Made by a program: the position numbers and the translations under genes. Below are positions 1-60,236 of a DNA stretch of 60,236 bases, piece by piece. This DNA is from a virus, in the IMG/VR virus record IMGVR_UViG_3300032224_001080, positions 1 to 60,236 of that record; one strand, written 5' to 3'. The notes beneath the pieces were generated by a model. It made no database searches. It had not been told where the DNA came from and was given only the letters and a program-made list of their open reading frames with translations. The number at the start of each line of letters is the position of its first letter. The first letter of the stretch is position 1.

Positions 1-54
1 CAACAGAATATTTATGAAATAGAGACGAAAATAAATGATATGTTAAACGATTAA
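1..54 (+). CDS. C-terminal end of an upstream gene, probably portal (gp20-like), partial
   Basis: Frame 1 is open from the first base and ends with TAA at 52-54. The last 17 residues include YEIETKINDML. The stop lies 2 nt before the next ATG, so the two genes are co-directional. In T4 the gene before the core genes 67/68, protease 21 and scaffold 22 is portal gene 20. The portal assignment rests only on that order; the fragment is too short to identify. Confidence 0.5.
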   Translation, partial: QQNIYEIETKINDMLND

Positions 55-56
55 AA

Positions 57-803
57 ATGAATAAATTCGGAGTTATTAAAACCAAATTATTAAATAAATT
101 AACTGAATCTTACGCTAAAGAAAATAAGGCTGAGATTAAAAATATTTTATCAACAATTAAAGAAAACAAAGATTTTAAAGAAATGTATTTGTTTTATGAA
201 GAAATTGAAAGTAAAACTATTTCAGATAAAGAAACTGCAAAATTATATGTCGAAGGTTTAAGTACATATTTTGGTCAACCAATAGGAAATTGGAATAATT
301 TAAATATGTTTTGTGAATCTTTAAACAAAAGATTAGGTGATGAAGAAGTAACAACAAATGAACTATATAAGTCTTTAGATATATTATCTGAAAAAGATTC
401 ATTATCAAATATTGAAAAGAAAGTTATTGCTAAAAAGAAATTAGTTGAACATTTAACAACTAAAAAAGAAATTACAGAATCAAAAGAAACCACATTAGTC
501 CCTAATGAAACTTTATTAAATGCTGTGTTGGCTAATAATTTCAATGTTTTATATTCTAATACATTATCTGAATCGCAAAAAGAAGAGTTAAAAAATATTT
601 TATCGATTTCTTATGACGATTTAATTACTAAAAGTAATGAATTGGCTGAATCAGTTATTAAACAAGTATCTACACTTTTAAGTGAATCAAACGATACGGA
701 TTTATCCAATAAATTGAAAGCTGTAAAAGATGAGGTTACTCAAATGTACCCATCAAGATATAACTACTACAGATTAAACGAATTAAAAAATGGACTTAAC
801 TAA
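57..803 (+). CDS. Hypothetical protein in the prohead-core (gp67/gp68) position
   Basis: This 248-residue protein is Lys/Glu-rich, mostly helical in appearance, with no Cys and no transmembrane segment. I do not recognise the family. It starts 2 nt after the upstream stop, in an A-rich context without a Shine-Dalgarno sequence. It lies between a probable portal end and the gp21-like protease, where T4 carries its small prohead core genes. Several L/I-x-E tripeptides (LTE, ITE, LSE) occur, which is the cleavage consensus of T4 gp21, so a processed core role is plausible but inferred. The 3' end overlaps the convergent bS21 gene by 8 bp inside a hairpin that probably terminates both transcripts. 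Confidence 0.75.
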   Translation: MNKFGVIKTKLLNKLTESYAKENKAEIKNILSTIKENKDFKEMYLFYEEIESKTISDKETAKLYVEGLSTYFGQPIGNWNNLNMFCESLNKRLGDEEVTTNELYKSLDILSEKDSLSNIEKKVIAKKKLVEHLTTKKEITESKETTLVPNETLLNAVLANNFNVLYSNTLSESQKEELKNILSISYDDLITKSNELAESVIKQVSTLLSESNDTDLSNKLKAVKDEVTQMYPSRYNYYRLNELKNGLN

Positions 804-811
804 GTCCATTT
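788..811. terminator. Bidirectional intrinsic terminator between convergent genes
   Basis: An 11-bp perfect inverted repeat (AAATGGACTTA / TAAGTCCATTT) with a 2-nt centre is flanked by A-runs on the left and T-runs on the right, so it can terminate in both directions. It overlaps the last codons of both genes. Confidence 0.8.
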
Positions 812-987
812 CTTTTTTGTTGTATATAAACCGCTTTTAATTTTTGAGTTCTTTTTTTAACTGAGGGTTTAACAAATACTTGTCTGTTTCTCAATTCTTG
901 AACTTGTTTAACTTTTTGAACTTTACTTTTATAAGTTCTAAGTGCAGTCTCAATACTTTTTTCTTTTGATAAGTCTACTATAATCAT
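796..987 (-). CDS. rpsU: Ribosomal protein bS21 (phage-encoded)
   Basis: This 63-residue basic protein matches bS21 of Bacteroidota along its whole length. It has the N-terminal SIETALRTYKSK helix (family form S-I-E-x-A-L-x-x-Y/F-K), the ELRNRQ-F-KPS centre, and a Lys/Arg/Gln-rich C-terminal helix. bS21 sits on the small subunit near the 3' end of 16S rRNA. In Bacteroidota it helps bury the anti-Shine-Dalgarno sequence; I recall a tyrosine near residue 54 taking part, and residue 54 here is Tyr. The gene stands alone on the minus strand inside the head cluster. Two promoter types precede it: a host-like TATATTTG element and the phage late octamer 4 nt from the ATG. It probably modifies host ribosomes during infection; that role is inferred. 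Confidence 0.9.
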   Translation of the reverse strand: MIIVDLSKEKSIETALRTYKSKVQKVKQVQELRNRQVFVKPSVKKRTQKLKAVYIQQKRNGLS

Positions 988-991
988 ATAT

Positions 992-999
992 TATAAATA
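992..999 (-). promoter_or_regulatory. Late promoter octamer TATTTATA before bS21
   Basis: TATTTATA read on the minus strand ends 4 nt before the bS21 ATG. Confidence 0.55.
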
Positions 1000-1004
1000 T
1001 AATA

Positions 1005-1037
1005 CAAATATATGAAATTATTTTTGGTAATCCCAAG
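1005..1037 (-). promoter_or_regulatory. Host-type (Bacteroidota) promoter before bS21
   Basis: On the minus strand CTTG, a 21-nt spacer and TATATTTG match the Bacteroidota -33 TTTG / -7 TAnnTTTG pattern. The -7 element ends 17 nt before the ATG. Confidence 0.5.
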
Positions 1038-1042
1038 TATTT

Positions 1043-1050
1043 TATTTATT
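1043..1050 (+). promoter_or_regulatory. Late promoter octamer TATTTATT
   Basis: The octamer lies 39 nt before the ATG at 1090, in the sense orientation. Confidence 0.4.
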
Positions 1051-1089
1051 TTTTATAAACACCATAAGAAATAATAATATGAAATATTA

Positions 1090-1515
1090 ATGAAAACAGG
1101 TAAGTATATCCCATTAGGGACTTACAATGATGTAAAGATCGGTTATGGTACCGTAGATTTTAAAAATCTTAAAACCATTTATTTGAAACTAAATTCATGG
1201 GTACAACCTGAAAATGAGACTGATGATTTTGATCATATGATCCATAAGTCAAGACGAAAAGTAAAAGAAATAATTTATAATCTTAAAAATCCTTTTTTTA
1301 AACAACAATCTATTGTTGATTTAGATATTCGAACAAAAGGAATTAAATTAGAAAAGAGATCTTTTATGAACTTGGAAATCACTTTATATGTTGATAAACA
1401 GTTTGATGTTAAATCAAAAGAAATTAAAAATAACATTAAAGATATTTTAAGTTTTGTTATAGAAGACGGACTTTCTGATAAAAAACTATTCAATTTCTAC
1501 AAATCTAAAAAATAA
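1090..1515 (+). CDS. Hypothetical protein, second gene in the prohead-core position
   Basis: This 141-residue protein is not recognised. It has a mixed alpha/beta pattern: an N-terminal strand region around residues 5-40, a basic stretch near 55-60, and a Lys/Asp-rich C-terminal helix. It has no signal peptide or transmembrane segment. It lies directly before the gp21-like protease, so by T4 order it could be a core or head-assembly protein. The start at 1090 is preceded by an A-rich stretch with no Shine-Dalgarno sequence; a late-type octamer lies 39 nt upstream. Confidence 0.7.
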   Translation: MKTGKYIPLGTYNDVKIGYGTVDFKNLKTIYLKLNSWVQPENETDDFDHMIHKSRRKVKEIIYNLKNPFFKQQSIVDLDIRTKGIKLEKRSFMNLEITLYVDKQFDVKSKEIKNNIKDILSFVIEDGLSDKKLFNFYKSKK

Positions 1516-1529
1516 TAGGGATATCGATG

Positions 1530-1537
1530 TATTTATA
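1530..1537 (+). promoter_or_regulatory. Late promoter octamer TATTTATA
   Basis: The octamer lies 16 nt before the protease ATG at 1554. Confidence 0.55.
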
Positions 1538-1553
1538 GTAATAAAATCTATAA

Positions 1554-2237
1554 ATGAAGATATTAGGACCCAAAGAACTTGGAACAGGAATTTTAATAGA
1601 ATACGACGCAGGACACGTATCTCCAGAAGAGAATAAAAAAATTATACAGGAAATGAAGGGTGTGGACTTCTCTGAAGACCTAATTCTTTATGCTGTTTTA
1701 CAAAAATACGACACTCCAAATAAGAACGGAAGGATATATCCTGAAATGTTACTTAAGAGAGAAAACGAAAAATATCAATCACTAATTAAAAAGGGTGGAG
1801 CATTAAATGAATTAAATCACCCTTCATCTTCACTAATCGATTTAGATCGAGTATCACATTCAATTTTAGAAACTTGGTGGGACGGTAGAATCCTTATGGG
1901 TAAAATCAAATTATTCACTTCTCCAGGGTGGAAGAAAATGGGTATCGTTTCAACCAAAGGAGACCAAGCTGCAATGTTATTAATGAACGGAGCAACACTT
2001 GGTATCTCTTCACGTGGTGTAGGATCACTTAAACAAGTTAAAGGTGAAAACATTGTACAAGATGATTTCGAATTAGTTTGTTTTGATTTAGTATCATCAC
2101 CATCAACTCCAGGTGCTTACATTTTTAAAGACCCATCAGAAAGAGACCAATATCAAGAGGCGGAAATTAAAAAACCAACCCTTGATAGTAGAATGTCTAA
2201 ACTTATGGGCAATTTAGATACATTTCTATCTAAATAA
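1554..2237 (+). CDS. gp21: Prohead core protease, T4 gp21-like
   Basis: The 227-residue protein has the features of the T4 gp21 / herpesvirus-like prohead serine protease family. A conserved NGRIYP segment (58-63) is followed by the ELNHPSS histidine block with His89, the LGISSRG serine block with Ser152/Ser153, and a CFDLVSSPSTPGA block near 176-188. The size is close to T4 gp21 (about 212 residues). It directly precedes the scaffold and capsid genes, as in T4. Its role is to degrade the scaffold and trim capsid proteins after L/I-x-E sites in the prohead. A late octamer lies 16 nt upstream. Confidence 0.9.
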   Translation: MKILGPKELGTGILIEYDAGHVSPEENKKIIQEMKGVDFSEDLILYAVLQKYDTPNKNGRIYPEMLLKRENEKYQSLIKKGGALNELNHPSSSLIDLDRVSHSILETWWDGRILMGKIKLFTSPGWKKMGIVSTKGDQAAMLLMNGATLGISSRGVGSLKQVKGENIVQDDFELVCFDLVSSPSTPGAYIFKDPSERDQYQEAEIKKPTLDSRMSKLMGNLDTFLSK

Positions 2238-2291
2238 TAAACTTTTTAGGGGCAGGAACATTAAAAAACACGATTTTTTAATAAATCGTAG

Positions 2292-2299
2292 TATTTATA
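2292..2299 (+). promoter_or_regulatory. Late promoter octamer TATTTATA
   Basis: The octamer lies 27 nt before the scaffold ATG at 2327. The capsid gene follows 24 nt after the scaffold stop and has no octamer of its own, so both are probably served from here. Confidence 0.55.
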
Positions 2300-2326
2300 A
2301 GGTAATAAAAACAATTAATTTTCACA

Positions 2327-3607
2327 ATGAGCGAAAAATCAATTTTAGAACAAGCGTTACTTCAAGTACAAAATCTTGAAGAAGCAGTAAAGCAAAATGC
2401 AAAAGGTATACTTGCTTCAACAATGAAGGAAGAACTTAAAGATTTGCTTAAAGAATCATTGGAAGAAGAGGAGAACGATGATGTTATGGAACAACCAGAA
2501 ACTGAAACTGATCCTGAAGGAGAGGAAGAAAAAGATGTAACAGCTGACGACGAAGAAACAGACGATGAGTCTGAAGATGACGTTGATACAGATGTTGATA
2601 CAGATACAGACCTCGATAATACAGATGACTCAACAGATGACGTTGATGCTGACGTAGATATGGATTTAGACGCAGAAACCGATATGGATACTGACGCTGA
2701 ATCTTTAGAAGACGAAGGTACTGACGACGAAGACGTTATGGATATGACAAATGCTTCAGATGATGAAGTACTAAAAGTATTCAAGGCTATGAAACCAGAA
2801 GATGGTATTGTAGTTAAAAAAGACGGTAACAATGTTGAATTTGGTGACGGTGAAGATGAATACATTATCAAATTAGATGGTGAAGATTCTGACATGAGTA
2901 CCGGAATGGACATGGGAGCTGACGTTGATTCTGATGTAGATTCTGACGTTGATATGGATGACATGGATACGGATACAGATGTGGACACAGATGTAGATAC
3001 AGATGTAGATGAAGATTGGAATGAAGAAGAAATGCCTTCTGAAAACAATGAAGAAACAATCTATGAAATCGAATTAGACGAAGAAGACGAGGTTGAAGAA
3101 CCTAAAAAAGTTGAAGCTACTGAAGCTGCACGTACAAAATCAAACCCTCATGGAAACAAGAACGGTATGAAAAGAGCTGGTTTACCAAGCAAAAAAATGT
3201 ATAAGGCAGGTTCATCTATCAACGAAGAAGTTGAAACATTGAAAAAACAAAACGCTGAATATAAAAAGGCATTAGTATTATTCAAGGATAAACTAAATGA
3301 AGTTGCGGTATTCAATGCAAACTTAGCTTACGCTACACGTTTGTTCACTGAACATTCAACTACAAAACAAGAGAAATTGAACATATTAAAGAGATTTGAT
3401 ACAGTTTCTACTATGAATGAAGCTAAGTCTTTATTCTCAACAATCAAAACTGAATTAGGTTCAAAAACTACGGTTACCGAATCAGTTGCGAAAAAAATCT
3501 CTAACACTCCATCAACATCTTCTTCTACAGAGGTATTATCTGAGTCAAAAGCTTATGAAAATCCTCAATTCAGTAGAATCAAAGAAATGATGAGAAAAAT
3601 AAAATAA
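2327..3607 (+). CDS. gp22: Prohead scaffolding protein, gp22-like, with long acidic repeats
   Basis: The 426-residue protein lies between the protease and the major capsid protein, as T4 gp22 does. The N-terminal 45 residues are helical. Residues about 45-150 and 195-265 are extremely acidic Asp/Thr/Val/Met repeats of the DVDTDVDTD type. Residues about 300-370 look like coiled coil (NEEVETLKKQNAEYKK, ending with LNILKRFDT), resembling the C-terminal part of gp22-like scaffolds. The last residues, NPQFSRIKEMMRKIK, share a short helix motif with the ends of three other proteins in this window. The acidic stretch is unusually long for T4 gp22 (about 270 residues) and accounts for much of the extra length. 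Role is inferred from position and composition. Confidence 0.8.
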   Translation: MSEKSILEQALLQVQNLEEAVKQNAKGILASTMKEELKDLLKESLEEEENDDVMEQPETETDPEGEEEKDVTADDEETDDESEDDVDTDVDTDTDLDNTDDSTDDVDADVDMDLDAETDMDTDAESLEDEGTDDEDVMDMTNASDDEVLKVFKAMKPEDGIVVKKDGNNVEFGDGEDEYIIKLDGEDSDMSTGMDMGADVDSDVDSDVDMDDMDTDTDVDTDVDTDVDEDWNEEEMPSENNEETIYEIELDEEDEVEEPKKVEATEAARTKSNPHGNKNGMKRAGLPSKKMYKAGSSINEEVETLKKQNAEYKKALVLFKDKLNEVAVFNANLAYATRLFTEHSTTKQEKLNILKRFDTVSTMNEAKSLFSTIKTELGSKTTVTESVAKKISNTPSTSSSTEVLSESKAYENPQFSRIKEMMRKIK

Positions 3608-3631
3608 AACAAAAACAAAATACAATTCAAA

Positions 3632-5398
3632 ATGGGAGCATTATTAGAATCAGGTATGGTTGGTAACATCGGTTTAAAACACCTTAGAGTTATCAAGGAA
3701 GATACCATCAAAAAATGGGACGAATTAGGCTTTTTAGAAGGTCTTGACGGTCACCAAAAAGATAACATCGCACAATTATATGAAAACCAAGCGTCTTATT
3801 TAATCAACGAAGCGGCAGTAGCTGATGCGTCTGGTTCATTCGAGACAGTAGTTTTCCCTATCATTCGTCGTGTGTTCTCTAAATTATTAGCTAACGACAT
3901 CGTGTCTGTACAAGCTATGAACTTACCAATTGGTAAATTATTCTTCTTTATTCCTAAAATTCAGGAAAGAGATGCAGACGGTCACTATTCACCATATGTT
4001 GGTGTTAATGGTCAAGCAACAGATAACCACAGTGCTTCTGCGGGCTATCCAGCGGGTAAAAGAAGTTTATACGATCGTTTCTACGAAGCTAGTGATGATT
4101 TAGATCAAGGTCTTTTTGATTATTCAAAAGGTTCTTTTTCTGTTGAATCATTGGCAGTTGCAGGTTTTGCAACTTTCTCTAACGGTGCAGTTACTGTTAG
4201 TGGTAGTGCAATTGCAACTGGTACAACAAAATCAAATATTATCTTAGCTTTAACTGGTTTCACATCAGCAGGTGCGGGTAAATTGAAAGGACCAGACGGT
4301 AATGAAATGGATTCTGAAGAATTCTTAGCTTCATTACAAGTGTTCTCTACAGATGCTAACTTATTAGCTTTCTTAGGTGCAACTACAAGTACTTCTTTAC
4401 CAATCAATATCGTTACTCAAAAGTACGGTAAAGGTATGGTTGAATATGGTGCTAAAACAACTAACGCAACACAAAATTATTATGATATTTGTGATGCTGA
4501 TAATGTTATTTATGTTCAAGTAGATTTACAAAAATACAGTGCAACTGCAGGTTTTGTTGATTACGTTGTTACAGGTTCAACATTGGATGATCAAGAATTC
4601 AACGCATCTTACCGTAAGTATGATACTTTGGAATTTGAAGAGCAAATCGGTGAAGTATCTTTTGATTTAGAGTCAGTAACAGTTTCTGTAACTGAAAGAA
4701 AATTAAGAGCTAGCTGGTCTCCAGAATTAGCACAAGATGTTAGTGCATTCCACAACATCGATGCTGAAGCTGAATTAACAGCTTTATTATCAGAGCAAAT
4801 CGCTGCTGAGGTTGACCGTGAAATCTTACGTGACTTACGTAAAGGTGCAGCATGGAAAGCTAAATGGGATTACAATGGATGGAAATACGGTGGTTCTGGA
4901 AACTCAACTTTACAAGGTTACACTCAAAAAGATTGGAACCAAACATTGGTGACTAAGATCAACCAAATTTCTGCTCAAATCCACAAAACTACGTTAAGAG
5001 GTGGTGCTAACTGGATCGTTGTTTCTTCAGAAGTTTCTGCAGTATTCGATGACTTAGAGTATTTCCACGTTTCTAACGCAGAACCAGAACAAGATCAATA
5101 TAACATGGGTATCGAGAAAATTGGTACAGTAGGTGGACGTTACCAAGTGTATCGTGATCCTTACTTCCCAGCAAACAAGATCTTGATTGGTCATAAAGGT
5201 AAGTCTTTGTTAGATGCAGGTTATGTATACGCACCATATGTGCCATTACAATTAACTCCTACAATGTACAATCCATTCAACATGACTCCAATCAAAGGTA
5301 TCATGACACGTTACGCAAAGAAAATGGTAAACAACCGTTACTTTGGTATCATCGATGTTCAAGGTATCCAAGTGTTTGGTTTAGATACATTAAGATAA
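3632..5398 (+). CDS. gp23: Major capsid protein, T4 gp23-like
   Basis: The 588-residue protein occupies the gp23 position. Its N-terminal region contains LINE-AAVADASG, with an I-x-E site after Glu60, close to the known gp23 processing position (after Glu65 in T4). I therefore predict a mature shell protein starting at Ala61. The block FPIIRRVFSKLLANDIVSVQAM and the C-terminal TPIKGIMTRYAKKMVNNRYFG are typical of gp23. A region of low similarity around residues 165-320 may be a surface insertion. It is followed by a strong terminator, consistent with the end of a highly expressed late unit. Base use is richer in G and C than the neighbours, as usual for capsid genes. Confidence 0.95.
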   Translation: MGALLESGMVGNIGLKHLRVIKEDTIKKWDELGFLEGLDGHQKDNIAQLYENQASYLINEAAVADASGSFETVVFPIIRRVFSKLLANDIVSVQAMNLPIGKLFFFIPKIQERDADGHYSPYVGVNGQATDNHSASAGYPAGKRSLYDRFYEASDDLDQGLFDYSKGSFSVESLAVAGFATFSNGAVTVSGSAIATGTTKSNIILALTGFTSAGAGKLKGPDGNEMDSEEFLASLQVFSTDANLLAFLGATTSTSLPINIVTQKYGKGMVEYGAKTTNATQNYYDICDADNVIYVQVDLQKYSATAGFVDYVVTGSTLDDQEFNASYRKYDTLEFEEQIGEVSFDLESVTVSVTERKLRASWSPELAQDVSAFHNIDAEAELTALLSEQIAAEVDREILRDLRKGAAWKAKWDYNGWKYGGSGNSTLQGYTQKDWNQTLVTKINQISAQIHKTTLRGGANWIVVSSEVSAVFDDLEYFHVSNAEPEQDQYNMGIEKIGTVGGRYQVYRDPYFPANKILIGHKGKSLLDAGYVYAPYVPLQLTPTMYNPFNMTPIKGIMTRYAKKMVNNRYFGIIDVQGIQVFGLDTLR

Positions 5399-5420
5399 TC
5401 TTAATAGGAATATCAAAAAA

Positions 5421-5445
5421 ACCCTCGAGAAATCGGGGGTTTTTT
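5421..5445 (+). terminator. Intrinsic terminator after the capsid gene
   Basis: ACCCTCGA and TCGGGGGT form an 8-bp stem with one U-G pair around a GAAA tetraloop, followed by five T. Confidence 0.9.
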
Positions 5446-5448
5446 ATT

Positions 5449-5480
5449 TTTGGTATATTCTAAATAAAGTTGTATATTTG
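5449..5480 (+). promoter_or_regulatory. Host-type promoter TTTG-N20-TATATTTG
   Basis: A full match to the Bacteroidota -33/-7 consensus. The -7 element ends 4 nt before the ATG at 5485, which predicts a leaderless or nearly leaderless mRNA. Confidence 0.75.
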
Positions 5481-5484
5481 TGAT

Positions 5485-5781
5485 ATGGAATACGAAAACC
5501 TACGATTAGACGTTTTAATCAAACTCATAGACGAGAGGGGAATTACGTGTAAAAATAAGAAAGATGTAATGATTGAACACCTCAAAATGGACGATGAGGG
5601 TAAATATATACGTGAAACTACCTACGAAAAGTGGGAAGGTCGTTTATTAGTGGGTATAGACCTCAAAAACGGACCTCATTTAATACAGATGGGTAAGTTA
5701 GTGGAAAAGAAAGAGGCGTTTTCTAAGGGTCTCTATGCGTCAGATAGAATATATTATATCGCTAGTCAAAAATTAATGTAA
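5485..5781 (+). CDS. Small protein with a SAP-like N-terminal motif
   Basis: The product has 98 residues from the ATG at 5485. A TTG at 5470 would extend it by five residues, but that TTG lies inside the spacer and -7 region of the promoter, so 5485 is preferred. Residues about 5-38 fit a SAP helix-extended loop-helix: two short helices joined by a turn with RGITCKNKKDVMIEHL, matching the usual G-x-x-x-x-x-K-x-x-x-x-x-x-L pattern. SAP motifs often bind DNA. The rest is not recognised. It is a single gene between the capsid terminator and a convergent late operon. The host-type promoter suggests early expression, so a DNA-binding early protein is a reasonable guess. Confidence 0.65.
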   Translation: MEYENLRLDVLIKLIDERGITCKNKKDVMIEHLKMDDEGKYIRETTYEKWEGRLLVGIDLKNGPHLIQMGKLVEKKEAFSKGLYASDRIYYIASQKLM

Positions 5782-6534
5782 TTACCAAGTTCTACAAGCC
5801 CAATAACGAGGTTTCCAACGAGGACCAGGGTTATCACAATTCATACGTGCTCTGAATGATTTGCGTCTTGCAGGGTTATTTTTCTTAATAACCATTCTTT
5901 TACCTTTAGCGGATTTACCACCAAAACCAAAGTTTACTTTAACGACTTTACCTTTATCATTCTTAACATATACTTTAGATTTCTTTACATCCCCTTGCAT
6001 GATTTTACCCAATTGAACTTTACGTCCTTGGTATTCAGCTTCGTTTAAAAGACCTAAATCATATTCATATTTAGTATTTTGTATTGAACCAAATTCATCC
6101 TCGTATATTAATACAGGAGTTTGTTCGTTATATTCGAAAAGTCTTTCGAATTGTTCTTCACTTATTTGTATAATTGTTCTTTTTTCCATATTTTCATTAT
6201 AATGTGTCATTGTTGGTTTATTTCCTTTACCTAATTTTGGATGTTTTTTTTCTGCTCTTCTTTTTTGAGAAGTCATCGCTTTCTTTTCTTTTTTATCATA
6301 TGAAGAAGCGACTTTTGGTGTTTCTTTAGATACTTTTTTTGAGGGTCTACATTTTGGGTATGATTTTCCATCAGCATCTTTTCTACCACATGGAGGATGT
6401 TTACCATTTACCTTCTTACTAACATCTACCCATTTTTCTTTAAACCATCTTCTAAGATCTTCCTTTAAAACTTCACCTGATTTAATGGATTCTTCTATAT
6501 ATTCTTTATCTTCCTTTGAAACAATAATTTTCAT
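5782..6534 (-). CDS. Two-domain basic protein: DUF5872-like N-terminus plus phage FRARxxC-type C-terminus
   Basis: The 250-residue protein is strongly basic. Residues about 25-70 read WFKEKWVDVSKK, PPCGR, YPKCRPSKK, like the DUF5872 cassette found in phages and large DNA viruses. A Lys-rich linker follows. The middle (about 117-165) contains a new ISEEQFERLFE motif. The C-terminal 70 residues (VYVKNDKGKVVKVNFG, RKSFRARMNCD, PRYWACRTW) match a cassette common in marine T4-like phage proteins, with conserved FRAR, Cys and YWxC. No enzymatic function is known to me. It is the last gene of a tight late operon with the dehydratase and flavoprotein. A virion or nucleic-acid-binding role is inferred from charge and context. 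Confidence 0.75.
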   Translation of the reverse strand: MKIIVSKEDKEYIEESIKSGEVLKEDLRRWFKEKWVDVSKKVNGKHPPCGRKDADGKSYPKCRPSKKVSKETPKVASSYDKKEKKAMTSQKRRAEKKHPKLGKGNKPTMTHYNENMEKRTIIQISEEQFERLFEYNEQTPVLIYEDEFGSIQNTKYEYDLGLLNEAEYQGRKVQLGKIMQGDVKKSKVYVKNDKGKVVKVNFGFGGKSAKGKRMVIKKNNPARRKSFRARMNCDNPGPRWKPRYWACRTW

Positions 6535-6535
6535 A

Positions 6536-6814
6536 TTATTTAATTTTATTTACCTCATTAACAAATTTATGACACTTATCAGATACCTTACCTTTATTGT
6601 GGTCTGTTATAGATAATTTTACATTATCGTAATGAACCGTCATATCAGGGTGATGATTTTGTTTATTAGCTATTTTCATAACATCATCCACAAATAACAT
6701 AACCTCTTTATAATCTTTAAAATAAAATGTTTTAATTAATTTACCGTTTGTTTCCACCCAATCATTACTATTCATAATTTTATTTTTTTGGTCTTCGGTT
6801 ATTATTATTTTCAT
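6536..6814 (-). CDS. Pterin-4a-carbinolamine dehydratase
   Basis: The 92-residue protein is a full-length PCD/DCoH family member (usual length 90-110). It shows the GKLIKTFYFKDYKEVMLFV block (24-42), IANKQNHHPDM with catalytic His54/His55 (48-58), and VHYDNVKLSITDH with His72. These are the three histidines of the active site. The enzyme dehydrates 4a-hydroxytetrahydropterin to recycle the cofactor of aromatic amino acid hydroxylases; animal homologues also act as transcription cofactors. No hydroxylase is visible in this window. It is separated by 1 nt from both neighbours in a late operon, so it is probably made late in infection. Its use to the phage is unknown. Confidence 0.9.
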   Translation of the reverse strand: MKIIITEDQKNKIMNSNDWVETNGKLIKTFYFKDYKEVMLFVDDVMKIANKQNHHPDMTVHYDNVKLSITDHNKGKVSDKCHKFVNEVNKIK

Positions 6815-6815
6815 A

Positions 6816-7577
6816 TTATAATTTAGTATCTTTTATAAATTTTTTGTGAGAATCTTTATATGATTTTTGTGTTTCATCATATACATCTTTGGTGTATTGC
6901 CAATTCCAATATAAGTCATTGTTTGTTTTAAAACCGTAAAATTCGTGAATTTTCTTTTGTAAATCATTTACATTAGAACCATTAAAGTTTTGACCTGTAC
7001 ATATGAAACCTGTCTCTATATCTTTAACAAGATTTGATTCTCCTAATGTCTCGTGTCTATTCTCAATCCAAGTTAATCTCTCAATTAGGTTTTGGTAAAA
7101 CATATTTGTTTGTCCCCATCTAATTGAACTGAAAAATACAACTGCATCAGATTCAAATAATTCTTTACTTATTTTCCAAAGTTCGTCCTTTGGGTTATTG
7201 ATACTAGCCCAACATCTATGGTGACCACTTGGGTTTTTATCATTATCTTTTAATTTAGCCTTTAAGACTCCACAACCATTACCGTCTTTTCTTGATACGT
7301 TACCCTCACAAGGAACTATATTTAGTTCAGAAACATCTAATAACGTTGATTTATCACCTAATTCTTGGTTAAGGTATATTGCAATCATTTTAGACTTTGG
7401 TATATCAATATCATTTTTGTCCCAATTATGTCTATTAGAACAACTTAATAGTAAAACTTTTTTCTTCTTTTTAAGAACAGCCAATGTTTTTTTTAAAGAT
7501 TTCCAAGCATCAGATTGTACCATCTCCTCAGAAATCATCATTTGTTTAATTCTTTGTATGTTCTCTTGTAAGTTCAT
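6816..7577 (-). CDS. Flavodoxin-fold NAD(P)H/FMN reductase-like protein with N-terminal tag
   Basis: The 253-residue protein has a flavodoxin-like Rossmann core. A first strand and P-loop-like VLLLSCSNRH is at 41-50, followed by LLDVSELNIVPCEGN. A cysteine cluster (CEGN, CGV, CWAS) resembles iron-sulfur flavoproteins. Then come ESDAVVFFSSIRWGQTNMFYQN, the usual FMN-contact loop of NADPH-dependent FMN reductases, and ETGFICTGQNFNGS. The first 18 residues (MNLQENIQRIKQMMISEE) are an added helix ending in I-S-E, the gp21 cleavage consensus, and resemble the scaffold C-terminus. The ATG directly abuts the upstream stop (TAGATG). It may be packaged in the virion; that is a hypothesis. The enzyme class is fairly safe, its substrate unknown. 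Confidence 0.8.
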   Translation of the reverse strand: MNLQENIQRIKQMMISEEMVQSDAWKSLKKTLAVLKKKKKVLLLSCSNRHNWDKNDIDIPKSKMIAIYLNQELGDKSTLLDVSELNIVPCEGNVSRKDGNGCGVLKAKLKDNDKNPSGHHRCWASINNPKDELWKISKELFESDAVVFFSSIRWGQTNMFYQNLIERLTWIENRHETLGESNLVKDIETGFICTGQNFNGSNVNDLQKKIHEFYGFKTNNDLYWNWQYTKDVYDETQKSYKDSHKKFIKDTKL

Positions 7578-8258
7578 CTATTTACATTTTCTCCAACCAC
7601 CACCTTTTGCTTTATAATCTTTTGCCGCGAAGCCATTTGCATAAGCTGAGGGGTAGACGTCAAATTTAGCTTTAGCTTTGGCTTTAGACGCCGCCCATTT
7701 TGCAGGATCTGTTGGACAGTTCTTACTTTCATCTATTTTCATAGCTTCATACATTTCCTTTTCTGACTCATTTTTAGGTTTCTTACCGGCTTTTTTCATA
7801 GCAATTGCAATGGCAGCTTGTTGTGGAAGATTTTTTGCTTCATTTACAGGTACACAGTTTGGTACTTTTTTACCATTTTTCATTTTACTACCAACTCGTT
7901 TATAACCTTCCCAACAACCTTCATCAAGTTGACCTTCCTCATTTAAACTGAATTGATCCATGTCCACAGAAACTGCTTGTTGGTCATTTTCATGTCCTTT
8001 AGTTTCATTCATCATAAAATCAAATACTTGATCTACGTTTTCTTTCGCGGATGAAATGTGATCGTCAGCCCAATCGTGGCCTTGTTCCAATAATTGATTT
8101 ACAACGTTTTTATCCAAATTCAACAACAATTCACATTGTCTTTTAATTTGTTCTAAATTACTGAAAAACATGTAGTTTCCACCATGTTCGGTGTTTTCCT
8201 TTATAATCTTAGCGATATATTTTCTAAGATCGTTTTCTTTTAGTTTAATTACTTTCAT
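7578..8258 (-). CDS. Multi-cassette phage protein (WADDHI, NCVP, YPSAYANG cassettes)
   Basis: The 226-residue protein is a chain of short cassettes seen in many phage proteins. Residues about 28-85 are helical, with IKRQCELLLNLD and GHDWADDHISSA. About 112-140 has CWEGYKRVGSKMKNGKK-PNCVP. About 143-160 has LPQQAAIAIAMKKAGKKP. The C-terminal 48 residues carry CPTDPAKWAASKAKAKAKFD and YPSAYANGFAAK, ending GGGWRKCK. None has a function I know. It is the first gene of the late operon, with a late octamer 4 nt before the ATG. The mix of basic cassettes suggests a nucleic-acid or protein-binding virion component, which is inferred. Confidence 0.75.
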   Translation of the reverse strand: MKVIKLKENDLRKYIAKIIKENTEHGGNYMFFSNLEQIKRQCELLLNLDKNVVNQLLEQGHDWADDHISSAKENVDQVFDFMMNETKGHENDQQAVSVDMDQFSLNEEGQLDEGCWEGYKRVGSKMKNGKKVPNCVPVNEAKNLPQQAAIAIAMKKAGKKPKNESEKEMYEAMKIDESKNCPTDPAKWAASKAKAKAKFDVYPSAYANGFAAKDYKAKGGGWRKCK

Positions 8259-8262
8259 AATA

Positions 8263-8270
8263 TATAAATA
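8263..8270 (-). promoter_or_regulatory. Late promoter octamer TATTTATA
   Basis: The octamer on the minus strand ends 4 nt before the ATG at 8258 and heads the four-gene operon 8258-5782. Confidence 0.6.
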
Positions 8271-8273
8271 GTT

Positions 8274-9668
8274 TTATTTTTCAGATGTTATCTCAAATTT
8301 AATTGATTCGTTATAATAAATTTCCTCAGTATGAGTCTTCGCTTTAATCTCTAAATGATATTCTCTTGGGATGTAGTTGTTTGTATCAAAATAAAACGAG
8401 TTTTCATTTGTTTTATCCATTAAAGTCCAATCATGAACATTTACGTCCACGGTTCCTTCCTTAATATATAATCTATAATAAACCTCATCAAATAAGACCG
8501 ATTTTGGAACATCTAAAGATTTAATTGTTACAACCACTTTTCTAATATCTCCTTGTTTAATTTTTTCACCTTGTTTAATTCCAAAGTATTGAATTTTATA
8601 ACGTTGTAATTCTGTTTGATTTTCACCAATGGTATATTGTGATGTAAATGGTTTAGGTACAAATTTTTGACTTATATTCGCAAGTTCGACACCGTCAATT
8701 GAAAGACCGGTCCAACGATCATAGAAAAAACGTTTTCCGTCACATAAATCACCGTCAATTCCTAATGTAACTTTATAAACTCCCTTTTTTACTTGGGTTA
8801 CAAATGGTAATGATATACCACCTAAACCTTCTACTATTGTTCCGGTTGAATCTAATATGTCAACACTTGGTATGTCATCTAAATCATAAAAATTGGTACC
8901 TTTAGTAACGTATAAATAAAGATTATTAAATACTCCAGCCGCAAAATTCTGTCTATTATCATCTATTCTATCATCAACAAACGTCTCAACGTATGGTTCA
9001 AAGAAGGTTTGTGTATATTTTGTAAAAAACGACACAGACTGCTCCGTCATTGGTGTTAAATCTTGAAATGGAACTGAAAACGCTAAACCAAATCCCTCAC
9101 AATCACCTAATGTATCATTGTTTAACATAAGATTAATTTCAGCGGTAATATCAACATCTATGTCTTCATTACCATTATCAAAATGAATAGTTTTTAAAAT
9201 TATTGGATTTTCCGCGTATATCCCTGAGGTGGCCCAACTATCTAATGTAGTTCTATCGTACCATGTTGATGGTCTTTGATCAAATGTTTTATTTCCATTT
9301 GATGTATCGGCATTAACATTAACATAGTCAAATCCAACTCCTTCATCCCAATATTCATCCAAACCAAATAAAATTAAATCAAACGAAGTTGCTCTATCTC
9401 TACCTGTAGACCTTAATTGACCTTTAAAACCTTCATCACCAAAAATACAGTTGGTTAAATGTAGTTTATGTGTAATTTTATCAAGATTTGCAAGTGACAA
9501 CTCACCTGAATTAAATTTATTAAGTAATTCAGTAAAATCTACTTTAAAAATAAATTTAGAAAACCCACCACCATAATATAACTCAGTTGTGGGGTTTTTA
9601 GCTGTATTAACCTGAGTATTCTTTATAATTGTATTATTCTTCTCAAAATAGGAACGTATATATGACAT
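8274..9668 (-). CDS. Virion-associated protein near the baseplate genes
   Basis: The 464-residue protein is beta-rich and not firmly recognised. The N-terminal part (YYGGGFSKFIFKVDFTELL, then KLHLTNCIFG) resembles the DNRLRE-type carbohydrate-binding or adhesin modules of secreted proteins. The C-terminal half consists of Ig-like strands (VSIKSLD-type segments, YHLEIKAKT). It has no signal peptide. It follows the gp5-like gene in the same direction, and its own late octamer lies 10 nt before the ATG. A baseplate-attached or surface-binding structural protein is the most likely role. Confidence 0.6.
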   Translation of the reverse strand: MSYIRSYFEKNNTIIKNTQVNTAKNPTTELYYGGGFSKFIFKVDFTELLNKFNSGELSLANLDKITHKLHLTNCIFGDEGFKGQLRSTGRDRATSFDLILFGLDEYWDEGVGFDYVNVNADTSNGNKTFDQRPSTWYDRTTLDSWATSGIYAENPIILKTIHFDNGNEDIDVDITAEINLMLNNDTLGDCEGFGLAFSVPFQDLTPMTEQSVSFFTKYTQTFFEPYVETFVDDRIDDNRQNFAAGVFNNLYLYVTKGTNFYDLDDIPSVDILDSTGTIVEGLGGISLPFVTQVKKGVYKVTLGIDGDLCDGKRFFYDRWTGLSIDGVELANISQKFVPKPFTSQYTIGENQTELQRYKIQYFGIKQGEKIKQGDIRKVVVTIKSLDVPKSVLFDEVYYRLYIKEGTVDVNVHDWTLMDKTNENSFYFDTNNYIPREYHLEIKAKTHTEEIYYNESIKFEITSEK

Positions 9669-9678
9669 CTCTTTTATT

Positions 9679-9686
9679 AATAAATA
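9679..9686 (-). promoter_or_regulatory. Late promoter octamer TATTTATT
   Basis: The octamer lies 10 nt before the ATG at 9668, on the minus strand. Confidence 0.55.
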
Positions 9687-9691
9687 TCAAA

Positions 9692-11215
9692 TTAGTTGAT
9701 TCTAATCGATTTATTTAATATGTCATTTTCAAGGGTCTTAAAAAGTTCTTTTAATTGATTACCCTCATCGTAGTCATACTGACCAACTATGGGCATTAAT
9801 GGATTGTGTCTATGTGTAAAAATAACCTCAATCATCTTATTTAATAATTTTAGTAAATTCTCACCTCTAACTGTTGAAAAAGTTTTTGGGTCAATGTTTT
9901 TGATGTAATCTTGTTGTGATAGGTCATACTGATTTAAATCAAAAAATGCTATCGGATTGTTTGATTCGTTGGTTCCTAAATCCGTAGATAAAAAATAGAT
10001 TTTATCCGACATAACAGTACCAAATGTTTGTTCTGGTGAATTAGGATCAAGTTTAATCCTTTCCTCAATAGATTCAACTTCCTTAACTTCCATTTTAGCT
10101 TTAGTTTTTGACCATATTAATCCACTTGATGGGCCGACTCTTAAAACATTAATATTGTTTAATATTAATTGTCTATTAGTATTTTCGGTGATATCTAAAT
10201 TATTTCTTGTTTTAAATGATCTAGTTGGTCTAAAATAAAATGGATGAACTTCTCCACCTTCATATTGTTGATTTAATTCAGTAAGATCTTTATCGTGTAT
10301 TAAAAATATCTTATCTCTAATTTCTCTATATATGTCGTTAATTGATGATGCGGTAACGGTATATGTTGGTGTGACACTATCTCCTTCTGGATTAATTAAT
10401 TTAATTAAAGATTCTGTTGCAATGGAATGTTCCGTAAAAAAATTAGTTTTAAACTCATCACCATATGGATTTACAACTTTATATACAAAAATCTTTATTG
10501 TTGCATAATTTTCATCATTTAAATCTTTTAATTTATCTACCTCATATTCAATAATATATTTAAGATCTTTATTATCTGAAACATTATTTTTAACAACTAC
10601 TTCTTCAAGTGTCATTTTTTTAGGAAATTTTTTGAGGTATACTCTTGATGATTTTCTAGCCATTATTGGATAGTCCAATAAAATTTCTCTATTTGAAGCA
10701 CTTGCCGCTTCTTTTGATAAAAGTTTACCACCTCTAAGTTGTAATCCATTTTCGGTAAAAAGAATATCAGAATTATTTTTACCATAAACAGCAAAATCTC
10801 TTTCGGTTGCGAATGTATTCTCTGATTTTTTATTAATATATTGACCGGTGGAATTACGTATTTTTGGTTTATGTTTTACGTTGGTACCGTATGTTGTGTT
10901 AGCAACTTGTTGTGAAAACGTTTGACCGTTATAGTCATACATTGTTGTAAACGGTCCAGCAATATATTCAACGTTAACTGTATCCTTATCCGAATTGTAT
11001 TGGATTATTTTAACAGACTGATTTATTTCGGGAATAAAATTTACGTTATTAGGTAGAAATGGACTTGCAACAAATAAGTCTCTGTCACTCCATGGTTCAT
11101 AATCAATTGCCTTCTCTTTTTGTCCTGTATATTCATTATAACGACTAACACGTATTCTACCAATACCTAACGGGTCAACATTATCAATACATTTACCAAT
11201 ATCTATTATTTTCAT
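9692..11215 (-). CDS. gp5: Baseplate hub spike protein with gp5-type OB-fold
   Basis: The 507-residue protein begins with a gp5/VgrG-type OB-fold: DPLGIGRIRVSRYN (14-27), DLFVASPFLPNNVNFIPEINQSVKI (about 46-70) and VNVEYIAGPF. This is the usual signature of the central-spike N-terminus. The following 400 residues are not recognised. No T4 gp5 lysozyme motif is visible, so peptidoglycan digestion must come from another protein. The C-terminus (VIFTHRHNPLMPIVGQ) resembles short segments seen in other baseplate proteins. It overlaps the small upstream gene by 4 nt (ATGA), so the two are translationally linked. Confidence 0.75.
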   Translation of the reverse strand: MKIIDIGKCIDNVDPLGIGRIRVSRYNEYTGQKEKAIDYEPWSDRDLFVASPFLPNNVNFIPEINQSVKIIQYNSDKDTVNVEYIAGPFTTMYDYNGQTFSQQVANTTYGTNVKHKPKIRNSTGQYINKKSENTFATERDFAVYGKNNSDILFTENGLQLRGGKLLSKEAASASNREILLDYPIMARKSSRVYLKKFPKKMTLEEVVVKNNVSDNKDLKYIIEYEVDKLKDLNDENYATIKIFVYKVVNPYGDEFKTNFFTEHSIATESLIKLINPEGDSVTPTYTVTASSINDIYREIRDKIFLIHDKDLTELNQQYEGGEVHPFYFRPTRSFKTRNNLDITENTNRQLILNNINVLRVGPSSGLIWSKTKAKMEVKEVESIEERIKLDPNSPEQTFGTVMSDKIYFLSTDLGTNESNNPIAFFDLNQYDLSQQDYIKNIDPKTFSTVRGENLLKLLNKMIEVIFTHRHNPLMPIVGQYDYDEGNQLKELFKTLENDILNKSIRIN

Positions 11216-11415
11216 TTCCCTGTATATCTTTTTTCTAATTCCTTATTAACTTTATTATATAAACTTTCAACACCATCTAAATGACGAGTTAAATCTATTA
11301 TTAATTCCTTTGTTTTTTCAAATTCCTCCAATAATTCATCTGCAACAATAACTAAATCTTTATTAGATTTATTTTGTACATCGTTTGCTATTTCTATTAA
11401 TTTTTGACTTTCCAT
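11212..11415 (-). CDS. Small coiled-coil protein
   Basis: The 67-residue protein is entirely helical in appearance, with heptad-like hydrophobic spacing (LIEIANDVQNK, ELLEEFEKTKELIIDL, LYNKVNKELEKR). It overlaps the gp5-like gene by 4 nt and follows the 652-residue gene by 3 nt, so it belongs to this baseplate operon. It may be an assembly factor or small structural component. No family is recognised. Confidence 0.65.
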   Translation of the reverse strand: MESQKLIEIANDVQNKSNKDLVIVADELLEEFEKTKELIIDLTRHLDGVESLYNKVNKELEKRYTGK

Positions 11416-11418
11416 ATC

Positions 11419-13377
11419 TTAGTTTTTCATTAATGCATATGTTGGAGTTCCTGGAGGTCCAGAAACAATACCTTTAAATGGTGTAACAGCTAAATTATCC
11501 GCAAATCCCTGTACTTGTGCCGACGTAGATAATACGTGATAATTTGGTTCACCGTTTATATCTCCCGTAGGTATTCCCATATTCTGCATTTTTTCAGTTA
11601 TATCCATTGTTGTTTTAACTGCACTAAACCCAGGTAACAAACCTGCTAATGCTAATAGTGGATTTGGAATATCGAGACCACCAGCACTTAACGCACCACT
11701 AATTGCGGCACTAATTGCTGCAATTATTGCTTGACAACTATCTAATCCGGTTTCAAGTACTTTTTTTAACAAAGCAATTAACGCAGCAATAACAAGATAA
11801 TACCTTTTTAATTTATCTTTTAATATTTTTCTTATTATTTTCATTAAGAAATTTTTAAGGTCAGCCTTAACTCTTTTCCAAAATTCTCTAATAAATTTCC
11901 AAAATAATTCTTTTATTGTACAGGTAAAAATATTTTTTAATTTTTTCATTAGTTCTTTTGCGTCCATAACTAAATTTTTAGCCGAAGCAACAAATTGTTT
12001 GTAAATTATAACAAACGGTAAAAACATTTTAGGAGATATAATACTCATAATTAACGCCTTAGGAATATTAAAAATAAAAGATAAATTAATTGAAATTTGA
12101 AAACTTGGTAAATCAATTGAAAAATCAGATTGTTCATAAGCATCTGACGCAGCCTTATTTAATGCACCATCTATCCATTTTCTTCTATCTTGTTTACCCT
12201 CTAAATAAATAAAATCTTCCATATGAACTGAATTATATGGAACTTCATAGTTATTACAATCTTTAAATTTTAATACCTTTCTTTTTCTTGCATCCTCATC
12301 ATCTAAATCAATTCCTTCAACATCATCAAAATCAAAATAAAATTCATCGTTTTCTTCCTCATCATGAAACAAATTGGTTGGAGTTGATCCAGTTAATTTA
12401 CCGTTATTACAAAATGCAAATATTTTATTTAACATCCTCTCAAGATTATTGATTGCCTCATCTAAAGATGGGGCAAAATCTAAAGAATTATCCATACCAC
12501 TAAATGAACCACCCACACTGACACCATTTTTATCGGCAGACGCATTACAAGCTTTTAAGGTCATTAACATTGCTTTTTTAAGTATCTCATTCAAATCTGG
12601 CATCTCCATGTTTGAGTAATAATCATTAAAAAAATCACCAACATTAACATTACCATACTGACCAACTCCATTTCCTTGAGTTAATCCCTTAATTTCAAAA
12701 CGTTGGTGAGCGGCTGCCCATGTTGAAGTAAATAAAGTTTTATTACTTGGTGTTGTATATTGATACTCTAATCCAGTTGGTGTTGTTGTTCCAGCACTTA
12801 TAAATGTTTGATAAAGTCCGTAGTTTATTTGTGCCTTTAGTCCATTTCTTTTTTTAGGGTTTTCATACATTATTTTACCATAATCACTTTCCGGAGGAAC
12901 TTTAAACATTCCTAAAAAATCAATTTCTTTTGGGTAAATAAAAACTTCGTCCATTTCTCTTGTTCCACCCATAACTTGATTGGATCCACAAATCCCATCA
13001 TTTGCAAAAAATGCGTTTTTAACACAATCCATTAGGATTTGTTTAGCTGAATTTTTTGTAACATCAACCGAATCTAATACGTGTTGTCTAAGTCTTTGTG
13101 TTGATTGAAATCTATCAGGATCGTTGACCGTTCTGCCAGATTCTAAAAATTTATTAACAACCGAAACAACTTCTTCAAATATGTTTTTTTTATTTTTAGT
13201 TTTTGGTTTTTTCTTTCCTAATTTAGACTTAAGTTGTTCTAATTTAGTGTTTAAGTTAGGAAGATTAGGTGAAAACTTTTTAAGGGCATCCTCAGGACTT
13301 ATATCAAGATCAACGTGTTTATCTTGATCAACAGTTTTTTGAATAATATCAATCGTGGTTTTTATCTTTTCAAACAT
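11419..13377 (-). CDS. Large structural protein of the baseplate operon, with hydrophobic helices
   Basis: The 652-residue protein is not recognised. The N-terminal 80 residues are Lys-rich, with coiled-coil character. The middle (about 160-300) is beta-rich. An acidic patch EEENDEFYFDFDDVEGIDLDD lies near 340-360. Residues about 440-590 hold long amphipathic and hydrophobic helices (KALIMSIISPKMFLPFVIIY; YYLVIAALIALLKKV; AIIAAISAAISGAL) that could insert into a membrane. The next gene downstream starts 3 nt after its stop. Such helices in a tail-tip operon would fit cell-envelope penetration; that function is inferred. Confidence 0.65.
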   Translation of the reverse strand: MFEKIKTTIDIIQKTVDQDKHVDLDISPEDALKKFSPNLPNLNTKLEQLKSKLGKKKPKTKNKKNIFEEVVSVVNKFLESGRTVNDPDRFQSTQRLRQHVLDSVDVTKNSAKQILMDCVKNAFFANDGICGSNQVMGGTREMDEVFIYPKEIDFLGMFKVPPESDYGKIMYENPKKRNGLKAQINYGLYQTFISAGTTTPTGLEYQYTTPSNKTLFTSTWAAAHQRFEIKGLTQGNGVGQYGNVNVGDFFNDYYSNMEMPDLNEILKKAMLMTLKACNASADKNGVSVGGSFSGMDNSLDFAPSLDEAINNLERMLNKIFAFCNNGKLTGSTPTNLFHDEEENDEFYFDFDDVEGIDLDDEDARKRKVLKFKDCNNYEVPYNSVHMEDFIYLEGKQDRRKWIDGALNKAASDAYEQSDFSIDLPSFQISINLSFIFNIPKALIMSIISPKMFLPFVIIYKQFVASAKNLVMDAKELMKKLKNIFTCTIKELFWKFIREFWKRVKADLKNFLMKIIRKILKDKLKRYYLVIAALIALLKKVLETGLDSCQAIIAAISAAISGALSAGGLDIPNPLLALAGLLPGFSAVKTTMDITEKMQNMGIPTGDINGEPNYHVLSTSAQVQGFADNLAVTPFKGIVSGPPGTPTYALMKN

Positions 13378-13757
13378 TATAATGAATAGTTACTTGATTT
13401 ATTATCGTTTCCGTCATTAACCAATCTATCCAAAATCTCACGATCTTCGTCAGATAAAGTTAATTTACCCATAGAACCCCCACCACCTCCGGACCCACTT
13501 GTGGTTTGTTTAAGTAAAACACTTTGTAATTTAACTAATGAAATTTTCTTTTCGGTACAATCATTTAAGATTTTCTGTTGTTCTTTAATAACAGGTCCAA
13601 TTGTACTCATATCTTCAGCGTCCTTCATAAAACTCATCATTTTTCTCAAAATGGTTGAGGCAGTATTTCTATTCTCAACGACGTCGTTGTAGATCTCCTG
13701 CATTAAGGCTAACGCCGAATCAACATCTAATGTAATATTGTTTCTTTGTGTTCTCAT
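13377..13757 (-). CDS. Hypothetical helical protein with Gly-rich linker
   Basis: The 126-residue protein is helical over residues 1-90, followed by a Gly/Ser linker (SGSGGGGGS near 92-100) and a short C-terminal helix LSDEDREILDRLVND. Its stop overlaps the start of the next gene by 1 nt (TAATG). A late octamer lies only 3 nt before the ATG, so it heads the baseplate operon 13757-9692. Family unknown. Confidence 0.65.
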   Translation of the reverse strand: MRTQRNNITLDVDSALALMQEIYNDVVENRNTASTILRKMMSFMKDAEDMSTIGPVIKEQQKILNDCTEKKISLVKLQSVLLKQTTSGSGGGGGSMGKLTLSDEDREILDRLVNDGNDNKSSNYSL

Positions 13758-13760
13758 ATC

Positions 13761-13768
13761 AATAAATA
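13761..13768 (-). promoter_or_regulatory. Late promoter octamer TATTTATT
   Basis: The octamer on the minus strand ends 3 nt before the ATG at 13757. Confidence 0.55.
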
Positions 13769-13771
13769 GAT

Positions 13772-14473
13772 TTATTCTAAAAACCCACCTAAAATACCGT
13801 CATATAGTTTTTTATAACGTTTCAGGGAGACTCTAATCTCTTTTGTTGATAAGGAGGTCATTTCTCGTAAAGAGAGTAAAATGAGGTTCTTATTGAATTT
13901 GTTACCGTCACCTACTTGAAATATCTTATCAAAATTACTAAAGATTTCAAGTAGTGCGTAACCTAACTTTCTCTCATTATCAGATAGATTTTTCTCTTTT
14001 TCCACAAAATTTTCTAAATCAATTGTAAGTTTAGTAATAACCGAACTATAATCAATTACAAATTCATCAATTACATATGATAAGTCTTTACTATCTTCAA
14101 AATCTGAAGATATATCATCATACGATACTTGTCTATTTTGTTCTTTTGTATCTTTCTGTATTGCACCCATAAGGTAGTTTTTACAGATAGTTCCAAAGTA
14201 TGAATATGCTTTAGTATTTTTTGTGTGATCAAACTTGTTGATCTTAGTTATAAGGAAAGACATTGTATCGGTATGAATTTCTTCAAATTCCATATCTTTT
14301 CTATAAAGTTTATAACGTCGAATAATTGATTCGACCATTATAATTAGGGGTTCACGTAAATATTCATTGAATATCTTATTTTTTTCTGTTTCGTCAGTAC
14401 TTTCTAAGTAATTGACTACCGCCTTCTCTTGATCCTCCCCAAAATATATTTTTTGGGTTCTTGGTCTTGGCAT
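13772..14473 (-). CDS. gp55: Late-transcription sigma factor, gp55-like
   Basis: The 233-residue protein has a sigma-70 region-2-like core. Residues about 76-106 read ITKINKFDHTKNTKAYSYFGTICKNYLMG, matching the F-D-x-x-K/N-x-x-x-x-x-x-Y pattern of core-binding and -10-recognition helices. It is followed by KDTKEQNRQVSYDD. The length is close to T4 gp55 (185) and other phage late sigma factors. T4 gp55 directs RNA polymerase to the TATAAATA late promoter with the sliding clamp. Here the likely target is the TATTTAT(A/T) octamer found before many genes. It lies downstream of two glycosyltransferases in one tight operon; its start shares 1 nt with the upstream stop. Confidence 0.8.
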   Translation of the reverse strand: MPRPRTQKIYFGEDQEKAVVNYLESTDETEKNKIFNEYLREPLIIMVESIIRRYKLYRKDMEFEEIHTDTMSFLITKINKFDHTKNTKAYSYFGTICKNYLMGAIQKDTKEQNRQVSYDDISSDFEDSKDLSYVIDEFVIDYSSVITKLTIDLENFVEKEKNLSDNERKLGYALLEIFSNFDKIFQVGDGNKFNKNLILLSLREMTSLSTKEIRVSLKRYKKLYDGILGGFLE

Positions 14474-15252
14474 TAAGCTATTTCATAATTTACATCTCGT
14501 TTATTTTTAAAGAAAAATTCTTTCTTTGCGGTCTCCAACCAAAATTTAGCTTCATCTTCACTAACCTTATTTGTTTCATCATTTTTATATAACCAAAATA
14601 ATGAATCCTCTCTAAAATTTAAGTGCTGATATCCTACTTTTGGTACAGTCATAATCTTAACATTGTTATGTGTTAATCTTAATAAAAACTCATATCCAAA
14701 TGTTAATTTAATATTTTCTTTTAATGAACCATTATCTTTAATAACTTGTGTTTTATAAAGTCCACCACTAATTTGATAATTTTGGAAATCTAATAATACT
14801 TCATTGTCTAATAAACCTTGTTTTTCTGTAAATCCATACGCCCATGTTGATTCGTTTGTGAAACTTACAAAGTTACCATCAGTATTTATATCTTTAACTA
14901 CCGGTAAAAATACATCAACGTCTGTATATGTTTTAACATACTCGTTTGTTGATTTTAACCAAATTGATTTATATTCATCATCAATTTCTAAAATACTAAA
15001 CCATTCAGTATCACATTTTTCAATACCCAAATTAACTTGAGAACAAAAATCTGTTTTAGTGTTATTAGTTACTATGTTTACTTCTAATACTTCTGAAATA
15101 TTTGTCAATTCAGATTTAACTGAAGGAGGACAAACAATCATTAATTTGACATCTTCGTGAAATTGTTCCACGGATTTAATTGCGTTATCTAACATTACAC
15201 GATAACTCTCTTCAATCCTATGTACAGGTAAAATTACTGTTATATTTTTCAT
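14473..15252 (-). CDS. Glycosyltransferase, family 2-like (GT-A)
   Basis: The 259-residue protein starts with ITVILPVHRIEESYRVML, the typical GT2 N-terminal strand and helix. QVNLGIEKCDTEWFSILEIDDEY (about 73-95) carries the nucleotide-sugar and metal-binding acidic motif in the form EIDDE. The remainder (FGYEFLLRLTHNNVKI, VPKVGYQHLNFRE) resembles the acceptor half of phage GT2 enzymes. It is one of three glycosyltransferases in 14.5-20.3 kb. Likely roles are glycosylation of phage DNA, of virion proteins, or of host surface; none can be chosen from sequence. Confidence 0.75.
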   Translation of the reverse strand: MKNITVILPVHRIEESYRVMLDNAIKSVEQFHEDVKLMIVCPPSVKSELTNISEVLEVNIVTNNTKTDFCSQVNLGIEKCDTEWFSILEIDDEYKSIWLKSTNEYVKTYTDVDVFLPVVKDINTDGNFVSFTNESTWAYGFTEKQGLLDNEVLLDFQNYQISGGLYKTQVIKDNGSLKENIKLTFGYEFLLRLTHNNVKIMTVPKVGYQHLNFREDSLFWLYKNDETNKVSEDEAKFWLETAKKEFFFKNKRDVNYEIA

Positions 15253-15253
15253 A

Positions 15254-16309
15254 TTATTCTTGTTCTTTTTTTAGATTTTCTAATGCCTTTGTAAATGTCT
15301 CAACTCTTTTATTTGTAAATGAATTGAAAACTGATAAGATATTATTTTTAGTTATTTCAGTTTCATATGGTAATAAAGTATCTTTCATTTTTTGTTTAAC
15401 TTCGTCAGTTAATTCAACACCGTCTAACCATGCTAAAACAAATGTCCCTAAAATATCAACTAATTTATTTTCATCATAAGTCCACATACCATTTTCACTT
15501 AACCAATCTGGTTCGGTACTTGGTATTTTACCAATAATCGGAACACCTGATTTCATTGATTCTAATGGGAATGTGCCAAATGTTGATTCGTCATCCGCCC
15601 ATAATGAAACCATACAATCTTTTAGTCCTTCTGAGAATTCTTCATATGTCATTTGTACCATATCTTTAAAAGTGATCCAACGTAAATGTGGATATTTTAA
15701 ATAAAATTCAGAAATGAATTTTCTATGTTTAACTCTATCTCTACAACTAATTGCAATAAAAGGTTTTACAATACCTTCAGTAGGTTTAAAATTATCACCA
15801 ATAATTGGAGAGATTATATGGACTAATATTTCAGGAAAAATTTCTTGAATGTACTTTTTTGATTCTTCAGTTGTTACGATTGCTCGATCAAAACCATAAT
15901 CACTCCAACGACTACCAACTGGTAACGTTTCAAAAATATATTCTTTTTGTTGTATCAACATAACTTTAGTACATCTTACGTTTGCCAATTGTTGTAAAAC
16001 ATTTGAATAATATTCGGGAACAACAATAACGTCATCGATTGAAATATTAATCTTATCTTCTTTAATTGATACCAATTCTAAAACATCGTATTTTTCACCC
16101 AACCATTCTGGTTTGATGTATGATTTATCTTCCGTTAAAATTTTTGGATTAGATCCCGTTTCTTTTAACGTTAAAGCCATATCATAGATATGTTTAATTG
16201 CAGCTCTAGCATTATTTTTAGTGTCGTATGTTAAAAAATATATAACGTTTTCTTTTGTTTCTAACCTTCCTAAGGCTGATTCAAGTTTTTCTATGTTTTC
16301 TTTACTCAT
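15254..16309 (-). CDS. Glycosyltransferase, GT-B fold (family 4-like)
   Basis: The 351-residue protein shows a GT-B pattern. The N-terminal domain has VIYFLTYDTKNNARAAIKHI near 22-41. The C-terminal domain has FIAISCRDRVKHRKFI and the donor-binding DESTFGTFPLESMKSGVPIIG near 245-265, matching the E-x7-E motif of GT4 enzymes. Its stop is 1 nt from the GT2 gene and its start overlaps the previous gene by 8 nt. Acceptor and sugar unknown. Confidence 0.75.
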   Translation of the reverse strand: MSKENIEKLESALGRLETKENVIYFLTYDTKNNARAAIKHIYDMALTLKETGSNPKILTEDKSYIKPEWLGEKYDVLELVSIKEDKINISIDDVIVVPEYYSNVLQQLANVRCTKVMLIQQKEYIFETLPVGSRWSDYGFDRAIVTTEESKKYIQEIFPEILVHIISPIIGDNFKPTEGIVKPFIAISCRDRVKHRKFISEFYLKYPHLRWITFKDMVQMTYEEFSEGLKDCMVSLWADDESTFGTFPLESMKSGVPIIGKIPSTEPDWLSENGMWTYDENKLVDILGTFVLAWLDGVELTDEVKQKMKDTLLPYETEITKNNILSVFNSFTNKRVETFTKALENLKKEQE

Positions 16310-16586
16310 CTTCGTCTTCTATTAAAATTTGATTTTTTATTAATGTGTTAAATGCAATTCTGAAAGATACTGATGTTCCTTCTTGTGCAAATTTTCCAAG
16401 TCCTTCGTCAACTTCGTCGATTTCACCTAAAACTCTATCCAAACACATTTTTATAATTTCGTATTTGAATATGTTTACTTCGGTTACTTCAGTTCCGTCT
16501 TCGTCTGGAATTGTTCCTCCTGTTCTACACTTCTCTGTGATTCCGTCAAGGTCAATGTAGTAGTTTTTTCCAAAGATTTCAACCAT
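16302..16586 (-). CDS. Hypothetical small acidic protein
   Basis: The 94-residue acidic protein contains YYIDLDGITEKC, VTEVNIFKYEIIKMCLDRVL and an acidic end LIEDEDE. I do not recognise the family. It overlaps the HAD-like gene by 103 nt in another frame and the GT-B gene by 8 nt. The start at 16586 (ATG GTT GAA) begins well inside the upstream gene, but shorter starts would remove the conserved-looking N-terminus. Position suggests a partner of the neighbouring glycosyltransferases. Confidence 0.6.
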   Translation of the reverse strand: MVEIFGKNYYIDLDGITEKCRTGGTIPDEDGTEVTEVNIFKYEIIKMCLDRVLGEIDEVDEGLGKFAQEGTSVSFRIAFNTLIKNQILIEDEDE

Positions 16587-17170
16587 GGTTCTTTTATTTC
16601 TATTAATTTAGATATTTCTTTACCATAAGTAAAGAATTGATTATAAGTGGTATTGAATTTAATTCCAGTTTTATTCTCAGGAATTAAGTCAATAATCTTT
16701 TTATTGTCGGTGATCCATACATCGCATTGTTTCCAATTATCTTCAATATCTTTTGTTTTAATAAATTTAATATTATTACCAAGATACCCATTTTTAGATA
16801 AAAAGAATAATGTTGCAGGTTTAGATTTACCTAATTCATCTAACCCAACTAATGTAAAATTATGTTCGGGGTTATCAAATAAAATTTTGTGTAAATCGGT
16901 AAAAGTAGTTGAATAACTTAATCCAGCATGACCAAATATTTCAATTGGATATTCAATGAATAAAAAGTTTTCAAACTCTTCTTGTGATTGAAATTTGTAA
17001 GAATTTAAAAGATTATCATTTTGAATAGGTTCAGTAACCGCATATTCAAATGTGTTTTCTTCTTCACCTTCAATTATAATGTCACTATTAAAATATGATT
17101 CATTATAATGATAATCAAACTTTTGAATTGTATTTCTTAAAACACCGTCGATACTAATATATATTTCCAT
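16484..17170 (-). CDS. HAD-like protein lacking the nucleophilic aspartate
   Basis: The product has 228 residues from the ATG at 17170. A TTG at 17185 would add five residues but lies in the promoter region. The N-terminus MEIYISIDGVLRN matches HAD motif I (D-x-D-G-V/T), except that the nucleophile is Ser6; the acid/base Asp8 is kept. LFFLSKNGYLGNN (Lys of motif III) and QCDVWITDNKKIID (motif IV-like) follow. It is probably a non-catalytic or altered HAD domain. The 3' end overlaps the next gene by 103 nt. A host-type promoter (TTTA-N19-TATATTTT) ends 4 nt before the ATG. Confidence 0.6.
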   Translation of the reverse strand: MEIYISIDGVLRNTIQKFDYHYNESYFNSDIIIEGEEENTFEYAVTEPIQNDNLLNSYKFQSQEEFENFLFIEYPIEIFGHAGLSYSTTFTDLHKILFDNPEHNFTLVGLDELGKSKPATLFFLSKNGYLGNNIKFIKTKDIEDNWKQCDVWITDNKKIIDLIPENKTGIKFNTTYNQFFTYGKEISKLIEIKEPWLKSLEKTTTLTLTESQRSVEQEEQFQTKTELK

Positions 17171-17174
17171 TGTA

Positions 17175-17205
17175 AAAATATACAACGAATTGAATTATAA
17201 GTAAA
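17175..17205 (-). promoter_or_regulatory. Possible host-type promoter TTTA-N19-TATATTTT
   Basis: A weaker match to the Bacteroidota consensus on the minus strand. It ends 4 nt before the ATG at 17170, the same gap as at 5485 and 34935. Confidence 0.4.
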
Positions 17206-17207
17206 TA

Positions 17208-17942
17208 CTAATCGTACCTATTCAATATTTCACCAATGATAGGGTTCCTTACAATATCTTGCATTCCAAATTCAAATAAACCGATTCCTTTTACATCTTG
17301 TAATCTCATTTTAGCATCATAAAGTCCCGATTTTGTTTTGTCGCGATATTTGTCTGATTGTTCAAGATCACCCGAAATAAAGAATTTAGAATTAAAACCA
17401 ATACGAGTTAATAATAATTTAATTTGAGATGGTGTTGCATTTTGAGCCTCTTCAAAAACAAGAATAGTATTGTCTACATTCCAACCTCTCATATAAGCAA
17501 GTGCCGCAACTTCAATATAACCTTGATCTTTTAATTCTTCACGAGCCTCTTTACCAATAATCTTATTTAAAAGGTAATATGATGGATATATGTATGGATC
17601 TAATTTCTCTTCTAAACCACCTGGAAGTGACCCTAATTTCTCTTCAGCTTCAACTGCGGGTCTAACTATGATAATCTTTTCATACTTGTTAGAATCGTCG
17701 TATAATAGGTCTACTGCACGTTTCATTGCTATGTAGGACTTACCTACACCTGCAGGACCGAAACATAATGTAATTTGATTTTCTCCAAGAATGTTCCAAT
17801 AGGTTTCTTGGTTTTTGGTTAGGAACTTTTCCTTAGGACGTTTGATGATTTGTCTAATCCTATCTTTATGTGATATCTTCTTTTCTTCTACTAATACGGG
17901 TGTTGGTTGGTGAGATGTTTTGGTTCTTGTTTTATACGCCAA
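17208..17942 (-). CDS. phoH: PhoH-like ATPase
   Basis: The 244-residue protein is a PhoH-family P-loop ATPase. Walker A is GPAGVGKS (62-69), a VRPAVEAEEKLGSLPGGLEEKLDPY block follows, and Walker B is ILVFEEAQN with the typical PhoH FEEAQN form. SGDLEQSDK (sensor region) comes next. PhoH proteins are common in T4-like phages, and bacterial relatives have RNA helicase or nuclease partners. The start codon is TTG at 17940-17942, the only plausible start before the conserved core; no ATG lies nearby in frame. A late octamer lies 32 nt upstream and a partial one (TATTTAC) 1 nt upstream. Confidence 0.9.
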   Translation of the reverse strand: MAYKTRTKTSHQPTPVLVEEKKISHKDRIRQIIKRPKEKFLTKNQETYWNILGENQITLCFGPAGVGKSYIAMKRAVDLLYDDSNKYEKIIIVRPAVEAEEKLGSLPGGLEEKLDPYIYPSYYLLNKIIGKEAREELKDQGYIEVAALAYMRGWNVDNTILVFEEAQNATPSQIKLLLTRIGFNSKFFISGDLEQSDKYRDKTKSGLYDAKMRLQDVKGIGLFEFGMQDIVRNPIIGEILNRYD

Positions 17943-17974
17943 AGTAAATAGTTTTAAGGGTTCCGTTTATTGTT

Positions 17975-17982
17975 AATAAATA
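17975..17982 (-). promoter_or_regulatory. Late promoter octamer TATTTATT
   Basis: The octamer lies 32 nt before the phoH TTG start, on the minus strand. Confidence 0.45.
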
Positions 17983-17985
17983 TCA

Positions 17986-18612
17986 TCATTTTCCTGTAGA
18001 TCCAAATCCACCACTACCTCTTTCAGTATCAGATAATTCAGGAACCTCAGTCATATATATTGTAGGATAAGGTAATATGATAATCTGTGCACCTCTTTCA
18101 CCCACTTTATATTTAATTGAATCCAAACCTTGGGTTTTCTTAAATGTTGCTTGTAATTCTCCTCTGTACCCACTATCAATAACACCAATACAATTTGATA
18201 ATATTAAATCTTGATTTCTAACTGATGAACGAGGAAATACTAACCCGACATAACCTTTAGGAATTTCCATTGCAATACCAAAACCATACGATACACTAAA
18301 TGATGTATTTTCAATTTCTTTTGTGATTGTTAAATCCATACCAGCATCACCAACTTTTGAGTATGATGGGATAATCGCATTTGAGTCTAACTTTTTTACT
18401 TTAACTAAAACACCACCACCCGTCATTGTTGGTTGGGTGTTAATTATATTTTGTTCAGTAACAAGAGGAGTTCCTAAATCTTCTTGTAATTTATTTAATA
18501 AACCATTTAATTCAGTAACAAAATTTAAATCAATTTCATCATCATCCGAACCTATTGTTTTTTCAAAATTTTCTAATTGTTTAAGATAATTTTCAACATC
18601 TTCTTTTTCCAT
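17986..18612 (-). CDS. dut: dUTP pyrophosphatase (dUTPase) with N-terminal extension
   Basis: The 208-residue protein has all five trimeric-dUTPase motifs: DAGMDL (89-94), PRSSV (127-131), GVIDSGYRGEL (143-153), GERGAQIIIL (171-180) and the C-terminal RGSGGFGSTG (198-207). It hydrolyses dUTP to dUMP and pyrophosphate, keeping uracil out of phage DNA and supplying dTMP synthesis. About 65 N-terminal residues, acidic and helical (LKQLENFEKTIGSDDDE), precede the domain and are not part of the standard enzyme of about 150 residues; they could mediate an interaction. It lies 1 nt after an upstream small gene. Confidence 0.95.
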   Translation of the reverse strand: MEKEDVENYLKQLENFEKTIGSDDDEIDLNFVTELNGLLNKLQEDLGTPLVTEQNIINTQPTMTGGGVLVKVKKLDSNAIIPSYSKVGDAGMDLTITKEIENTSFSVSYGFGIAMEIPKGYVGLVFPRSSVRNQDLILSNCIGVIDSGYRGELQATFKKTQGLDSIKYKVGERGAQIIILPYPTIYMTEVPELSDTERGSGGFGSTGK

Positions 18613-18613
18613 A

Positions 18614-18829
18614 CTATTTGTTTTTCTTTTCTTCCAACCATTTATCTAATGCCTTAATTCTTTGTTTAAGGTTATCATCTTGTGGACGTAAACATATCTC
18701 CACAAATAAATCGGTAATTCTTACCAATTCCTCTAAAGTAACTGAAACACCAACTGATGTTACATATTCCAATGCCATTTTACTTTGCGATTGACGCATA
18801 ATTTGTATTTCACGACTATAGAATTCCAT
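18614..18829 (-). CDS. Hypothetical small helical protein
   Basis: The 71-residue protein is not recognised. Its middle (VTLEELVRITDLFVEICLRPQ) looks like a compact helix pair, and it ends in a Lys-rich tail. It is co-directional with dut, separated by 1 nt, so the two are co-translated. Confidence 0.65.
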   Translation of the reverse strand: MEFYSREIQIMRQSQSKMALEYVTSVGVSVTLEELVRITDLFVEICLRPQDDNLKQRIKALDKWLEEKKNK

Positions 18830-18848
18830 ATCAGTTGGTGTTTAATTG

Positions 18849-19085
18849 TTATTTACTTTTGTAATACTCGGGTGTGTTCTTTTCGTCAATGACACACTCA
18901 ATTGGGAATTTAGCGACACTTAAACTTTCACTACCTCTAATGTCACCTTCACGATATCTTGCGGCAACAATTGTTGCTTCTTCTACCGATTCAGCTTGAA
19001 TTACGTATTTTACTTTTTTAACACGAGGGTTCCCTTCTCTGTCCATTTGTTCGGTTTCATAACCGATTGTAACTTGATAATACAT
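18849..19085 (-). CDS. Small protein resembling DUF4494
   Basis: The 78-residue protein reads YYQVTIGYETEQM, KKVKYVIQAESVEEA, FPIECVIDEK. This resembles the DUF4494 proteins of Bacteroidota and their phages, which begin with a W/Y-x-x-x-V strand and carry an A-E-S/T-x-x-E-A-E helix. The function of that family is unknown to me. It lies between a glycosyltransferase and the 71-residue gene, all on the minus strand. The family call is moderate and unsearched. Confidence 0.55.
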   Translation of the reverse strand: MYYQVTIGYETEQMDREGNPRVKKVKYVIQAESVEEATIVAARYREGDIRGSESLSVAKFPIECVIDEKNTPEYYKSK

Positions 19086-19092
19086 GTTGTTT

Positions 19093-20313
19093 TTATTTTA
19101 TAATTGATTTAAAAAATTCTACTCTATCTTTACATACTTTTTTTAATGAATATGTATCTTTTACTGTTTCATATAAACGATTACCTAAGTCTTCAATCAT
19201 ATTAGGATTTTCAACTAAACGTTTCATATGTTTTGCCCAATCTTTATGGTTCTTTTTAGAACCTACTAATAATGCGTTTCCTTTATTATTAAACTTACCT
19301 TCATCAACCGCAGAAATTAAATCAATTGTAAATGGATCCACATCACTTGCAATGATTGCCTTTTTAAAGAAACCAGCTTCAATAACTTTAAGTTGTGATT
19401 TATTTGCGTTGAATACTGAATCAACTAAAGGTGCTAATGATACATCAAATGTATTATAGTTTGTTGCGTATGTATTAATATCTTTAGTCCATCTTCTTCT
19501 ATATGGTTCATCTATGTCGTTATAATCTCCTTGAGTAAAGGTTCCTAAATAATTTTTATATTCAGAACTTAATACTTTAAAATCATCTGTGAAAAATCCT
19601 TCATATTTGTACCATACTGTTTCTGTTGGTTGTATAGGTCTTTGTTGTTGTTTACCTTCTTGATCAATAACAGTTACACTACCTCTTGTATCAAACCCAC
19701 ATAAAACGAATTGTACTTTATCTTTAAATAAATTATATGTGGAAGAAATTCCATTTGACATTAACTCTAAATCGTGTAAATGTGATGACCCACCTAACCA
19801 ACCAAATCTAACTTTATCTGATTGAACAGGTTTATTTTGAAACTGTGGTTCATCTTCATTTACCGCATTTGGAAAAACAACAACATTACTAACTTTTAAT
19901 TTATCTTTAATCGTTTTTGCAAATATTGAAGTTGTGGTGCTAACATAATCAACGGCCTTTAACATGTCAATTTTCATTTCACCAACTTTATTCATTTTAA
20001 TTGCCATATACATTGGATGCCTTTGATCAACAAACCATAGATCATCAATATCCATTATAGTAATAATACCTTTGGATTTTAACCAATTAATTCTTTTAAT
20101 GTTATGTTCGTGATTTGTTTGATGGATAAAAGTATGAAAAACTACAATATCGTAGTTTAAAAAATAATCATCTCTATCTTCCGCATTATACGAAATATCT
20201 ACGTGAATATCCTCTGAATGTTTATCTGAAATGAATACAAATGGATCCATCATTCTAAACTTACCCACACCATGCTTATCCGATGGAATTGCTAAAATTC
20301 TAATTTTTGACAT
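19093..20313 (-). CDS. Glycosyltransferase, GT-B type
   Basis: The 406-residue protein begins KIRILAIPSDKHGVGKFRMMDPF, with the glycine-rich first loop of GT-B enzymes. ITIMDIDDLWF follows near 95-105, then VVVFPNAVNE (about 145-155), RFGWLGGSSHLHDL (donor-domain first strand, about 169-182), VQFVLCGFD, and VSLAPLVDSVFNANKSQLKVIEAGFFKKAIIASD. The last segment is the usual nucleotide-sugar-binding region with an E-A-G in the place of the GT4 E-x-x-A-x-G. It is the third glycosyltransferase in this stretch. A host-type promoter 20 nt upstream of the ATG suggests expression separate from late genes. Confidence 0.8.
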   Translation of the reverse strand: MSKIRILAIPSDKHGVGKFRMMDPFVFISDKHSEDIHVDISYNAEDRDDYFLNYDIVVFHTFIHQTNHEHNIKRINWLKSKGIITIMDIDDLWFVDQRHPMYMAIKMNKVGEMKIDMLKAVDYVSTTTSIFAKTIKDKLKVSNVVVFPNAVNEDEPQFQNKPVQSDKVRFGWLGGSSHLHDLELMSNGISSTYNLFKDKVQFVLCGFDTRGSVTVIDQEGKQQQRPIQPTETVWYKYEGFFTDDFKVLSSEYKNYLGTFTQGDYNDIDEPYRRRWTKDINTYATNYNTFDVSLAPLVDSVFNANKSQLKVIEAGFFKKAIIASDVDPFTIDLISAVDEGKFNNKGNALLVGSKKNHKDWAKHMKRLVENPNMIEDLGNRLYETVKDTYSLKKVCKDRVEFFKSIIK

Positions 20314-20333
20314 TTAAATTAACTTATATGTCT

Positions 20334-20364
20334 AAAATATAACTAAAAAATTTGAGAAAACAAA
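20334..20364 (-). promoter_or_regulatory. Host-type promoter TTTG-N19-TATATTTT
   Basis: On the minus strand, TTTG (20361-20364) and TATATTTT (20334-20341) are separated by 19 nt. The element ends 20 nt before the ATG at 20313. Confidence 0.5.
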
Positions 20365-20365
20365 A

Positions 20366-20935
20366 TTACTTGGCTTTATTTACTCCTGTAATTTTACCCT
20401 TGAAAATAGAGTCTCCCACCTTCAATACTAAATTTTCATTAATAGATGATGTTGTGGATGCTGTAAGGATTTGATTTAATTTTTCATCCATTACTTTACG
20501 AACTGTATTTTCAATTAGAACCGCGATTGCATTCATATCAATATTGTTATTAACAATAGTTTGTTTTGTTTGTGCAGATGGTCTTGTTGCAACACCTTCT
20601 TGTTCCATTAAACGTTTTGCACCTTTAACAAAATCCATATCTAAAGTATCATTTAAAGAAATTTGTTGAATTGGGTTTTCCATCATTGCTTTTTTAATAG
20701 CGTCGGGTAACTTTGAATTTTGAATTTTATCAATATCCATATTACCACCTACAGGTCTTGTATTAGGTTGTTGAGGTGTTTGCATTTCCATTAATTCTGA
20801 AGGATCAGATCTTAACATTTCACTATTAACATGACCTCTTTCATAATTTCCACCATCAACTTTATTCATTACTTTCTTTGCTTGTACTAACTTTTTCATT
20901 AAATCGTTAGATGATATTGATCCTTGTTGTGCCAT
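20366..20935 (-). CDS. Hypothetical virion-type protein
   Basis: The 189-residue protein is Gln/Asn/Met-rich with predicted helices at 10-25 and 125-155 (MNAIAVLIENTVRKVMDEKL) and a C-terminal beta hairpin (LVLKVGDSIFKGKITGVNKAK). No family is recognised, though such an end occurs in T4-like structural proteins. A late octamer 3 nt before the ATG places it with late genes. Confidence 0.6.
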   Translation of the reverse strand: MAQQGSISSNDLMKKLVQAKKVMNKVDGGNYERGHVNSEMLRSDPSELMEMQTPQQPNTRPVGGNMDIDKIQNSKLPDAIKKAMMENPIQQISLNDTLDMDFVKGAKRLMEQEGVATRPSAQTKQTIVNNNIDMNAIAVLIENTVRKVMDEKLNQILTASTTSSINENLVLKVGDSIFKGKITGVNKAK

Positions 20936-20938
20936 GTT

Positions 20939-20946
20939 AATAAATA
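20939..20946 (-). promoter_or_regulatory. Late promoter octamer TATTTATT
   Basis: The octamer on the minus strand ends 3 nt before the ATG at 20935. Confidence 0.55.
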
Positions 20947-20968
20947 TTTTATATTATAATAAACTATT

Positions 20969-21718
20969 TTAAGAAAACATTAAACGTTTAATGTTTTTAA
21001 TACTTTCTTGTAAATTTTTATTTTCCTCATCTTCCTCAGGATTTGCAACTGGTTTTTCTATTTGTTTTGGTTGAGGTAATTCTTGTGTTTTTGGTTCCGT
21101 TGTTTTAGGTTCTGTTGGTGTAGGTTCAGGTTTTGTTACAACTTTCTCAGGTTTAGTTTGAGTTTTTGGTTGTGGTAATTCCGTTGTTTTTGGTTCCTCG
21201 GGTGTAGTCGTTGTTGTCGGTTCAACACTTGGAGTTGGTTGAGTTGTTGCAGTTGCCGAAGGGACACTTGGTTTTGGTTTAACAATCCTTGGTTTTTTAA
21301 CCTCAGGTTTATTTGTCCAATCTGTAGTTACATATGTAACACTCATAGATCTATCATCACCTTCTTTATAATCGGGTCTTTTCTGATCAAATGTTTCATC
21401 ACTAACTCTTAGATCGCTCATTCTACTAACCATAAAAGTTCTCCAACCTGTTTTATCAAATCCTTTTTTGGATACTGAAGGTGGTTGGACATATGCACGA
21501 ATAACTAAATTACCTCTTTTACTTAACCCTAAAGCCACGGCTTCAGCGTCAATTCTTTTACCAGGTTTAACACTATCTTTCGCAGGTTTTCTTGGACCTG
21601 TATAAAAAAAAGAAATCTTATTCCTATTTTTGATTGAGTCAACTATAGGTTTAGTTTTTGATGTCTTTAAAATATTTTGTTCTTCAAGTATTTTGAAGAT
21701 TGTATTTGTAAAACTCAT
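20969..21718 (-). CDS. WYL-like domain protein with Pro/Thr linker and C-terminal tag
   Basis: In this 249-residue protein, residues about 25-120 resemble a WYL-type ligand-binding SH3-like fold: KISFFYTGPR, KRIDAEAVALGLSKRGNLVIRAYVQP, GWRTFMVSRMSDLRV. WYL domains usually sense nucleic acid or nucleotides in bacterial regulators. Here there is no helix-turn-helix. A Pro/Thr/Glu/Lys linker fills about 145-230. The last 15 residues (NLQESIKNIKRLMFS) repeat the helix motif seen at the scaffold C-terminus. The start shares 1 nt with the upstream stop. The tag and late-gene neighbours make a virion protein possible; this is an inference. Confidence 0.6.
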   Translation of the reverse strand: MSFTNTIFKILEEQNILKTSKTKPIVDSIKNRNKISFFYTGPRKPAKDSVKPGKRIDAEAVALGLSKRGNLVIRAYVQPPSVSKKGFDKTGWRTFMVSRMSDLRVSDETFDQKRPDYKEGDDRSMSVTYVTTDWTNKPEVKKPRIVKPKPSVPSATATTQPTPSVEPTTTTTPEEPKTTELPQPKTQTKPEKVVTKPEPTPTEPKTTEPKTQELPQPKQIEKPVANPEEDEENKNLQESIKNIKRLMFS

Positions 21719-22410
21719 TACGTTGTTGGATGTCTATTATATTCTTTTTTAGAGTTATAACTATTCTTACCGGTATTTTCTGTTCTTTTTAATATATCGG
21801 TTGTAGACCCTATAGTTCCGTTTTCATCTTTTTGTCCTTTACCATTTTCATCTCCGTCAGAAATTGCATCAGGATTTGTACTATTATATTGATTCTTTTT
21901 ATTAAACTTATTTTTAACTAAATTTTCAGTTCTTTTTAATACATCAGTTTTAGTACCTACTTGACCTGTTTCGCCTTTTTGTCCTTTACCAAAATCATCA
22001 CCATTAGAAATTGCATTAGGATTGTTAACACCATATTGATTATGTGATCCGTATGTATTTTTACCCATTAATAAATTTCTATTTGAGATATCTACAGACG
22101 TTCCAATTGCAACATTATCTTCTTTTTGACCTCTACCTTTAGTATCGCCGTCCGCCAATGCATTTGGATTTGTTAAACTATATTGGTTATTTTCATTGTA
22201 AATATTCCTACCCGTATTTGTTATTCTATTCTGTATATCTGTAGAAGAACCAACGGTACCATAATCACCTCTTTGTCCTTTTCCCTTATCATCACCATTA
22301 GATAACGCATCAACGTTTTGACTGTTGTATAAGTTTTTTTCACCATAAGAATTTCTTGTTAGAGATTCTTTTCTAAATTGTTCTGATATTTGATCTAATT
22401 TTGTTGCCAT
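21718..22410 (-). CDS. Repeat protein with four 49-residue units
   Basis: After a 19-residue lead, the 230-residue protein consists of four tandem units of 49 residues plus a partial fifth. Each unit has the form N-x-Y-x3-N-x-x-A-x-x-x-G-D-x-x-G-x-G-Q, then G-T/S-x3-D-x-x-x-R and a final K/R-N. The protein is hydrophilic with almost no Cys. The invariant NGDxxGxGQ loop could bind metal or adopt a repeated turn. I know no function. Start and stop are tightly spaced with neighbours in a virion-type operon. Confidence 0.7.
   Translation of the reverse strand: MATKLDQISEQFRKESLTRNSYGEKNLYNSQNVDALSNGDDKGKGQRGDYGTVGSSTDIQNRITNTGRNIYNENNQYSLTNPNALADGDTKGRGQKEDNVAIGTSVDISNRNLLMGKNTYGSHNQYGVNNPNAISNGDDFGKGQKGETGQVGTKTDVLKRTENLVKNKFNKKNQYNSTNPDAISDGDENGKGQKDENGTIGSTTDILKRTENTGKNSYNSKKEYNRHPTT
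21721..22353 (-). repeat. Tandem coding repeat, period 147 nt
   Basis: Four units encode 49 residues each plus a partial unit, diverged at DNA level but with conserved GD-x-x-GKGQ and TD-x-x-x-R cores. Confidence 0.8.
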
Positions 22411-22411
22411 A

Positions 22412-22903
22412 TTATAACATTAATTTTTTTATTCTTTTAACTTGTTCAAATAAACCAGTTAATTTTATTGACGACACTGAATTTTTTTCTGAATTAGAAT
22501 TAAATTTAAATGAAGGTAACCAACTTGATTTTTTTGTATGTTTTTTTAAGAAACTATTTTTTCTTTCTCCCGTTGTACTTGAAATATCATCAGCTTGTTT
22601 TCTACCTTCTTTTCTATTTTGAATTAAATCTCTCTCACCCTGAAGATATTGTTTTGACCATGTATCCATTAGATCACCACCAGCCAAGTCATACCTAACT
22701 CTATCAGCAACTTTATCCATACCTTGTATGTCATGAATAATACGTTTAAGTTGACCATATGTTACTTTTTTATCAGTTAATAGTTTTTTTGCTCTCATTA
22801 CCCCATGCACATTTTGACCATTAAGACCGGTAACCGTATGGTTGATCTTGTCTAATATGTTTTGGGGTAAATCAAAATCCCTATGTTTTAACTCTTTATT
22901 CAT
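22412..22903 (-). CDS. Hypothetical protein with C-terminal IKxLM tag
   Basis: The 163-residue basic protein is not recognised. A helical core (about 10-95) includes GVMRAKKLLTDKKVTYGQLKRI and LMDTWSKQYLQGERDL. A Ser/Lys-rich linker follows, and the last residues LFEQVKRIKKLML resemble the ends of the WYL-like protein and the scaffold. Its start overlaps the upstream gene by 8 nt. Possibly a virion-internal protein. Confidence 0.6.
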   Translation of the reverse strand: MNKELKHRDFDLPQNILDKINHTVTGLNGQNVHGVMRAKKLLTDKKVTYGQLKRIIHDIQGMDKVADRVRYDLAGGDLMDTWSKQYLQGERDLIQNRKEGRKQADDISSTTGERKNSFLKKHTKKSSWLPSFKFNSNSEKNSVSSIKLTGLFEQVKRIKKLML

Positions 22904-23630
22904 TATCGTCTTTAAGTCCTTTCAAAATATGATCTGGTTTAAGACCATAAGTTTTCATACTATTTTTAAGTGATTTTATTTGTTTTGCAACTATTGGATT
23001 GATTTCAATTTCTTCAACCTCTTCTTCTTTGGATAAAACATCATTATCTTTTCCTTTTTGTTTTAAAAGGTTATCAATGTATTCTTCCATGAATTTTTTA
23101 GGGTTTTCTACCAATCTCACCTTATCGTCAGGTAATTTTGGATCATATCCCATTTGTCCTAATCTATCTTCCAATTCCTTTGGATCAGTTACACCCAACT
23201 CAATAAATTTCTTTTTAGCTTCTTCATAACTAGCATCATCCATAATTGTATCTTCAGCACCTAATGCTTTACTCATATCAGACTCACCCCAATATCTTCT
23301 GAATCCCATACCTAATTTTGGTGATATTGATGATTGACCTGCTCCTGTTAATGCCACTTCGTCACTTGTTGAGTTTGATGTTATTTCAGCTCTTGAGTTA
23401 GTTGGTTTTTTACTTTTTGCAAAATTACCCGCAGCATCCACAATTTCATCAACCTCTTCCTCTTTTTCTACTTTATCAGGGATTTTACTATAATCTGTTT
23501 TATCAGAAAACTCTTTGGCCCATTTAGCCCATTTCTTGTTTTTACCACCTTTAGCCTTAGCATAGAAGAATCTTTGTTGTGCTTTTGACGCAAATTTCTC
23601 CTCAATTACCTGTTTTATAAAATTATTCAT
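22896..23630 (-). CDS. Hypothetical virion-type protein with KAQQRFFYAKAK N-terminal cassette
   Basis: In this 244-residue protein, residues about 10-50 (FASKAQQRFFYAKAKGGK, WAKEFSDKTDYSKIP) match a short basic cassette common in phage proteins and resembling DUF3008. The middle (80-150) contains GMGFRRYWGESD. The C-terminal third is acidic, then helical (PIVAKQIKSLKNSMKTYGL). Function unknown. A late octamer lies 15 nt upstream, heading the operon that runs to 20969. Confidence 0.6.
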   Translation of the reverse strand: MNNFIKQVIEEKFASKAQQRFFYAKAKGGKNKKWAKWAKEFSDKTDYSKIPDKVEKEEEVDEIVDAAGNFAKSKKPTNSRAEITSNSTSDEVALTGAGQSSISPKLGMGFRRYWGESDMSKALGAEDTIMDDASYEEAKKKFIELGVTDPKELEDRLGQMGYDPKLPDDKVRLVENPKKFMEEYIDNLLKQKGKDNDVLSKEEEVEEIEINPIVAKQIKSLKNSMKTYGLKPDHILKGLKDDNE

Positions 23631-23645
23631 CTAAATAGACTTTTA

Positions 23646-23653
23646 TATAAATA
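23646..23653 (-). promoter_or_regulatory. Late promoter octamer TATTTATA
   Basis: The octamer on the minus strand lies 15 nt before the ATG at 23630. A plus-strand octamer starts 17 bp away, making a divergent late promoter pair. Confidence 0.55.
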
Positions 23654-23670
23654 TCAAATGTTATGAAAGA

Positions 23671-23678
23671 TATTTATA
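23671..23678 (+). promoter_or_regulatory. Late promoter octamer TATTTATA
   Basis: The octamer lies 5 nt before the ATG at 23684. Confidence 0.55.
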
Positions 23679-23683
23679 TTATA

Positions 23684-25480
23684 ATGAATAGACAGAATAT
23701 TTTAAACTTTTATGGATCTAAATTGGATTTGAAACTAGATTCATCGGAGCTTTATGACTATCAGTTAACCACAAATGAGGTTGATTATGATACAGATGTG
23801 TTAGATTTATCTATCCCAATCACATATAGTGCTCTTACAATTGATTCAAGTTGTTTAATAACAAACTTAAATGATCAAAAACCATGGATTGTTCCGATTG
23901 ATAGTCATTACACAGGAGATACTTGCGATTTTACGGTTAGAAGAAGAACTGAAAAGGGTTGGACATTAGATTTTGTATTTAATAGAGAAGGAAATAATTG
24001 GTCAGAAGGAAAGGTGTTTTATTATTTAGGAACAGATGATAATAGTGGTTTATTAAATTATTTAGATAATAATTTATCATTTCAATTTACTAACGATGGT
24101 AAAATTAAATGGGTTGCACATCGTTATTCAGGATATTGTGATAACAGCTCAAGTTATATTGGTACACATTATATGTCAGACGATGAAACTTCACCATTAT
24201 GTGTAATTGACAATAATAAAGATTTTAATTTAACAATTGTTTTTAATAGAAATAAAGAATATGATGGTTGTGATTTAGAAAATGAAGGTGGGTTTAACGA
24301 TTTAATACAAGGACCACATGCTGTTGAATTTATAAAACCTTTAACTGGTGTTACAGGTATGACATCAACACAAATCGTTACAGGTTACACAATTACAAAT
24401 ACTATTCAAGATTGGGTTACAGGTGGAACAATTACAACTCAATACATTGAAGAATTAAATAAGAAATGGTCAGACGAAAGAGATAAAAGATTAGGTGATT
24501 TAAAAATTTATTTAAATGGTAATTTGATTTATACTAAACATAATTGGGAAGAAGTTATTCCATCTTATAGAAATAATCAAACAATTATTCAATCATGGGG
24601 AGGAGGACAAGATTATTCGTGGTTTGGTAGTTATTCAACTTGTGGGTTTAATATGAAATCAATCAAATATTACGAAGAACCATTAGATTTCGTTCATGTT
24701 AAACATAATTTTAGAACATTAACAGGGTATACTTTTGAAATATGTAATGCACCTTGTGTGGATGATGTATACAAATACGTACCACCAACTGCAACACCAA
24801 CACCTGTACCAACTAGTACACCAACTCCGACACCGACACCGACATCGGTACCACCTACACCTACACCGACCCCAACACCCACATCAACACCTACAAACAC
24901 TCCAACTCCTACGCCATCACCAACTTATTTAATAGAACCAACTGGATTTACTTTTGATTTTGATTATATGGTAGTAGATTATTATTTTACTAATGGAAAT
25001 GATATGGATACCCAAACATATATTTCAAGACCATCAATTATGAGTTTTAGTGATGTTTATAATGAAGGATATGTGGGTACTTGTGGCCAATCAGATAGTC
25101 GTGTTTATTTTCCGAATAGTGTAAACCCTATTATATCTTATGGTGGAGATAATCATGATACTTCAGGTGTTGAATCTATATTATTTGATTTGACACAATT
25201 TAAATTACAATATACAGGAAATACAATTGAACTAACATTTACTGCAATATGGTTCTTTACTGGTAGTCCAGATCCAGTAAGTTTAAGAGCAACTTTTTAT
25301 AAAGGAGGATTTATGTATCAAGATGGTTATACATTTAGAAACGATAACCCGACTAATTCTAAGTTAGTAATGTCAGAAGGAAAAGTAATTACATCTGAAA
25401 ATATAAAAACTTGTGTTCCATTTGAAGAAGTTGGTAAATTTCGATATAATTTAATAAGTACATATGGACAATTCGTATAA
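23684..25480 (+). CDS. Adhesin / tail-fibre-like protein with Pro-Thr linker
   Basis: The product has 598 residues from the ATG at 23684. An ATG at 23663 would add seven residues, but the late octamer lies between the two, so the downstream start is preferred. Residues about 60-370 resemble a concanavalin/laminin-G jelly roll (WTLDFVFNREGNNWSEG; IKWVAHRYSG; DLKIYLNGNLIYTKHNWEE). A Pro-Thr-rich linker (TPTPTPTS type) covers about 368-415, followed by a second beta-rich domain. No signal peptide is present, as expected for a virion protein. It is the first gene of the fibre block and may bind host surface glycans; that role is inferred from fold. Confidence 0.7.
   Translation: MNRQNILNFYGSKLDLKLDSSELYDYQLTTNEVDYDTDVLDLSIPITYSALTIDSSCLITNLNDQKPWIVPIDSHYTGDTCDFTVRRRTEKGWTLDFVFNREGNNWSEGKVFYYLGTDDNSGLLNYLDNNLSFQFTNDGKIKWVAHRYSGYCDNSSSYIGTHYMSDDETSPLCVIDNNKDFNLTIVFNRNKEYDGCDLENEGGFNDLIQGPHAVEFIKPLTGVTGMTSTQIVTGYTITNTIQDWVTGGTITTQYIEELNKKWSDERDKRLGDLKIYLNGNLIYTKHNWEEVIPSYRNNQTIIQSWGGGQDYSWFGSYSTCGFNMKSIKYYEEPLDFVHVKHNFRTLTGYTFEICNAPCVDDVYKYVPPTATPTPVPTSTPTPTPTPTSVPPTPTPTPTPTSTPTNTPTPTPSPTYLIEPTGFTFDFDYMVVDYYFTNGNDMDTQTYISRPSIMSFSDVYNEGYVGTCGQSDSRVYFPNSVNPIISYGGDNHDTSGVESILFDLTQFKLQYTGNTIELTFTAIWFFTGSPDPVSLRATFYKGGFMYQDGYTFRNDNPTNSKLVMSEGKVITSENIKTCVPFEEVGKFRYNLISTYGQFV
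24787..24924 (+). repeat. Pro-Thr coding repeat (linker)
   Basis: Short CCNACN-type repeats encode T-P-T-P with Ser/Val interruptions, in the first fibre-block gene. Confidence 0.85.
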
Positions 25481-25488
25481 AACGAAAT

Positions 25489-25496
25489 ATTTAATG
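25489..25496 (+). promoter_or_regulatory. Late-octamer variant TATTTAAT
   Basis: An imperfect octamer ends 1 nt before the ATG at 25498. Confidence 0.3.
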
Positions 25497-25497
25497 T

Positions 25498-25725
25498 ATG
25501 TCTTGGCAGATAACAGGTAAATTTATTTTAGTCCCAAAAAACCAAACATTCCCGCCAACGGGAACACCTACGCCGACGCCATCAATCACCGATACACCTA
25601 CACCAACGCCAACAAATACCCCAACACCCTCACCGACTCCAACAAATGCACCATCTTATGATGTGTTATTATTGGAAGATGGATTTAACTTATTACAAGA
25701 AGATAACACTAAAATCATATTATAA
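25498..25725 (+). CDS. Small Pro-Thr-rich protein
   Basis: The 75-residue protein has a short N-terminal strand (WQITGKFILVP), a Pro-Thr linker (about 19-51) and a C-terminal strand pair (YDVLLLEDGFNLLQEDNTKIIL). It looks like a minimal linker plus a C-terminal capping segment. It could be a fibre adaptor or the remnant of a larger adhesin gene. It shares 1 nt with the next start (TAATG). Confidence 0.6.
   Translation: MSWQITGKFILVPKNQTFPPTGTPTPTPSITDTPTPTPTNTPTPSPTPTNAPSYDVLLLEDGFNLLQEDNTKIIL
25558..25649 (+). repeat. Pro-Thr coding repeat
   Basis: Repeated ACACC(T/A)AC units encode T-P-T-P in the 75-residue gene. Confidence 0.8.
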
Positions 25726-27548
25726 TGGCAGATCAAAAAATATCCCAATTAACGGAGGTAACTAACCCAAATCCAAATGATGTAATTCCTATCGTAAATG
25801 GTGGGTCAACTAAAAAAATAACAGTTGCCAATTTAGCGGTTGCTGGTTCATCAGGAACTTCTGGTTCTAATGGTAGTTCAGGAACATCAGGTAATAATGG
25901 TTCTTCAGGAACATCAGGTTCTAATGGTACATCTGGCACAAGTGGAACATCAGGTTATGTGGATAATGATTGGTTATATTTTAGACCAACAACCACAACA
26001 ATACCACCAACAGGAAATAATTTTGTATTAACGGGTACAACAACATCTAATGGTTCAGTATCTTACAATCAATCTACGGGTATTATAACTTTAGCAGCAA
26101 ATAAGACATATAAACTTGATGCTAGTTTTGCATTGGCAAATAATGTAAATAATGGTGAATCACAATATCAATGGATAAATGTAACCGCAAGTAATACTTT
26201 AATAGGAAACGTAGGAGGTGTGTTAGTTGTTAATAGTACCGCTCCAGCAGCTTGGCAACCATTAGCGGAAGCGATTATTGTCACAACAGGAACAACACAA
26301 ATAGCATTAAGAAGTATTTTTAGTAACTCAACTGGTGGGTTTACCACAGGTCTGTGTTTTATGACTGTAACCCAAATAAATGGTTGGTCGGGTACTTCTG
26401 GAACATCAGGTAGCTCGGGAATAGGTGCAAATGGTAGCTCCGGAACTTCTGGAACAAGTGGTGTCGGAACATCTGGTACAAGTGGAACTAGTGGGGTAAA
26501 TGGTTCTTCAGGAACTAGTGGTGGAACGGGTAGTTCAGGTACATCAGGAATTAGCGGCACAAGTGGGACTTCAGGTAGTAGTGGCTCATCTGGTTCTAAT
26601 GGTAGTTCAGGAACGTCAGGTTCGTCTGGAACAAGTCCATCAGGAGTTGCAACAACAACGGTAAACCCTGATTATATTAACGCAGGTAGAATAACATCCG
26701 ACCAAACAGGTGCTGGAGTTAATAATGATATTATATTTAACTACGCAAATGTAAGTAGTGGTATAACACTTAATACATCAACCGGTGTATTCACATTGAC
26801 CGCAAATAAAACATATAATTTATTTGCAGAATTAAGTTTTGCAAATTTTAGTGATACGGCAAATGGTTATGTAATATATGATTGGGTAGATGCAACAACA
26901 AATACTAGATTAGCCACAACTGGTATAGGTGCAGGTGTAGGTGAGAATATCAATAGAAATACAAATGAATTTAATGCAACATCTACTACTTTAATTTATA
27001 CACCAAACACAAATCAAACAATAAAAGTTCGTATTGTGGAGGCGGTAGGAACAGTAACGGTTAGAGCCGGCATTGGAACAAAAGCAACGATTAAACAATT
27101 AAATCCAACCGTAACGGTAAATAATGGTACAAGCGGCACATCGGGTACTTCAGGTTCATCAGGAACAAGTCCCGCAAATGTTACATTAAAAACAACAGGG
27201 TCGTGGACATTACCAACTGGTACTACTACACAAAGTTTTACAGTTGAACAAGGACATAGTTATTCATTGTGGGTAAATGGTAATATTCCAAATGGTATTG
27301 TTATTTGGAATGCAACGGTAACATTATCAAACAACAACGTACCTGTAATTGGTGTACAATATGGTTGGTATTATGTTGCGGGAGGTGCTTTAGTTTTAAC
27401 ATCAATTCCAAGTCAGATAATTGGAACTGCGGGAAGTATTAGTACGGCATCTCCTGCGGTGTCAAATACAAACATATTTTCGTTTGGTATAACGAATAAT
27501 AGTGGGGCTTCACAAACAATTAATTACGGTTATATAAAACTATCGTAA
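25725..27548 (+). CDS. Fibre protein with collagen-like Gly-Thr/Ser-Ser repeats
   Basis: The 607-residue protein begins DQKISQLTEVTNPNPNDVIPIVNGG, an N-terminal motif often seen on phage fibre proteins. Three blocks of Gly-X-Y triplets (GTS, GSS, GSN) lie near residues 41-75, 222-305 and 467-482. They alternate with two beta-rich modules (about 80-218 and 310-462) that share ITLAANKTYKLDASF / FTLTANKTYNLFAEL. These look like C1q/TNF-type jelly rolls. A third module is at the C-terminus. Gly at every third position suggests a trimeric collagen-like stalk. It is likely a receptor-binding or head-decoration fibre. Confidence 0.75.
   Translation: MADQKISQLTEVTNPNPNDVIPIVNGGSTKKITVANLAVAGSSGTSGSNGSSGTSGNNGSSGTSGSNGTSGTSGTSGYVDNDWLYFRPTTTTIPPTGNNFVLTGTTTSNGSVSYNQSTGIITLAANKTYKLDASFALANNVNNGESQYQWINVTASNTLIGNVGGVLVVNSTAPAAWQPLAEAIIVTTGTTQIALRSIFSNSTGGFTTGLCFMTVTQINGWSGTSGTSGSSGIGANGSSGTSGTSGVGTSGTSGTSGVNGSSGTSGGTGSSGTSGISGTSGTSGSSGSSGSNGSSGTSGSSGTSPSGVATTTVNPDYINAGRITSDQTGAGVNNDIIFNYANVSSGITLNTSTGVFTLTANKTYNLFAELSFANFSDTANGYVIYDWVDATTNTRLATTGIGAGVGENINRNTNEFNATSTTLIYTPNTNQTIKVRIVEAVGTVTVRAGIGTKATIKQLNPTVTVNNGTSGTSGTSGSSGTSPANVTLKTTGSWTLPTGTTTQSFTVEQGHSYSLWVNGNIPNGIVIWNATVTLSNNNVPVIGVQYGWYYVAGGALVLTSIPSQIIGTAGSISTASPAVSNTNIFSFGITNNSGASQTINYGYIKLS
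25845..27168 (+). repeat. Three blocks of collagen-like Gly-X-Y coding repeat
   Basis: Blocks lie near 25845-25948, 26389-26637 and 27123-27168. Units encode G-T-S and G-S-S using varied synonymous codons, so selection acts on the protein rather than the DNA repeat. Confidence 0.8.
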
Positions 27549-27577
27549 TAAAAAATTAAATAGACAGAAAATAAAAG

Positions 27578-27585
27578 TATTTATA
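27578..27585 (+). promoter_or_regulatory. Late promoter octamer TATTTATA
   Basis: The octamer lies 7 nt before the ATG at 27593. Confidence 0.55.
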
Positions 27586-27592
27586 TAACATA

Positions 27593-30427
27593 ATGGCAAC
27601 AACAAGACCCTTCGCATACAACACAGGATCCACTATCAATGGAACAACACAAGTAGGAAACATCGCAATAGGTGTTTCAGATCAAGATTATTCACAAAAT
27701 CCAGGTGGGGTTAAATGGTGGATGGGGCCTGACGAAGAATTGGGTTATGTTATTGCACACGAGGTTCCGACAGGAGACCAACCAACACCAATTTCAGGTG
27801 TAACAGCATATCTTGGTTTTTATAGATCAACAAGTTTAACAGATCAATCTTTTTTAGATTTATTAAATTCAATACCAATTACAAATGGTTTATCATTATT
27901 TACAAATGTAACAGACGCATTAAGTTGGTTAACCAATAACGGACATTGGACTTCATATACAAGTTTCGGTAGTTCAGGATTCCAATGGATGACTGTTACC
28001 TCAGTTACCGATTCAACCGCATCGGGTATAGGTCAAAACAATATTACCGCAGCAATTACACAAAGCGGAGGTGGTATGGGGATAACTCAAGGAGTTTTCA
28101 ACCCAACTGCATTCCCTGAACAGTACGGTGTACCATTTACAGGTAATCAAATTTTAAATCAAAACTCAGGAACTTTTACAGCAACATTTAGTCAACCGGT
28201 TACTGATGCATTAGTTGCATTTTCTAGTATTGGAAATAATAGTTTATATGTACCAATTCAAGTATCTGCACCGTTTACACCAATTTTTGGAACTAGTGTA
28301 TCTTATCAAAATCCGGTAAATGGTACTCAATATACTGAACTTACAGGAAATGAAGGATATGCAATTATTCGTATAGATGGTACAGTAAGTAGTGTAACAT
28401 TTGTATATACCGCGTCAGAATACTATTGCAACGTTTGTTTTGGATTTGTAAATCAAAACAATCTACCAACACCGACCCCTACACCGACAGGTGCACCGAC
28501 TGCAACACCTACTCCAACACCTACTCCAACGCCAACAGGTGCACCAACTGATACACCTACTCCTACACCAACTGTAACCGCAACTAGTACTCCTACACCA
28601 ACACCTACACCAACTTATTACTACTATTATTTATTGAATTGTGATTTAGTTACTAATGCTTACGGTAGAAGTTTAGATCCACATATACATTTGTCCGGTT
28701 TTACATTTAATGTTGATACTAATATGTGTTACACAATTATTGGTCAGGACCCAAATCCATATTATGATTATGATTTAGATATTTCAACTTCAGTAACGGA
28801 TTGTACGGATGTATTATGTGGTATAGGTACACCAACTCCTACACCAACTCCTACGGCAACAAGTACGCCTACACCAACACCAACGGTAACAAGTACACCT
28901 ACACCAACTCCTACGGTAACAAGTACACCTACTCCTACAATTGATTTAAGTGGAGTAACAACTTATACAATTTCGGGATGTAGTAGTTCAAATGTTATTG
29001 TCGCTGATTTAGGGCCAGGAAATTTTTTCCCTGGTGATACGTTCTTCTTAGATTTTACAGGTTCAACCGCAAGCGAGTGTTATACCATTATTAATAAAAT
29101 TGATACAGTACCAGATGACGGAGGTAATCCTATATCATCTTATTCTAATTGTGCGGATTGTATTGATGGGACAACAACAACTTATACAATTTCAGGATGT
29201 ACTAACTTGAACGTATTAGTTGCCGATTTAGGACCAGGAGCATTTTTTGCTGGAGACGTATTCAACATAACATTTACAGGAGCAACTCCGAGTGGATGTT
29301 ATAAAATTATTAATAAAATAGTTGACACACCAACAGATACGGGTTCACCACTTACCTTCTACACAACTTGTCAATTATGTGAGGCAGCATTACCTACAGC
29401 AACACCTACACCTACACCAACGGCAACACCTGTATTACCAACACCTACACCAACATCTACAAGTACGCCTACACCAACAGCTACATCAACAAGTACACCT
29501 ACACCAACAGCAACAACAGCATCCGCACCAATGACAATCACAATAACTGAAGTCGGTTCTAATGTTGTTATGTCAGCATCGGGAACAATTAATCTTAGTG
29601 GTTTAACACTTGTAGATCCAAGTGCGGGACCTTTTGGTGGTGGTGGATTAGGGGTTAGTACCGCAACATTCTTAATGGGGACATTCCCTGTAAATGCCGC
29701 TCAATATAGTGGATTTACAACAACACCTTCTAATTACGGAACAGGAGGTGGAGGAGGAGGTGCAACATCAGGAAGTGGTGATATATTTGGTATTGTTTAC
29801 CAAGGTACTCCACCATATTCATTATTAGTTCCAACAGGATATACGTCAGGAACAAATATTACAAGTACACAAACATTTACAGGCACTACATTATCAACAT
29901 TAGGTTTAACTAATGGAACATATACATATACTTGGTCAGGTGGTTCAATTGATATAGTGGTTGGTACAGGATTAGGAGGACCAACTCCAACTCCAACTCC
30001 AACTGCAACAAGTAGTGGTGGAGGAATGGGTTCTTGGTATTTCTACTATACTGAAGGTCCATTAACGGTTGGTGCACCAACAGGAAACGGTAATGCTATA
30101 TTTAGAAATTTAACTGACGCGACACAAGTTTTTGAACCTAATTTTAGTAATGGAACTGGTGAACTATATTTCTGTACAAAAGATAGTAGTGGAACAAGTT
30201 TTAATACACAATTTAGTAATTTACAAACAAATGGTGGTACGTTAACAATAACACAAGGAAGTAATAGTGCAATTTTTACATCGCCAACAGGAAATAATTT
30301 TGTTTATAATCCAGGTGGAGGTGGTGCAAATGGTTTCTTAATGATACGTAGTTCTCAAAATATAACACAAACACAAACTTGTTCTAAATTCAATGGTATC
30401 GATCCAATATCATTATCGTTTAGTTAG
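27593..30427 (+). CDS. Large modular adhesin with Pro-Thr linkers and repeated Cys domains
   Basis: In this 944-residue protein, an N-terminal module (1-290) is followed by a Pro-Thr linker (about 292-340). A Cys domain of about 70 residues follows (LLNCDLVTNAY...MCYTIIG). After another linker come two related copies: TYTISGCSSSNVIVADLGPG...CYTIINKI and TYTISGCTNLNVLVADLGPG...CYKIINKI. Each ends with C-x-x-C. A third linker, a Gly-rich module and a final beta domain complete it. No signal peptide is seen. The Cys domains may form disulfides after release. Probable surface adhesin of the virion. Confidence 0.7.
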   Translation: MATTRPFAYNTGSTINGTTQVGNIAIGVSDQDYSQNPGGVKWWMGPDEELGYVIAHEVPTGDQPTPISGVTAYLGFYRSTSLTDQSFLDLLNSIPITNGLSLFTNVTDALSWLTNNGHWTSYTSFGSSGFQWMTVTSVTDSTASGIGQNNITAAITQSGGGMGITQGVFNPTAFPEQYGVPFTGNQILNQNSGTFTATFSQPVTDALVAFSSIGNNSLYVPIQVSAPFTPIFGTSVSYQNPVNGTQYTELTGNEGYAIIRIDGTVSSVTFVYTASEYYCNVCFGFVNQNNLPTPTPTPTGAPTATPTPTPTPTPTGAPTDTPTPTPTVTATSTPTPTPTPTYYYYYLLNCDLVTNAYGRSLDPHIHLSGFTFNVDTNMCYTIIGQDPNPYYDYDLDISTSVTDCTDVLCGIGTPTPTPTPTATSTPTPTPTVTSTPTPTPTVTSTPTPTIDLSGVTTYTISGCSSSNVIVADLGPGNFFPGDTFFLDFTGSTASECYTIINKIDTVPDDGGNPISSYSNCADCIDGTTTTYTISGCTNLNVLVADLGPGAFFAGDVFNITFTGATPSGCYKIINKIVDTPTDTGSPLTFYTTCQLCEAALPTATPTPTPTATPVLPTPTPTSTSTPTPTATSTSTPTPTATTASAPMTITITEVGSNVVMSASGTINLSGLTLVDPSAGPFGGGGLGVSTATFLMGTFPVNAAQYSGFTTTPSNYGTGGGGGGATSGSGDIFGIVYQGTPPYSLLVPTGYTSGTNITSTQTFTGTTLSTLGLTNGTYTYTWSGGSIDIVVGTGLGGPTPTPTPTATSSGGGMGSWYFYYTEGPLTVGAPTGNGNAIFRNLTDATQVFEPNFSNGTGELYFCTKDSSGTSFNTQFSNLQTNGGTLTITQGSNSAIFTSPTGNNFVYNPGGGGANGFLMIRSSQNITQTQTCSKFNGIDPISLSFS
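28468..28614 (+). repeat. Pro-Thr coding repeat
   Basis: The first of four linker tracts in the 944-residue gene; the others lie near 28829-28937, 29394-29528 and 29981-30003. Confidence 0.85.
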
Positions 30428-30435
30428 TATTTATA
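30428..30435 (+). promoter_or_regulatory. Late promoter octamer TATTTATA
   Basis: The octamer overlaps the end of the upstream reading frame (stop TAG at 30425-30427) and ends 4 nt before the ATG at 30440. Confidence 0.55.
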
Positions 30436-30439
30436 ACAT

Positions 30440-30796
30440 ATGGAATTTCACATAAGACAAGGGGCAACTGACCCAATACTAAAGATGAGAATGGTTGACG
30501 ACGGTAAAAACGATAAGTCATCATTTAATGATATGTTAGCAGGTGATACCACCATCACCTTTGAAATGTCAGATGTTACAACGGGAGAACCTATGGTTTT
30601 AGGATCTGAATGTCTTTTAACCAATAGAACAAAGAAGTATAACTATACAACTGACGAATACTATATCACACATAGATTTACAACCGAACATACATCACAA
30701 GTGGGAAGGTTTGAGGGTAAAGTAACAATTACGTTTGATAATGGTAATAAACTTATCCTACCCGTTAAAGAAAAATTATACGTCAATATTTTTTAA
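30440..30796 (+). CDS. Small virion protein, resembling the BppU-type N-terminal fold
   Basis: The 118-residue beta-rich protein reads MEFHIRQGATDPILKMRMVDDGK, TTITFEMSDVTTGEP, FEGKVTITFDNGNKLILPV. This order (RQG-x-T-x-P-x-L-x-x-x-x-x-D) resembles the N-terminal domain of BppU-like baseplate proteins and similar fibre-attachment modules. It is the last gene of the fibre block and could join fibres to the baseplate. The fold call is by eye. Confidence 0.55.
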   Translation: MEFHIRQGATDPILKMRMVDDGKNDKSSFNDMLAGDTTITFEMSDVTTGEPMVLGSECLLTNRTKKYNYTTDEYYITHRFTTEHTSQVGRFEGKVTITFDNGNKLILPVKEKLYVNIF

Positions 30797-30840
30797 TACC
30801 CCCCTTTTTTCTTATACTTATTAATGTAAACAAGGCAAAC

Positions 30841-30854
30841 TGTGGTTTTCCACA
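30841..30854 (+). promoter_or_regulatory. Leader hairpin before DNA polymerase
   Basis: TGTGG-TTTT-CCACA forms a perfect 5-bp stem with a UUUU loop, 32 nt before the polymerase ATG. T4 gp43 represses its own mRNA through a leader hairpin; this could be an equivalent, or chance. Confidence 0.3.
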
Positions 30855-30886
30855 AGCTAATACGTCACATTAAAAAAATATAAAAC

Positions 30887-33784
30887 ATGAAAGAGGTTAT
30901 CTCTCAGGAAGTTATTGAAGGCTTCCTCAATGGTGGCGACGATGAAATGTATATCGTCGGAGTTGAATACGACTACCCAACCAACACAATCTACAAGATT
31001 ATTCAGGACCCAATTGAGGGTAAAATTATTAAAACTGATACATTTACTCCGTTTTTATGGGTAGGTGATTTAACAGGTTTGAATTTCTATAACAACTCAA
31101 AAGCCATGCAAAAGAAACGTATGGGTGAGTTTGGTATTTTAATTGAAAAATTAGATACACACGGCAACGAACGTTTAGAAAATGGTATGACTCATATCGT
31201 TAAAAGTATTAAATCTTATACTGATTTAGTTTCGTTCTTTAGAATGGGTGGATTAAATCCATGGGATGAAAAAGTTAGACATAATTTTACAATTTTAAAC
31301 CCTGTTGAACAATATCTTATACAAAAGAAAAAAAGATTATTTAAAGGTATTGAAGATTACGGTGGTGTGAATAGATTTGTATTTGATATTGAGACCACAG
31401 GTCTTGATCCTGAAACTTGTGTTATCATATTGATCGGGGTTAAAGATAATCGTGGTATGAATGAAACAATTCCTGCGTTTGGTGAAGACGGTGAAAAGAA
31501 ATGTATAGAAAGATTTTTTAAGTATATTAAAGATTTAAAACCTACCATTGTTGCAGGTTATAACTCAGCGTTTTTTGACTGGCCCTTTATATTAAAACGT
31601 GCAGAAATACTTGGTGTGGATGTTGATGGTTTAACACAAATCTTTACAACACAAGGAATGAAAGAGAAGGAAGGAATGTTAAAACTTGCAAATGAAATTG
31701 AACCATATAAACAACACGTTATTTGGGGATTTAATATTATTGATATTGCACATTCAGTAAGACGTGCTCAAGCAATTAACTCCGAAATTAAATCTTGGGG
31801 ATTGAAATACATTACAAAGTATTTGGAGAAAGAAAAAGAAAATCGTATATACGTTGATGGTGCAAAGATTTCAAAAATATATTTGGAGAACGAAAGTTAT
31901 TATGTAAATCCAAAGACAGGTGGTTATAAACAAATCGGAGAACCTGGTACAGAAAATCTAACACAGAAATATCCTGGCAAGTTTGAGATATGGACGGGAA
32001 GAAAAATTGTAGAACAATATCTTGATGATGACTTGTATGAGACTATGGTTGTGGATGATAGTTTCTCTCAATCAACATTTTTGTTATCAAAATTAGTTCC
32101 TACGACTTATGAAAGAATTGCAACAATGGGAACTGCAACACTATGGAAAATTATCATGTTAGCGTGGTCATACGAACACAACTTGGCAATACCAGCTAAA
32201 GATGAGAAACGCGCTTTCACAGGAGGTTTATCTCGTTTATTAAATGTAGGATATGCAAAGAACATTGTTAAGTTTGACTATTCATCACTCTATCCATCTA
32301 TTCAATTAGTATATGATGTGTTTCCTGATTGTGATGTTATGGGAGTTCAGAAATCTATGTTAAAATATTTCAGAAACATTCGTATTAAATATAAAAACTT
32401 ATCTGGTGAATTAAAGAATAGTGATCCGGCGATGTCGGAGGTTTACGATCGTAAACAATTACCTATTAAAATATTCATCAACGCATACTTTGGTAGTTTA
32501 TCCGCACCACACGTATTCCCTTGGGGAGAAATGAATTCAGGTGAAACTATTACCTGTATTGGTCGTCAGTGTTTACGTATGATGATTATGTTCTACATGA
32601 AGAAGGGTTATAAACCTCTTGTAATGGATACGGATGGTGTGAACTTTGAAACACCTGAGAGTGCAAAAGATGCTGTGTATGTTGGTAAAGGATTAAATGA
32701 ATTAGTAACCGAAGGAAAAGAATATACGGGTATTGAAGCACACACCGCAGAGTTCAATGATATTTTTATGAGAGGTGAGATGGGGTTAGATATTGACTAT
32801 GTTGCACCGGCTTGTATTAATGTTTCTCGTAAGAACTATATTATTAAAATAATAAAGAAAGGAAAAGAGAAAATTAAATTAACGGGTAATACAATTAAAT
32901 CTAAAAAATTACAAACATATATTGTTGAGTTCTTAGATGAAGGATTAAAGTATTTGTTAAATGGTGATGGACATTCGTTTGTGGAATTATATTATGATTA
33001 TGTAACGAAGATCTTTGATAAAGAAATTCCATTATCAAAAATAGCAAACAAAGCTCGTGTTAAACAAAGTATTAATGAATATAAAAAGTATGTTATGAAA
33101 ACTACTAAGGCTGGGTCATTAATGTCTCGTCAAGCACATATGGAATTAATTATGAATAGTGATTATCCCGCAGGTTTAGGTGATACAATTTATTATGTAA
33201 ATAATGGTACAAAGAAATCATCAGGTGACGTACAGAAAATTACTAAACCAACAAAGAAACAACAAGAAGAATTCACAACAAAGAATGGTTACCCAATGCC
33301 AAATGATTTTATTGAAGTGAATTGTTATATGATTGATGAAAAAGAAATATTAAATAATCCTGATTTAAAAGGTGATTATAATGTTCCTCGTTATCTTAAT
33401 AATTTTAATAAACGTGTTGAACCTTTATTAGTTGTTTTCAATCCATCAATTAGAGAAGATATATTAATTGAAGATCCAAAAGATAGACAATACTTTACAA
33501 AAGTACAATGTGATCTTGTAAATGGTTTTCCATTAAAAGAAGAAGGTCAAGATAAGTTAGATGAGGTTATGACTTTGTCTGATAGTGAAGTAATATTTTG
33601 GAATAGAGTTGGACGTGATCCTTACTTCATGTATATTGAAAATAGTTTAGAACTTGCTGATCAATATTGGGTGGAACATAATAGAAAAGTTGTTACACTT
33701 CAAGCTGAAAGTACTAAATCAAATGAAGAAGAAATAATTGAAACCAATGGTCACGATTACGCATTTCACGCAATAGAAAGTTAG
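30887..33784 (+). CDS. gp43: DNA polymerase, family B, T4 gp43-like
   Basis: The 965-residue protein has the 3'-5' exonuclease motif FDIETTG (Asp167, Glu169), NSAFFDWPF as exonuclease motif II, polymerase motif A FDYSSLYPSIQ (Asp464), motif B QLPIKIFINAYFGSL, and motif C MDTDGVNF (Asp581/Asp583; DTDG instead of DTDS). It replicates phage DNA with the gp32-like SSB found downstream. The length is near T4 gp43 (898). The stop overlaps that of the convergent neck gene by 4 nt. A 90-nt leader with a small hairpin precedes it, and no late octamer is seen, so expression is probably early or middle. Confidence 0.95.
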   Translation: MKEVISQEVIEGFLNGGDDEMYIVGVEYDYPTNTIYKIIQDPIEGKIIKTDTFTPFLWVGDLTGLNFYNNSKAMQKKRMGEFGILIEKLDTHGNERLENGMTHIVKSIKSYTDLVSFFRMGGLNPWDEKVRHNFTILNPVEQYLIQKKKRLFKGIEDYGGVNRFVFDIETTGLDPETCVIILIGVKDNRGMNETIPAFGEDGEKKCIERFFKYIKDLKPTIVAGYNSAFFDWPFILKRAEILGVDVDGLTQIFTTQGMKEKEGMLKLANEIEPYKQHVIWGFNIIDIAHSVRRAQAINSEIKSWGLKYITKYLEKEKENRIYVDGAKISKIYLENESYYVNPKTGGYKQIGEPGTENLTQKYPGKFEIWTGRKIVEQYLDDDLYETMVVDDSFSQSTFLLSKLVPTTYERIATMGTATLWKIIMLAWSYEHNLAIPAKDEKRAFTGGLSRLLNVGYAKNIVKFDYSSLYPSIQLVYDVFPDCDVMGVQKSMLKYFRNIRIKYKNLSGELKNSDPAMSEVYDRKQLPIKIFINAYFGSLSAPHVFPWGEMNSGETITCIGRQCLRMMIMFYMKKGYKPLVMDTDGVNFETPESAKDAVYVGKGLNELVTEGKEYTGIEAHTAEFNDIFMRGEMGLDIDYVAPACINVSRKNYIIKIIKKGKEKIKLTGNTIKSKKLQTYIVEFLDEGLKYLLNGDGHSFVELYYDYVTKIFDKEIPLSKIANKARVKQSINEYKKYVMKTTKAGSLMSRQAHMELIMNSDYPAGLGDTIYYVNNGTKKSSGDVQKITKPTKKQQEEFTTKNGYPMPNDFIEVNCYMIDEKEILNNPDLKGDYNVPRYLNNFNKRVEPLLVVFNPSIREDILIEDPKDRQYFTKVQCDLVNGFPLKEEGQDKLDEVMTLSDSEVIFWNRVGRDPYFMYIENSLELADQYWVEHNRKVVTLQAESTKSNEEEIIETNGHDYAFHAIES

Positions 33785-34896
33785 ATTACAATAATAGATG
33801 AAGGCATTGCTCTAAACTTAAGAGCCTTATTAAGATTCTCCGCTTCGTTACCTTTCCTCTCAAGGATTTTATCGGGGCGGAGTCTTTCTAATCTAGCCAT
33901 AAGTTCTTCAACCAATTTAGATTTTTCGTCTTTACCTTCCGTAATTAATGATGAGTAATCTAATTTAACCTGACTATCAGGAACTTGTAAATCACCTGAA
34001 AATTTACCCCAAATACGACCTAAACCTTCCTTAGCATAAGCAATCAAATATTTTCTAACCCAGTTTTGGGCTGGTTTGTTTAGGTTGTCCCAAGTTAATT
34101 GTTCAGTATCAACATCAGATGGTAATTTAATTACGTCTTTATTATTTTTAAGACAACTGTCTCTATCCATAGTATCATAATACCAATACCAAACATTGTA
34201 GTTTTTTTGTGCAATAGAACCAAAATCAAATTTACCACCTGGTACATTATATAAATGAATTAATTTCTTTCCTTCAGGACCTGCAGTAATTCTATAAGTT
34301 AAGTCACCACCAATCAATCTATTTTTCATAGATCTATCTTGCATCCTTAATAATAAATCAAATGCTGGCATCATAAAGTAAGATCCAGAATTACCCATTT
34401 GAGCAAATCCACCTGCACCACCAAATCCCATACCACCAAGACCACCAAAACCCGCCATAAACGGATCAACAAATGCATCATTTAATTCCGCACGTGTAAA
34501 CCATAATAATTCATTAATTTCACGACCAGCAGGTATTTCATAAACCTGTGTCCCACCTGAAATGGGGAAAAAATCCTTTTTTAATTCCCAATCACCTCCA
34601 GCTTGTAAACCTACAATCTTAGAGTATGAATGAGTATATTGAGTTTCGTAATCTAAACTTCTTGTTGTAAATGCTCTCGATAATGATTGTGTGTCAATAT
34701 CTAATCCCGCAAGAGCAGACCATTGAGATTCTATCAACCAATCACTAACGTATTGTTCGTATTCGGATAAAGCTAACTCCATGAAGGTATCCATTTGCTC
34801 TTCAGTAAGTTCAATACCACGAACTGGCATACCTAAAAGGTGAAATACCTGAGTATATAATTTATCCTTTTCCGCTTGTGAAATAATTTGAGACAT
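33781..34896 (-). CDS. gp13: Neck protein, gp13-like
   Basis: The 371-residue protein is tentatively a gp13-like neck protein. It begins with a helical region (SQAEKDKLYTQVFHLLGMP; TEEQMDTFMELALSEYEQYVSDWL). QVYEIPAGREINELLWFTRAEL follows near 125-146, then a Gly/Met/Phe-rich loop (about 160-185), and YRITAGPEGKKLIHLYNVPGG. The NVWYWYYDTMD and IAYAKEGLGRIWGKF blocks are typical of T4-like phage proteins annotated as neck or head-completion proteins. gp14-like, gp15-like and sheath genes lie nearby on the other strand. A late octamer precedes it by 15 nt. Confidence 0.55.
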   Translation of the reverse strand: MSQIISQAEKDKLYTQVFHLLGMPVRGIELTEEQMDTFMELALSEYEQYVSDWLIESQWSALAGLDIDTQSLSRAFTTRSLDYETQYTHSYSKIVGLQAGGDWELKKDFFPISGGTQVYEIPAGREINELLWFTRAELNDAFVDPFMAGFGGLGGMGFGGAGGFAQMGNSGSYFMMPAFDLLLRMQDRSMKNRLIGGDLTYRITAGPEGKKLIHLYNVPGGKFDFGSIAQKNYNVWYWYYDTMDRDSCLKNNKDVIKLPSDVDTEQLTWDNLNKPAQNWVRKYLIAYAKEGLGRIWGKFSGDLQVPDSQVKLDYSSLITEGKDEKSKLVEELMARLERLRPDKILERKGNEAENLNKALKFRAMPSSIIVI

Positions 34897-34898
34897 AA

Positions 34899-34930
34899 TT
34901 TGATTTATTATTATAAATATCTTATATTTC
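34899..34930 (+). promoter_or_regulatory. Host-type promoter TTTG-N20-TATATTTC
   Basis: -33 TTTG, a 20-nt spacer and -7 TATATTTC end 4 nt before the ATG at 34935, the same layout as at 5449-5480. It overlaps the divergent late octamer at 34912-34919. Confidence 0.6.
34912..34919 (-). promoter_or_regulatory. Late promoter octamer TATTTATA
   Basis: The octamer on the minus strand lies 15 nt before the ATG at 34896. Confidence 0.5.
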
Positions 34931-34934
34931 TATT

Positions 34935-35138
34935 ATGAGCGAGAAACTAAACGAATTATTCAGTATCTGTGGGATTAACGATTTTGTGTTCCATTTACAA
35001 AAAGAGGGAGAAACTAACTTTATAGACTATACTTTAGACCCTAAAACCATTGTGGTTAATATTCCCGATATTGAAGATAAGGAGTTAGATCAGTTATTAA
35101 CTGATAAAATTAAAGAATTAAAAGAGACTTTTAAGTAG
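34935..35138 (+). CDS. Hypothetical small protein under a host-type promoter
   Basis: The 67-residue acidic protein has helix-strand-helix character (LNELFSICGINDFVFHLQ; DPKTIVVNIPDIED; KELDQLLTDKIKELKETFK). No family is recognised. It is a single gene facing the helicase gene, whose 3' end overlaps it by 21 nt. The promoter predicts early, leaderless expression. Confidence 0.65.
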   Translation: MSEKLNELFSICGINDFVFHLQKEGETNFIDYTLDPKTIVVNIPDIEDKELDQLLTDKIKELKETFK

Positions 35139-36869
35139 GTCTTTACTAAACGATTCGGAATATTCCCCGTCACCCATTACTTGGTCAATGACGTTCTTTT
35201 TCTTTTGTAATATATTATATATAATCTTTTCAACTGTATTCTCAAACACGGGATAATAAACTAACACACTATTTTTTTGACCGTAACGATACGCTCTATC
35301 TTCCGCTTGACTATGATGAGCTGGCACAAATGATAAATCATTCATAACCACAACTTCACCGGCAGTTAAAGTAATACCAACACCACCTGCAATGATATTA
35401 GAAATAAAAATTTTTATTTTATCTTCATTTTGAAATCTATCAACACTTTCTTGTTTCTTTTCTTTAGACATACTACCATTTAGTATTACAGAGTTCTTTT
35501 TGTATTTCTCATGTAACATATCTAATGACATTGTAAAGTTTGTGAATACAATTACTTTCTTTCCTTGGTCTAAACATTTATCTATAATTTCACAAGTATA
35601 TGGAATTTTTTCATAAGCAATTAATTGTCTAATTTTCATTAAACGATTTAATGTTACACTTAATGTTTCTTTATCTTTATTGTCATTACTAATTCTTGTA
35701 AACTCTTCTAATTCCTCATCATACATTTTACTACTTAATTCTACAAAGACAGGTGTAACAATTTTTTCGGGTAAATCTAAAATATCGGTTTTCATTCTAC
35801 GAAGAACATATGACTTAGTACGTTCACGTAATTCATCTAAGTTACTTGCTCCACTTGTGTTCCACACTTTTCTATTTCCAACTGTAAATTGATAACCTTT
35901 ACAATAACGACGAACATAAGATTGCCAATTTAATGTCAAAGGTGAATCAACAATCTTTAATAAGTTGAAATAATTTATTGGTCTTGATGTCATTGGTGTT
36001 CCTGTTAATAACCAAACTCGTGGTATGGTTTCCAATACATCATTTAATAAACGAGTTCTATTTGCCGTGGAGTTTGAAACATAATGTGCCTCATCTACAA
36101 TTGCTAAATCAAACTTTTCATTTACCAATAATTTATAGTCATCACTATCTTCACTTTTTTCTGTGGTGTGGTAATTCTTTAATATATCATAATTGATAAT
36201 ATAATAATCAAAAGTAGAACCCCATTTACGACCCTCAACTATTAGTACTTTTCTATCGGTGTAATTTTTAATCTCTCTATCCCAATTTATTTTAAGAGAT
36301 GCGGGACAAACAATTAAAACTTTCTTCGCACCACTTTCCATTGATGCAATGACCGCGGCCGTAGTTTTTCCTAGCCCCATATCGTCAGCTAATATAAACT
36401 TATTGTTTGCTAATAATTTCTCAATGGCGACCTTCTGATGTTCCATAGGAGGACGATTATCGTACGGACTATAATCAATCACACGATTTAACTTTTTTTC
36501 TTCTTGAACGATTGCGGACTTAGGTAACCACATCGCGTGGTTTTGTTGACTATCAATTACTTTACCCCAAATATGAAATGCTTTATCAGATTCACATAAC
36601 AATTTTTCACACCATACTTTTTCGGGTGGTAATGGTAATAACATTTCTTCCATTAATTTCTCACCAAATGTGGAAACGATATTGATGTGTTTACGAGCAA
36701 CTTTAGGGGAGGTGTCTTTATATTTGATGACGTATTCCGACTGTGGACGAGTTAATTTAAAGTTTTTAACTTCCACAAATTTACGTTTGTATTCTAATAA
36801 AACATTATTAGATCCGTCATATTCATTTAATATTTCCCTTGCTTCAACCTCAGGTATTTTCTTTTCCAT
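35118..36869 (-). CDS. SNF2-family DNA helicase/ATPase
   Basis: In this 583-residue protein, helicase motif I is ADDMGLGKTTAA (161-172), followed by VLIVCPASL (motif Ia) and IVDEAHY (motif II, DEAH). LLTGTPM (motif III), KVIVFTNF (motif IV), NIIAGGVGITLTAGE (motif V) and QAEDRAYRYGQK (motif VI) complete the SWI2/SNF2 set. The about 130 N-terminal residues resemble the lead domain of SMARCAL1/UvsW-type remodellers. T4 UvsW unwinds branched DNA during recombination and late replication; a similar role is likely. The stop overlaps the convergent 67-residue gene. Confidence 0.9.
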   Translation of the reverse strand: MEKKIPEVEAREILNEYDGSNNVLLEYKRKFVEVKNFKLTRPQSEYVIKYKDTSPKVARKHINIVSTFGEKLMEEMLLPLPPEKVWCEKLLCESDKAFHIWGKVIDSQQNHAMWLPKSAIVQEEKKLNRVIDYSPYDNRPPMEHQKVAIEKLLANNKFILADDMGLGKTTAAVIASMESGAKKVLIVCPASLKINWDREIKNYTDRKVLIVEGRKWGSTFDYYIINYDILKNYHTTEKSEDSDDYKLLVNEKFDLAIVDEAHYVSNSTANRTRLLNDVLETIPRVWLLTGTPMTSRPINYFNLLKIVDSPLTLNWQSYVRRYCKGYQFTVGNRKVWNTSGASNLDELRERTKSYVLRRMKTDILDLPEKIVTPVFVELSSKMYDEELEEFTRISNDNKDKETLSVTLNRLMKIRQLIAYEKIPYTCEIIDKCLDQGKKVIVFTNFTMSLDMLHEKYKKNSVILNGSMSKEKKQESVDRFQNEDKIKIFISNIIAGGVGITLTAGEVVVMNDLSFVPAHHSQAEDRAYRYGQKNSVLVYYPVFENTVEKIIYNILQKKKNVIDQVMGDGEYSESFSKDLLKSLF

Positions 36870-36910
36870 CTATTATATATAATATAACTAAATAGAATGG
36901 AAGATTAAAC

Positions 36911-36918
36911 TATTTATT
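36911..36918 (+). promoter_or_regulatory. Late promoter octamer TATTTATT
   Basis: The octamer lies 5 nt before the ATG at 36924. Confidence 0.55.
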
Positions 36919-36923
36919 AGGAT

Positions 36924-37436
36924 ATGAACAATAAACTACCAATTACTCGTTTAGGTAAATTCTTCTCCCAAGATGACTTTGATATCAATATTCAGATGGG
37001 TCAGGAGTATCTACACGGGGATTTGAATATGAAATTGGTCTTATATCGTGTTGATAGACAAAAGACCGATAATGACGACGTATACGCCGAGGCGGGAATG
37101 GATGAAATTAAGTTTTTTCCTCCCGTTGAGTTTAATGCATTAGTTAAAATTGAGGAACCAAAAAATTCAACTTATACTAAAGGATTATTGAGATATAATG
37201 AGCCAGGTAATATGACATTATCTGTTTACATCACACATCTCAATGAATTGGGAGTTGATATTAGATACGGTGATTATATTGGTTATGCGGATTCGGAAGA
37301 AAGATTAAGATATTATACCGTTACAAATGACGGTAGAATTACATCGGATAATAAACATAAAATGTTTGGGTACAAACCACATTATAGAAGTATAGTTTGT
37401 GCTCCAACACAAGAAGGAGAATTTAGAGGAGTTTAA
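36924..37436 (+). CDS. gp14: Neck protein, gp14-like
   Basis: The 170-residue beta-rich protein reads RLGKFFSQDDFDINIQMGQEYL, MDEIKFFPPVEFNALVKIEEP, and ELGVDIRYGDYIGYADSEERLRYYTVTNDGRI. The pattern of a strand block followed by R-x-G-D-x-I-x-Y and a read-out of x-x-Y-x-V is like the C-terminal part of T4-like gp14 neck proteins. It is shorter than T4 gp14 (256). It lies directly before the gp15-like gene, in T4 order, separated by 1 nt. The call rests on order as much as on sequence. Confidence 0.55.
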   Translation: MNNKLPITRLGKFFSQDDFDINIQMGQEYLHGDLNMKLVLYRVDRQKTDNDDVYAEAGMDEIKFFPPVEFNALVKIEEPKNSTYTKGLLRYNEPGNMTLSVYITHLNELGVDIRYGDYIGYADSEERLRYYTVTNDGRITSDNKHKMFGYKPHYRSIVCAPTQEGEFRGV

Positions 37437-37437
37437 T

Positions 37438-38697
37438 ATGGGAATACCTAAAAGAAAAAACATGATCAATGTTTACGGAGATAAGGAAACTTATCAAGGT
37501 GAAAGTATAGGAAAAAGAAGACAAGAGTTATTAGATAGAATAACCAAGTCAGATTCATTTCTTCCTGATTCTATATTACATGATGATTTAGATAAGGGTA
37601 TGTTGGATTATATTAAAGAAACTTTTAAAGTAGTTTCCGACGGGGTTCAGATTCCAGTAATAGAAAAAATATTAACAATCCAAAGATGGGGTGAATTTAG
37701 TGCTAATTGGGAGTTTTCAGATGGTGACGGTAACGTAAAATTACCTTTTATTGCTATCATTAGAAAACCAGACGTACAATTCGGTACAAATCCATCAATA
37801 CAAAGAACGATACCTGATAGACATCAATTCCATTACGCAACAGTTCCAACTTGGGACGGTAATCAAGTAGGTGCTGATATCTACAAAATACCACAACCAA
37901 TCCCATGTGATATATCATATGAAATTATAATTGTATGTAATAAGTTTAGGGACTTAAATAAGTTTAATAAAATTGTTTTACAACATTTCTCATCAAGACA
38001 AACATATACAACAGTTAAAGGTCATTACATTCCAATTATTTTAGATACTATTGAAGATAATACACCAATGGAAACAATGGACGGTCGTAGATTTTATATG
38101 CAAAACTATAAATGTACTATGTTAGGGTTTCTAATTGATAGTGATGAGTTTGAGGTTAAACCCTCGATTACAAGATCATTTATTGTAAATGAATCTTTAG
38201 GTGGAGCAACTTTTAAAAGAACTTATATTAGTAAAACAATAGATCTGGTTATATCCACAATTGTGGCAGGTGAAAATCAAACAACATTTACAGTTGGGGA
38301 AAGTATTAATGTTTTATTTAATGTGGCGATAAATGGTATTGTACAAGAAAAAGATGTTCATTACCGACATTTAGGTGGAACATCTAATATTATTTTTGAT
38401 TTGGTTGGTACACCATTATTAGGTGATGTTATAACAGTAAGTTATTATAAGGGTAAGGGAGATATAATGTACGATCAATTTGGTCATGTGTTACAAGTTG
38501 GTCGTGAAAGTTTTACATTTAATGGTAATGATCTATTCTTCACCTTAAGTCAAAAAATAAATTCAGTTATCAGTATTACAACTAATGGGTTAGTTGAATA
38601 TAATGAAGAAGGTTATATATTAACGGATGTTGATGAAGTTACCCTTACAAGTGCACCTGTTAACGGATCTAAAATTGACTTCGTTTATTTATATTAA
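37438..38697 (+). CDS. gp15: Tail completion / sheath stabiliser, gp15-like
   Basis: The product has 419 residues from the ATG at 37438, 1 nt after the upstream stop. A longer frame from 37399 would overlap the gp14-like gene by 38 nt, so the short start is chosen. The first half (RTIPDRHQFHYATVPTWDG; ISYEIIIVCNKFRDLNKFNK; FSSRQTYTTVKGHYIPI) resembles the T4 gp15 tail terminator fold. The second half adds two beta modules (FNVAINGIVQEKDVHYRHLG; FFTLSQKINSVISITTNG) not found in T4 gp15 (272 residues). It lies before the sheath gene as expected. Confidence 0.6.
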   Translation: MGIPKRKNMINVYGDKETYQGESIGKRRQELLDRITKSDSFLPDSILHDDLDKGMLDYIKETFKVVSDGVQIPVIEKILTIQRWGEFSANWEFSDGDGNVKLPFIAIIRKPDVQFGTNPSIQRTIPDRHQFHYATVPTWDGNQVGADIYKIPQPIPCDISYEIIIVCNKFRDLNKFNKIVLQHFSSRQTYTTVKGHYIPIILDTIEDNTPMETMDGRRFYMQNYKCTMLGFLIDSDEFEVKPSITRSFIVNESLGGATFKRTYISKTIDLVISTIVAGENQTTFTVGESINVLFNVAINGIVQEKDVHYRHLGGTSNIIFDLVGTPLLGDVITVSYYKGKGDIMYDQFGHVLQVGRESFTFNGNDLFFTLSQKINSVISITTNGLVEYNEEGYILTDVDEVTLTSAPVNGSKIDFVYLY

Positions 38698-38852
38698 TCG
38701 TCCCCATAGATATCTTTCTTTTTAGGTTTACAGTATTCTTCCACAAATTTTTCAAGGACTTTATAAATCTTAAGTCCATTTTTATCACAGTGATTCTTTA
38801 ACATTTCGTGGTGTTTTTCACTTATTTTGACATTTTTTTGTTTGTTTTCCAT
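38694..38852 (-). CDS. Small ribbon-helix-helix DNA-binding protein
   Basis: The 52-residue protein lies in the gap between gp15- and sheath-like genes, on the opposite strand. The sequence KNVKISEKHHEML, KNHCDKNGLKIY and KVLEKFVEEYC follows the ribbon-helix-helix pattern of one strand, helix A, a turn with G, then helix B (Arc/CopG/MetJ type). The C-terminal tail is KPKKKDIYGDD. An ATG start has an A-rich context. Such proteins usually bind operator DNA as dimers. An inverted repeat (AAAGATA / TATCTTT) lies just upstream and could be its own operator. Its stop overlaps the gp15-like stop. Confidence 0.65.
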   Translation of the reverse strand: MENKQKNVKISEKHHEMLKNHCDKNGLKIYKVLEKFVEEYCKPKKKDIYGDD

Positions 38853-38865
38853 ATAAAAGATAATT

Positions 38866-38885
38866 AAAGATAAATAACTATCTTT
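38866..38885. promoter_or_regulatory. Inverted repeat between ribbon-helix-helix and sheath genes
   Basis: AAAGATA and TATCTTT are separated by 6 nt. It overlaps a variant late octamer for the minus-strand gene (TATTTATC, 38869-38876). Possible operator. Confidence 0.35.
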
Positions 38886-38922
38886 TTAAGAAAAGTTGGG
38901 AAATCTTTGATAAAAACAAAGA

Positions 38923-38930
38923 TATTTATT
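38923..38930 (+). promoter_or_regulatory. Late promoter octamer TATTTATT
   Basis: The octamer lies 38 nt before the sheath ATG, allowing a short 5' leader. Confidence 0.5.
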
Positions 38931-38968
38931 AGATAAGTAATAAAATTAATTTAACCAAACAAAAATCA

Positions 38969-41884
38969 ATGGCAAGTAATAACAGAGTTTTCGTGTCTCC
39001 AGGTGTTTATACATCCGAGCTCGATTTAACATTTGTAGCACAGAGTGTAGGTGTTACAACATTAGGTTTAGTGGGTGAGACATTAAAAGGTCCCGCTTTC
39101 GAACCAATTTTAATTTCAAATTTTGACGATTTCAAATTGTATTTTGGATCAACATCACCTGAAAAAGATGGTGACGGCAACCCAAAATATGAATTAGGAT
39201 ACGTCGCAAAATCATATTTGCAAGAATCAAACCAATTATTTGTAACAAGAGTATTGGGTCTTACAGGTTATAAACCATATAAAACTTTTGGTATCAAAAC
39301 TATTGGTGGTGTTATTTTAGAAAAGTATACGGGAGCTGGTAATTACGAAGTAAATCCCGCTTTAAGTACTACATTTGATAATACACCTGAAATTTATGAT
39401 AATTTAGTAGATAAAGTTTCTCATGACGGTACTTTTATTACTGATTATATCATTAAAAAATATAGTGGATTAACAAATGCTGATAATGGTAAATGGTTTG
39501 TAATGGGTAAAATACCAACAGGTGAAACATTACCGAACGCGGCAAAAGAATTAGTTTCTCCATTAACAGGAAAATTTAATAGTGAAAATAACAATACTAA
39601 AGAATGGTATAACGTATTGTTTAATTTAGCAACACCGGGAGATCCATCAACTGTTGATGCGGTTTATTCATACTTATTTGTATGGAATAGTGGAACAACT
39701 AAATTTGATGTTACAAGATATGATTATGATGCAAAAGTGGCCGAAGATTATAATAATGTTGTAGTTGCGGCTATTAGACCAAGAGGTATATATAGCGGAC
39801 AAACTTTAATTCATGAAGTAACAGGTAATACAAGTTTCACTTTAACTGAAGTTTCAGGTTACACATTAGACTTTAACCCAATGGGTGAGTTTACAATTAA
39901 CGTAACAGGACATACAGATGGTGCAAAAGAATTTACATGTACATTTGATACAACATCTTCAAAATACATATCTAAAGTATTGGGTACCGAACCATTTGAT
40001 AAAGATCACGGTGAATACCCTGTTTATGTACATGAGGTTTATCCTAATTATTTAATGGCGGCTTATGAAAGAGGTTTAGTTAGAGGTATTTCTATGGAAG
40101 CTTCTTACGAATTAGAAGGAACTAACTTTTTACACCAATGGGACACAACAATATCTCCAATGGTTGTATCTGAAGTTCGTGGTGGTAGTGTTGCTGATTT
40201 ATTTCAAGTTATTACAATTTCAGATGGAGAAGCTGCTAACTTTCAAGTTAAAGTTAATATTCAAAACATTAACTTAGAAACAATGGAATTTGATTTAGTA
40301 GTACGTGATTTTAACGATACTGACGACAATCAAGTTGTTTTAGAGAAATATTCAAGATGTTCAATGAATCCTGACATGCCAGGTTACATCGCTAAGAAAA
40401 TCGGTACATCCGATGGTGAATATGCTTTAGTTTCAAAAAGAATTATGTTAACAATGGCAACAGATGCCCCTGTAGATGCAGTACCTGCCGGTTTTAAAGG
40501 ATTTGCCAATAATAGAAATTTTGGTTATGGTACCTCATACACATTTGGTGACGTTATATTTAAAACAAAATATAATGATGCTGGCGATGTTGAAACATAT
40601 GATGTATCAGGGGCCCCAAATATTGAAGGTGGAGACAAAGTTAGAAAAGTAATGTTGGGTTTATCTAGTACAGTTGGATTTGATCAAGATTTATTAAAAT
40701 TCAAGGGTTCAAGTGGAACAACAGAAACATATGGTTTCCATTTATCTTCAAATGCTTCGGGAATTACACAAACTTATAATGGTTTTACTGGTCAAACTTA
40801 TCAAACAACACCATACGATTTAGAAGGTCAAACACATCCCGATACTAATAAATTAACAAATATTAACTATCGTAAGTTTACGTTTGCGGTTTATGGTGGT
40901 CATGATGGTTGGGATATCTATAGAACTAAAAGAACAAATACAGATGCTTATATTTTTGGTAAAACAATTTATAAATCAGGACATACAGTAAATGATGGTG
41001 TATTTAGTTCAAATGTAGGTAATTCTGATTACTATGCATATTTACAAGGTATTAAAACATATGAAAATCCTGAAGCAATCGATATCAACGTATTTGCAAC
41101 TCCAGGTATTAACTTCCAAGATCACAGTTCATTAGTTAATCAAGCAATTGATATGATTGAGACAGATAGAGCGGATTCATTGTATATTATGAACTCACCT
41201 AATATTACAGGTACAACCGCAACAGATGAAATTGTTACCGCTTTAGATGGTGCATCAATTGATTCTAACTACTCAGCAACATATTGGCCTTGGATTCAAG
41301 TAAGAGACACAGATAACGCAACTCAATTATATATCCCACCAACAGGTGAGGTTGTTAAGAACATTGCCTTAACTGACAATGTATCTTATCCTTGGTTCGC
41401 AGTTGCGGGTTACAGTAGAGGTTTGGTAAACGCAATTAAAGCAACCAAAAAATTGACTTTAGATGATAGAGACGTATTATATAAGAACAGAATTAACCCA
41501 ATCGCAACATTCTCTGATACAGGTACCATTATATGGGGTAACAAAACGTTACAAGTTAGAGAATCAGCTTTAGATAGAATCAACGTAAGAAGATTATTAT
41601 TAAGAGCAAGAAAGTTAATTTCGGCGGTTTCTGTAAGATTATTGTTTGAACAAAACGATGACCAAGTAAGAAACGAATTCTTAAGATTAGTTAACCCTAT
41701 CTTGGATTCAATTAAGAAAGAGAGAGGTTTATACGATTTCCGTGTAAAAGTGTCTAACGATCCTGAGGATATCGATGCAAACACAATGAGAGGTAAGATT
41801 TATATCAAACCAACTCGTTCTCTTGAATACATTGATGTAGAGTTCGTAATTACTCCAACAGGAGCTTCATTTGAAAATATCTAA
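38969..41884 (+). CDS. gp18: Tail sheath protein, gp18-like
   Basis: The 971-residue protein begins NNRVFVSPGVYTSELDLTFVA, the usual sheath N-terminus (SPGVY-x-x-E). The C-terminal 100 residues (LDRINVRRLLLRARKLISA; RNEFLRLVNPILDSIKKERGL; GKIYIKPTRSLEYIDVEFVITP) form the conserved contractile-sheath core. The central part is far larger than in T4 gp18 (659), with extra beta domains likely exposed on the tail surface. It contracts to drive the tube through the cell envelope. A strong terminator follows. Confidence 0.95.
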   Translation: MASNNRVFVSPGVYTSELDLTFVAQSVGVTTLGLVGETLKGPAFEPILISNFDDFKLYFGSTSPEKDGDGNPKYELGYVAKSYLQESNQLFVTRVLGLTGYKPYKTFGIKTIGGVILEKYTGAGNYEVNPALSTTFDNTPEIYDNLVDKVSHDGTFITDYIIKKYSGLTNADNGKWFVMGKIPTGETLPNAAKELVSPLTGKFNSENNNTKEWYNVLFNLATPGDPSTVDAVYSYLFVWNSGTTKFDVTRYDYDAKVAEDYNNVVVAAIRPRGIYSGQTLIHEVTGNTSFTLTEVSGYTLDFNPMGEFTINVTGHTDGAKEFTCTFDTTSSKYISKVLGTEPFDKDHGEYPVYVHEVYPNYLMAAYERGLVRGISMEASYELEGTNFLHQWDTTISPMVVSEVRGGSVADLFQVITISDGEAANFQVKVNIQNINLETMEFDLVVRDFNDTDDNQVVLEKYSRCSMNPDMPGYIAKKIGTSDGEYALVSKRIMLTMATDAPVDAVPAGFKGFANNRNFGYGTSYTFGDVIFKTKYNDAGDVETYDVSGAPNIEGGDKVRKVMLGLSSTVGFDQDLLKFKGSSGTTETYGFHLSSNASGITQTYNGFTGQTYQTTPYDLEGQTHPDTNKLTNINYRKFTFAVYGGHDGWDIYRTKRTNTDAYIFGKTIYKSGHTVNDGVFSSNVGNSDYYAYLQGIKTYENPEAIDINVFATPGINFQDHSSLVNQAIDMIETDRADSLYIMNSPNITGTTATDEIVTALDGASIDSNYSATYWPWIQVRDTDNATQLYIPPTGEVVKNIALTDNVSYPWFAVAGYSRGLVNAIKATKKLTLDDRDVLYKNRINPIATFSDTGTIIWGNKTLQVRESALDRINVRRLLLRARKLISAVSVRLLFEQNDDQVRNEFLRLVNPILDSIKKERGLYDFRVKVSNDPEDIDANTMRGKIYIKPTRSLEYIDVEFVITPTGASFENI

Positions 41885-41908
41885 TCTAAAAGGGGATATA
41901 AAAATAAG

Positions 41909-41936
41909 AAGAGTATCAGAAATGGTACTCTTTTTT
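41909..41936 (+). terminator. Intrinsic terminator after the sheath gene
   Basis: AAGAGTATC and GGTACTCTT form a 9-bp stem (one U-G pair) around a 6-nt loop, followed by a T-run. Confidence 0.85.
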
Positions 41937-41938
41937 AA

Positions 41939-41954
41939 TGCTCCACGTGGAACG
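41939..41954. promoter_or_regulatory. parS-like site
   Basis: The 16-mer TGCTCCACGTGGAACG matches the bacterial ParB-binding palindrome TGTTNCACGTGNAACA at 14 of 16 positions, with mismatches at positions 3 and 16. It is an island of GC in an AT-rich gap. Function is untested. Confidence 0.4.
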
Positions 41955-42013
41955 TTTTGTATAAAAAAAAAATAATTATACTTTACCCAGAATACTAGAA
42001 CTGGATATACTAG

Positions 42014-42021
42014 TATTTATT
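42014..42021 (+). promoter_or_regulatory. Late-type octamer TATTTATT, distal to tube gene
   Basis: It lies 185 nt before the tube ATG; a second copy is at 42032-42039. Confidence 0.35.
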
Positions 42022-42159
42022 AATGATATAATATTTATTGAAGTAGAGTATTAAACTGGAACTAGATACTGGAGCCTGTAAAAAACTACGAAAAATAATT
42101 GACATAAACAACCTTTTTGAGATAATTAATTCAAAATAAAATTATTTTCCTTTTGGATA

Positions 42160-42167
42160 TATTTATT
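42160..42167 (+). promoter_or_regulatory. Late promoter octamer TATTTATT
   Basis: The octamer lies 39 nt before the tube ATG, a spacing like that at the sheath gene (38 nt). The A/C-rich leaders after both octamers are also alike. Confidence 0.5.
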
Positions 42168-42206
42168 AGAAAGTAAATAACTAACAAAACTTAACAAACA
42201 CACAAT

Positions 42207-42695
42207 ATGGCCGATTTATTAATGAAAATGCCGACACCTTACGAACCAAAAAGGGTCAACCGATTTATCGTAAGATTTAACTCATCTTTGGGTATAAACG
42301 AATGGTACATTTCAGCTGCCGCTAGACCAAGTGCAAAAATCAATTCAGTTGCAATTCCTTTCCTGAACACTTCAACATATGTTGCAGGTAGATTTGAATG
42401 GAATGAAATTAAAGTGACTTTTAGAGATCCAATTGGACCTTCAGCTTCACAAGCACTTATGGAATGGTTCCGTTTACATGCTGAATCTGTTACAGGTCGT
42501 ATGGGATATGCCGCAGGTTACAAAAAAGATGTAGAATTGGAGATGTTAGATCCAACAGGAGTTGTGGTTGAAAAATGGTTATTGGAAAACTGTTTCTTAA
42601 CTGATTTAAACTTTGGTGATTTAGATTACAATAGAGATGAATTGGCAAATATCACATGTTCATTAAGAATGGATAGATGTATTTTGATATATTAA
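42207..42695 (+). CDS. gp19: Tail tube protein, gp19-like
   Basis: The 162-residue protein matches T4 gp19 (163) in length and pattern. It reads YEPKRVNRFIVRF near 14-26, then FEWNEIKVTFRDPIGPSASQALMEWFRLH and GRMGYAAGYKKDVELEMLDPTG, ending with LENCFLTDLNFGDLDYNRDELANITCSLRMDRC. It forms the inner tube through which DNA passes. It is alone between two terminators, with an octamer-rich 322-nt region upstream, consistent with strong late expression. Confidence 0.95.
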   Translation: MADLLMKMPTPYEPKRVNRFIVRFNSSLGINEWYISAAARPSAKINSVAIPFLNTSTYVAGRFEWNEIKVTFRDPIGPSASQALMEWFRLHAESVTGRMGYAAGYKKDVELEMLDPTGVVVEKWLLENCFLTDLNFGDLDYNRDELANITCSLRMDRCILIY

Positions 42696-42716
42696 TATTA
42701 CAATTTTTCATATACG

Positions 42717-42748
42717 AAAACCGATAGTTCACAAGATTATCGGTTTTT
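42717..42748 (+). terminator. Intrinsic terminator after the tube gene
   Basis: AAAACCGATA and TATCGGTTTT form a perfect 10-bp stem around an 11-nt loop, with a T-run after. Confidence 0.9.
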
Positions 42749-42798
42749 CTTTTTTAAAAACTTTACTTTGAACTAGTTATTAAGTAAATTATAGTATT

Positions 42799-43548
42799 AT
42801 GGAAGAAATGAGAATTGACCCAACGATTGCGTATGATGTAGTAGAATTACCAAGTAGAGGTATTCATTACTCAAATAAAAGAAAATCAGTTAGAGTTGCG
42901 TACTTAACTGCTGCAGATGAGAATATATTATCATCACCTAGTTTCTTAAATACTAATACGGTTATACCTGAATTACTTAAAAGAAAAATTTTAGATAGAG
43001 ATTTTCCAATTGATGAAATAGTAGAGGAAGATAGACAAGCTATTTTAATATTTTTAAGAAACACCGCCTTTGGTTCTGAATATATATTAACAACATACGA
43101 CCCAAAAACAGAAAAAGAATTTAATACCACAATTAATTTAGAAACCCTTAAGATTAAAGACTTCAATTTATCTGAAAACTCAGAGGGAGAATACAGTTAT
43201 TATTTAACAAAAAGTAAAGTTGATGTAACATTTAAATTTTTAACAAGAAAACAAGAGGATGAAATTGATAAAATAAAGGATAATTGGTCAGGAAATGGGG
43301 TTGCACCAATTGTAACAAAACAACTTGAAATGATGATTAAATCATTCAATGGTGTTAAAGATGCATTAAAGATTAGAAGTTTTGTTGAAATGATGCCTAT
43401 TAGAGATTCACAAGAATTTAGAAAATTTATACAAGATAATAAACCAGGGTTAGACTTAACCCAAGAAATCACAACCCCATCAGGAGATAATATCCAAGTT
43501 AATATTGGATTTGGGGTAGAATTTTTTCGTCCTTTCTACGGATTATAG
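42799..43548 (+). CDS. gp26: Tail assembly chaperone / gp26-like baseplate protein
   Basis: In this 249-residue protein, VVELPSRGIHYSNKRKSVRVAYLTAADENILSS (about 14-46) and EEDRQAILIFLRNTAFGSEYIL match the T4 gp26-type family, whose members start with an ELPSRG block, an L-T-x-x-D-E stretch and D-R-x-x-I-L-I-x-L-R. It lies between the tube and tape-measure genes, where many phages carry tail assembly chaperones. Immediately after its stop, another frame continues with a protein-like segment that has no start of its own. This indicates a programmed frameshift producing a longer form. No octamer is seen close by. Confidence 0.65.
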   Translation: MEEMRIDPTIAYDVVELPSRGIHYSNKRKSVRVAYLTAADENILSSPSFLNTNTVIPELLKRKILDRDFPIDEIVEEDRQAILIFLRNTAFGSEYILTTYDPKTEKEFNTTINLETLKIKDFNLSENSEGEYSYYLTKSKVDVTFKFLTRKQEDEIDKIKDNWSGNGVAPIVTKQLEMMIKSFNGVKDALKIRSFVEMMPIRDSQEFRKFIQDNKPGLDLTQEITTPSGDNIQVNIGFGVEFFRPFYGL

Positions 43549-43678
43549 AAAGTCACAATTAGATGAAATTTTATTTTTAGTTAAAAAAGGATTCTCATAT
43601 GGGGACATTTTAACTATGCCAGTTTATTTAAGAAAATATTACGTTAATTATATAATAGAGTTGGAAAATACTAAATAA
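43520..43678 (+). CDS. Frameshift extension of the tail chaperone (+1 frame)
   Basis: The +1 frame is open from 43520 to TAA at 43676-43678, overlapping the end of the chaperone gene by 29 nt. It encodes YRKSQLDEILFLVKKG, FSYGDILTMPVYLRKYY and NYIIELENTK, a well-formed helical domain. The only ATG in frame is near the end and would give 19 residues, so independent start is unlikely. A slippery run (A-TTT-TTT-C, 43521-43528) lies in the overlap; TTT to TTC re-pairing allows +1, and -2 is also possible. The fusion would add about 50 residues to the chaperone. Confidence 0.65.
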   Translation, partial: NFFVLSTDYRKSQLDEILFLVKKGFSYGDILTMPVYLRKYYVNYIIELENTK

Positions 43679-43681
43679 TTG

Positions 43682-43689
43682 TATTTATA
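43682..43689 (+). promoter_or_regulatory. Late promoter octamer TATTTATA
   Basis: The octamer ends 3 nt before the ATG at 43693. Confidence 0.55.
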
Positions 43690-43692
43690 GGT

Positions 43693-45609
43693 ATGGCAGT
43701 AAGTTTATCAGACGTACAAAAGGCAGCAGCAACCGGAACCGACATGCAATATACGGCAGCGTATGGGGCACATTTTGGTAATACCACAAATGCTGCGGCG
43801 GATAAATCAGACATGGCAAAAGCGTATAATGCTAGTCGTGGTAATAATAATTCTAATTCTAATTCAAGTTCATCATCAATGGGTTCAATTTTAGACCCAT
43901 ATAATGTAATAAAGGCAGGACAAGGAGATTCTAGAATTTCTCAAATGTCGGAGCAATTAAAAACTGGATTAGAAACTGAAGCGGATTTAACTGATACGGT
44001 AAAACTTAACGAAGCAATTTTAAAACAATTAAAATTAGAGTCAGATTTACATACTCAGATTAATGAGGGTATGGGAATGACAGGTAAATTATCCGAGGCT
44101 TTTAGAGATTCAATAATTGATACATTACCTAAAGCGGCAATGTTAGGATACGATATTCAAAACATTAGTGATGCCGTTATAAATTTATCTGAAAAAACAG
44201 GTAAGTTAAATATCATCGCATCTAATACTTTAGAACAAGGATTTGAGACTGCTCGTGCATTTGGTATGACTTTACCCCAATTAACTGAAGCAATGGGTGA
44301 ATTTGAAAAAGTAGGTTATGGTGCGGCAGATACGTTAGATCAGATTAATAAAGTAGGTATGAAATCAGCCTCACTTGGATTAAACGCAAGAAAAACAACA
44401 CAAGATTTAAAAACAAACATTGAAAAATTAAATGAATTTGGATTTAAAAATGGGGTGGATGGATTAAACAGAATGGTTCAAAAGGCTGCAGAGTTTAGAA
44501 TGAATATGGCAGAGACTTTTAAAGTTGCTGAAAAAGTTATGAATCCTGAATCTGCAATTGAATTAACTGCAAATATGCAAATGTTAGGTGGTGCAATAGG
44601 TGATCTTAACGATCCACTTAAGTTAATGTACATGGCAACTAATAATGTAGAGGGATTACAAGACGCTCTTCAAGGTGCTGCTAGTACTTTAGCAACGTAC
44701 AATTCAGAACAAAAACGATTTGAAATAACAGGTGCTAATTTAAGAAGAGCACAAGAAATGGCTAAAACGTTAGGTGTAGATTATAAAGAATTTACTAAAG
44801 GTGCAATAGCCGCTCAGGAGAGAATTTTAGCAAACGATACGTTATTATCAAAAGGATTTAATATTGATGATAAAGAAATGGAATTCCTTACTAACTTATC
44901 ATCAATGAAAGATGGGGAGATGCAAATTGTTATACCTAAATCATTACAAGAAAGTTTAGGAAAAGAATTAGGAGCAAATGAATTAAAATTAAGTGAATTA
45001 AGTAGTGCTCAAGTTGAATTGTTAAAAAACTATCGAAAAGATTTAGAAACAAAAACACCAGCCGAAATGGCTCAAGATATGTTTAGTGAAACTGGAAAAA
45101 TTAGAAATGCTACTGAGGCCACCGCAAAAGCTTTAACTACATATGGTAAAAGACAAATATTTGGTAGAGAAGGTAGAATGCAAACAGAAGGTAATTTACC
45201 TATAGTATTACCAGCTATAAAGGCGTTAGGAGAGTTAAGACAAGGTCAATATGAATTTTCAAAGGATAATAATTATATAAAAGGTATAATTGATAAACCA
45301 CTTAGTATATTAAAATCGGGAACAACATTTTTAAATTTAGCTTTAACTAATATGGTAGACACAATTACCAACGCCACTCAAGCTTTAAAAAACTCAACAA
45401 AAGGAACCCCAACTGATGAACAGAAAAGGATAGAGGAAGAAAATAATCGTAGAAAAGAAGGACAAAAGGCGGGAAATGCGTCCGTAAATCATTATCATAC
45501 ATTTAAGATATCAAAATCTAATAATTTAGAAAATTATTCAATAGACCAAACTTCCAAAGGTTACACAGGTAACCAAACAATACCATATGATCTAGATAAT
45601 ATGACTTAA
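43693..45609 (+). CDS. Tail tape-measure protein
   Basis: The 638-residue, highly helical protein is in the tape-measure position. After a Ser/Asn-rich N-terminus (about 45-65), long helices run through about 80-560. They include FGMTLPQLTEAMGEFEKVGY and LNDPLKLMYMATNNVEGLQ. Such segments are typical of phage minor tail/tape-measure proteins. T4 gp29 has 590 residues, so the tail should be of similar length, assuming about 1.5 Angstrom per residue. The C-terminus is hydrophilic. It follows the chaperone frameshift region, as in many tailed phages. Confidence 0.75.
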   Translation: MAVSLSDVQKAAATGTDMQYTAAYGAHFGNTTNAAADKSDMAKAYNASRGNNNSNSNSSSSSMGSILDPYNVIKAGQGDSRISQMSEQLKTGLETEADLTDTVKLNEAILKQLKLESDLHTQINEGMGMTGKLSEAFRDSIIDTLPKAAMLGYDIQNISDAVINLSEKTGKLNIIASNTLEQGFETARAFGMTLPQLTEAMGEFEKVGYGAADTLDQINKVGMKSASLGLNARKTTQDLKTNIEKLNEFGFKNGVDGLNRMVQKAAEFRMNMAETFKVAEKVMNPESAIELTANMQMLGGAIGDLNDPLKLMYMATNNVEGLQDALQGAASTLATYNSEQKRFEITGANLRRAQEMAKTLGVDYKEFTKGAIAAQERILANDTLLSKGFNIDDKEMEFLTNLSSMKDGEMQIVIPKSLQESLGKELGANELKLSELSSAQVELLKNYRKDLETKTPAEMAQDMFSETGKIRNATEATAKALTTYGKRQIFGREGRMQTEGNLPIVLPAIKALGELRQGQYEFSKDNNYIKGIIDKPLSILKSGTTFLNLALTNMVDTITNATQALKNSTKGTPTDEQKRIEEENNRRKEGQKAGNASVNHYHTFKISKSNNLENYSIDQTSKGYTGNQTIPYDLDNMT

Positions 45610-45638
45610 CAATACAATCAAAAAATCATATATTATCT

Positions 45639-45646
45639 ATTTATAG
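45639..45646 (+). promoter_or_regulatory. Late promoter octamer TATTTATA
   Basis: The octamer lies 13 nt before the ATG at 45660. Confidence 0.55.
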
Positions 45647-45659
45647 ATAAAAGAATAAG

Positions 45660-48600
45660 ATGCCGAAATACCTAGATTTTGATACTACTAAAGATTTTAG
45701 GGATAATCTCTTAAAAAGGACATTAAATCCTGTTTATGGAAAAAGTCCATCCCCAAAAACTTTCACAAGTTCTGACTATAGTATTCAAACTTTAGGAGAT
45801 AGTTCAAACCTGTTATTACCTCAAGTAGATGGTAATAGGAAAAATGATTTATCATTACCTCAAAAGTCCAATATATTCAAACCAAACGAATATTTTGTAA
45901 AGGACACAATTGAAGATTTACCAAGAAGAGCAAATTTAAGTTTATATCCATATTTTACTCAAAGTGACGAAAATCTAATAGGTATCATGTTAACTAAGAA
46001 TTATGATACTGAATCTGAACTTTTTAAATTTGCATCAAAATATATTAGAACAGATTCAAATGGTCCTGTTTTGGCAAGAATTAATCAAAATCTTAATACC
46101 GCAATAAATGCAAAAAATAAGATAGGTGAGGCTTTAGGGGGTAATACAACCACTTTAATTAATATTATTAGAGGTAAAGAACCTTTTATTGAAGGAAATA
46201 ATAAGATTACTGTATCAAGTTCTTTATTAGGTAAGGGAGTTGATTTTTTACAAACTGTAGCAGGAACCCAATTACCTTTTAGTATAATACCTGGAGATTA
46301 TCTCACAAACCCTCGTAATCCCGTTAATATAAGACCAACAGATGTTTCATCAGGAACAAAGGCTTGGCAGGATTTAACAGGTGTTTTAGGGTCAATAGTG
46401 GGTATTCAGAGAAGACCTTTACCATCAAGAAAACCATCAGATATATTGATTGAACATATGGGTAGTTCATCAAAAAATAGGTTATTTGATTTATTATCGT
46501 ATTCAAAGTATTCACCAAATTATACCACAACGGCAAGATCACAAATGTCGACTAAATTAGGAAAATTTCCAAGTCAAATTGCACAGGGGGTTAAATCTCT
46601 TTTAGGTATGGAGGCACCAACTAGTGGGGCTTATATAGGTGACGATAGAGAAAATAACGTAAAAAACGCCACAACTGATTTATTTAGTGGACGACCAAAT
46701 AGAAGTAGTTATTATCTAACCCTTATGTATGATAAGGTGTCAGCAGAATTATTTCACAATACAAAGAGTATAATTGAGAATGGACCAATAGGTGGTAATT
46801 TAACTTGGATTAGTAAAAATAGAACAGATAAATCTGATATTAGTGTCTTAGATAAAACAAAATCAACCAATTTTAAATTTAGAACTGATTCTATTTTAGA
46901 AACTACACAACAAATATTAGATTCTAAACCACAAAATGGTGGAGATGCATTAGCACATATTGGACATGTATTAGATCAAACAAGTAAGTTTTTTAAAGAC
47001 GGAGATACATATATTTCAAGGGGTTCTGGTGTTAAATATATGGATAATTCAGGTAAAGATATAGGTGTTGAATATGCGAGGGTATGGACTAAAAATAGAC
47101 CATATTTTAATTACGGCGACACAATGCCATTATATAAGGAAACTACAAATAAACCTTATTATAGTGGAACTACAACCCCATATAGAAGAACCGGTATAAG
47201 AAAATTTGATAGTAGTGTAATGACAAATACATGGAACCTTAACATTGCACCAATGTCTGATGGTACTTCAAGTGATAAGTTTCCTGGATCAAGCAATATA
47301 CTACCTAATCCAAATGGAAATGGTTTTTATGCTAAAAAGTATATGTTATCTATTGAGAACTTAGCGTGGGCTTCATCAACATTACCTGGATTTACAGTTA
47401 ACGATTTACCATATTCAGAAAGAGGACCTAATGGTGGTCGTGTTATGTGGTTTCCACCATATGATTTAAAAGTATCAGAACAAAATAGTGCAAAATGGGA
47501 ACCTAACACATTTTTAGGTAGACCAGAACCAATTTATACATATCAAAATAGTGAAAGAAATGGTACAATTGGATTTAAAGTAGTTGTCGATCACCCAAGT
47601 GTTTTAAATTTATTAATAAGAGAACATTTTAAATCTGTTAATGAGCAAGATACGGACGCATATATAAACGCATTTTTTGCTGGTGCAAAAGATATTGATT
47701 TTTATAGTTTAATTAGACAATATTCACATTTGGATTCAGATGATATTAAAATGATTCAAAATTACTTAGGTAATGGAGGTAATCCATCTGATATTCAAAG
47801 ATTTAAAAATGGTGTTAGTTCCGTAGTAAAAGATAGTCCAGACGGTACTTCAACCCAAGATGCAAATAAAGAAAATGTTAAGAAAAAATTAAAATTAGTT
47901 TTTCCTAATGCGGAACCAGGAAAAGGAGATTCAAGTAAATCAGAATCTAATTATGGAACTTTTATGTCAAATATAAGTAAAACTAAAATTGAAACGTCAC
48001 TAAGATCTACTTTATCTAAAATTATTACAGGAACAACAGAAAATGATTTAAAAGATTGTATAAGTGTTTTTGGAAGAGATAGAATTGGGAGTTTAGATTC
48101 AGGTACCACCATAAATAGAATTGCCACAGATTTACAATTAATGTTTACAGCAAACGATACTGCAACATCTGATATGGTAAGTACGTTAAACACGTTAAAA
48201 AAAGATTTAGAAAGTAAAAGTGTTATTGGAGATGTAGTAATATTAATTAACTCAACAACGTCAAGAGCAGGAGAAGAAAAAGGTAATTATACATTATCTG
48301 TTAGAAGATCACATGCCGTTTATTTAACCGTATTAGATATATTAAATAAAAATAAAGTAGCAAGTAAATGGGATTTTAAAAAATTAGACAGCCAATCATT
48401 TGCAGATGGAATGGAGGTATACACTTATGAAAATCAATATCCATTAAGTTCAATAGATAAAGGATTAGGTTATGAAGGTCAAACGGGTAATCTTATCATA
48501 AGAACCACAAATTACGGATATAAAGCTAACATGGATAATGTTGATTGTAGTAAAGTTGATTATCAAAATAAAGATTTAATTGAATTTACACCATTATCAT

Positions 48601-50396
48601 ATGGTTGTAGAGCGTCAATATTCTCAGTTGAATATGACAAATCTAAAAAAGTAGATAGACCAATTAATGGTTCGGTTAATACTAAATTAAATCCAATAGG
48701 TACAATTAGTACTAATAAAACTAAACCTACCATTGATGTGATGAAAAGAATAATAATGAAAACATTATCGGAAGAATTTTACTTTAAAAAATTAGAGGAA
48801 AGTTCACCGATGATTTATAGTTCATTAAAAGAAAAATTAAGATATTTTCATCCAGGTTTTCACTCAATGACACCTGAAGGGTTAAACTCACGTTTAACAT
48901 TTTTACAACAATGTTTAAGACCTGGAGACACAATACCAGTTAAAGGTTTGTCCGATAACTCAGATATAAATGCAAGGAATACAACATTTGGTCCACCACC
49001 TGTTTGTGTTTTAAGGGTTGGAGATTTTTATAACTCAAAAGTTATTATAAAAGATCTTAATATACAGTTTGATCAAAACGTATGGGATTTAAATCCTGAG
49101 GGTATCGGAATTCAACCAATGATTGCAGATGTTACAATGCAAATAAGTTTCTTAGGTGGTCAAGGATTAGAAAAGCCAGTAGAAAGATTGCAAAATGCAT
49201 TATCATCGAATTTCTTTGCAAACACTGAAATGTATGACGAAAGATCAATTACAACAAACACAAAAATGGGAGGTAAAGATACAAGTGAATTTACAAAAGA
49301 ATTTATACAAAGTTTAAATGACACACAAATCCCAACTACAGGTTTAAAAGATAGTAACGGTAAAGGGTTAACTCAAGGTCAACATATTGGTTTATTTGTA
49401 AGTACTAGTGTAAATGGAGGACCTGAAGTTAAATCAATTAATTACAAATATTTGGTTAATGATTTATTTAAAGAAACGGAAAATTATTTCTTAAGTTACT
49501 CGGATATGTACAATAACATACTTACAACTTATGGTTCATTATTAACAAATTTATTAATTAATAAAGATTATAGGGTGTTAAAAACATATAGTGGAGGTAC
49601 AATGGGAAATATTGAATTTTTTGGTTTATATAAATCACCAAAAGATTTATCATATATGGTAAATTGGACAAATAGTAATATATTAAAATATTTAAATGAA
49701 AAATACGTTGGAGACAAGTATTATATTTTAGACATGTTAAAAATAAAAGAAAAAATACCTGTTGAATCCGCCGAATATTATGCGTCAACAATACACAATT
49801 ATATTATTAATAATCTTATAGATAAATTAAATACAATGTTAGAAATTCCATCTATAAAGAAATTTACAACAAATAGAGATAATTTAATTAAAATATTAGA
49901 TAAAGTTAAATTTATACTTGATAATGGTTATGATGTTAAAATTGATAATGGAAAAACATATAAGTCAACATTTACAACACCAATTAATTTTTATGACAGC
50001 GTAAAAAATTGTATAGATTATATTAACAATGACACTAAAAAAATGTACACTAAATTGGACACATCAATAAATTTTAATGATCAAGTATATAATGATAAAT
50101 CAATAAAAGATATAATTTATACACTTTACTATGAAGATAGAACAAAAATTATTGGTGCATTAGGAGTTGGTTTACAAACAACAAACGAATATCAAGTTTT
50201 GGATGAAGTCAATACAAAACTTATTGATGTATTCTATAAAGAAAAAGAAGTTAAAATTAAATTTGAAAAATCACCAAAACCTAAAAATGATAATGATATT
50301 ACTTATATTATAAGTAGTGAAATATTAGACACCACAACGGACGAAATAAAAGAAATTTTTAGTGGAAATATAAAAATTGAAAATAAATTAACATAA
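45660..50396 (+). CDS. Giant baseplate-region structural protein with OmpA-like segment
   Basis: The 1578-residue protein is not assigned to a T4 gene. Residues about 555-660 (KYMLSIENLAWASSTLPGF; GGRVMWFPPYDLKVSE; TIGFKVVVDHPSVLNLLIREHF) resemble tube or baseplate adaptor segments. Residues about 855-895 (VVILINSTTSRAGEEKGNYTLSVRRSHAVYL) look like an OmpA-type peptidoglycan-binding motif, with N-x-x-L-S-x-R-R-x-x-A-V kept. Near 1115-1160 lies GPPPVCVLRVGDFYNSKVIIKDL, as in LysM-like baseplate adaptors. The C-terminal 300 residues are helical and Asn/Lys/Tyr-rich. It is first in a row of baseplate genes, 2 nt before the next. Confidence 0.65.
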   Translation: MPKYLDFDTTKDFRDNLLKRTLNPVYGKSPSPKTFTSSDYSIQTLGDSSNLLLPQVDGNRKNDLSLPQKSNIFKPNEYFVKDTIEDLPRRANLSLYPYFTQSDENLIGIMLTKNYDTESELFKFASKYIRTDSNGPVLARINQNLNTAINAKNKIGEALGGNTTTLINIIRGKEPFIEGNNKITVSSSLLGKGVDFLQTVAGTQLPFSIIPGDYLTNPRNPVNIRPTDVSSGTKAWQDLTGVLGSIVGIQRRPLPSRKPSDILIEHMGSSSKNRLFDLLSYSKYSPNYTTTARSQMSTKLGKFPSQIAQGVKSLLGMEAPTSGAYIGDDRENNVKNATTDLFSGRPNRSSYYLTLMYDKVSAELFHNTKSIIENGPIGGNLTWISKNRTDKSDISVLDKTKSTNFKFRTDSILETTQQILDSKPQNGGDALAHIGHVLDQTSKFFKDGDTYISRGSGVKYMDNSGKDIGVEYARVWTKNRPYFNYGDTMPLYKETTNKPYYSGTTTPYRRTGIRKFDSSVMTNTWNLNIAPMSDGTSSDKFPGSSNILPNPNGNGFYAKKYMLSIENLAWASSTLPGFTVNDLPYSERGPNGGRVMWFPPYDLKVSEQNSAKWEPNTFLGRPEPIYTYQNSERNGTIGFKVVVDHPSVLNLLIREHFKSVNEQDTDAYINAFFAGAKDIDFYSLIRQYSHLDSDDIKMIQNYLGNGGNPSDIQRFKNGVSSVVKDSPDGTSTQDANKENVKKKLKLVFPNAEPGKGDSSKSESNYGTFMSNISKTKIETSLRSTLSKIITGTTENDLKDCISVFGRDRIGSLDSGTTINRIATDLQLMFTANDTATSDMVSTLNTLKKDLESKSVIGDVVILINSTTSRAGEEKGNYTLSVRRSHAVYLTVLDILNKNKVASKWDFKKLDSQSFADGMEVYTYENQYPLSSIDKGLGYEGQTGNLIIRTTNYGYKANMDNVDCSKVDYQNKDLIEFTPLSYGCRASIFSVEYDKSKKVDRPINGSVNTKLNPIGTISTNKTKPTIDVMKRIIMKTLSEEFYFKKLEESSPMIYSSLKEKLRYFHPGFHSMTPEGLNSRLTFLQQCLRPGDTIPVKGLSDNSDINARNTTFGPPPVCVLRVGDFYNSKVIIKDLNIQFDQNVWDLNPEGIGIQPMIADVTMQISFLGGQGLEKPVERLQNALSSNFFANTEMYDERSITTNTKMGGKDTSEFTKEFIQSLNDTQIPTTGLKDSNGKGLTQGQHIGLFVSTSVNGGPEVKSINYKYLVNDLFKETENYFLSYSDMYNNILTTYGSLLTNLLINKDYRVLKTYSGGTMGNIEFFGLYKSPKDLSYMVNWTNSNILKYLNEKYVGDKYYILDMLKIKEKIPVESAEYYASTIHNYIINNLIDKLNTMLEIPSIKKFTTNRDNLIKILDKVKFILDNGYDVKIDNGKTYKSTFTTPINFYDSVKNCIDYINNDTKKMYTKLDTSINFNDQVYNDKSIKDIIYTLYYEDRTKIIGALGVGLQTTNEYQVLDEVNTKLIDVFYKEKEVKIKFEKSPKPKNDNDITYIISSEILDTTTDEIKEIFSGNIKIENKLT

Positions 50397-50397
50397 A

Positions 50398-50724
50398 ATG
50401 AGTAGAGATTATTTTGATAGATATCAATTTTTTATAAATGATGGTAATTTTAGAATTGTACCGGGGATAGATATTGCAATTAAAGGAACAGACAAATATA
50501 TACAATATAAAAAAGGTAAGGATAGATTGGATAAAATGTCACAAGAATATTACGGTAGCCCAACTTTTGGTTGGTTAATATTAATGGCTAACCCAACCGC
50601 GGGAAGTATTGAATTTAATATACCTGATAATTTCTTTTTAAGAATACCATATCCCTTAATTAGCTCTTTACAAGATTATAAAAGAGGTGTAGAATTGTAT
50701 AATCTATATTATGGAGAAAAATAA
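50398..50724 (+). CDS. Baseplate wedge-type protein, gp53/LysM-like
   Basis: In this 108-residue protein, YKKGKDRLDKMSQEYYGSPTFGWLILMANP (about 38-67) followed by IPDNFFLRIPYPL is the pattern of T4 gp53-like and P2 gpX-like baseplate proteins. A LysM-like D-R-L-D-x-I/M-S-x-x-Y-Y-G core is followed by N-P and a final R-I-P strand. It probably locks wedge and hub together, perhaps touching peptidoglycan-like ligands. Its end overlaps the next gene by 14 nt in another frame. Confidence 0.65.
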   Translation: MSRDYFDRYQFFINDGNFRIVPGIDIAIKGTDKYIQYKKGKDRLDKMSQEYYGSPTFGWLILMANPTAGSIEFNIPDNFFLRIPYPLISSLQDYKRGVELYNLYYGEK

Positions 50725-53700
50725 CATATCAAATACGGAAGACATATACGTTAAGGTCGATCAAAATAATTTAATTTATATTGACCCAAACTCTACGATT
50801 GATAGTGAGGGAAATGTGTCTGCAAGAAATATAAAAGCAGAAAAATTGGTAATGTATGTCAATCTAGAAGCCGATATCATTCCAAGATCCATATTATCTT
50901 CAATTAATGATACAAATACGTTAACAAGTTTAGCTAAAGGAACATTAAATTTTCTTAAAAATGGCGACGGACAAGATTACGATACAACGTGGACAGACTC
51001 CTTTTTTAATACAGAAGAAAAAAAAGATAGTGATAAAAACCCAACAGGTGAATTTTTTCAATCAGATAAGACCGGCCAATCATTTGGTATAAGTGATATA
51101 ACAATATCAATAAAAGGATTTAATTCAATACCAACAATTAACATTAATTTCATAGATATAAGAGGTAAAACTTTATTTGAGTCACCTGAAAATTCACCAT
51201 ATAAAGCATTTTTTCATATACCATGGCCTATATTTTACTTAACTGTTAAAGGGTATTATGGTAAGGCTATAAAATATAGATTACATTTAGTTAAGTTTAC
51301 AAGTAAATTTAATGAATCAAGCGGTAATTTTGAAGTAAACACTTCTTTTGTCGGTTCAACATATGCATATCTATCTGATATTCCGTTACAAGGAATTTTA
51401 AATGCCCCGTATCTTTTCCCAACGGAAGCTATTAAAACAAGTAAAACAAACACAATAACACTTAAAGAACTTGAAACAATTAAGAAATCTGCGAGAGGTT
51501 ATGATATGTTAAAAACGGTCTATAATGAATATAAATTAAAAGGACTTATACCTGATGATTTTCCTGTTAAAACATTAAGAGAGGTTTTAACAATTGCCGA
51601 GACCTTAGATACTTTATTAGAAAAACAAATATTCGATCAAGTTGTAGATATGAGATTATTTGCGGCAATGAAAGAATTCGGTGAACATATTGATGAATTT
51701 GAAAAATCTGTTACCGGTTGGGCAAAAACTCGTTTAGAAAATATTCCAATAACTACATTAGAAAAAGAATATGATCCGACTGACCCAACTTCAGTATTTC
51801 AATCTTATTATCTTAAAGGAGATGATAAAAAATCAGCAAAATGGGTTGTAGGACCAAATGAAGACGGTACTTTGGATCATCTTTTAAATTTGTACACAAC
51901 AAAAATAGATAAAAGTCAACTTTTTACTAAAAATTTAATTAAGAATCAACCAAGTATGATTAATAATACTGGTTCTTCTTTTACTGAAAGTTCCTTAGGT
52001 ATTAGTAAAGTTAGTAAAAAAATAGATTCCTATATTGAAGTAAACGATAAAGAAGATTATAAAATTGTAGTAAAGATTGAAAAGTTGGTAAATGATATTA
52101 GAGGTGTTAGAAGAGGTTTTGAAGAACAAAGAGATAAATTAGAAAAGGCGGTAGAAACAAAAATGAACGAAATTGTTCGTAATAAAAAGAACGGTTTTGG
52201 GTTTGAACCAACAATAAGAAGTATTTTTGCGGTTATATTAGCAAACGCTGAAGTTTTGGTACGTTTAATGAAAGACGTACATAAAAGAGCATTTGATCAG
52301 GGAGAAACAAGGAAAAAAATTGTTTCTGATTTTTCAAAAGAAAGTACGGGAGATTCAATTTATCCATGGCCTGAATTAAAGGCAACAGTAAAAAATAAAG
52401 AGAATACAATAATTTATCCTGGAGACCCTGATTTTCAAGTAAGATTAGGATCTGATAATGCAACTAGATGGCCTGAAGTAGCTTTCCTTGAATCATATAT
52501 CGGTATTGCAACAAATAAAGTAGATCCTTTGGCTGACAAAGAAGGAGGAACTAATAAAGTACCAGATCAAACTGAGAGTAATGTTGACAATAAAAAAATT
52601 AAAAAAATAAGTTCAGCAAATAGTGTTGTTAATATATTACCATATGTAAATAAATTACCGGATAATTTTGTTTATGAAATATATGAAAGAGCGTTAACGT
52701 ATACATTAATTGATTCATTTTCAACAGAAACCATACAAGAATTGGCAGACATTGAATATAATAATATTTTTGAATCTGTAAATAAAGAAAGAACTATAAA
52801 AAAATTATTAAAAGAAAATATTTTAAATGGTGGATCACTTTTAACTCAGTTAGAAAAATTATCACCTTTTGATAAATTTTCATATTACAAAGATAATTTA
52901 CCAACAACAGATTATTTAAAATCTTTTTACGAACAATCTTTTAATATTGAACAGTATAAAACTTCCAGTAATTTCAATGATAAAACATCATATCCAAAAT
53001 TAGAAAAAGAATTAATTAATCTTGTACCAAAAGAATATAGAACTAATATATATCCATTTTCTTCTGACACATATATAAGCTACATAAAAGGGAAAGTAAC
53101 TTTTGATGAGAGTTTATTAAGATTTCATGGTTTTTTAGAGGTTGATACAACACAAGGTTTAATATCAGGACAAGCAGATCCTAAATTTTGGGTTAAATCA
53201 GATTACGAAACAAATTTATTTGCGAGAAAACTTAATGTAAACACAACCGCCACGAACATTTTAAATACACCATATTTTCACAAACAATTGTATACCGATT
53301 TTAATACAACAAAAACATCTTATGGAAAATATGCGGGATCTGCATACCTTTTATTAAACTCAATGGGATTTACCGAATTAGATGAAATTAAAGAAGGGTT
53401 AACAATTGAAGATAAAATACCATATAGTGTTTTACCTTCTTCTTTATTTAGAGAAGTTAGTTCTAGTCAGTATATACCATATCATTTAATTTTAAAATGG
53501 GGGTCTATATATCATAGATATAAAAAACATATAAATGAAGGTATAGATATTTTAACGGGATTTACAACATCAAACACTAATACGACAACAACACCTATTG
53601 ATGGAAGTGATTTTTTTGATAATAATAATGGTTTAATGTATTTTACTGAACCAAGTTCAAATACGGGATATCCTGTTACATATAACACACAAGATGATAT

Positions 53701-56530
53701 TTTTACGGACCCACTTAATCCAGTTTCAGTTCAAGGTCAAATTAATTTAGGTATACATCCATATTATGATAATATATTCTATAATGTTATAAATGATCTT
53801 AGTTATTATAGTTTTTCATTAGCAGAAACAAGCGATTATAGTCAATCAATAACTGATGGTAAATTGTTTTTAAAAAATGATATTGTAACAAATACGGGAG
53901 GTACAAGATATTATTGGACACAATTTGTTGATAATTCTTTAATAACAAATAAAGATACATTTACATTATTACCATCCGCAGGAGGAAACGCAAGGGTAGG
54001 TAATATAGATTCAACAACACTTGGAGAATTGACAAGCTCAAATAATACCTACTCAAACGAAGAACAAAATCATTTTAGAATTATTTGGGATGATGAATCA
54101 TTAAATGATAGTTTTAGTGGAAGAACATTTGCATCTCCAAATGAATATAATTTAACAATCGGTGGATATTATAGTATTTTAGGTGATCGTAAAAAAGTCA
54201 TGGATCTAATTGCAACATTTAATCCATCAATATTAGATGAGTTTGAAAATTATTTTTTAAATTTTGCATCAGAAAGAGTTAATTTAAACGTATCAAACAA
54301 ACAATTTGAAACAACGGTTTATAACAATTTTCAAGATTTATTAAAAGATATGGTTACGGTGGATAAAATTGACGAATCTAATATATCTAATAAAATAATA
54401 AAAATTAAAACTAAACAGGCGGAAAAATTAAAAAATATAACAACATCAATTTTATCTAACTCTAATTTAATAAAAATAACAATCGGTAATCCAAAAGAAC
54501 TTGATCCACACGTTTTAACTGGTTTTATCGGTAAGGATAAAAATAATACTTTAACTTATGGTAAGTACGATAATAGTCCACTATTAACAACACCAAATAA
54601 AAAGTTATTAGATCTTTATTTAGGACCAGAACCAACAACTGATTGCTATAAAAATTTCTTTATTGACAATGATATTGAAATTACAGAAGATAATGTATTA
54701 ATGTTTAGACCAATAGTTTACATGTATGGAGGTTTTAAAAAACTTGGATTAAGTATAAGTTTTAAAGATTATCTTGATGAAAATATTTTTACTTTACCAT
54801 TGGCGGCAAATTCAAGATTTAATACTTTTATTGATCATCTATTACCCCAATTTACAAAATTAAAAGATGAACAAGACCAAACAAAAATTACTTTTTTTGA
54901 TGGTTATAATAATAAAGGTCTAAAAGTTGAACTTTATAATTTCTTTAAATCCATGAATGATAAATGGATCGCCGGTAATTCAATAGGACAAAGATCTTTA
55001 TTAGAGGAGTTTTTATTTTTAGATAAGGCAAATAAAGATATTGGTAACGATTACTATTTTGACATATCAAGATTAAAAATGTTAGGTGACCCTAAGAATT
55101 CAAAAATAAGTTTATTTAGTGCCATATCAACTTTTTTAAGTGGAACTGGTTTTGATTTAAGAGCACTACCGGCTTACGTTAATTTTTATGGTACCAATTT
55201 TTCAAATACACCTAAAATAATACCATCCAAAAAAATTGCACAGAATATATTTGGAACGTTTTTAGAAGTAGATACCCAAGAATCCTCACCCAAAATTGTT
55301 ATTCAATATGTGGGTAAGAATTCAACACGTCCCGATATGGGGAAACTTGGTAAATATAAATTTAACGATGATAGTTTTAATATTAGTAATACCAATAATA
55401 ATCCAGTTATGATTACTTTACCTAAAGTTTTTAAGACTGGAGATTTATCAAAAACTAATAAAGTGGTTGCATTTGAAGTTAGTTTTGGTGATCAAAACCA
55501 AAGTATTTTTAAAGGAGTTACTTTAGATCAAGCATCAATTAAAAATACAACTGAGTCTTTTTATGTATTAGAAAACTTAGCGAGATCTGAATCAGGTTCG
55601 GGTGCACATAATGTTGATATTGGGTTATATGATTATTATAGACAAGCGGCTTATACTTGTGATGTAACATGTATGGGTAATGTAATGATACAACCCACAA
55701 TGTATTTTTACCTTAAAAACATACCAATGTTTAAAGGTACATATTGGATTACTGAAGTAACACATTCAATAAAAAACGGATCAATTACAACATCATTTAA
55801 AGGTTCAAGGATGCCATATACCGCTCTTCCTGATTTAAAGGATTCCTTTATGTCAAGTTATAAAACATTATTTGATAAATTACAACAAAAAGCGGTTAAT
55901 AGAATTAAGGGTGCGGATAAGGTTACCGAAACATCAAAAACGGTTACAAACGCCGACGGAGGTCATTATACATTTGATACTACAGATAAAAAAGTGGACG
56001 GAGAAGTATTCGTAAGTGAAGCTTCAATTACAAAGGCAGGTATTCCATTTAACGGTTATTTAGATTCAAGGTATATTACAAAAGTTACACATCCATCTGG
56101 TACGTGGTTAAGAGCACAAGCGGTTAGAATGGGAGAAGATAAATATAAAGTACAAGATGATGCTAGAATGTCAATTGTTACTCAATCAAAAACTAAAGAA
56201 AATCCACCATTAACGTGGGAAATGGTTTATTATTTTACTAAAGATTATTATTTCTATTCAACTAATTTTAATTTCTCAACAGACAAATCTAACGTTGATG
56301 ATATGATTAAAATGAAATCAACTTTCTTTAACCCAAATAAATCTAATGTTAAACCAATAACAATTAATACCAAGTTTGAATTGGATAGTGATGTAACATC
56401 ACCAATTAAATTTTCAGGGGCGATTGATCAAATGAGGTCGGCTGAACCATATGGTATTGCGTTATCTGATAAGTTAATGACAGATTTAAGATTGGATGAT
56501 GGGGACATAGTTTACTTTAATGTAGGATAA
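50711..56530 (+). CDS. Giant baseplate hub-type protein
   Basis: This 1939-residue protein is the largest in the window. The N-terminal 220 residues (DITISIKGFNSIPTININFID; FFHIPWPIFYLTVKGYYGKA; NFEVNTSFVGSTYAYLSDIP) resemble the first domain of hub proteins of gp27/gp44 type. The middle is long, mixed and Asn-rich. Residues about 1640-1720 (TCMGNVMIQPTMYFYLKNIP; GTYWITEVTHSIKNGSITTSFKGSRMP) match the second hub domain. This pattern of G-x-x-x-I-x-P and V-x-H-x-I-x-x-G is common in contractile-tail hubs. The last 200 residues form another beta domain ending DDGDIVYFNVG. A T4 gp27 is 391 residues, so this is strongly expanded by insertions. Confidence 0.65.
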   Translation: MEKNNISNTEDIYVKVDQNNLIYIDPNSTIDSEGNVSARNIKAEKLVMYVNLEADIIPRSILSSINDTNTLTSLAKGTLNFLKNGDGQDYDTTWTDSFFNTEEKKDSDKNPTGEFFQSDKTGQSFGISDITISIKGFNSIPTININFIDIRGKTLFESPENSPYKAFFHIPWPIFYLTVKGYYGKAIKYRLHLVKFTSKFNESSGNFEVNTSFVGSTYAYLSDIPLQGILNAPYLFPTEAIKTSKTNTITLKELETIKKSARGYDMLKTVYNEYKLKGLIPDDFPVKTLREVLTIAETLDTLLEKQIFDQVVDMRLFAAMKEFGEHIDEFEKSVTGWAKTRLENIPITTLEKEYDPTDPTSVFQSYYLKGDDKKSAKWVVGPNEDGTLDHLLNLYTTKIDKSQLFTKNLIKNQPSMINNTGSSFTESSLGISKVSKKIDSYIEVNDKEDYKIVVKIEKLVNDIRGVRRGFEEQRDKLEKAVETKMNEIVRNKKNGFGFEPTIRSIFAVILANAEVLVRLMKDVHKRAFDQGETRKKIVSDFSKESTGDSIYPWPELKATVKNKENTIIYPGDPDFQVRLGSDNATRWPEVAFLESYIGIATNKVDPLADKEGGTNKVPDQTESNVDNKKIKKISSANSVVNILPYVNKLPDNFVYEIYERALTYTLIDSFSTETIQELADIEYNNIFESVNKERTIKKLLKENILNGGSLLTQLEKLSPFDKFSYYKDNLPTTDYLKSFYEQSFNIEQYKTSSNFNDKTSYPKLEKELINLVPKEYRTNIYPFSSDTYISYIKGKVTFDESLLRFHGFLEVDTTQGLISGQADPKFWVKSDYETNLFARKLNVNTTATNILNTPYFHKQLYTDFNTTKTSYGKYAGSAYLLLNSMGFTELDEIKEGLTIEDKIPYSVLPSSLFREVSSSQYIPYHLILKWGSIYHRYKKHINEGIDILTGFTTSNTNTTTTPIDGSDFFDNNNGLMYFTEPSSNTGYPVTYNTQDDIFTDPLNPVSVQGQINLGIHPYYDNIFYNVINDLSYYSFSLAETSDYSQSITDGKLFLKNDIVTNTGGTRYYWTQFVDNSLITNKDTFTLLPSAGGNARVGNIDSTTLGELTSSNNTYSNEEQNHFRIIWDDESLNDSFSGRTFASPNEYNLTIGGYYSILGDRKKVMDLIATFNPSILDEFENYFLNFASERVNLNVSNKQFETTVYNNFQDLLKDMVTVDKIDESNISNKIIKIKTKQAEKLKNITTSILSNSNLIKITIGNPKELDPHVLTGFIGKDKNNTLTYGKYDNSPLLTTPNKKLLDLYLGPEPTTDCYKNFFIDNDIEITEDNVLMFRPIVYMYGGFKKLGLSISFKDYLDENIFTLPLAANSRFNTFIDHLLPQFTKLKDEQDQTKITFFDGYNNKGLKVELYNFFKSMNDKWIAGNSIGQRSLLEEFLFLDKANKDIGNDYYFDISRLKMLGDPKNSKISLFSAISTFLSGTGFDLRALPAYVNFYGTNFSNTPKIIPSKKIAQNIFGTFLEVDTQESSPKIVIQYVGKNSTRPDMGKLGKYKFNDDSFNISNTNNNPVMITLPKVFKTGDLSKTNKVVAFEVSFGDQNQSIFKGVTLDQASIKNTTESFYVLENLARSESGSGAHNVDIGLYDYYRQAAYTCDVTCMGNVMIQPTMYFYLKNIPMFKGTYWITEVTHSIKNGSITTSFKGSRMPYTALPDLKDSFMSSYKTLFDKLQQKAVNRIKGADKVTETSKTVTNADGGHYTFDTTDKKVDGEVFVSEASITKAGIPFNGYLDSRYITKVTHPSGTWLRAQAVRMGEDKYKVQDDARMSIVTQSKTKENPPLTWEMVYYFTKDYYFYSTNFNFSTDKSNVDDMIKMKSTFFNPNKSNVKPITINTKFELDSDVTSPIKFSGAIDQMRSAEPYGIALSDKLMTDLRLDDGDIVYFNVG

Positions 56531-56554
56531 TAAGAATATTAATAAAAGTTGGGA

Positions 56555-56562
56555 TATTTATA
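56555..56562 (+). promoter_or_regulatory. Late promoter octamer TATTTATA
   Basis: The octamer lies 17 nt before the ATG at 56580. Confidence 0.5.
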
Positions 56563-56579
56563 CATATAAAACAAATATT

Positions 56580-56783
56580 ATGGAAAATAATAGATTAAAT
56601 GATACCATGGATCAGTTTTTAAACTCTAAAAAGATTAAAAACGTATCAAATGATGGTATGGAAAGAGAAGAATGTGATTTAGTAACAGGCGAATGTTACA
56701 CAATCAGAGAAAAAGACGGAATCGTTGAAAGAATAAATAAAAAATACGTTACAAACGACGGTAGACAATTATTACAAGATTAA
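56580..56783 (+). CDS. Hypothetical small protein
   Basis: The 67-residue hydrophilic protein contains MDQFLNSKKIKNVSNDGMEREECD and a strand pair VTGECYTIREKDGIVERINKKYVTNDGRQLL. No family is recognised. It is 3 nt before the next gene, so both are translated together from the same late transcript. Confidence 0.65.
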   Translation: MENNRLNDTMDQFLNSKKIKNVSNDGMEREECDLVTGECYTIREKDGIVERINKKYVTNDGRQLLQD

Positions 56784-56786
56784 GCC

Positions 56787-57482
56787 ATGTTAGAGAAAAA
56801 ATTATTAGAAGAAGTAAAACGTTTTAATGCTATCAACAAGTATAGTAAGAAAATGATCATGGAGCAAGATGCTCCCCCACCTCCAGCGGAAGATCCGTTA
56901 GGTGATGTTCCTCCTCCACCTCCAGCAGGTGACGCAGGTGCACCGACAGATGTTCCTCCTCCACCTCCAGCAGGTGATATGGGTGGTAACATTCCAGCTC
57001 CACCTCCAGCAGGTGGTGATATGGGAGCACCCCCTATGGACGACTCAATGGGTGGTGATACAGAAGAAATTGATATTACAGATTTAGTTAACATGACTAA
57101 AAATATCAAAAATGATCTTGAGAATAACAAACAAGATAATTCTGCGGTTATTAATAAGATGGACGATGTATTCACTAAATTAAATGACTTAGAAAGTAAG
57201 TTGGCTCAAATGGACCAAGTTATGGTGAAGATTGATCAATTAGGTGCAACAGTTGAGGCTAACAAACCTAAAACTGAAGTTGAAAAATTGGAAATGAGAT
57301 CTTTAGATTCATACCCATTCAATGAAAAACCACAAGAGTTCTTTGCACACAAACAAGGTGAAATGAGGGCTAGTGGTAAGAATGAATATGTTTTAACAAA
57401 AGACGATGTTGAAAATTATACTCCAGATAAAGTAAGATCATCATTTAACCAAGATACTGAAAAAGATGAATATAGCTTCTAA
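56787..57482 (+). CDS. Virion-type protein with Pro-rich repeats and coiled coil
   Basis: The 231-residue protein has an N-terminal helix (LLEEVKRFNAINKYSKKM) faintly like the IKxLM tag. Pro-rich repeats (PPPPPAGD) fill about 30-85. A coiled coil follows (about 95-165; MTKNIKNDLENNK, KMDDVFTKLNDLESKLAQMDQ). A C-terminal segment YPFNEKPQEFFAHKQGEMRASGKNEYVLTKDDVENYTPD resembles conserved ends of phage structural proteins. Its 3' end overlaps the Dps-like gene by 17 nt. Probable head or tail component. Confidence 0.65.
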   Translation: MLEKKLLEEVKRFNAINKYSKKMIMEQDAPPPPAEDPLGDVPPPPPAGDAGAPTDVPPPPPAGDMGGNIPAPPPAGGDMGAPPMDDSMGGDTEEIDITDLVNMTKNIKNDLENNKQDNSAVINKMDDVFTKLNDLESKLAQMDQVMVKIDQLGATVEANKPKTEVEKLEMRSLDSYPFNEKPQEFFAHKQGEMRASGKNEYVLTKDDVENYTPDKVRSSFNQDTEKDEYSF

Positions 57483-57837
57483 AATAAAGTTCTTAATGGA
57501 ACTTCAGGCTCAAGTTAAGATTAACCATTGGCAAACCAAAGGTTACGCAAGACATAATGCCTTTGATAAGTTATATGAAGGATTAGTTGATTTGACAGAT
57601 ACGTTTGCTGAGGCTGCGATGGGTAAGTATGGTAGATTTACATTAGAAAATGACGATAAATCATTAAATATTGTAAACCTATCCGAATTAGATTTAAAGG
57701 AAATGTTACAAACGTCTAAAGAGGCATTAATCCAATGGACAAGTGAGTTTGATTCAACAGATACGGATATAATGAATATACGTGATGAAATTTTGGGACT
57801 ATTAAATAAAATAACATATCTATTAACATTAGAGTAA
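57466..57837 (+). CDS. Dps/ferritin-like small protein (DUF5856-like)
   Basis: The 123-residue four-helix-type protein reads LMELQAQVKINHWQTKGYARHNAFDKLYEGLVDLTD, then TFAEAAMGKYGRF. This matches the DUF5856 family found in phages and large viruses. It also matches the Dps ferroxidase pattern: His21, His30, Asp34, Asp45 and Glu49, with spacings 4, 11 and 4 between the last four, exactly as in Dps (H63, D67, D78, E82 in E. coli). Dps oxidises iron and protects DNA. Whether this protein binds iron is unknown. It overlaps the preceding virion-type gene by 17 nt. Confidence 0.7.
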   Translation: MNIASKIKFLMELQAQVKINHWQTKGYARHNAFDKLYEGLVDLTDTFAEAAMGKYGRFTLENDDKSLNIVNLSELDLKEMLQTSKEALIQWTSEFDSTDTDIMNIRDEILGLLNKITYLLTLE

Positions 57838-57852
57838 AACAATTAGAATAAA

Positions 57853-58590
57853 ATGATATCAGGTTCAGTAGCAAAAACAAGTTCGGATACTACCACAGGT
57901 TCGTTATCTTATATAAATAACTTAGTGACAGGTGCAACATCTTCAGGTTCGTATCATATTACGGTATCAAACCAATATATGAATAACACAATGGCGACTC
58001 TATTAAGATCATATGGTTACAATGTAACCACTAGAAATGATTTTATGGGTACCAATAATGATTATGTTATTACTTGGGGAACCATTATAGACCCAACACC
58101 AACACCTACGCCAACACCTACACCCACACCAACACCTGAACCAACTAGTACTCCAACATCAACACCAGCACCAACTAGTACCCCTACACCAACACCTACA
58201 ATTACACCTACATCGACACCAGTACCAACAGCAACACCAACACCTACAGCGGCGGCAACTGCAACACCAACACCAACACCAACGGTAAGTTTATATCAAT
58301 CTTACAACTATTCAATTAGTGCAACTGATTTAGCTGCGGCAACGGGTAATTCAGGTGCTTTAGTAGGGTATAATAACAAAGTTGTTGTTGTAATAACAAA
58401 CGGTTACAATTGTGCTTTCCCAACAGAACGTAACTTTACTTATTCGTTTGGTGCTGCGGGATCGTCATACATTTCATGGTTAATTTCAAGAAAAACAGAT
58501 GTACCGGTAATTGGATATTATCAAAATAATACATTAGTAACTACAGGACTTATTTCAACACAAACAGCGAACCCATCGGTTCCTTGTTAA
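57853..58590 (+). CDS. Adhesin-like protein with Pro-Thr linker
   Basis: In this 245-residue protein, the N-terminal 80 residues are a compact domain ([34 protein letters not shown]). A Pro-Thr linker covers about 80-148 and a C-terminal beta domain follows ([42 protein letters not shown]). The linker type is shared with three fibre-block genes 30 kb away. No signal peptide is visible. It is the last gene of the late cluster, followed by a terminator. Confidence 0.65.
58090..58284 (+). repeat. Pro-Thr coding repeat
   Basis: ACACC(A/T)AC-type units encode T-P repeats with Ser, Glu and Ala interruptions. Confidence 0.85.
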
Positions 58591-58615
58591 TAAAAAAATA
58601 CTTTAAAAATAAACT

Positions 58616-58644
58616 AACCCAGATTTTACAGTCTGGGTTTTTTT
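58616..58644 (+). terminator. Intrinsic terminator
   Basis: AACCCAGA and TCTGGGTT form a perfect 8-bp stem around an 8-nt loop, followed by T-run. Confidence 0.9.
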
Positions 58645-58691
58645 ATGTATATTATAACATAAATGATTATTAAAATTTAAATCAAAATCAC

Positions 58692-59534
58692 ATGTCTACA
58701 TTTGACGCAGTACTAAAACAGTACGAACAAAACAAAAACGCCACAAGTGGCAATTCAAACAAGATGTCTTCAGAAGACAGATTAAAACGTTATTTCACAA
58801 CCGTATTACCTAAAGGTTCTAAAGGTGAAGAAAGACGTATCCGTATTTTACCTACAAAAGATGGTTCTTCACCATTTGTAGAGGTTAAATTCCACGAAGT
58901 TCAAGTGGACGGTAAATGGGTAAAATTATATGATCCAGCACAAGAAGGAAAACGTTCTCCATTAAACGAGGTTTGTGAAGGATTAATGATGAGTGGTGTA
59001 GATTCTGATAAAGAATTAGCACGTAACTATCGTTCTCGTAAGTTTTATATCGTTAAGGTGATCGATCGTGATCATGAAGCGGATGGAGTTAAATTTTGGA
59101 GATTTAAACATAATCATAAGGGTGATGGTGTTATTGATAAAATCTTCCCAATCTTCCGTAATAAAGGAGATGTTACCAATCCTGAAAATGGTCGTGACTT
59201 AATCTTGTCATTAACATTGACTAAAGCGGGAACAGGTAAAGAATATACTGTTATCAATTCAGTATTAAACGACGACCCAAGTGCATTACATACTGATGCT
59301 GATGTTGCGAAAACATGGTTGGATGATGAATTAACTTGGTCAGATGTATACTCTAGAAAGAGTGAAGATTATTTGGAAATGGTTGCAAGAGGTGAGGTTC
59401 CACGTTGGGACACTGCAAGTAGCAAATGGGTTTCTAATTTAACAACAGAAGAAACTATCGGAGCACCGAAGTCTTCAACTCCTGTTGTTGACCCACAAGA
59501 TGATGCTGAAGTGGATGGCGACTTGCCATTTTAA
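58692..59534 (+). CDS. gp32: Single-stranded DNA-binding protein, gp32-like
   Basis: The 280-residue protein resembles T4 gp32 (301). A basic N-terminus (LKRYFTTVLPKGSKGEERRIRILPTKDG) leads to an OB-fold core with ARNYRSRKFYIVKVIDR and KFWRFKHNHKGDGVIDKIF, then LILSLTLTKAGTGKEYTVINSV. The C-terminal tail is acidic and ends in DGDLPF, like the D-D-I-P-F tip of bacterial SSB. The zinc site of T4 gp32 (one His, three Cys) is absent; only one Cys remains. It probably coats single-stranded DNA for the polymerase and UvsX. No late octamer precedes it, so it is probably early or middle. Confidence 0.9.
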   Translation: MSTFDAVLKQYEQNKNATSGNSNKMSSEDRLKRYFTTVLPKGSKGEERRIRILPTKDGSSPFVEVKFHEVQVDGKWVKLYDPAQEGKRSPLNEVCEGLMMSGVDSDKELARNYRSRKFYIVKVIDRDHEADGVKFWRFKHNHKGDGVIDKIFPIFRNKGDVTNPENGRDLILSLTLTKAGTGKEYTVINSVLNDDPSALHTDADVAKTWLDDELTWSDVYSRKSEDYLEMVARGEVPRWDTASSKWVSNLTTEETIGAPKSSTPVVDPQDDAEVDGDLPF

Positions 59535-59545
59535 TTAATAACGGA

Positions 59546-59577
59546 GGGGTGGAGATAACGTCAGAAACCCCATTTTT
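59546..59577 (+). promoter_or_regulatory. Weak hairpin between gp32- and uvsX-like genes
   Basis: GGGGT (59546-59550) and ACCCC (59567-59571) can form a 5-bp stem, followed by ATTTTT. It may be a leaky terminator or a translational control element. Confidence 0.3.
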
Positions 59578-59588
59578 AAAACAATATT

Positions 59589-60236
59589 ATGGCAGGTATA
59601 AAAAAGACTGATTTTTCAGCAATTAAAAAGAAGTTCTCGAAAGAGGCAGAATATAAACCAGATCGTTTCTTTGATTTGGGTGATGCTTTCTTAGATGCTT
59701 GTGGTATTCCAGGTCCTGCAATGGGACATATCAATATGTTATTAGGACATAGTGATACAGGTAAAACTACGGCACTTGTAAAGGCTGCGGTTGATGCACA
59801 AAAGAAAGGAGTAGTTCCTGTATTTGTTATCACCGAACAAAAATGGAGTTGGGATCATGCGGAATTAATGGGATTTAATAAAGACGGAGATTATCTTTTC
59901 AATAGTGATTTTGAATATATCGAACAAATCACAGAGTATATTAATGAATTATTAGATGCACAAGAGAAAGGAGATTTACCTCACGATTTATTGATCTTAT
60001 GGGATTCAGTAGGTTCAGTTCCATGTAAAATGACTTACGATGGTAAAGGTGGTAAACAACACAATGCATCGGTATTAGCTGACAAAATTGGAATGGGAAT
60101 CAACCAACGTATCTCAGGTTCAAGAAGAACAGATAAACCTTATACAAACACATTAATCATTGTTAATCAACCTTGGGTAGAATTACCTGATAATCCTTTT
60201 GGACAACCTAAAATTAAAGCAAAAGGTGGAGAAGCA
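59589..60236 (+). CDS. uvsX: Recombinase UvsX/RecA-like, 3'-truncated by window end
   Basis: The 216 visible residues start at ATG 59589. They include Walker A GHSDTGKTT, FVITEQKWSWDHAELMGF, and Walker B LLILWDSVGSVP. Residues GGKQHNASVLADKIGMGINQRISGSRR and TNTLIIVNQPWVELPDNPFGQPKIKAKGG match the RecA-type loop regions of UvsX. UvsX pairs homologous DNA strands in recombination-dependent replication. It follows the gp32-like gene by 54 nt, and the two act together in T4. The gene continues past the window, so the C-terminus is not seen. Confidence 0.9.
   Translation, partial: MAGIKKTDFSAIKKKFSKEAEYKPDRFFDLGDAFLDACGIPGPAMGHINMLLGHSDTGKTTALVKAAVDAQKKGVVPVFVITEQKWSWDHAELMGFNKDGDYLFNSDFEYIEQITEYINELLDAQEKGDLPHDLLILWDSVGSVPCKMTYDGKGGKQHNASVLADKIGMGINQRISGSRRTDKPYTNTLIIVNQPWVELPDNPFGQPKIKAKGGEA

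What the first reader, a model, noticed from the sequence alone, without database searches (positions are those of the whole stretch)
796..1037. Phage-encoded Bacteroidota-type ribosomal protein bS21 with both host-type and late-type promoters
The 63-residue protein matches bS21 along its length and keeps a Tyr at residue 54. Phage bS21 genes are known, but in Bacteroidota bS21 helps hide the anti-Shine-Dalgarno sequence, so a phage copy could reset which mRNAs are translated. Phage genes here have no Shine-Dalgarno sequences. The gene has a CTTG-N21-TATATTTG element plus a late octamer, allowing expression throughout infection. It stands alone, inverted, inside the head cluster.
Basis: partly seen in the sequence, partly recalled or inferred. 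Interest (0 to 1): 0.75.

Follow-up and report, generated by a model that had tools for sequence, protein, structure and literature searches.

The report
Phage-borne ribosomal protein bS21, dual promoters
A large phage of Bacteroidota carries its own copy of a ribosome protein, which is already known, but its switches look new: one host-style promoter, one late phage promoter that seems to start the message exactly at the protein's first codon, and a shared stop signal that also writes the protein's tail.

Summary
Window 796-987 (minus) encodes a 63-aa bS21 with Tyr54, preceded by CTTG-N21-TATATTTG and the octamer TATTTATA. The gene, its inverted place in the head cluster, Tyr54 and late transcription are already published for freshwater Bacteroidetes jumbo phages (Chen 2022, PMC9723584).

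Four points go beyond that paper.
(1) TATTTATA, the reverse complement of T4's TATAAATA, is the most enriched upstream 8-mer here and in three relatives; the phage encodes a probable gp55-like late sigma (13772-14473). In one 335-kb relative 24 of 64 octamers end 3-5 nt before ATG (0.45 expected). Flavobacterium RNA polymerase starts 4-5 nt after its -7 element, so many late mRNAs, bS21's included, should be leaderless (inferred; no start sites mapped).
(2) bS21 is one of only two of 421 genes there with both promoter types.
(3) Host rpsU usually has a strong autoregulatory Shine-Dalgarno (57/70); phage copies never do (0/80).
(4) A bidirectional terminator covers both convergent stop codons and encodes Asn-Gly-Leu at both protein ends, explaining a clade-conserved tail that the paper tied to ribosome substitution.

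"Resetting" of translation is untested; the kept Tyr54 argues for keeping the anti-SD hidden.

The parts
796..987 (-). bS21 coding sequence, 63 aa, Tyr54 kept, ends NGLS
   Evidence: PF01165 44.9 bits; alignment to 7jil bS21; median dN/dS 0.16 among relatives
992..999 (-). late octamer TATTTATA, 4 nt before the ATG; predicted leaderless start on the A of ATG (987)
   Evidence: genome-wide enrichment and 3-5 nt spacing peak; host polymerase starts 4-5 nt after its -7 octamer (PMC6847099); kept in relatives
1005..1012 (-). host-type -7 element TATATTTG, 17 nt before the ATG (predicted leader 12-13 nt)
   Evidence: kept in 45 of 95 distinct upstreams
1034..1037 (-). -33-like CTTG, 21 nt before the -7 element
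   Evidence: sequence; only partly conserved
785..814 (.). bidirectional intrinsic terminator over the stop codons of bS21 and of gene 57-803; its arms encode N-G-L in both proteins
   Evidence: -13.2 kcal/mol, z -6.2; terminator scan on both strands; conserved with compensatory synonymous changes
57..803 (+). convergent gene of unknown function, ends KNGLN, shares the terminator
   Evidence: no Pfam or PHROG match
1090..1515 (+). divergent neighbour of unknown function
   Evidence: kept also in a relative without bS21 (L183)
1554..2237 (+). prohead protease (head cluster context), octamer 16 nt before ATG
   Evidence: PF03420 1.5e-21
3632..5398 (+). major capsid protein, Gp23 type (head cluster context)
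   Evidence: PF07068 1.8e-72
13772..14473 (-). probable gp55-like late sigma factor, candidate reader of TATTTATA
   Evidence: phrog_234 late sigma 1.2e-4; near-identical relative matches T4 gp55 7d7c 1.1e-3; weak profile and fold support

Best explanation
This is a phage copy of the Bacteroidota ribosomal protein bS21. It most likely replaces the host protein on the 30S subunit during infection while keeping the anti-Shine-Dalgarno tail hidden (Tyr54). It is made from two promoters: a host-type one giving a transcript with a short leader, and a late one (TATTTATA, probably read by the phage's gp55-like sigma) whose transcript should begin at the AUG itself. Unlike host rpsU, the gene carries no strong Shine-Dalgarno, so it should escape the feedback that limits host bS21; by filling bS21-free ribosomes it should also shut off host rpsU translation, which would make the replacement one-way. 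The message ends at a terminator shared with the convergent gene. Shown by sequence: protein identity, Tyr54, both promoter elements, lack of SD, terminator. Inferred: incorporation into ribosomes, leaderless start, which sigma reads the octamer, escape from feedback, one-way replacement.
For: bS21 identity and Tyr54. Purifying selection. Late transcription of close relatives (PMC9723584). Both promoters conserved and rarely combined elsewhere. Octamer enrichment and the 3-5 nt peak with an almost empty 0-2 nt zone, together with the Flavobacterium start-site distance and the published leaderless signature. Same bS21 gene with the octamer at larger distances in other relatives. Strong SD in 57 of 70 host rpsU loci against 0 of 80 phage copies, and SD-driven autoregulation of F. 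johnsoniae rpsU by ribosomes lacking bS21. A phage bS21 can enter E. coli ribosomes (PMC6375957).
Against: No 5' ends, no infection data and no ribosome data for this phage. Octamers 3 nt from the ATG sit slightly closer than the host 4-5 nt distance. The gp55 assignment is weak by profile search. About half of related bS21 upstreams lack a clear host-type -7 element. The only tested phage bS21 made E. coli ribosomes nearly inactive, so simple replacement may not be neutral.
Confidence: 0.6

Rival explanations
1. Specialised-ribosome reset (first reader, and Chen et al. 2022): the divergent N-terminal helix of the phage bS21 makes host ribosomes prefer phage mRNAs over host mRNAs.
For: Many phage-invariant substitutions that hosts rarely have, for example Lys10 for Glu, Thr18 for Arg/Lys, Gln28 and Gln30; expression with late structural genes.
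Against: Tyr54 and the C-terminal half that hide the anti-SD are kept. Neither host nor phage genes use SD, so the obvious selectivity signal is missing.
Confidence: 0.25
2. TATTTATA next to the ATG is not a promoter but an A/T-rich translation-initiation element, so bS21 late mRNA is leadered from elsewhere.
For: Bacteroidota initiation favours A-rich, unstructured upstream sequence (PMC6847099); no start site has been mapped.
Against: The same octamer also occurs at 10-27 nt, 0-2 nt is nearly empty, and in immuto-like relatives 10-25 nt dominates. The same bS21 gene carries it at 4, 15-18 or 23-24 nt in different relatives. T4's octamer is recovered by the same method, and a gp55-like gene is present.
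Confidence: 0.2
3. Supply only: the phage adds bS21 to restore or boost ribosome stocks late in infection, with no regulatory meaning in losing the SD.
For: bS21 is loosely bound and exchangeable; late expression; clear similarity to host bS21.
Against: Many phage-invariant substitutions that hosts lack suggest more than a spare copy.
Confidence: 0.2

Closest known systems
bS21 phages of freshwater Bacteroidetes (Chen et al. 2022, PMC9723584)
   Same: bS21 inverted inside the terminase/portal/protease/capsid region, Tyr54, jumbo T4-like genomes of similar GC, late transcription
   Different: That paper reports no promoters, leaderless prediction, SD loss or terminator, and reads the conserved C-terminus as functional for ribosome substitution; here the NGL tail is explained by the shared terminator
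Autoregulated host rpsU of Flavobacterium johnsoniae (McNutt et al. 2023, PMC9976891)
   Same: Same protein family, Tyr54 and C-terminal anti-SD pocket residues
   Different: The phage gene lacks the extended SD through which host bS21 is autoregulated (0 of 80 against 57 of 70)
T4 late promoters and gp55 (PMC2988020, PMC7892883)
   Same: 8-bp A/T octamer at the -10 position, no consistent -35 element, gp55-like sigma, use by structural genes
   Different: Sense strand reads TATTTATA rather than TATAAATA; spacing to ATG peaks at 3-5 nt instead of 14-28 nt
Pelagiphage HTVC008M bS21 (Mizuno et al. 2019, PMC6375957)
   Same: Phage-encoded bS21; that one was shown to enter E. coli ribosomes
   Different: Proteobacterial type and host; not the Bacteroidota type with Tyr54

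Membership tests
Ribosomal protein bS21, Bacteroidia type | Match to PF01165 above the curated cut-off over the whole domain | tested here: met
   44.9 bits against 27, profile 2-52 of 55
Ribosomal protein bS21, Bacteroidia type | Tyr (or another aromatic) at position 54 | tested here: met
   Tyr54 aligned to 7jil; Tyr in 35 of 35 distinct phage sequences
Ribosomal protein bS21, Bacteroidia type | Incorporation into 30S subunits | not testable with these tools
   Needs experiment
bS21 phage clades of Chen et al. 2022 | bS21 on the strand opposite to the head genes, within a few genes of protease and capsid | tested here: met
   Window; terminase and portal just upstream in relative G001, off the left edge of the window
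bS21 phage clades of Chen et al. 2022 | TerL phylogeny within clades a-e | not tested
   TerL is not in the window
Autoregulated rpsU | Extended SD with strong pairing to the 16S tail | tested here: not met
   Phage upstream about +0.8 kcal/mol; 0 of 80 phage copies below -8, hosts 57 of 70
T4-type late transcription | Strand-specific 8-bp A/T octamer upstream of late genes | tested here: met
   Most enriched upstream 8-mer in four genomes; shuffles
T4-type late transcription | Octamer reads TATAAATA on the sense strand | tested here: not met
   Sense strand reads TATTTATA; T4 control gives TATAAATA
T4-type late transcription | gp55-family sigma encoded | tested here: inconclusive
   phrog_234 1.2e-4 and gp55 1.1e-3, but profile 0.05 and fold matches below significance
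Bacteroidota housekeeping promoter | -7 element TAHHTTTG and a -33 TTG 19-21 nt upstream | tested here: met
   TATATTTG and CTTG-N21 in the window; class enrichment in G001; -33 only partly kept in relatives
Leaderless gene (TA signal about 10-12 bp before the start codon) | -10-like element placed so that transcription starts on the start codon | tested here: met
   Octamer at -12 to -5 of the ATG; signature from PMC3160421
Leaderless gene (TA signal about 10-12 bp before the start codon) | Mapped 5' end at the AUG | not testable with these tools
   Needs 5'-end mapping

The most novel reading that the evidence does not exclude
In this phage lineage a large share of late mRNAs begin at the AUG, made from TATTTATA by a gp55-like sigma in hosts whose own mRNAs are nearly all leadered, and the phage bS21 tunes the host 30S subunit to initiate on such leaderless messages. 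Octamers 3-5 nt from ATG are commoner in bS21-bearing loci (108 of 265) than in bS21-lacking loci (18 of 143), but this follows phylogeny and is not significant within clades.
Probability: 0.15. Interest if true: 0.85.

Novelty: new member of a known kind. Interest (0 to 1): 0.5.

Why it matters
bS21 is the commonest phage ribosomal protein, and why phages carry it is open. The regulatory anatomy gives concrete predictions: escape from the rpsU feedback loop, shut-off of host bS21, and leaderless late messages in a phylum whose mRNAs are leadered. It also weakens one published argument: the clade-conserved NGL tail of phage bS21 is explained by a shared terminator and need not reflect ribosome function. 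The cultured Flavobacterium phage immuto carries the same octamer and a homologous sigma, so the late-promoter part can be tested now.

Tried and rejected
AlphaFold of the sigma from a single sequence was poor (pLDDT 50) and discarded; with 19 sequences it reached 76. The idea that bS21 presence goes with leaderless architecture was tested on bS21-bearing and bS21-lacking relatives: strong overall (p about 1e-9) but not within clades (p 0.47 and 0.38), so treated as confounded. Lys27 in place of Gly was first taken as a phage signature; about a quarter of sampled hosts also lack Gly there, so it is not used. A TTTGGAATATTC-type dyad as an early-promoter motif showed no clear enrichment. A tblastn of the 1090-1515 protein against named phages gave nothing. 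Which neighbour is the bS21_CN gene of Chen et al. could not be settled. Chance was rejected for the octamer by shuffles.

Full report
What is there. The window is a 60,236-bp viral record of 31% GC with T4-like head genes: protease 1554-2237 and Gp23 capsid protein 3632-5398. The ORF at 796-987 on the minus strand is a 63-residue bS21 (PF01165, 44.9 bits against a cut-off of 27). Its best solved relatives are bS21 chains including F. johnsoniae 7jil, and Tyr54 is aligned. Related genes occur in at least 129 viral stretches, and pairwise dN/dS has a median of 0.16.

What is already known. Chen et al. 2022 (PMC9723584) described this arrangement: bS21 on the reverse strand within the terminase, portal, protease and capsid region of jumbo phages of freshwater Bacteroidetes, with Tyr54 or another aromatic residue kept and transcription together with late structural genes. 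The paper's text contains no mention of promoters, sigma factors or leaderless messages, nor of a terminator.

The two promoters. Upstream on the minus strand lie CTTG (1034-1037), 21 nt, TATATTTG (1005-1012), 5 nt, TATTTATA (992-999), 4 nt, ATG. In 95 distinct upstreams from relatives, 45 keep a TAHHTTTG element 16-20 nt before the ATG (1.4% in shuffles), 90 have an octamer with at most one mismatch within 27 nt, and 34 have both the -7 element and an octamer at 3-6 nt. The -33 CTTG is kept in only part of them, but host promoters also show a weak -33 (PMC6847099). In the 335-kb relative G001 only 2 of 421 genes carry both types, and bS21 is one of them.

The octamer as a late promoter. TATTTATA is the most enriched 8-mer upstream of genes in the window and in three relatives. 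Its reverse complement, which is T4's own late octamer, is much rarer in the sense orientation. In T4 the same analysis returns TATAAATA. The cultured Flavobacterium phage immuto also shows TATTTATA. This phage encodes a gp55-like sigma at 13772-14473 (phrog_234 late sigma; a near-identical relative matches T4 gp55). A homologue in immuto is annotated only as hypothetical. The gp55 assignment is probable, not certain: the profile search was weak, and the predicted fold matched mostly sigma factors without reaching significance. A library search found no paper that reports TATTTATA as a phage late promoter.

Leaderless prediction. In G001, 64 octamers lie within 60 nt of a start codon (8.6 in shuffles); 24 lie 3-5 nt from the ATG (0.45 in shuffles, maximum 2) and none at 0-2 nt. 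Across many relatives the 3-4 nt peak and the nearly empty 0-2 nt zone recur, followed by a broad tail from 10 nt outward. In T4 the spacing is 14-28 nt. Flavobacterium RNA polymerase starts 4-5 nt after its -7 element, and 87% of the F. johnsoniae transcripts analysed have leaders longer than 10 nt (PMC6847099). An octamer ending 4 nt before the ATG should therefore start the message on the A of the AUG. A -10-like signal about 10-12 bp before the start codon is the published signature of leaderless genes (PMC3160421). For bS21 the start codon is well fixed because Met1 aligns with host bS21. The same gene in other relatives has the octamer at about 15-18 or 23-24 nt, which fits a promoter better than a translation signal. 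No 5' ends have been measured, so this remains an inference.

Escape from host control. F. johnsoniae bS21 synthesis is autoregulated: its strong Shine-Dalgarno is read best by ribosomes that lack bS21 (PMC9976891). Here 57 of 70 rpsU loci sampled from the phylum have anti-SD pairing below -8 kcal/mol, against 0 of 80 phage copies. Phage genes in general show no SD enrichment. So the phage gene should be outside the loop. If its product occupies ribosomes and hides the anti-SD, it should also repress host rpsU. That consequence is inferred.

Terminator and protein tail. A 13-bp hairpin at 785-814 (-13.2 kcal/mol, z -6.2) followed by T-rich tails on both strands covers the stop codons of bS21 and of the convergent gene 57-803. 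Because it is a near-palindrome in frame for both genes, both proteins end in N-G-L plus one residue. Among 74 distinct versions, bS21 ends in NGL in 45 of 49 with a hairpin below -8 kcal/mol and in 0 of 25 without one. Two arm positions change together (T-A to C-G, and T-A to A-T); both are third codon positions and synonymous, AAT/AAC and GGT/GGA. Chen et al. suggested that the clade-conserved C-termini matter for ribosome substitution; the terminator explains at least the NGL part without that. The convergent gene keeps NGL in seven cases without the hairpin, so the bS21 arm may be the derived one.

What it does. The best reading is replacement of host bS21 with anti-SD occlusion kept, fed by two promoters and free of feedback. 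Whether mRNA choice changes is open. One published phage bS21 entered E. coli ribosomes but left them almost inactive in a heterologous test (PMC6375957). In E. coli, ribosomes lacking proteins such as bS1 and bS21 favour leaderless mRNAs (review PMC12186496). A link between phage bS21 and leaderless late messages is therefore attractive but unproven. The association across loci is strong overall and absent within clades.

Limits. All close relatives are metagenomic, the host of this phage is unknown, gene starts were called as longest ORFs, and related sequences in the pooled counts are not independent; the single-genome G001 test avoids that last problem. The host rpsU sample covers a broad phylum, and only about a fifth of those proteins carry Tyr54.

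Noticed in passing
L095:14427-15236 (G001 214427-215236); similar gene in G002: Relatives encode a second, full sigma-70-type factor (regions 2 and 4, phrog_351 1.2e-50) besides the gp55-like one; not seen in the window, which is a fragment.
   Followed up: partly
L194:28174-28872 (Flavobacterium phage immuto, immuto26A_153): Annotated as hypothetical, this cultured-phage protein is a homologue (30% identity) of the window's gp55-like sigma; immuto also uses TATTTATA upstream of 21 genes.
   Followed up: partly
L196 (Rhodothermus phage RM378): The most enriched upstream 8-mer is TTATTTAA rather than T4's TATAAATA, possibly a related late octamer.
   Followed up: no
L321, L334, L336, L337: A few immuto-like contigs carry divergent bS21-like genes (27-41% identity) without the NGL tail, perhaps separate acquisitions.
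   Followed up: no
L183, about 7459-7552: A relative keeps both bS21 neighbours but has only about 95 bp between them and no bS21; its octamers still include two 3 nt from ATG.
   Followed up: partly
window 1020-1036 and relatives: A CCAAAAA block upstream of bS21 is conserved even where the host-type -7 element is lost, at varying distance from the octamer; unexplained.
   Followed up: partly
window 5416-5445: Strong terminator-like hairpin just after the major capsid gene.
   Followed up: no
window 2327-3607: 426-aa ORF with a long acidic Asp/Glu/Thr-rich repeat between protease and capsid, in the usual place of a scaffold; no family match.
   Followed up: no
window 58692-59534: gp32-like single-strand DNA binding protein (PF08804 2.9e-14).
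   Followed up: no

What the first reader, a model, noticed from the sequence alone, without database searches (positions are those of the whole stretch)
2327..22903. A short IKx(L/M)M helix motif shared by the scaffold C-terminus and the ends of three unrelated proteins
Seen directly: the scaffold ends FSRIKEMMRKIK, the flavoprotein (6816-7577) begins ENIQRIKQMMISEE, the WYL-like protein (20969-21718) ends ESIKNIKRLMFS, and the protein at 22412-22903 ends EQVKRIKKLML. Core pattern: hydrophobic, x, R/N, I, K, x, L/M, M. It occurs at N- or C-termini on otherwise unrelated domains. In the flavoprotein it is followed by I-S-E, the cleavage consensus of gp21 proteases. T4 internal proteins carry terminal capsid-targeting peptides removed by gp21. 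Hypothesis: a scaffold-mimicking tag loads cargo, including an enzyme, into the prohead. Weaker look-alikes are the N-termini at 56787 (LLEEVKRF) and 57466 (SKIKFLME).
Basis: partly seen in the sequence, partly recalled or inferred. Interest (0 to 1): 0.8.

Follow-up and report, generated by a model that had tools for sequence, protein, structure and literature searches.

The report
Removable address tags for phage-head cargo
This phage and its giant relatives put short, swappable end-tags, each usually beside a cutting site for the phage's own head-building enzyme, on many unrelated proteins, probably so that these proteins are loaded into the virus head and delivered ready-made into the next bacterium; the loading itself has not been tested.

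Summary
The four ends are real and all terminal. A profile built only from N-terminal tags of relatives ranks the scaffold C-terminus 2nd of 18,651 window positions and the other two C-terminal ends 3rd and 4th.

Related jumbo phages carry at least five classes of terminal helix on unrelated proteins. DNA-pattern scans found class A (MNLQENIxRIKxMM) on 42 body families and class B (MKKIIRLTESDL) on 110; [LI]xE, the published T4 gp21 cleavage motif, follows in 39/42 and 108/110, against 15-17% in controls. At C-termini [LI]xE precedes the helix. Nine families carry different tag classes in different phages. In 20 chosen flavoproteins the tag varies but keeps [IL]xE; 27/27 cellular homologues lack it. 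All 24 gp23-bearing records among 30 checked also hold a gp21-type protease.

Best reading: capsid-targeting sequences removed by the S77 protease, working like T4 CTS but different in sequence, at either terminus, on a wide cargo set including an Acb1-like (anti-CBASS) protein. Virion location is inferred; scaffold mimicry is strong only in the window's lineage.

The parts
7527..7577 (-). Class A tag MNLQENIQRIKQMM-ISE at the N-terminus of the flavodoxin-fold protein 6816-7577; [IL]xE at residues 15-17 (7527-7535)
   Evidence: M14 and E17 invariant in 20 chosen relatives while the helix is exchanged; absent upstream of 27 of 27 cellular homologues
3536..3604 (+). Scaffold (2327-3607) C-terminus: LSE (3536-3544), then SKAYENPQFSRIKEMMRKIK
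   Evidence: 64 of 65 scaffold relatives with the helix match [LI]xE + KxYExPQ + helix; the one miss has LAE but differs in the YE; PSSM rank 2 of 18,651; coordinates
20972..21013 (-). WYL-like protein (20969-21718) C-terminal tag: LQE (21005-21013), then SIKNIKRLMFS, after a variable Pro-rich linker
   Evidence: L236, E238, I240, I243, K244, L246, M247 invariant in 10 of 10 chosen sequences while the linker varies in length; AF2: disordered linker, terminal helix 227-248 of modest confidence; 27 of 29 members with the helix have [LI]xE directly before it
22415..22453 (-). Protein 22412-22903 C-terminal tag: LFE (22445-22453), then QVKRIKKLML
   Evidence: 26 of 30 relatives with the helix have [LI]xE directly before it; the 4 misses show LFE or IFE just upstream of the scored stretch
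8196..8258 (-). Class B tag MKVIKLKENDLRKYIAKIIKE of the protein 7578-8258
   Evidence: top class B PSSM hit in the window (13.5; next -2.8); homologues carry other N-termini
6767..6814 (-). Class C N-terminus MKIIITEDQKNKIMNS of the pterin-4a-carbinolamine dehydratase 6536-6814; this copy has no [LI]xE
   Evidence: PF01329 E 1.3e-16; homologues carry class A, C or D tags
6040..6048 (-). LNE directly before the conserved AEYQGRKV domain of the DUF5872-containing protein 5782-6534
   Evidence: 60 of 60 distinct proteins with this domain in the pool have LxE-A at this place
56787..56864 (+). Class F N-terminus MLEKKLLEEVKRFNAINKYSKKMIME of the protein 56787-57482
   Evidence: six sequences found by pattern, the window's included, all with IxE-Q
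1554..2237 (+). Prohead protease (gp21 / Peptidase_S77), presumed processing enzyme; C-terminus DSRMSKLMGNLDTFLSK (2184-2234) faintly tag-like by eye
   Evidence: PF03420 E 1.5e-21, phrog_207 E 1.1e-39; termini
2327..3607 (+). Acidic scaffold (gp22 position) between protease and major capsid protein
   Evidence: gene order as T4 21-22-23; no Pfam or PHROG hit
3803..3811 (+). Presumed major capsid protein processing site INE-A (gp23, 3632-5398)
   Evidence: LINE-[AS] in the printed relatives that cover it; PF07068 E 1.8e-72

Best explanation
The motif is one class of a set of capsid-targeting tags. A short amphipathic helix at the N- or C-terminus docks the newly made protein onto the growing prohead core; for class A it probably uses the contact that the scaffold's own C-terminal helix uses. 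The shell closes, and the S77 (gp21-type) protease cuts after the Glu of [LI]xE between tag and body. The freed protein stays in the head and is ejected with the DNA into the next host, where it can act before any phage gene is expressed. Shown here by sequence: the tag, its modularity, its coupling to [LI]xE, its coexistence with the gp21/gp23 head module, and its absence from cellular homologues of one cargo. Inferred: docking, cleavage, packaging and injection.
For: (1) Tags on unrelated bodies: 30 class A and 26 class B families in 4,866 ORFs; independent pattern scans gave 42 and 110 families. (2) [LI]xE follows in 39/42 and 108/110 families against 15.0% and 16.5% of 1,566 untagged families. 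In the first pool, with a looser motif, class A has it in 29/30 families against 18.5%; shuffling the letters of the same stretches gives 69% at most in 200 trials. (3) Mirror arrangement at C-termini: 64/65, 27/29 and 26/30 of the relatives that have the helix. (4) A body that begins AEYxGR after very different N-termini has LxE-A in 60/60. (5) Nine body families carry two or more tag classes. (6) Flavoprotein: E17 invariant in 20 chosen sequences, helix exchanged. (7) Cellular homologues without tag, 27/27. (8) gp23 and S77 found in the same 24 of 30 tag-bearing records. (9) The capsid protein in these phages has LINE-[AS] at the presumed processing site, the same kind of site. (10) Precedent: T4 CTS of 10-19 residues, L/I-X-E cleavage, C-terminal processing of Alt and gp21 (PMC9026906, passages and section 10).
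Against: No virion proteomics was found for any phage that bears these tags, so packaging and cleavage are untested. The pterin dehydratase of the window has a tag but no [LI]xE. Class C has the motif right after the tag in only 32 of 69 families, mean 0.44, which lies inside the range of its own letter shuffles (mean 0.38, maximum 0.51), so class C as defined is not shown to be coupled to the site. Class B does not resemble the scaffold: its best scaffold score ranks 13th of 55 window proteins. Outside the window's lineage the scaffold C-terminus scores low for class A. The class B regex includes the P3 hydrophobic position, so only its Glu is an independent result there; one of its 26 families (G001:316209, IscA-like) looks like a false hit. 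Tag-bearing records were not compared with a matched set of tag-free large phages.
Confidence: 0.74

Rival explanations
1. The tags bring proteins into the prohead core as building or scaffolding parts that are cut up and leave before DNA packaging, so nothing is delivered to the host.
For: The scaffold itself has the class A helix with [LI]xE before it; T4 core proteins such as gp22 and gp67 are cut up and mostly removed (PMC9026906, passage). Most tagged bodies scanned have no Pfam family.
Against: Some bodies are recognisable enzymes or enzyme-like (thioredoxin, pterin dehydratase, P-loop kinase-like, Acb1-like, L,D-transpeptidase-like), which fits cargo better than scaffold filler.
Confidence: 0.1
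2. The tags direct proteins to another place, such as tail, membrane or an intracellular phage compartment, and [LI]xE is only the helix end.
For: Amphipathic helices serve many targeting systems (general knowledge). Class C is not coupled to the motif beyond its letter shuffles.
Against: [LI]xE is kept while the helix is exchanged, sits on the body side of both N- and C-terminal tags, and is at a fixed place before the AEYxGR body whatever lies upstream (60/60). Letter shuffles of the same stretches do not reach the observed rate for classes A and B.
Confidence: 0.1
3. The shared N-termini are a DNA-level cassette: recombination copies a good translation start onto new genes, and the peptide has no targeting role.
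For: Within one genome, shared tag residues use the same codon somewhat more often than codon usage predicts (64 of 86 pairs in G004, 23 of 36 in G002, 32 of 45 in G007, against per-residue expectations of about 0.4-0.8 in G004 and G007), which suggests recent copying.
Against: 22 of 86, 13 of 36 and 13 of 45 such pairs differ synonymously. The same kind of helix occurs at C-termini, where translation start is irrelevant.
Confidence: 0.05

Closest known systems
Phage T4 capsid-targeting sequence (CTS) of IPI, IPII and IPIII, processed by gp21
   Same: Short N-terminal peptide shared by unrelated mature proteins, ending in a gp21-type [LI]xE site; phage with gp21, gp22-position and gp23 genes in the same order (PMC9026906, passages).
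   Different: Tag sequences look unlike the T4 CTS; several classes per genome; also at C-termini with the site reversed; class A resembles the scaffold C-terminus in the window's lineage; regexes flag up to 43 of 435 genes in one genome, 24 of them the less certain class C.
T4 Alt and gp21 C-terminal propeptides
   Same: C-terminal peptides cut by gp21 (PMC9026906, section 10), as proposed for the scaffold, WYL-like and 22412 proteins.
   Different: Here the C-terminal peptide resembles the N-terminal tags of other proteins.
N-terminal propeptides of phiKZ-like inner head proteins (SPN3US gp45, gp47, gp53, gp54)
   Same: Head proteins with propeptides cut by a gp21-related protease; gp53 and gp54 share 15 N-terminal residues (PMC5694885, passages).
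   Different: Several of those propeptides exceed 100 residues (gp45: 20) and the sites are A-x-E; here about 15-25 residues with [LI]xE on a wide range of bodies.

Membership tests
Capsid-targeting sequence (T4 CTS kind) | Short terminal peptide shared by otherwise unrelated proteins of one phage | tested here: met
Capsid-targeting sequence (T4 CTS kind) | L/I-x-E protease site between tag and body | tested here: met
   classes A and B 39/42 and 108/110 families, controls 15.0% and 16.5%; not met in this window's pterin dehydratase, and class C is not above its letter shuffles
Capsid-targeting sequence (T4 CTS kind) | Phage encodes a gp21-type protease and gp23-type shell | tested here: met
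   window; 24 of 30 tag-bearing records have both, 6 have neither
Capsid-targeting sequence (T4 CTS kind) | Sequence similarity to the T4 CTS peptides | tested here: inconclusive
   compared by eye only: no evident similarity beyond a helix-like start and IAE; too short for homology tests
Capsid-targeting sequence (T4 CTS kind) | Tag is sufficient to bring a protein into the head | not testable with these tools
   needs fusion and virion analysis
Capsid-targeting sequence (T4 CTS kind) | Tag is removed in the mature virion | not testable with these tools
   needs N-terminal or semi-tryptic mass spectrometry
Scaffold mimic | Tag profile recognises the scaffold above other positions | tested here: inconclusive
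   rank 2 in window and G001, ranks 23-67 in five other genomes; class B fails

The most novel reading that the evidence does not exclude
These phages run a modular postal system for virion cargo: several interchangeable zip codes, usable at either end of a protein, at least one copied from the scaffold's own docking helix, all erased by the head protease. Tens of different proteins per phage would be pre-loaded, including enzymes and an Acb1-like anti-CBASS protein that would disarm host immunity at injection, before transcription.
Probability: 0.5. Interest if true: 0.87.

Novelty: new variant of a known kind. Interest (0 to 1): 0.75.

Why it matters
If true, the tags say from sequence alone which of the many unknown proteins of these environmental phages ride in the virion. 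That turns some 150 body families, most without a known function, into candidate injected proteins, gives a testable route for ready-made counter-defence (the Acb1-like case), and offers short, self-removing tags for loading proteins into phage heads. It would also bear on an open point in phage T4 assembly, namely how capsid-targeting peptides recognise the core.

Tried and rejected
Class B tags as mimics of the scaffold's N-terminal helix: rejected, scaffold best scores negative, ranks 13 of 55, 100 of 435 and 91 of 446 proteins in the window, G004 and G001. The 57466 N-terminus as a tag: rejected. Hydrophobic spacing of the class A helix was dropped as evidence because the regex that collected the tags already demands it. 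Short tag peptides as tblastn queries against isolated phages: classes A and B no match, class E one meaningless match at E 9; the method may be blind to such short queries. A tag taken from the Flavobacterium phage immuto found only its own four records, four places each. Pfam on one representative per tagged family of classes A, B, D and E: most members scanned one by one have no family; class C representatives were not scanned. No paper on virion proteomics of a tag-bearing phage was found (listings only, none of those papers opened). Literature on these tags: the listings show no title or abstract start that names them; of these I opened only PMC9026906 (passages, section 10) and PMC5694885 (passages). 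Only open-licence papers are held.

Limits of the counts: ORFs were called mechanically (longest, non-overlapping; ATG, GTG or TTG starts). Proteins under 60 aa or 50 aa (119 to 113 and 141 to 139) were dropped; 21 and 11 matches belong to proteins cut by the end of the stretch. Families are single-linkage BLAST clusters, and one of the nine multi-class families (number 44, 136 members) is a large mixed cluster. In one search families were scored by majority; by single representatives, class A is 36 of 42 and class B 108 of 110. Class D was scored in a stretch that lies beyond its own site, so its 1 of 17 says nothing. In one search five of 34 WYL-like relatives and one of 31 relatives of the 22412 protein had no C-terminal helix and were left out. 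The 30 records were picked by me from listed records above 100 kb, mostly leaving out those met before; the 20 flavoproteins were picked from the homologues.
Full report
WHAT WAS CHECKED. The motif is terminal in all four cases and far above shuffled expectation, though that regex was made from the hits. A fairer test is a 12-position profile from N-terminal tags of 30 families in related phages. It ranks the scaffold C-terminus second, the 22412 C-terminus third and the WYL-like C-terminus fourth of 18,651 window positions, with a gap from 13.4 to 5.3 before the next hit.

THE HEAD MODULE. The window holds a gp21-type prohead protease (1554-2237, PF03420), an acidic protein in the gp22 scaffold position (2327-3607) and a gp23-type capsid protein (3632-5398, PF07068), in the order of phage T4 genes 21-22-23. 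The capsid protein has LINE-[AS] at the presumed processing site in the printed relatives that cover it. The matching records among deposited phages are distant (all 2,502 below 60% identity); near the top of that list are the Flavobacterium phages immuto.

A TAG SYSTEM, NOT ONE MOTIF. In 215 sequences (the window and 214 loci) and then in six large relatives (282-336 kb) I found recurring terminal helices. Class names here, with script names in brackets: A (T1) MNLQENIxRIKxMM; B (T2) MKKIIRLTESDLxxIVKRVI; C (T3) MKIIITESxYxxL; D (T4) MKELIKKxLREE; E (T5) MKKLIITEEEKNRILxLH; F MKKxDxxILEEIxRYNSINxYI. Regexes for A to E flag 43 of 435, 34 of 438, 33 of 447, 27 of 456, 26 of 409 and 7 of 446 genes in G004, G002, G007, G003, G006 and G001. 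Class C makes up 101 of these 170 and is the least certain; one class B hit in G001 (316209) looks like an ordinary IscA-like start.

THE CLEAVAGE MOTIF. PMC9026906 (passages and section 10) gives the gp21 motif as L/I-X-E. In the 4,866-ORF pool a hydrophobic-x-E follows class A in 29 of 30 families, class B in 26 of 26 and class E in 9 of 11, against 18-20% in 1,566 untagged families. The class B regex already asks for the hydrophobic residue, so only its Glu is new information. For class C it is 32 of 69, no more than letter shuffles of the same stretches can give. They gave 113 and 139 proteins in 42 and 110 body families, with [LI]xE by family majority in 39 and 108. Controls were 15.0% and 16.5%, and 13.0% (505 of 3,886) in interior 12-mers. 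By single representatives it is 36 of 42 and 108 of 110. For class A the Glu falls mostly at residue 18 or 19 (33 of 36), for class B at residue 22 (99 of 108).

THE MIRROR IMAGE AT C-TERMINI. The scaffold, the WYL-like protein and the 22412 protein carry the helix at the C-terminus, and [LI]xE lies before it: 64 of 65, 27 of 29 and 26 of 30 relatives that have the helix. Read by eye, six of the seven misses still have [LI]xE close by and one has VQE. In the WYL-like family the linker to the tag is Pro-rich and of variable length while L236, E238, I240, I243, K244, L246 and M247 are invariant in 10 of 10 chosen sequences. AlphaFold2 draws a low-confidence linker and a terminal helix of modest confidence. 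The WYL-like N-terminus (ILEE, VIEE) and the 22896-23630 N-terminus (VIEE) look like class D tags; this was seen by eye only.

EXCHANGE OF TAGS. Nine body families carry two or more classes in different phages. Among them is the pterin dehydratase (A, C, D), whose window copy has class C without [LI]xE. In 20 chosen flavoproteins the first residues are exchanged (MNLQENIQRIKQMM, MIKLADLVNEMM, MISLTEIVREIM) while M14 and E17 stay invariant, with I or L two places before that Glu in 20 of 20. The AEYxGR domain found at 5782-6534 is preceded by LxE-A in 60 of 60 proteins whatever lies upstream. Twenty-seven cellular homologues of the flavoprotein, from archaeal, candidate-phylum and Sulfurovum-type genomes by their record titles, have no tag in the in-frame upstream sequence shown.

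LINK TO THE HEAD PROTEASE. Of 30 large tag-bearing records that I picked, 24 have an S77 protease and the same 24 have gp23. The other six have neither, which fits missing head modules in fragments. I had no matched set of tag-free large phages, so this shows co-occurrence, not specificity.

WHAT IS CARRIED. Most bodies scanned have no Pfam family. Named ones are pterin dehydratase, thioredoxin (class B, E 1.1e-21), a P-loop kinase-like protein (class A), an L,D-transpeptidase-like protein (class E), a dual-specificity phosphatase hit below its cut-off (class A), and an Acb1-like protein (class A, L030:11924-12487, 28.1 bits, cut-off 27, E 1.9e-6). The flavoprotein model resembles quinone and FMN reductases weakly (pLDDT 69.5, best E 4.9e-4). 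The WYL-like model hits BrxR, PafBC and DriD.

SCAFFOLD MIMICRY. It is good in the window and in G001 (rank 2), and weak in the other five genomes (ranks 23, 48, 55, 56, 67). Class B shows none. In T4, IPIII begins MKTYQEFIAEA and the scaffold begins MLKEQLIAEA; the similarity may be a parallel case, but it was noticed after the fact and not tested.

MECHANISM AND RIVALS. Best reading: helix docks to the core, shell closes, protease cuts at [LI]xE, freed cargo is packed with DNA and ejected. Rivals are parts discarded before packaging, another target in the cell, and a DNA-level cassette. Codon choice in shared tag residues is somewhat more alike than expected but differs in 22 of 86, 13 of 36 and 13 of 45 pairs, which fits copying of tags followed by selection on the peptide.

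KNOWN OR NEW. The kind is known: T4 CTS, including the proposal that CTS lets T4-like phages package various proteins (PMC9026906). The sequences, the several classes, the two-ended use and the breadth did not show up in the listings of eight searches of the open library, which holds only part of the literature; only two of the listed papers were opened. I file it as a new variant of a known kind that works like a CTS, with membership unproven until virions are examined.

Noticed in passing
G007 (IMGVR_UViG_3300042562_001598), about 134.0-137.4, 148.2-150.0 and 155.6-159.0 kb (loci L258, L259): Tandem arrays of short ORFs (53-95 aa) of the form MKTKxxLGKSVxxKVxxSVxxSVxxSV on both strands: 23 by a strict filter in this genome, none in four other genomes and one doubtful long ORF in G004.
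   Followed up: partly
G007:126623-131123: Three tandem ORFs that look by eye like cytosine methyltransferases (LFDGISCGQIAL start), beside tagged genes.
   Followed up: no
L030:11924-12487; G002:29610-30173: Acb1-like (anti-CBASS) protein with a class A tag and INE site (MELNEQITKIKTMMGINE-N); the G002 ORF has nearly the same start but was not scanned itself. The T4 gene product 57B (Acb1 by recall) aligned to it mainly over 15 residues around a PHxT motif.
   Followed up: partly
G040 (behind L360), 31-35 kb and 233-238 kb: One record with two S77 proteases and two gp23 genes: duplicated head module or a chimaeric contig.
   Followed up: no
window 23663-25725, 27593-30427 and 57853-58590; 25725-27548: Proteins with long TPTPTP stretches and one with many GTSGTSG repeats, probably surface or fibre proteins.
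   Followed up: no
Flavobacterium phage immuto NC_055915, 103806, 117631, 118632 (L267, L584): Isolated relative with its own tag class FxLKKFLxENKLTxNSxxLxE, or close to it, on at least three proteins; a culturable test system.
   Followed up: partly
window 20969-21718, residues 1-13 (21680-21718): The WYL-like protein has helix + [IL]EE at its N-terminus too (F8, E12, E13 invariant in 10 of 10 chosen sequences), so both ends look tag-like, as reported for T4 Alt.
   Followed up: partly
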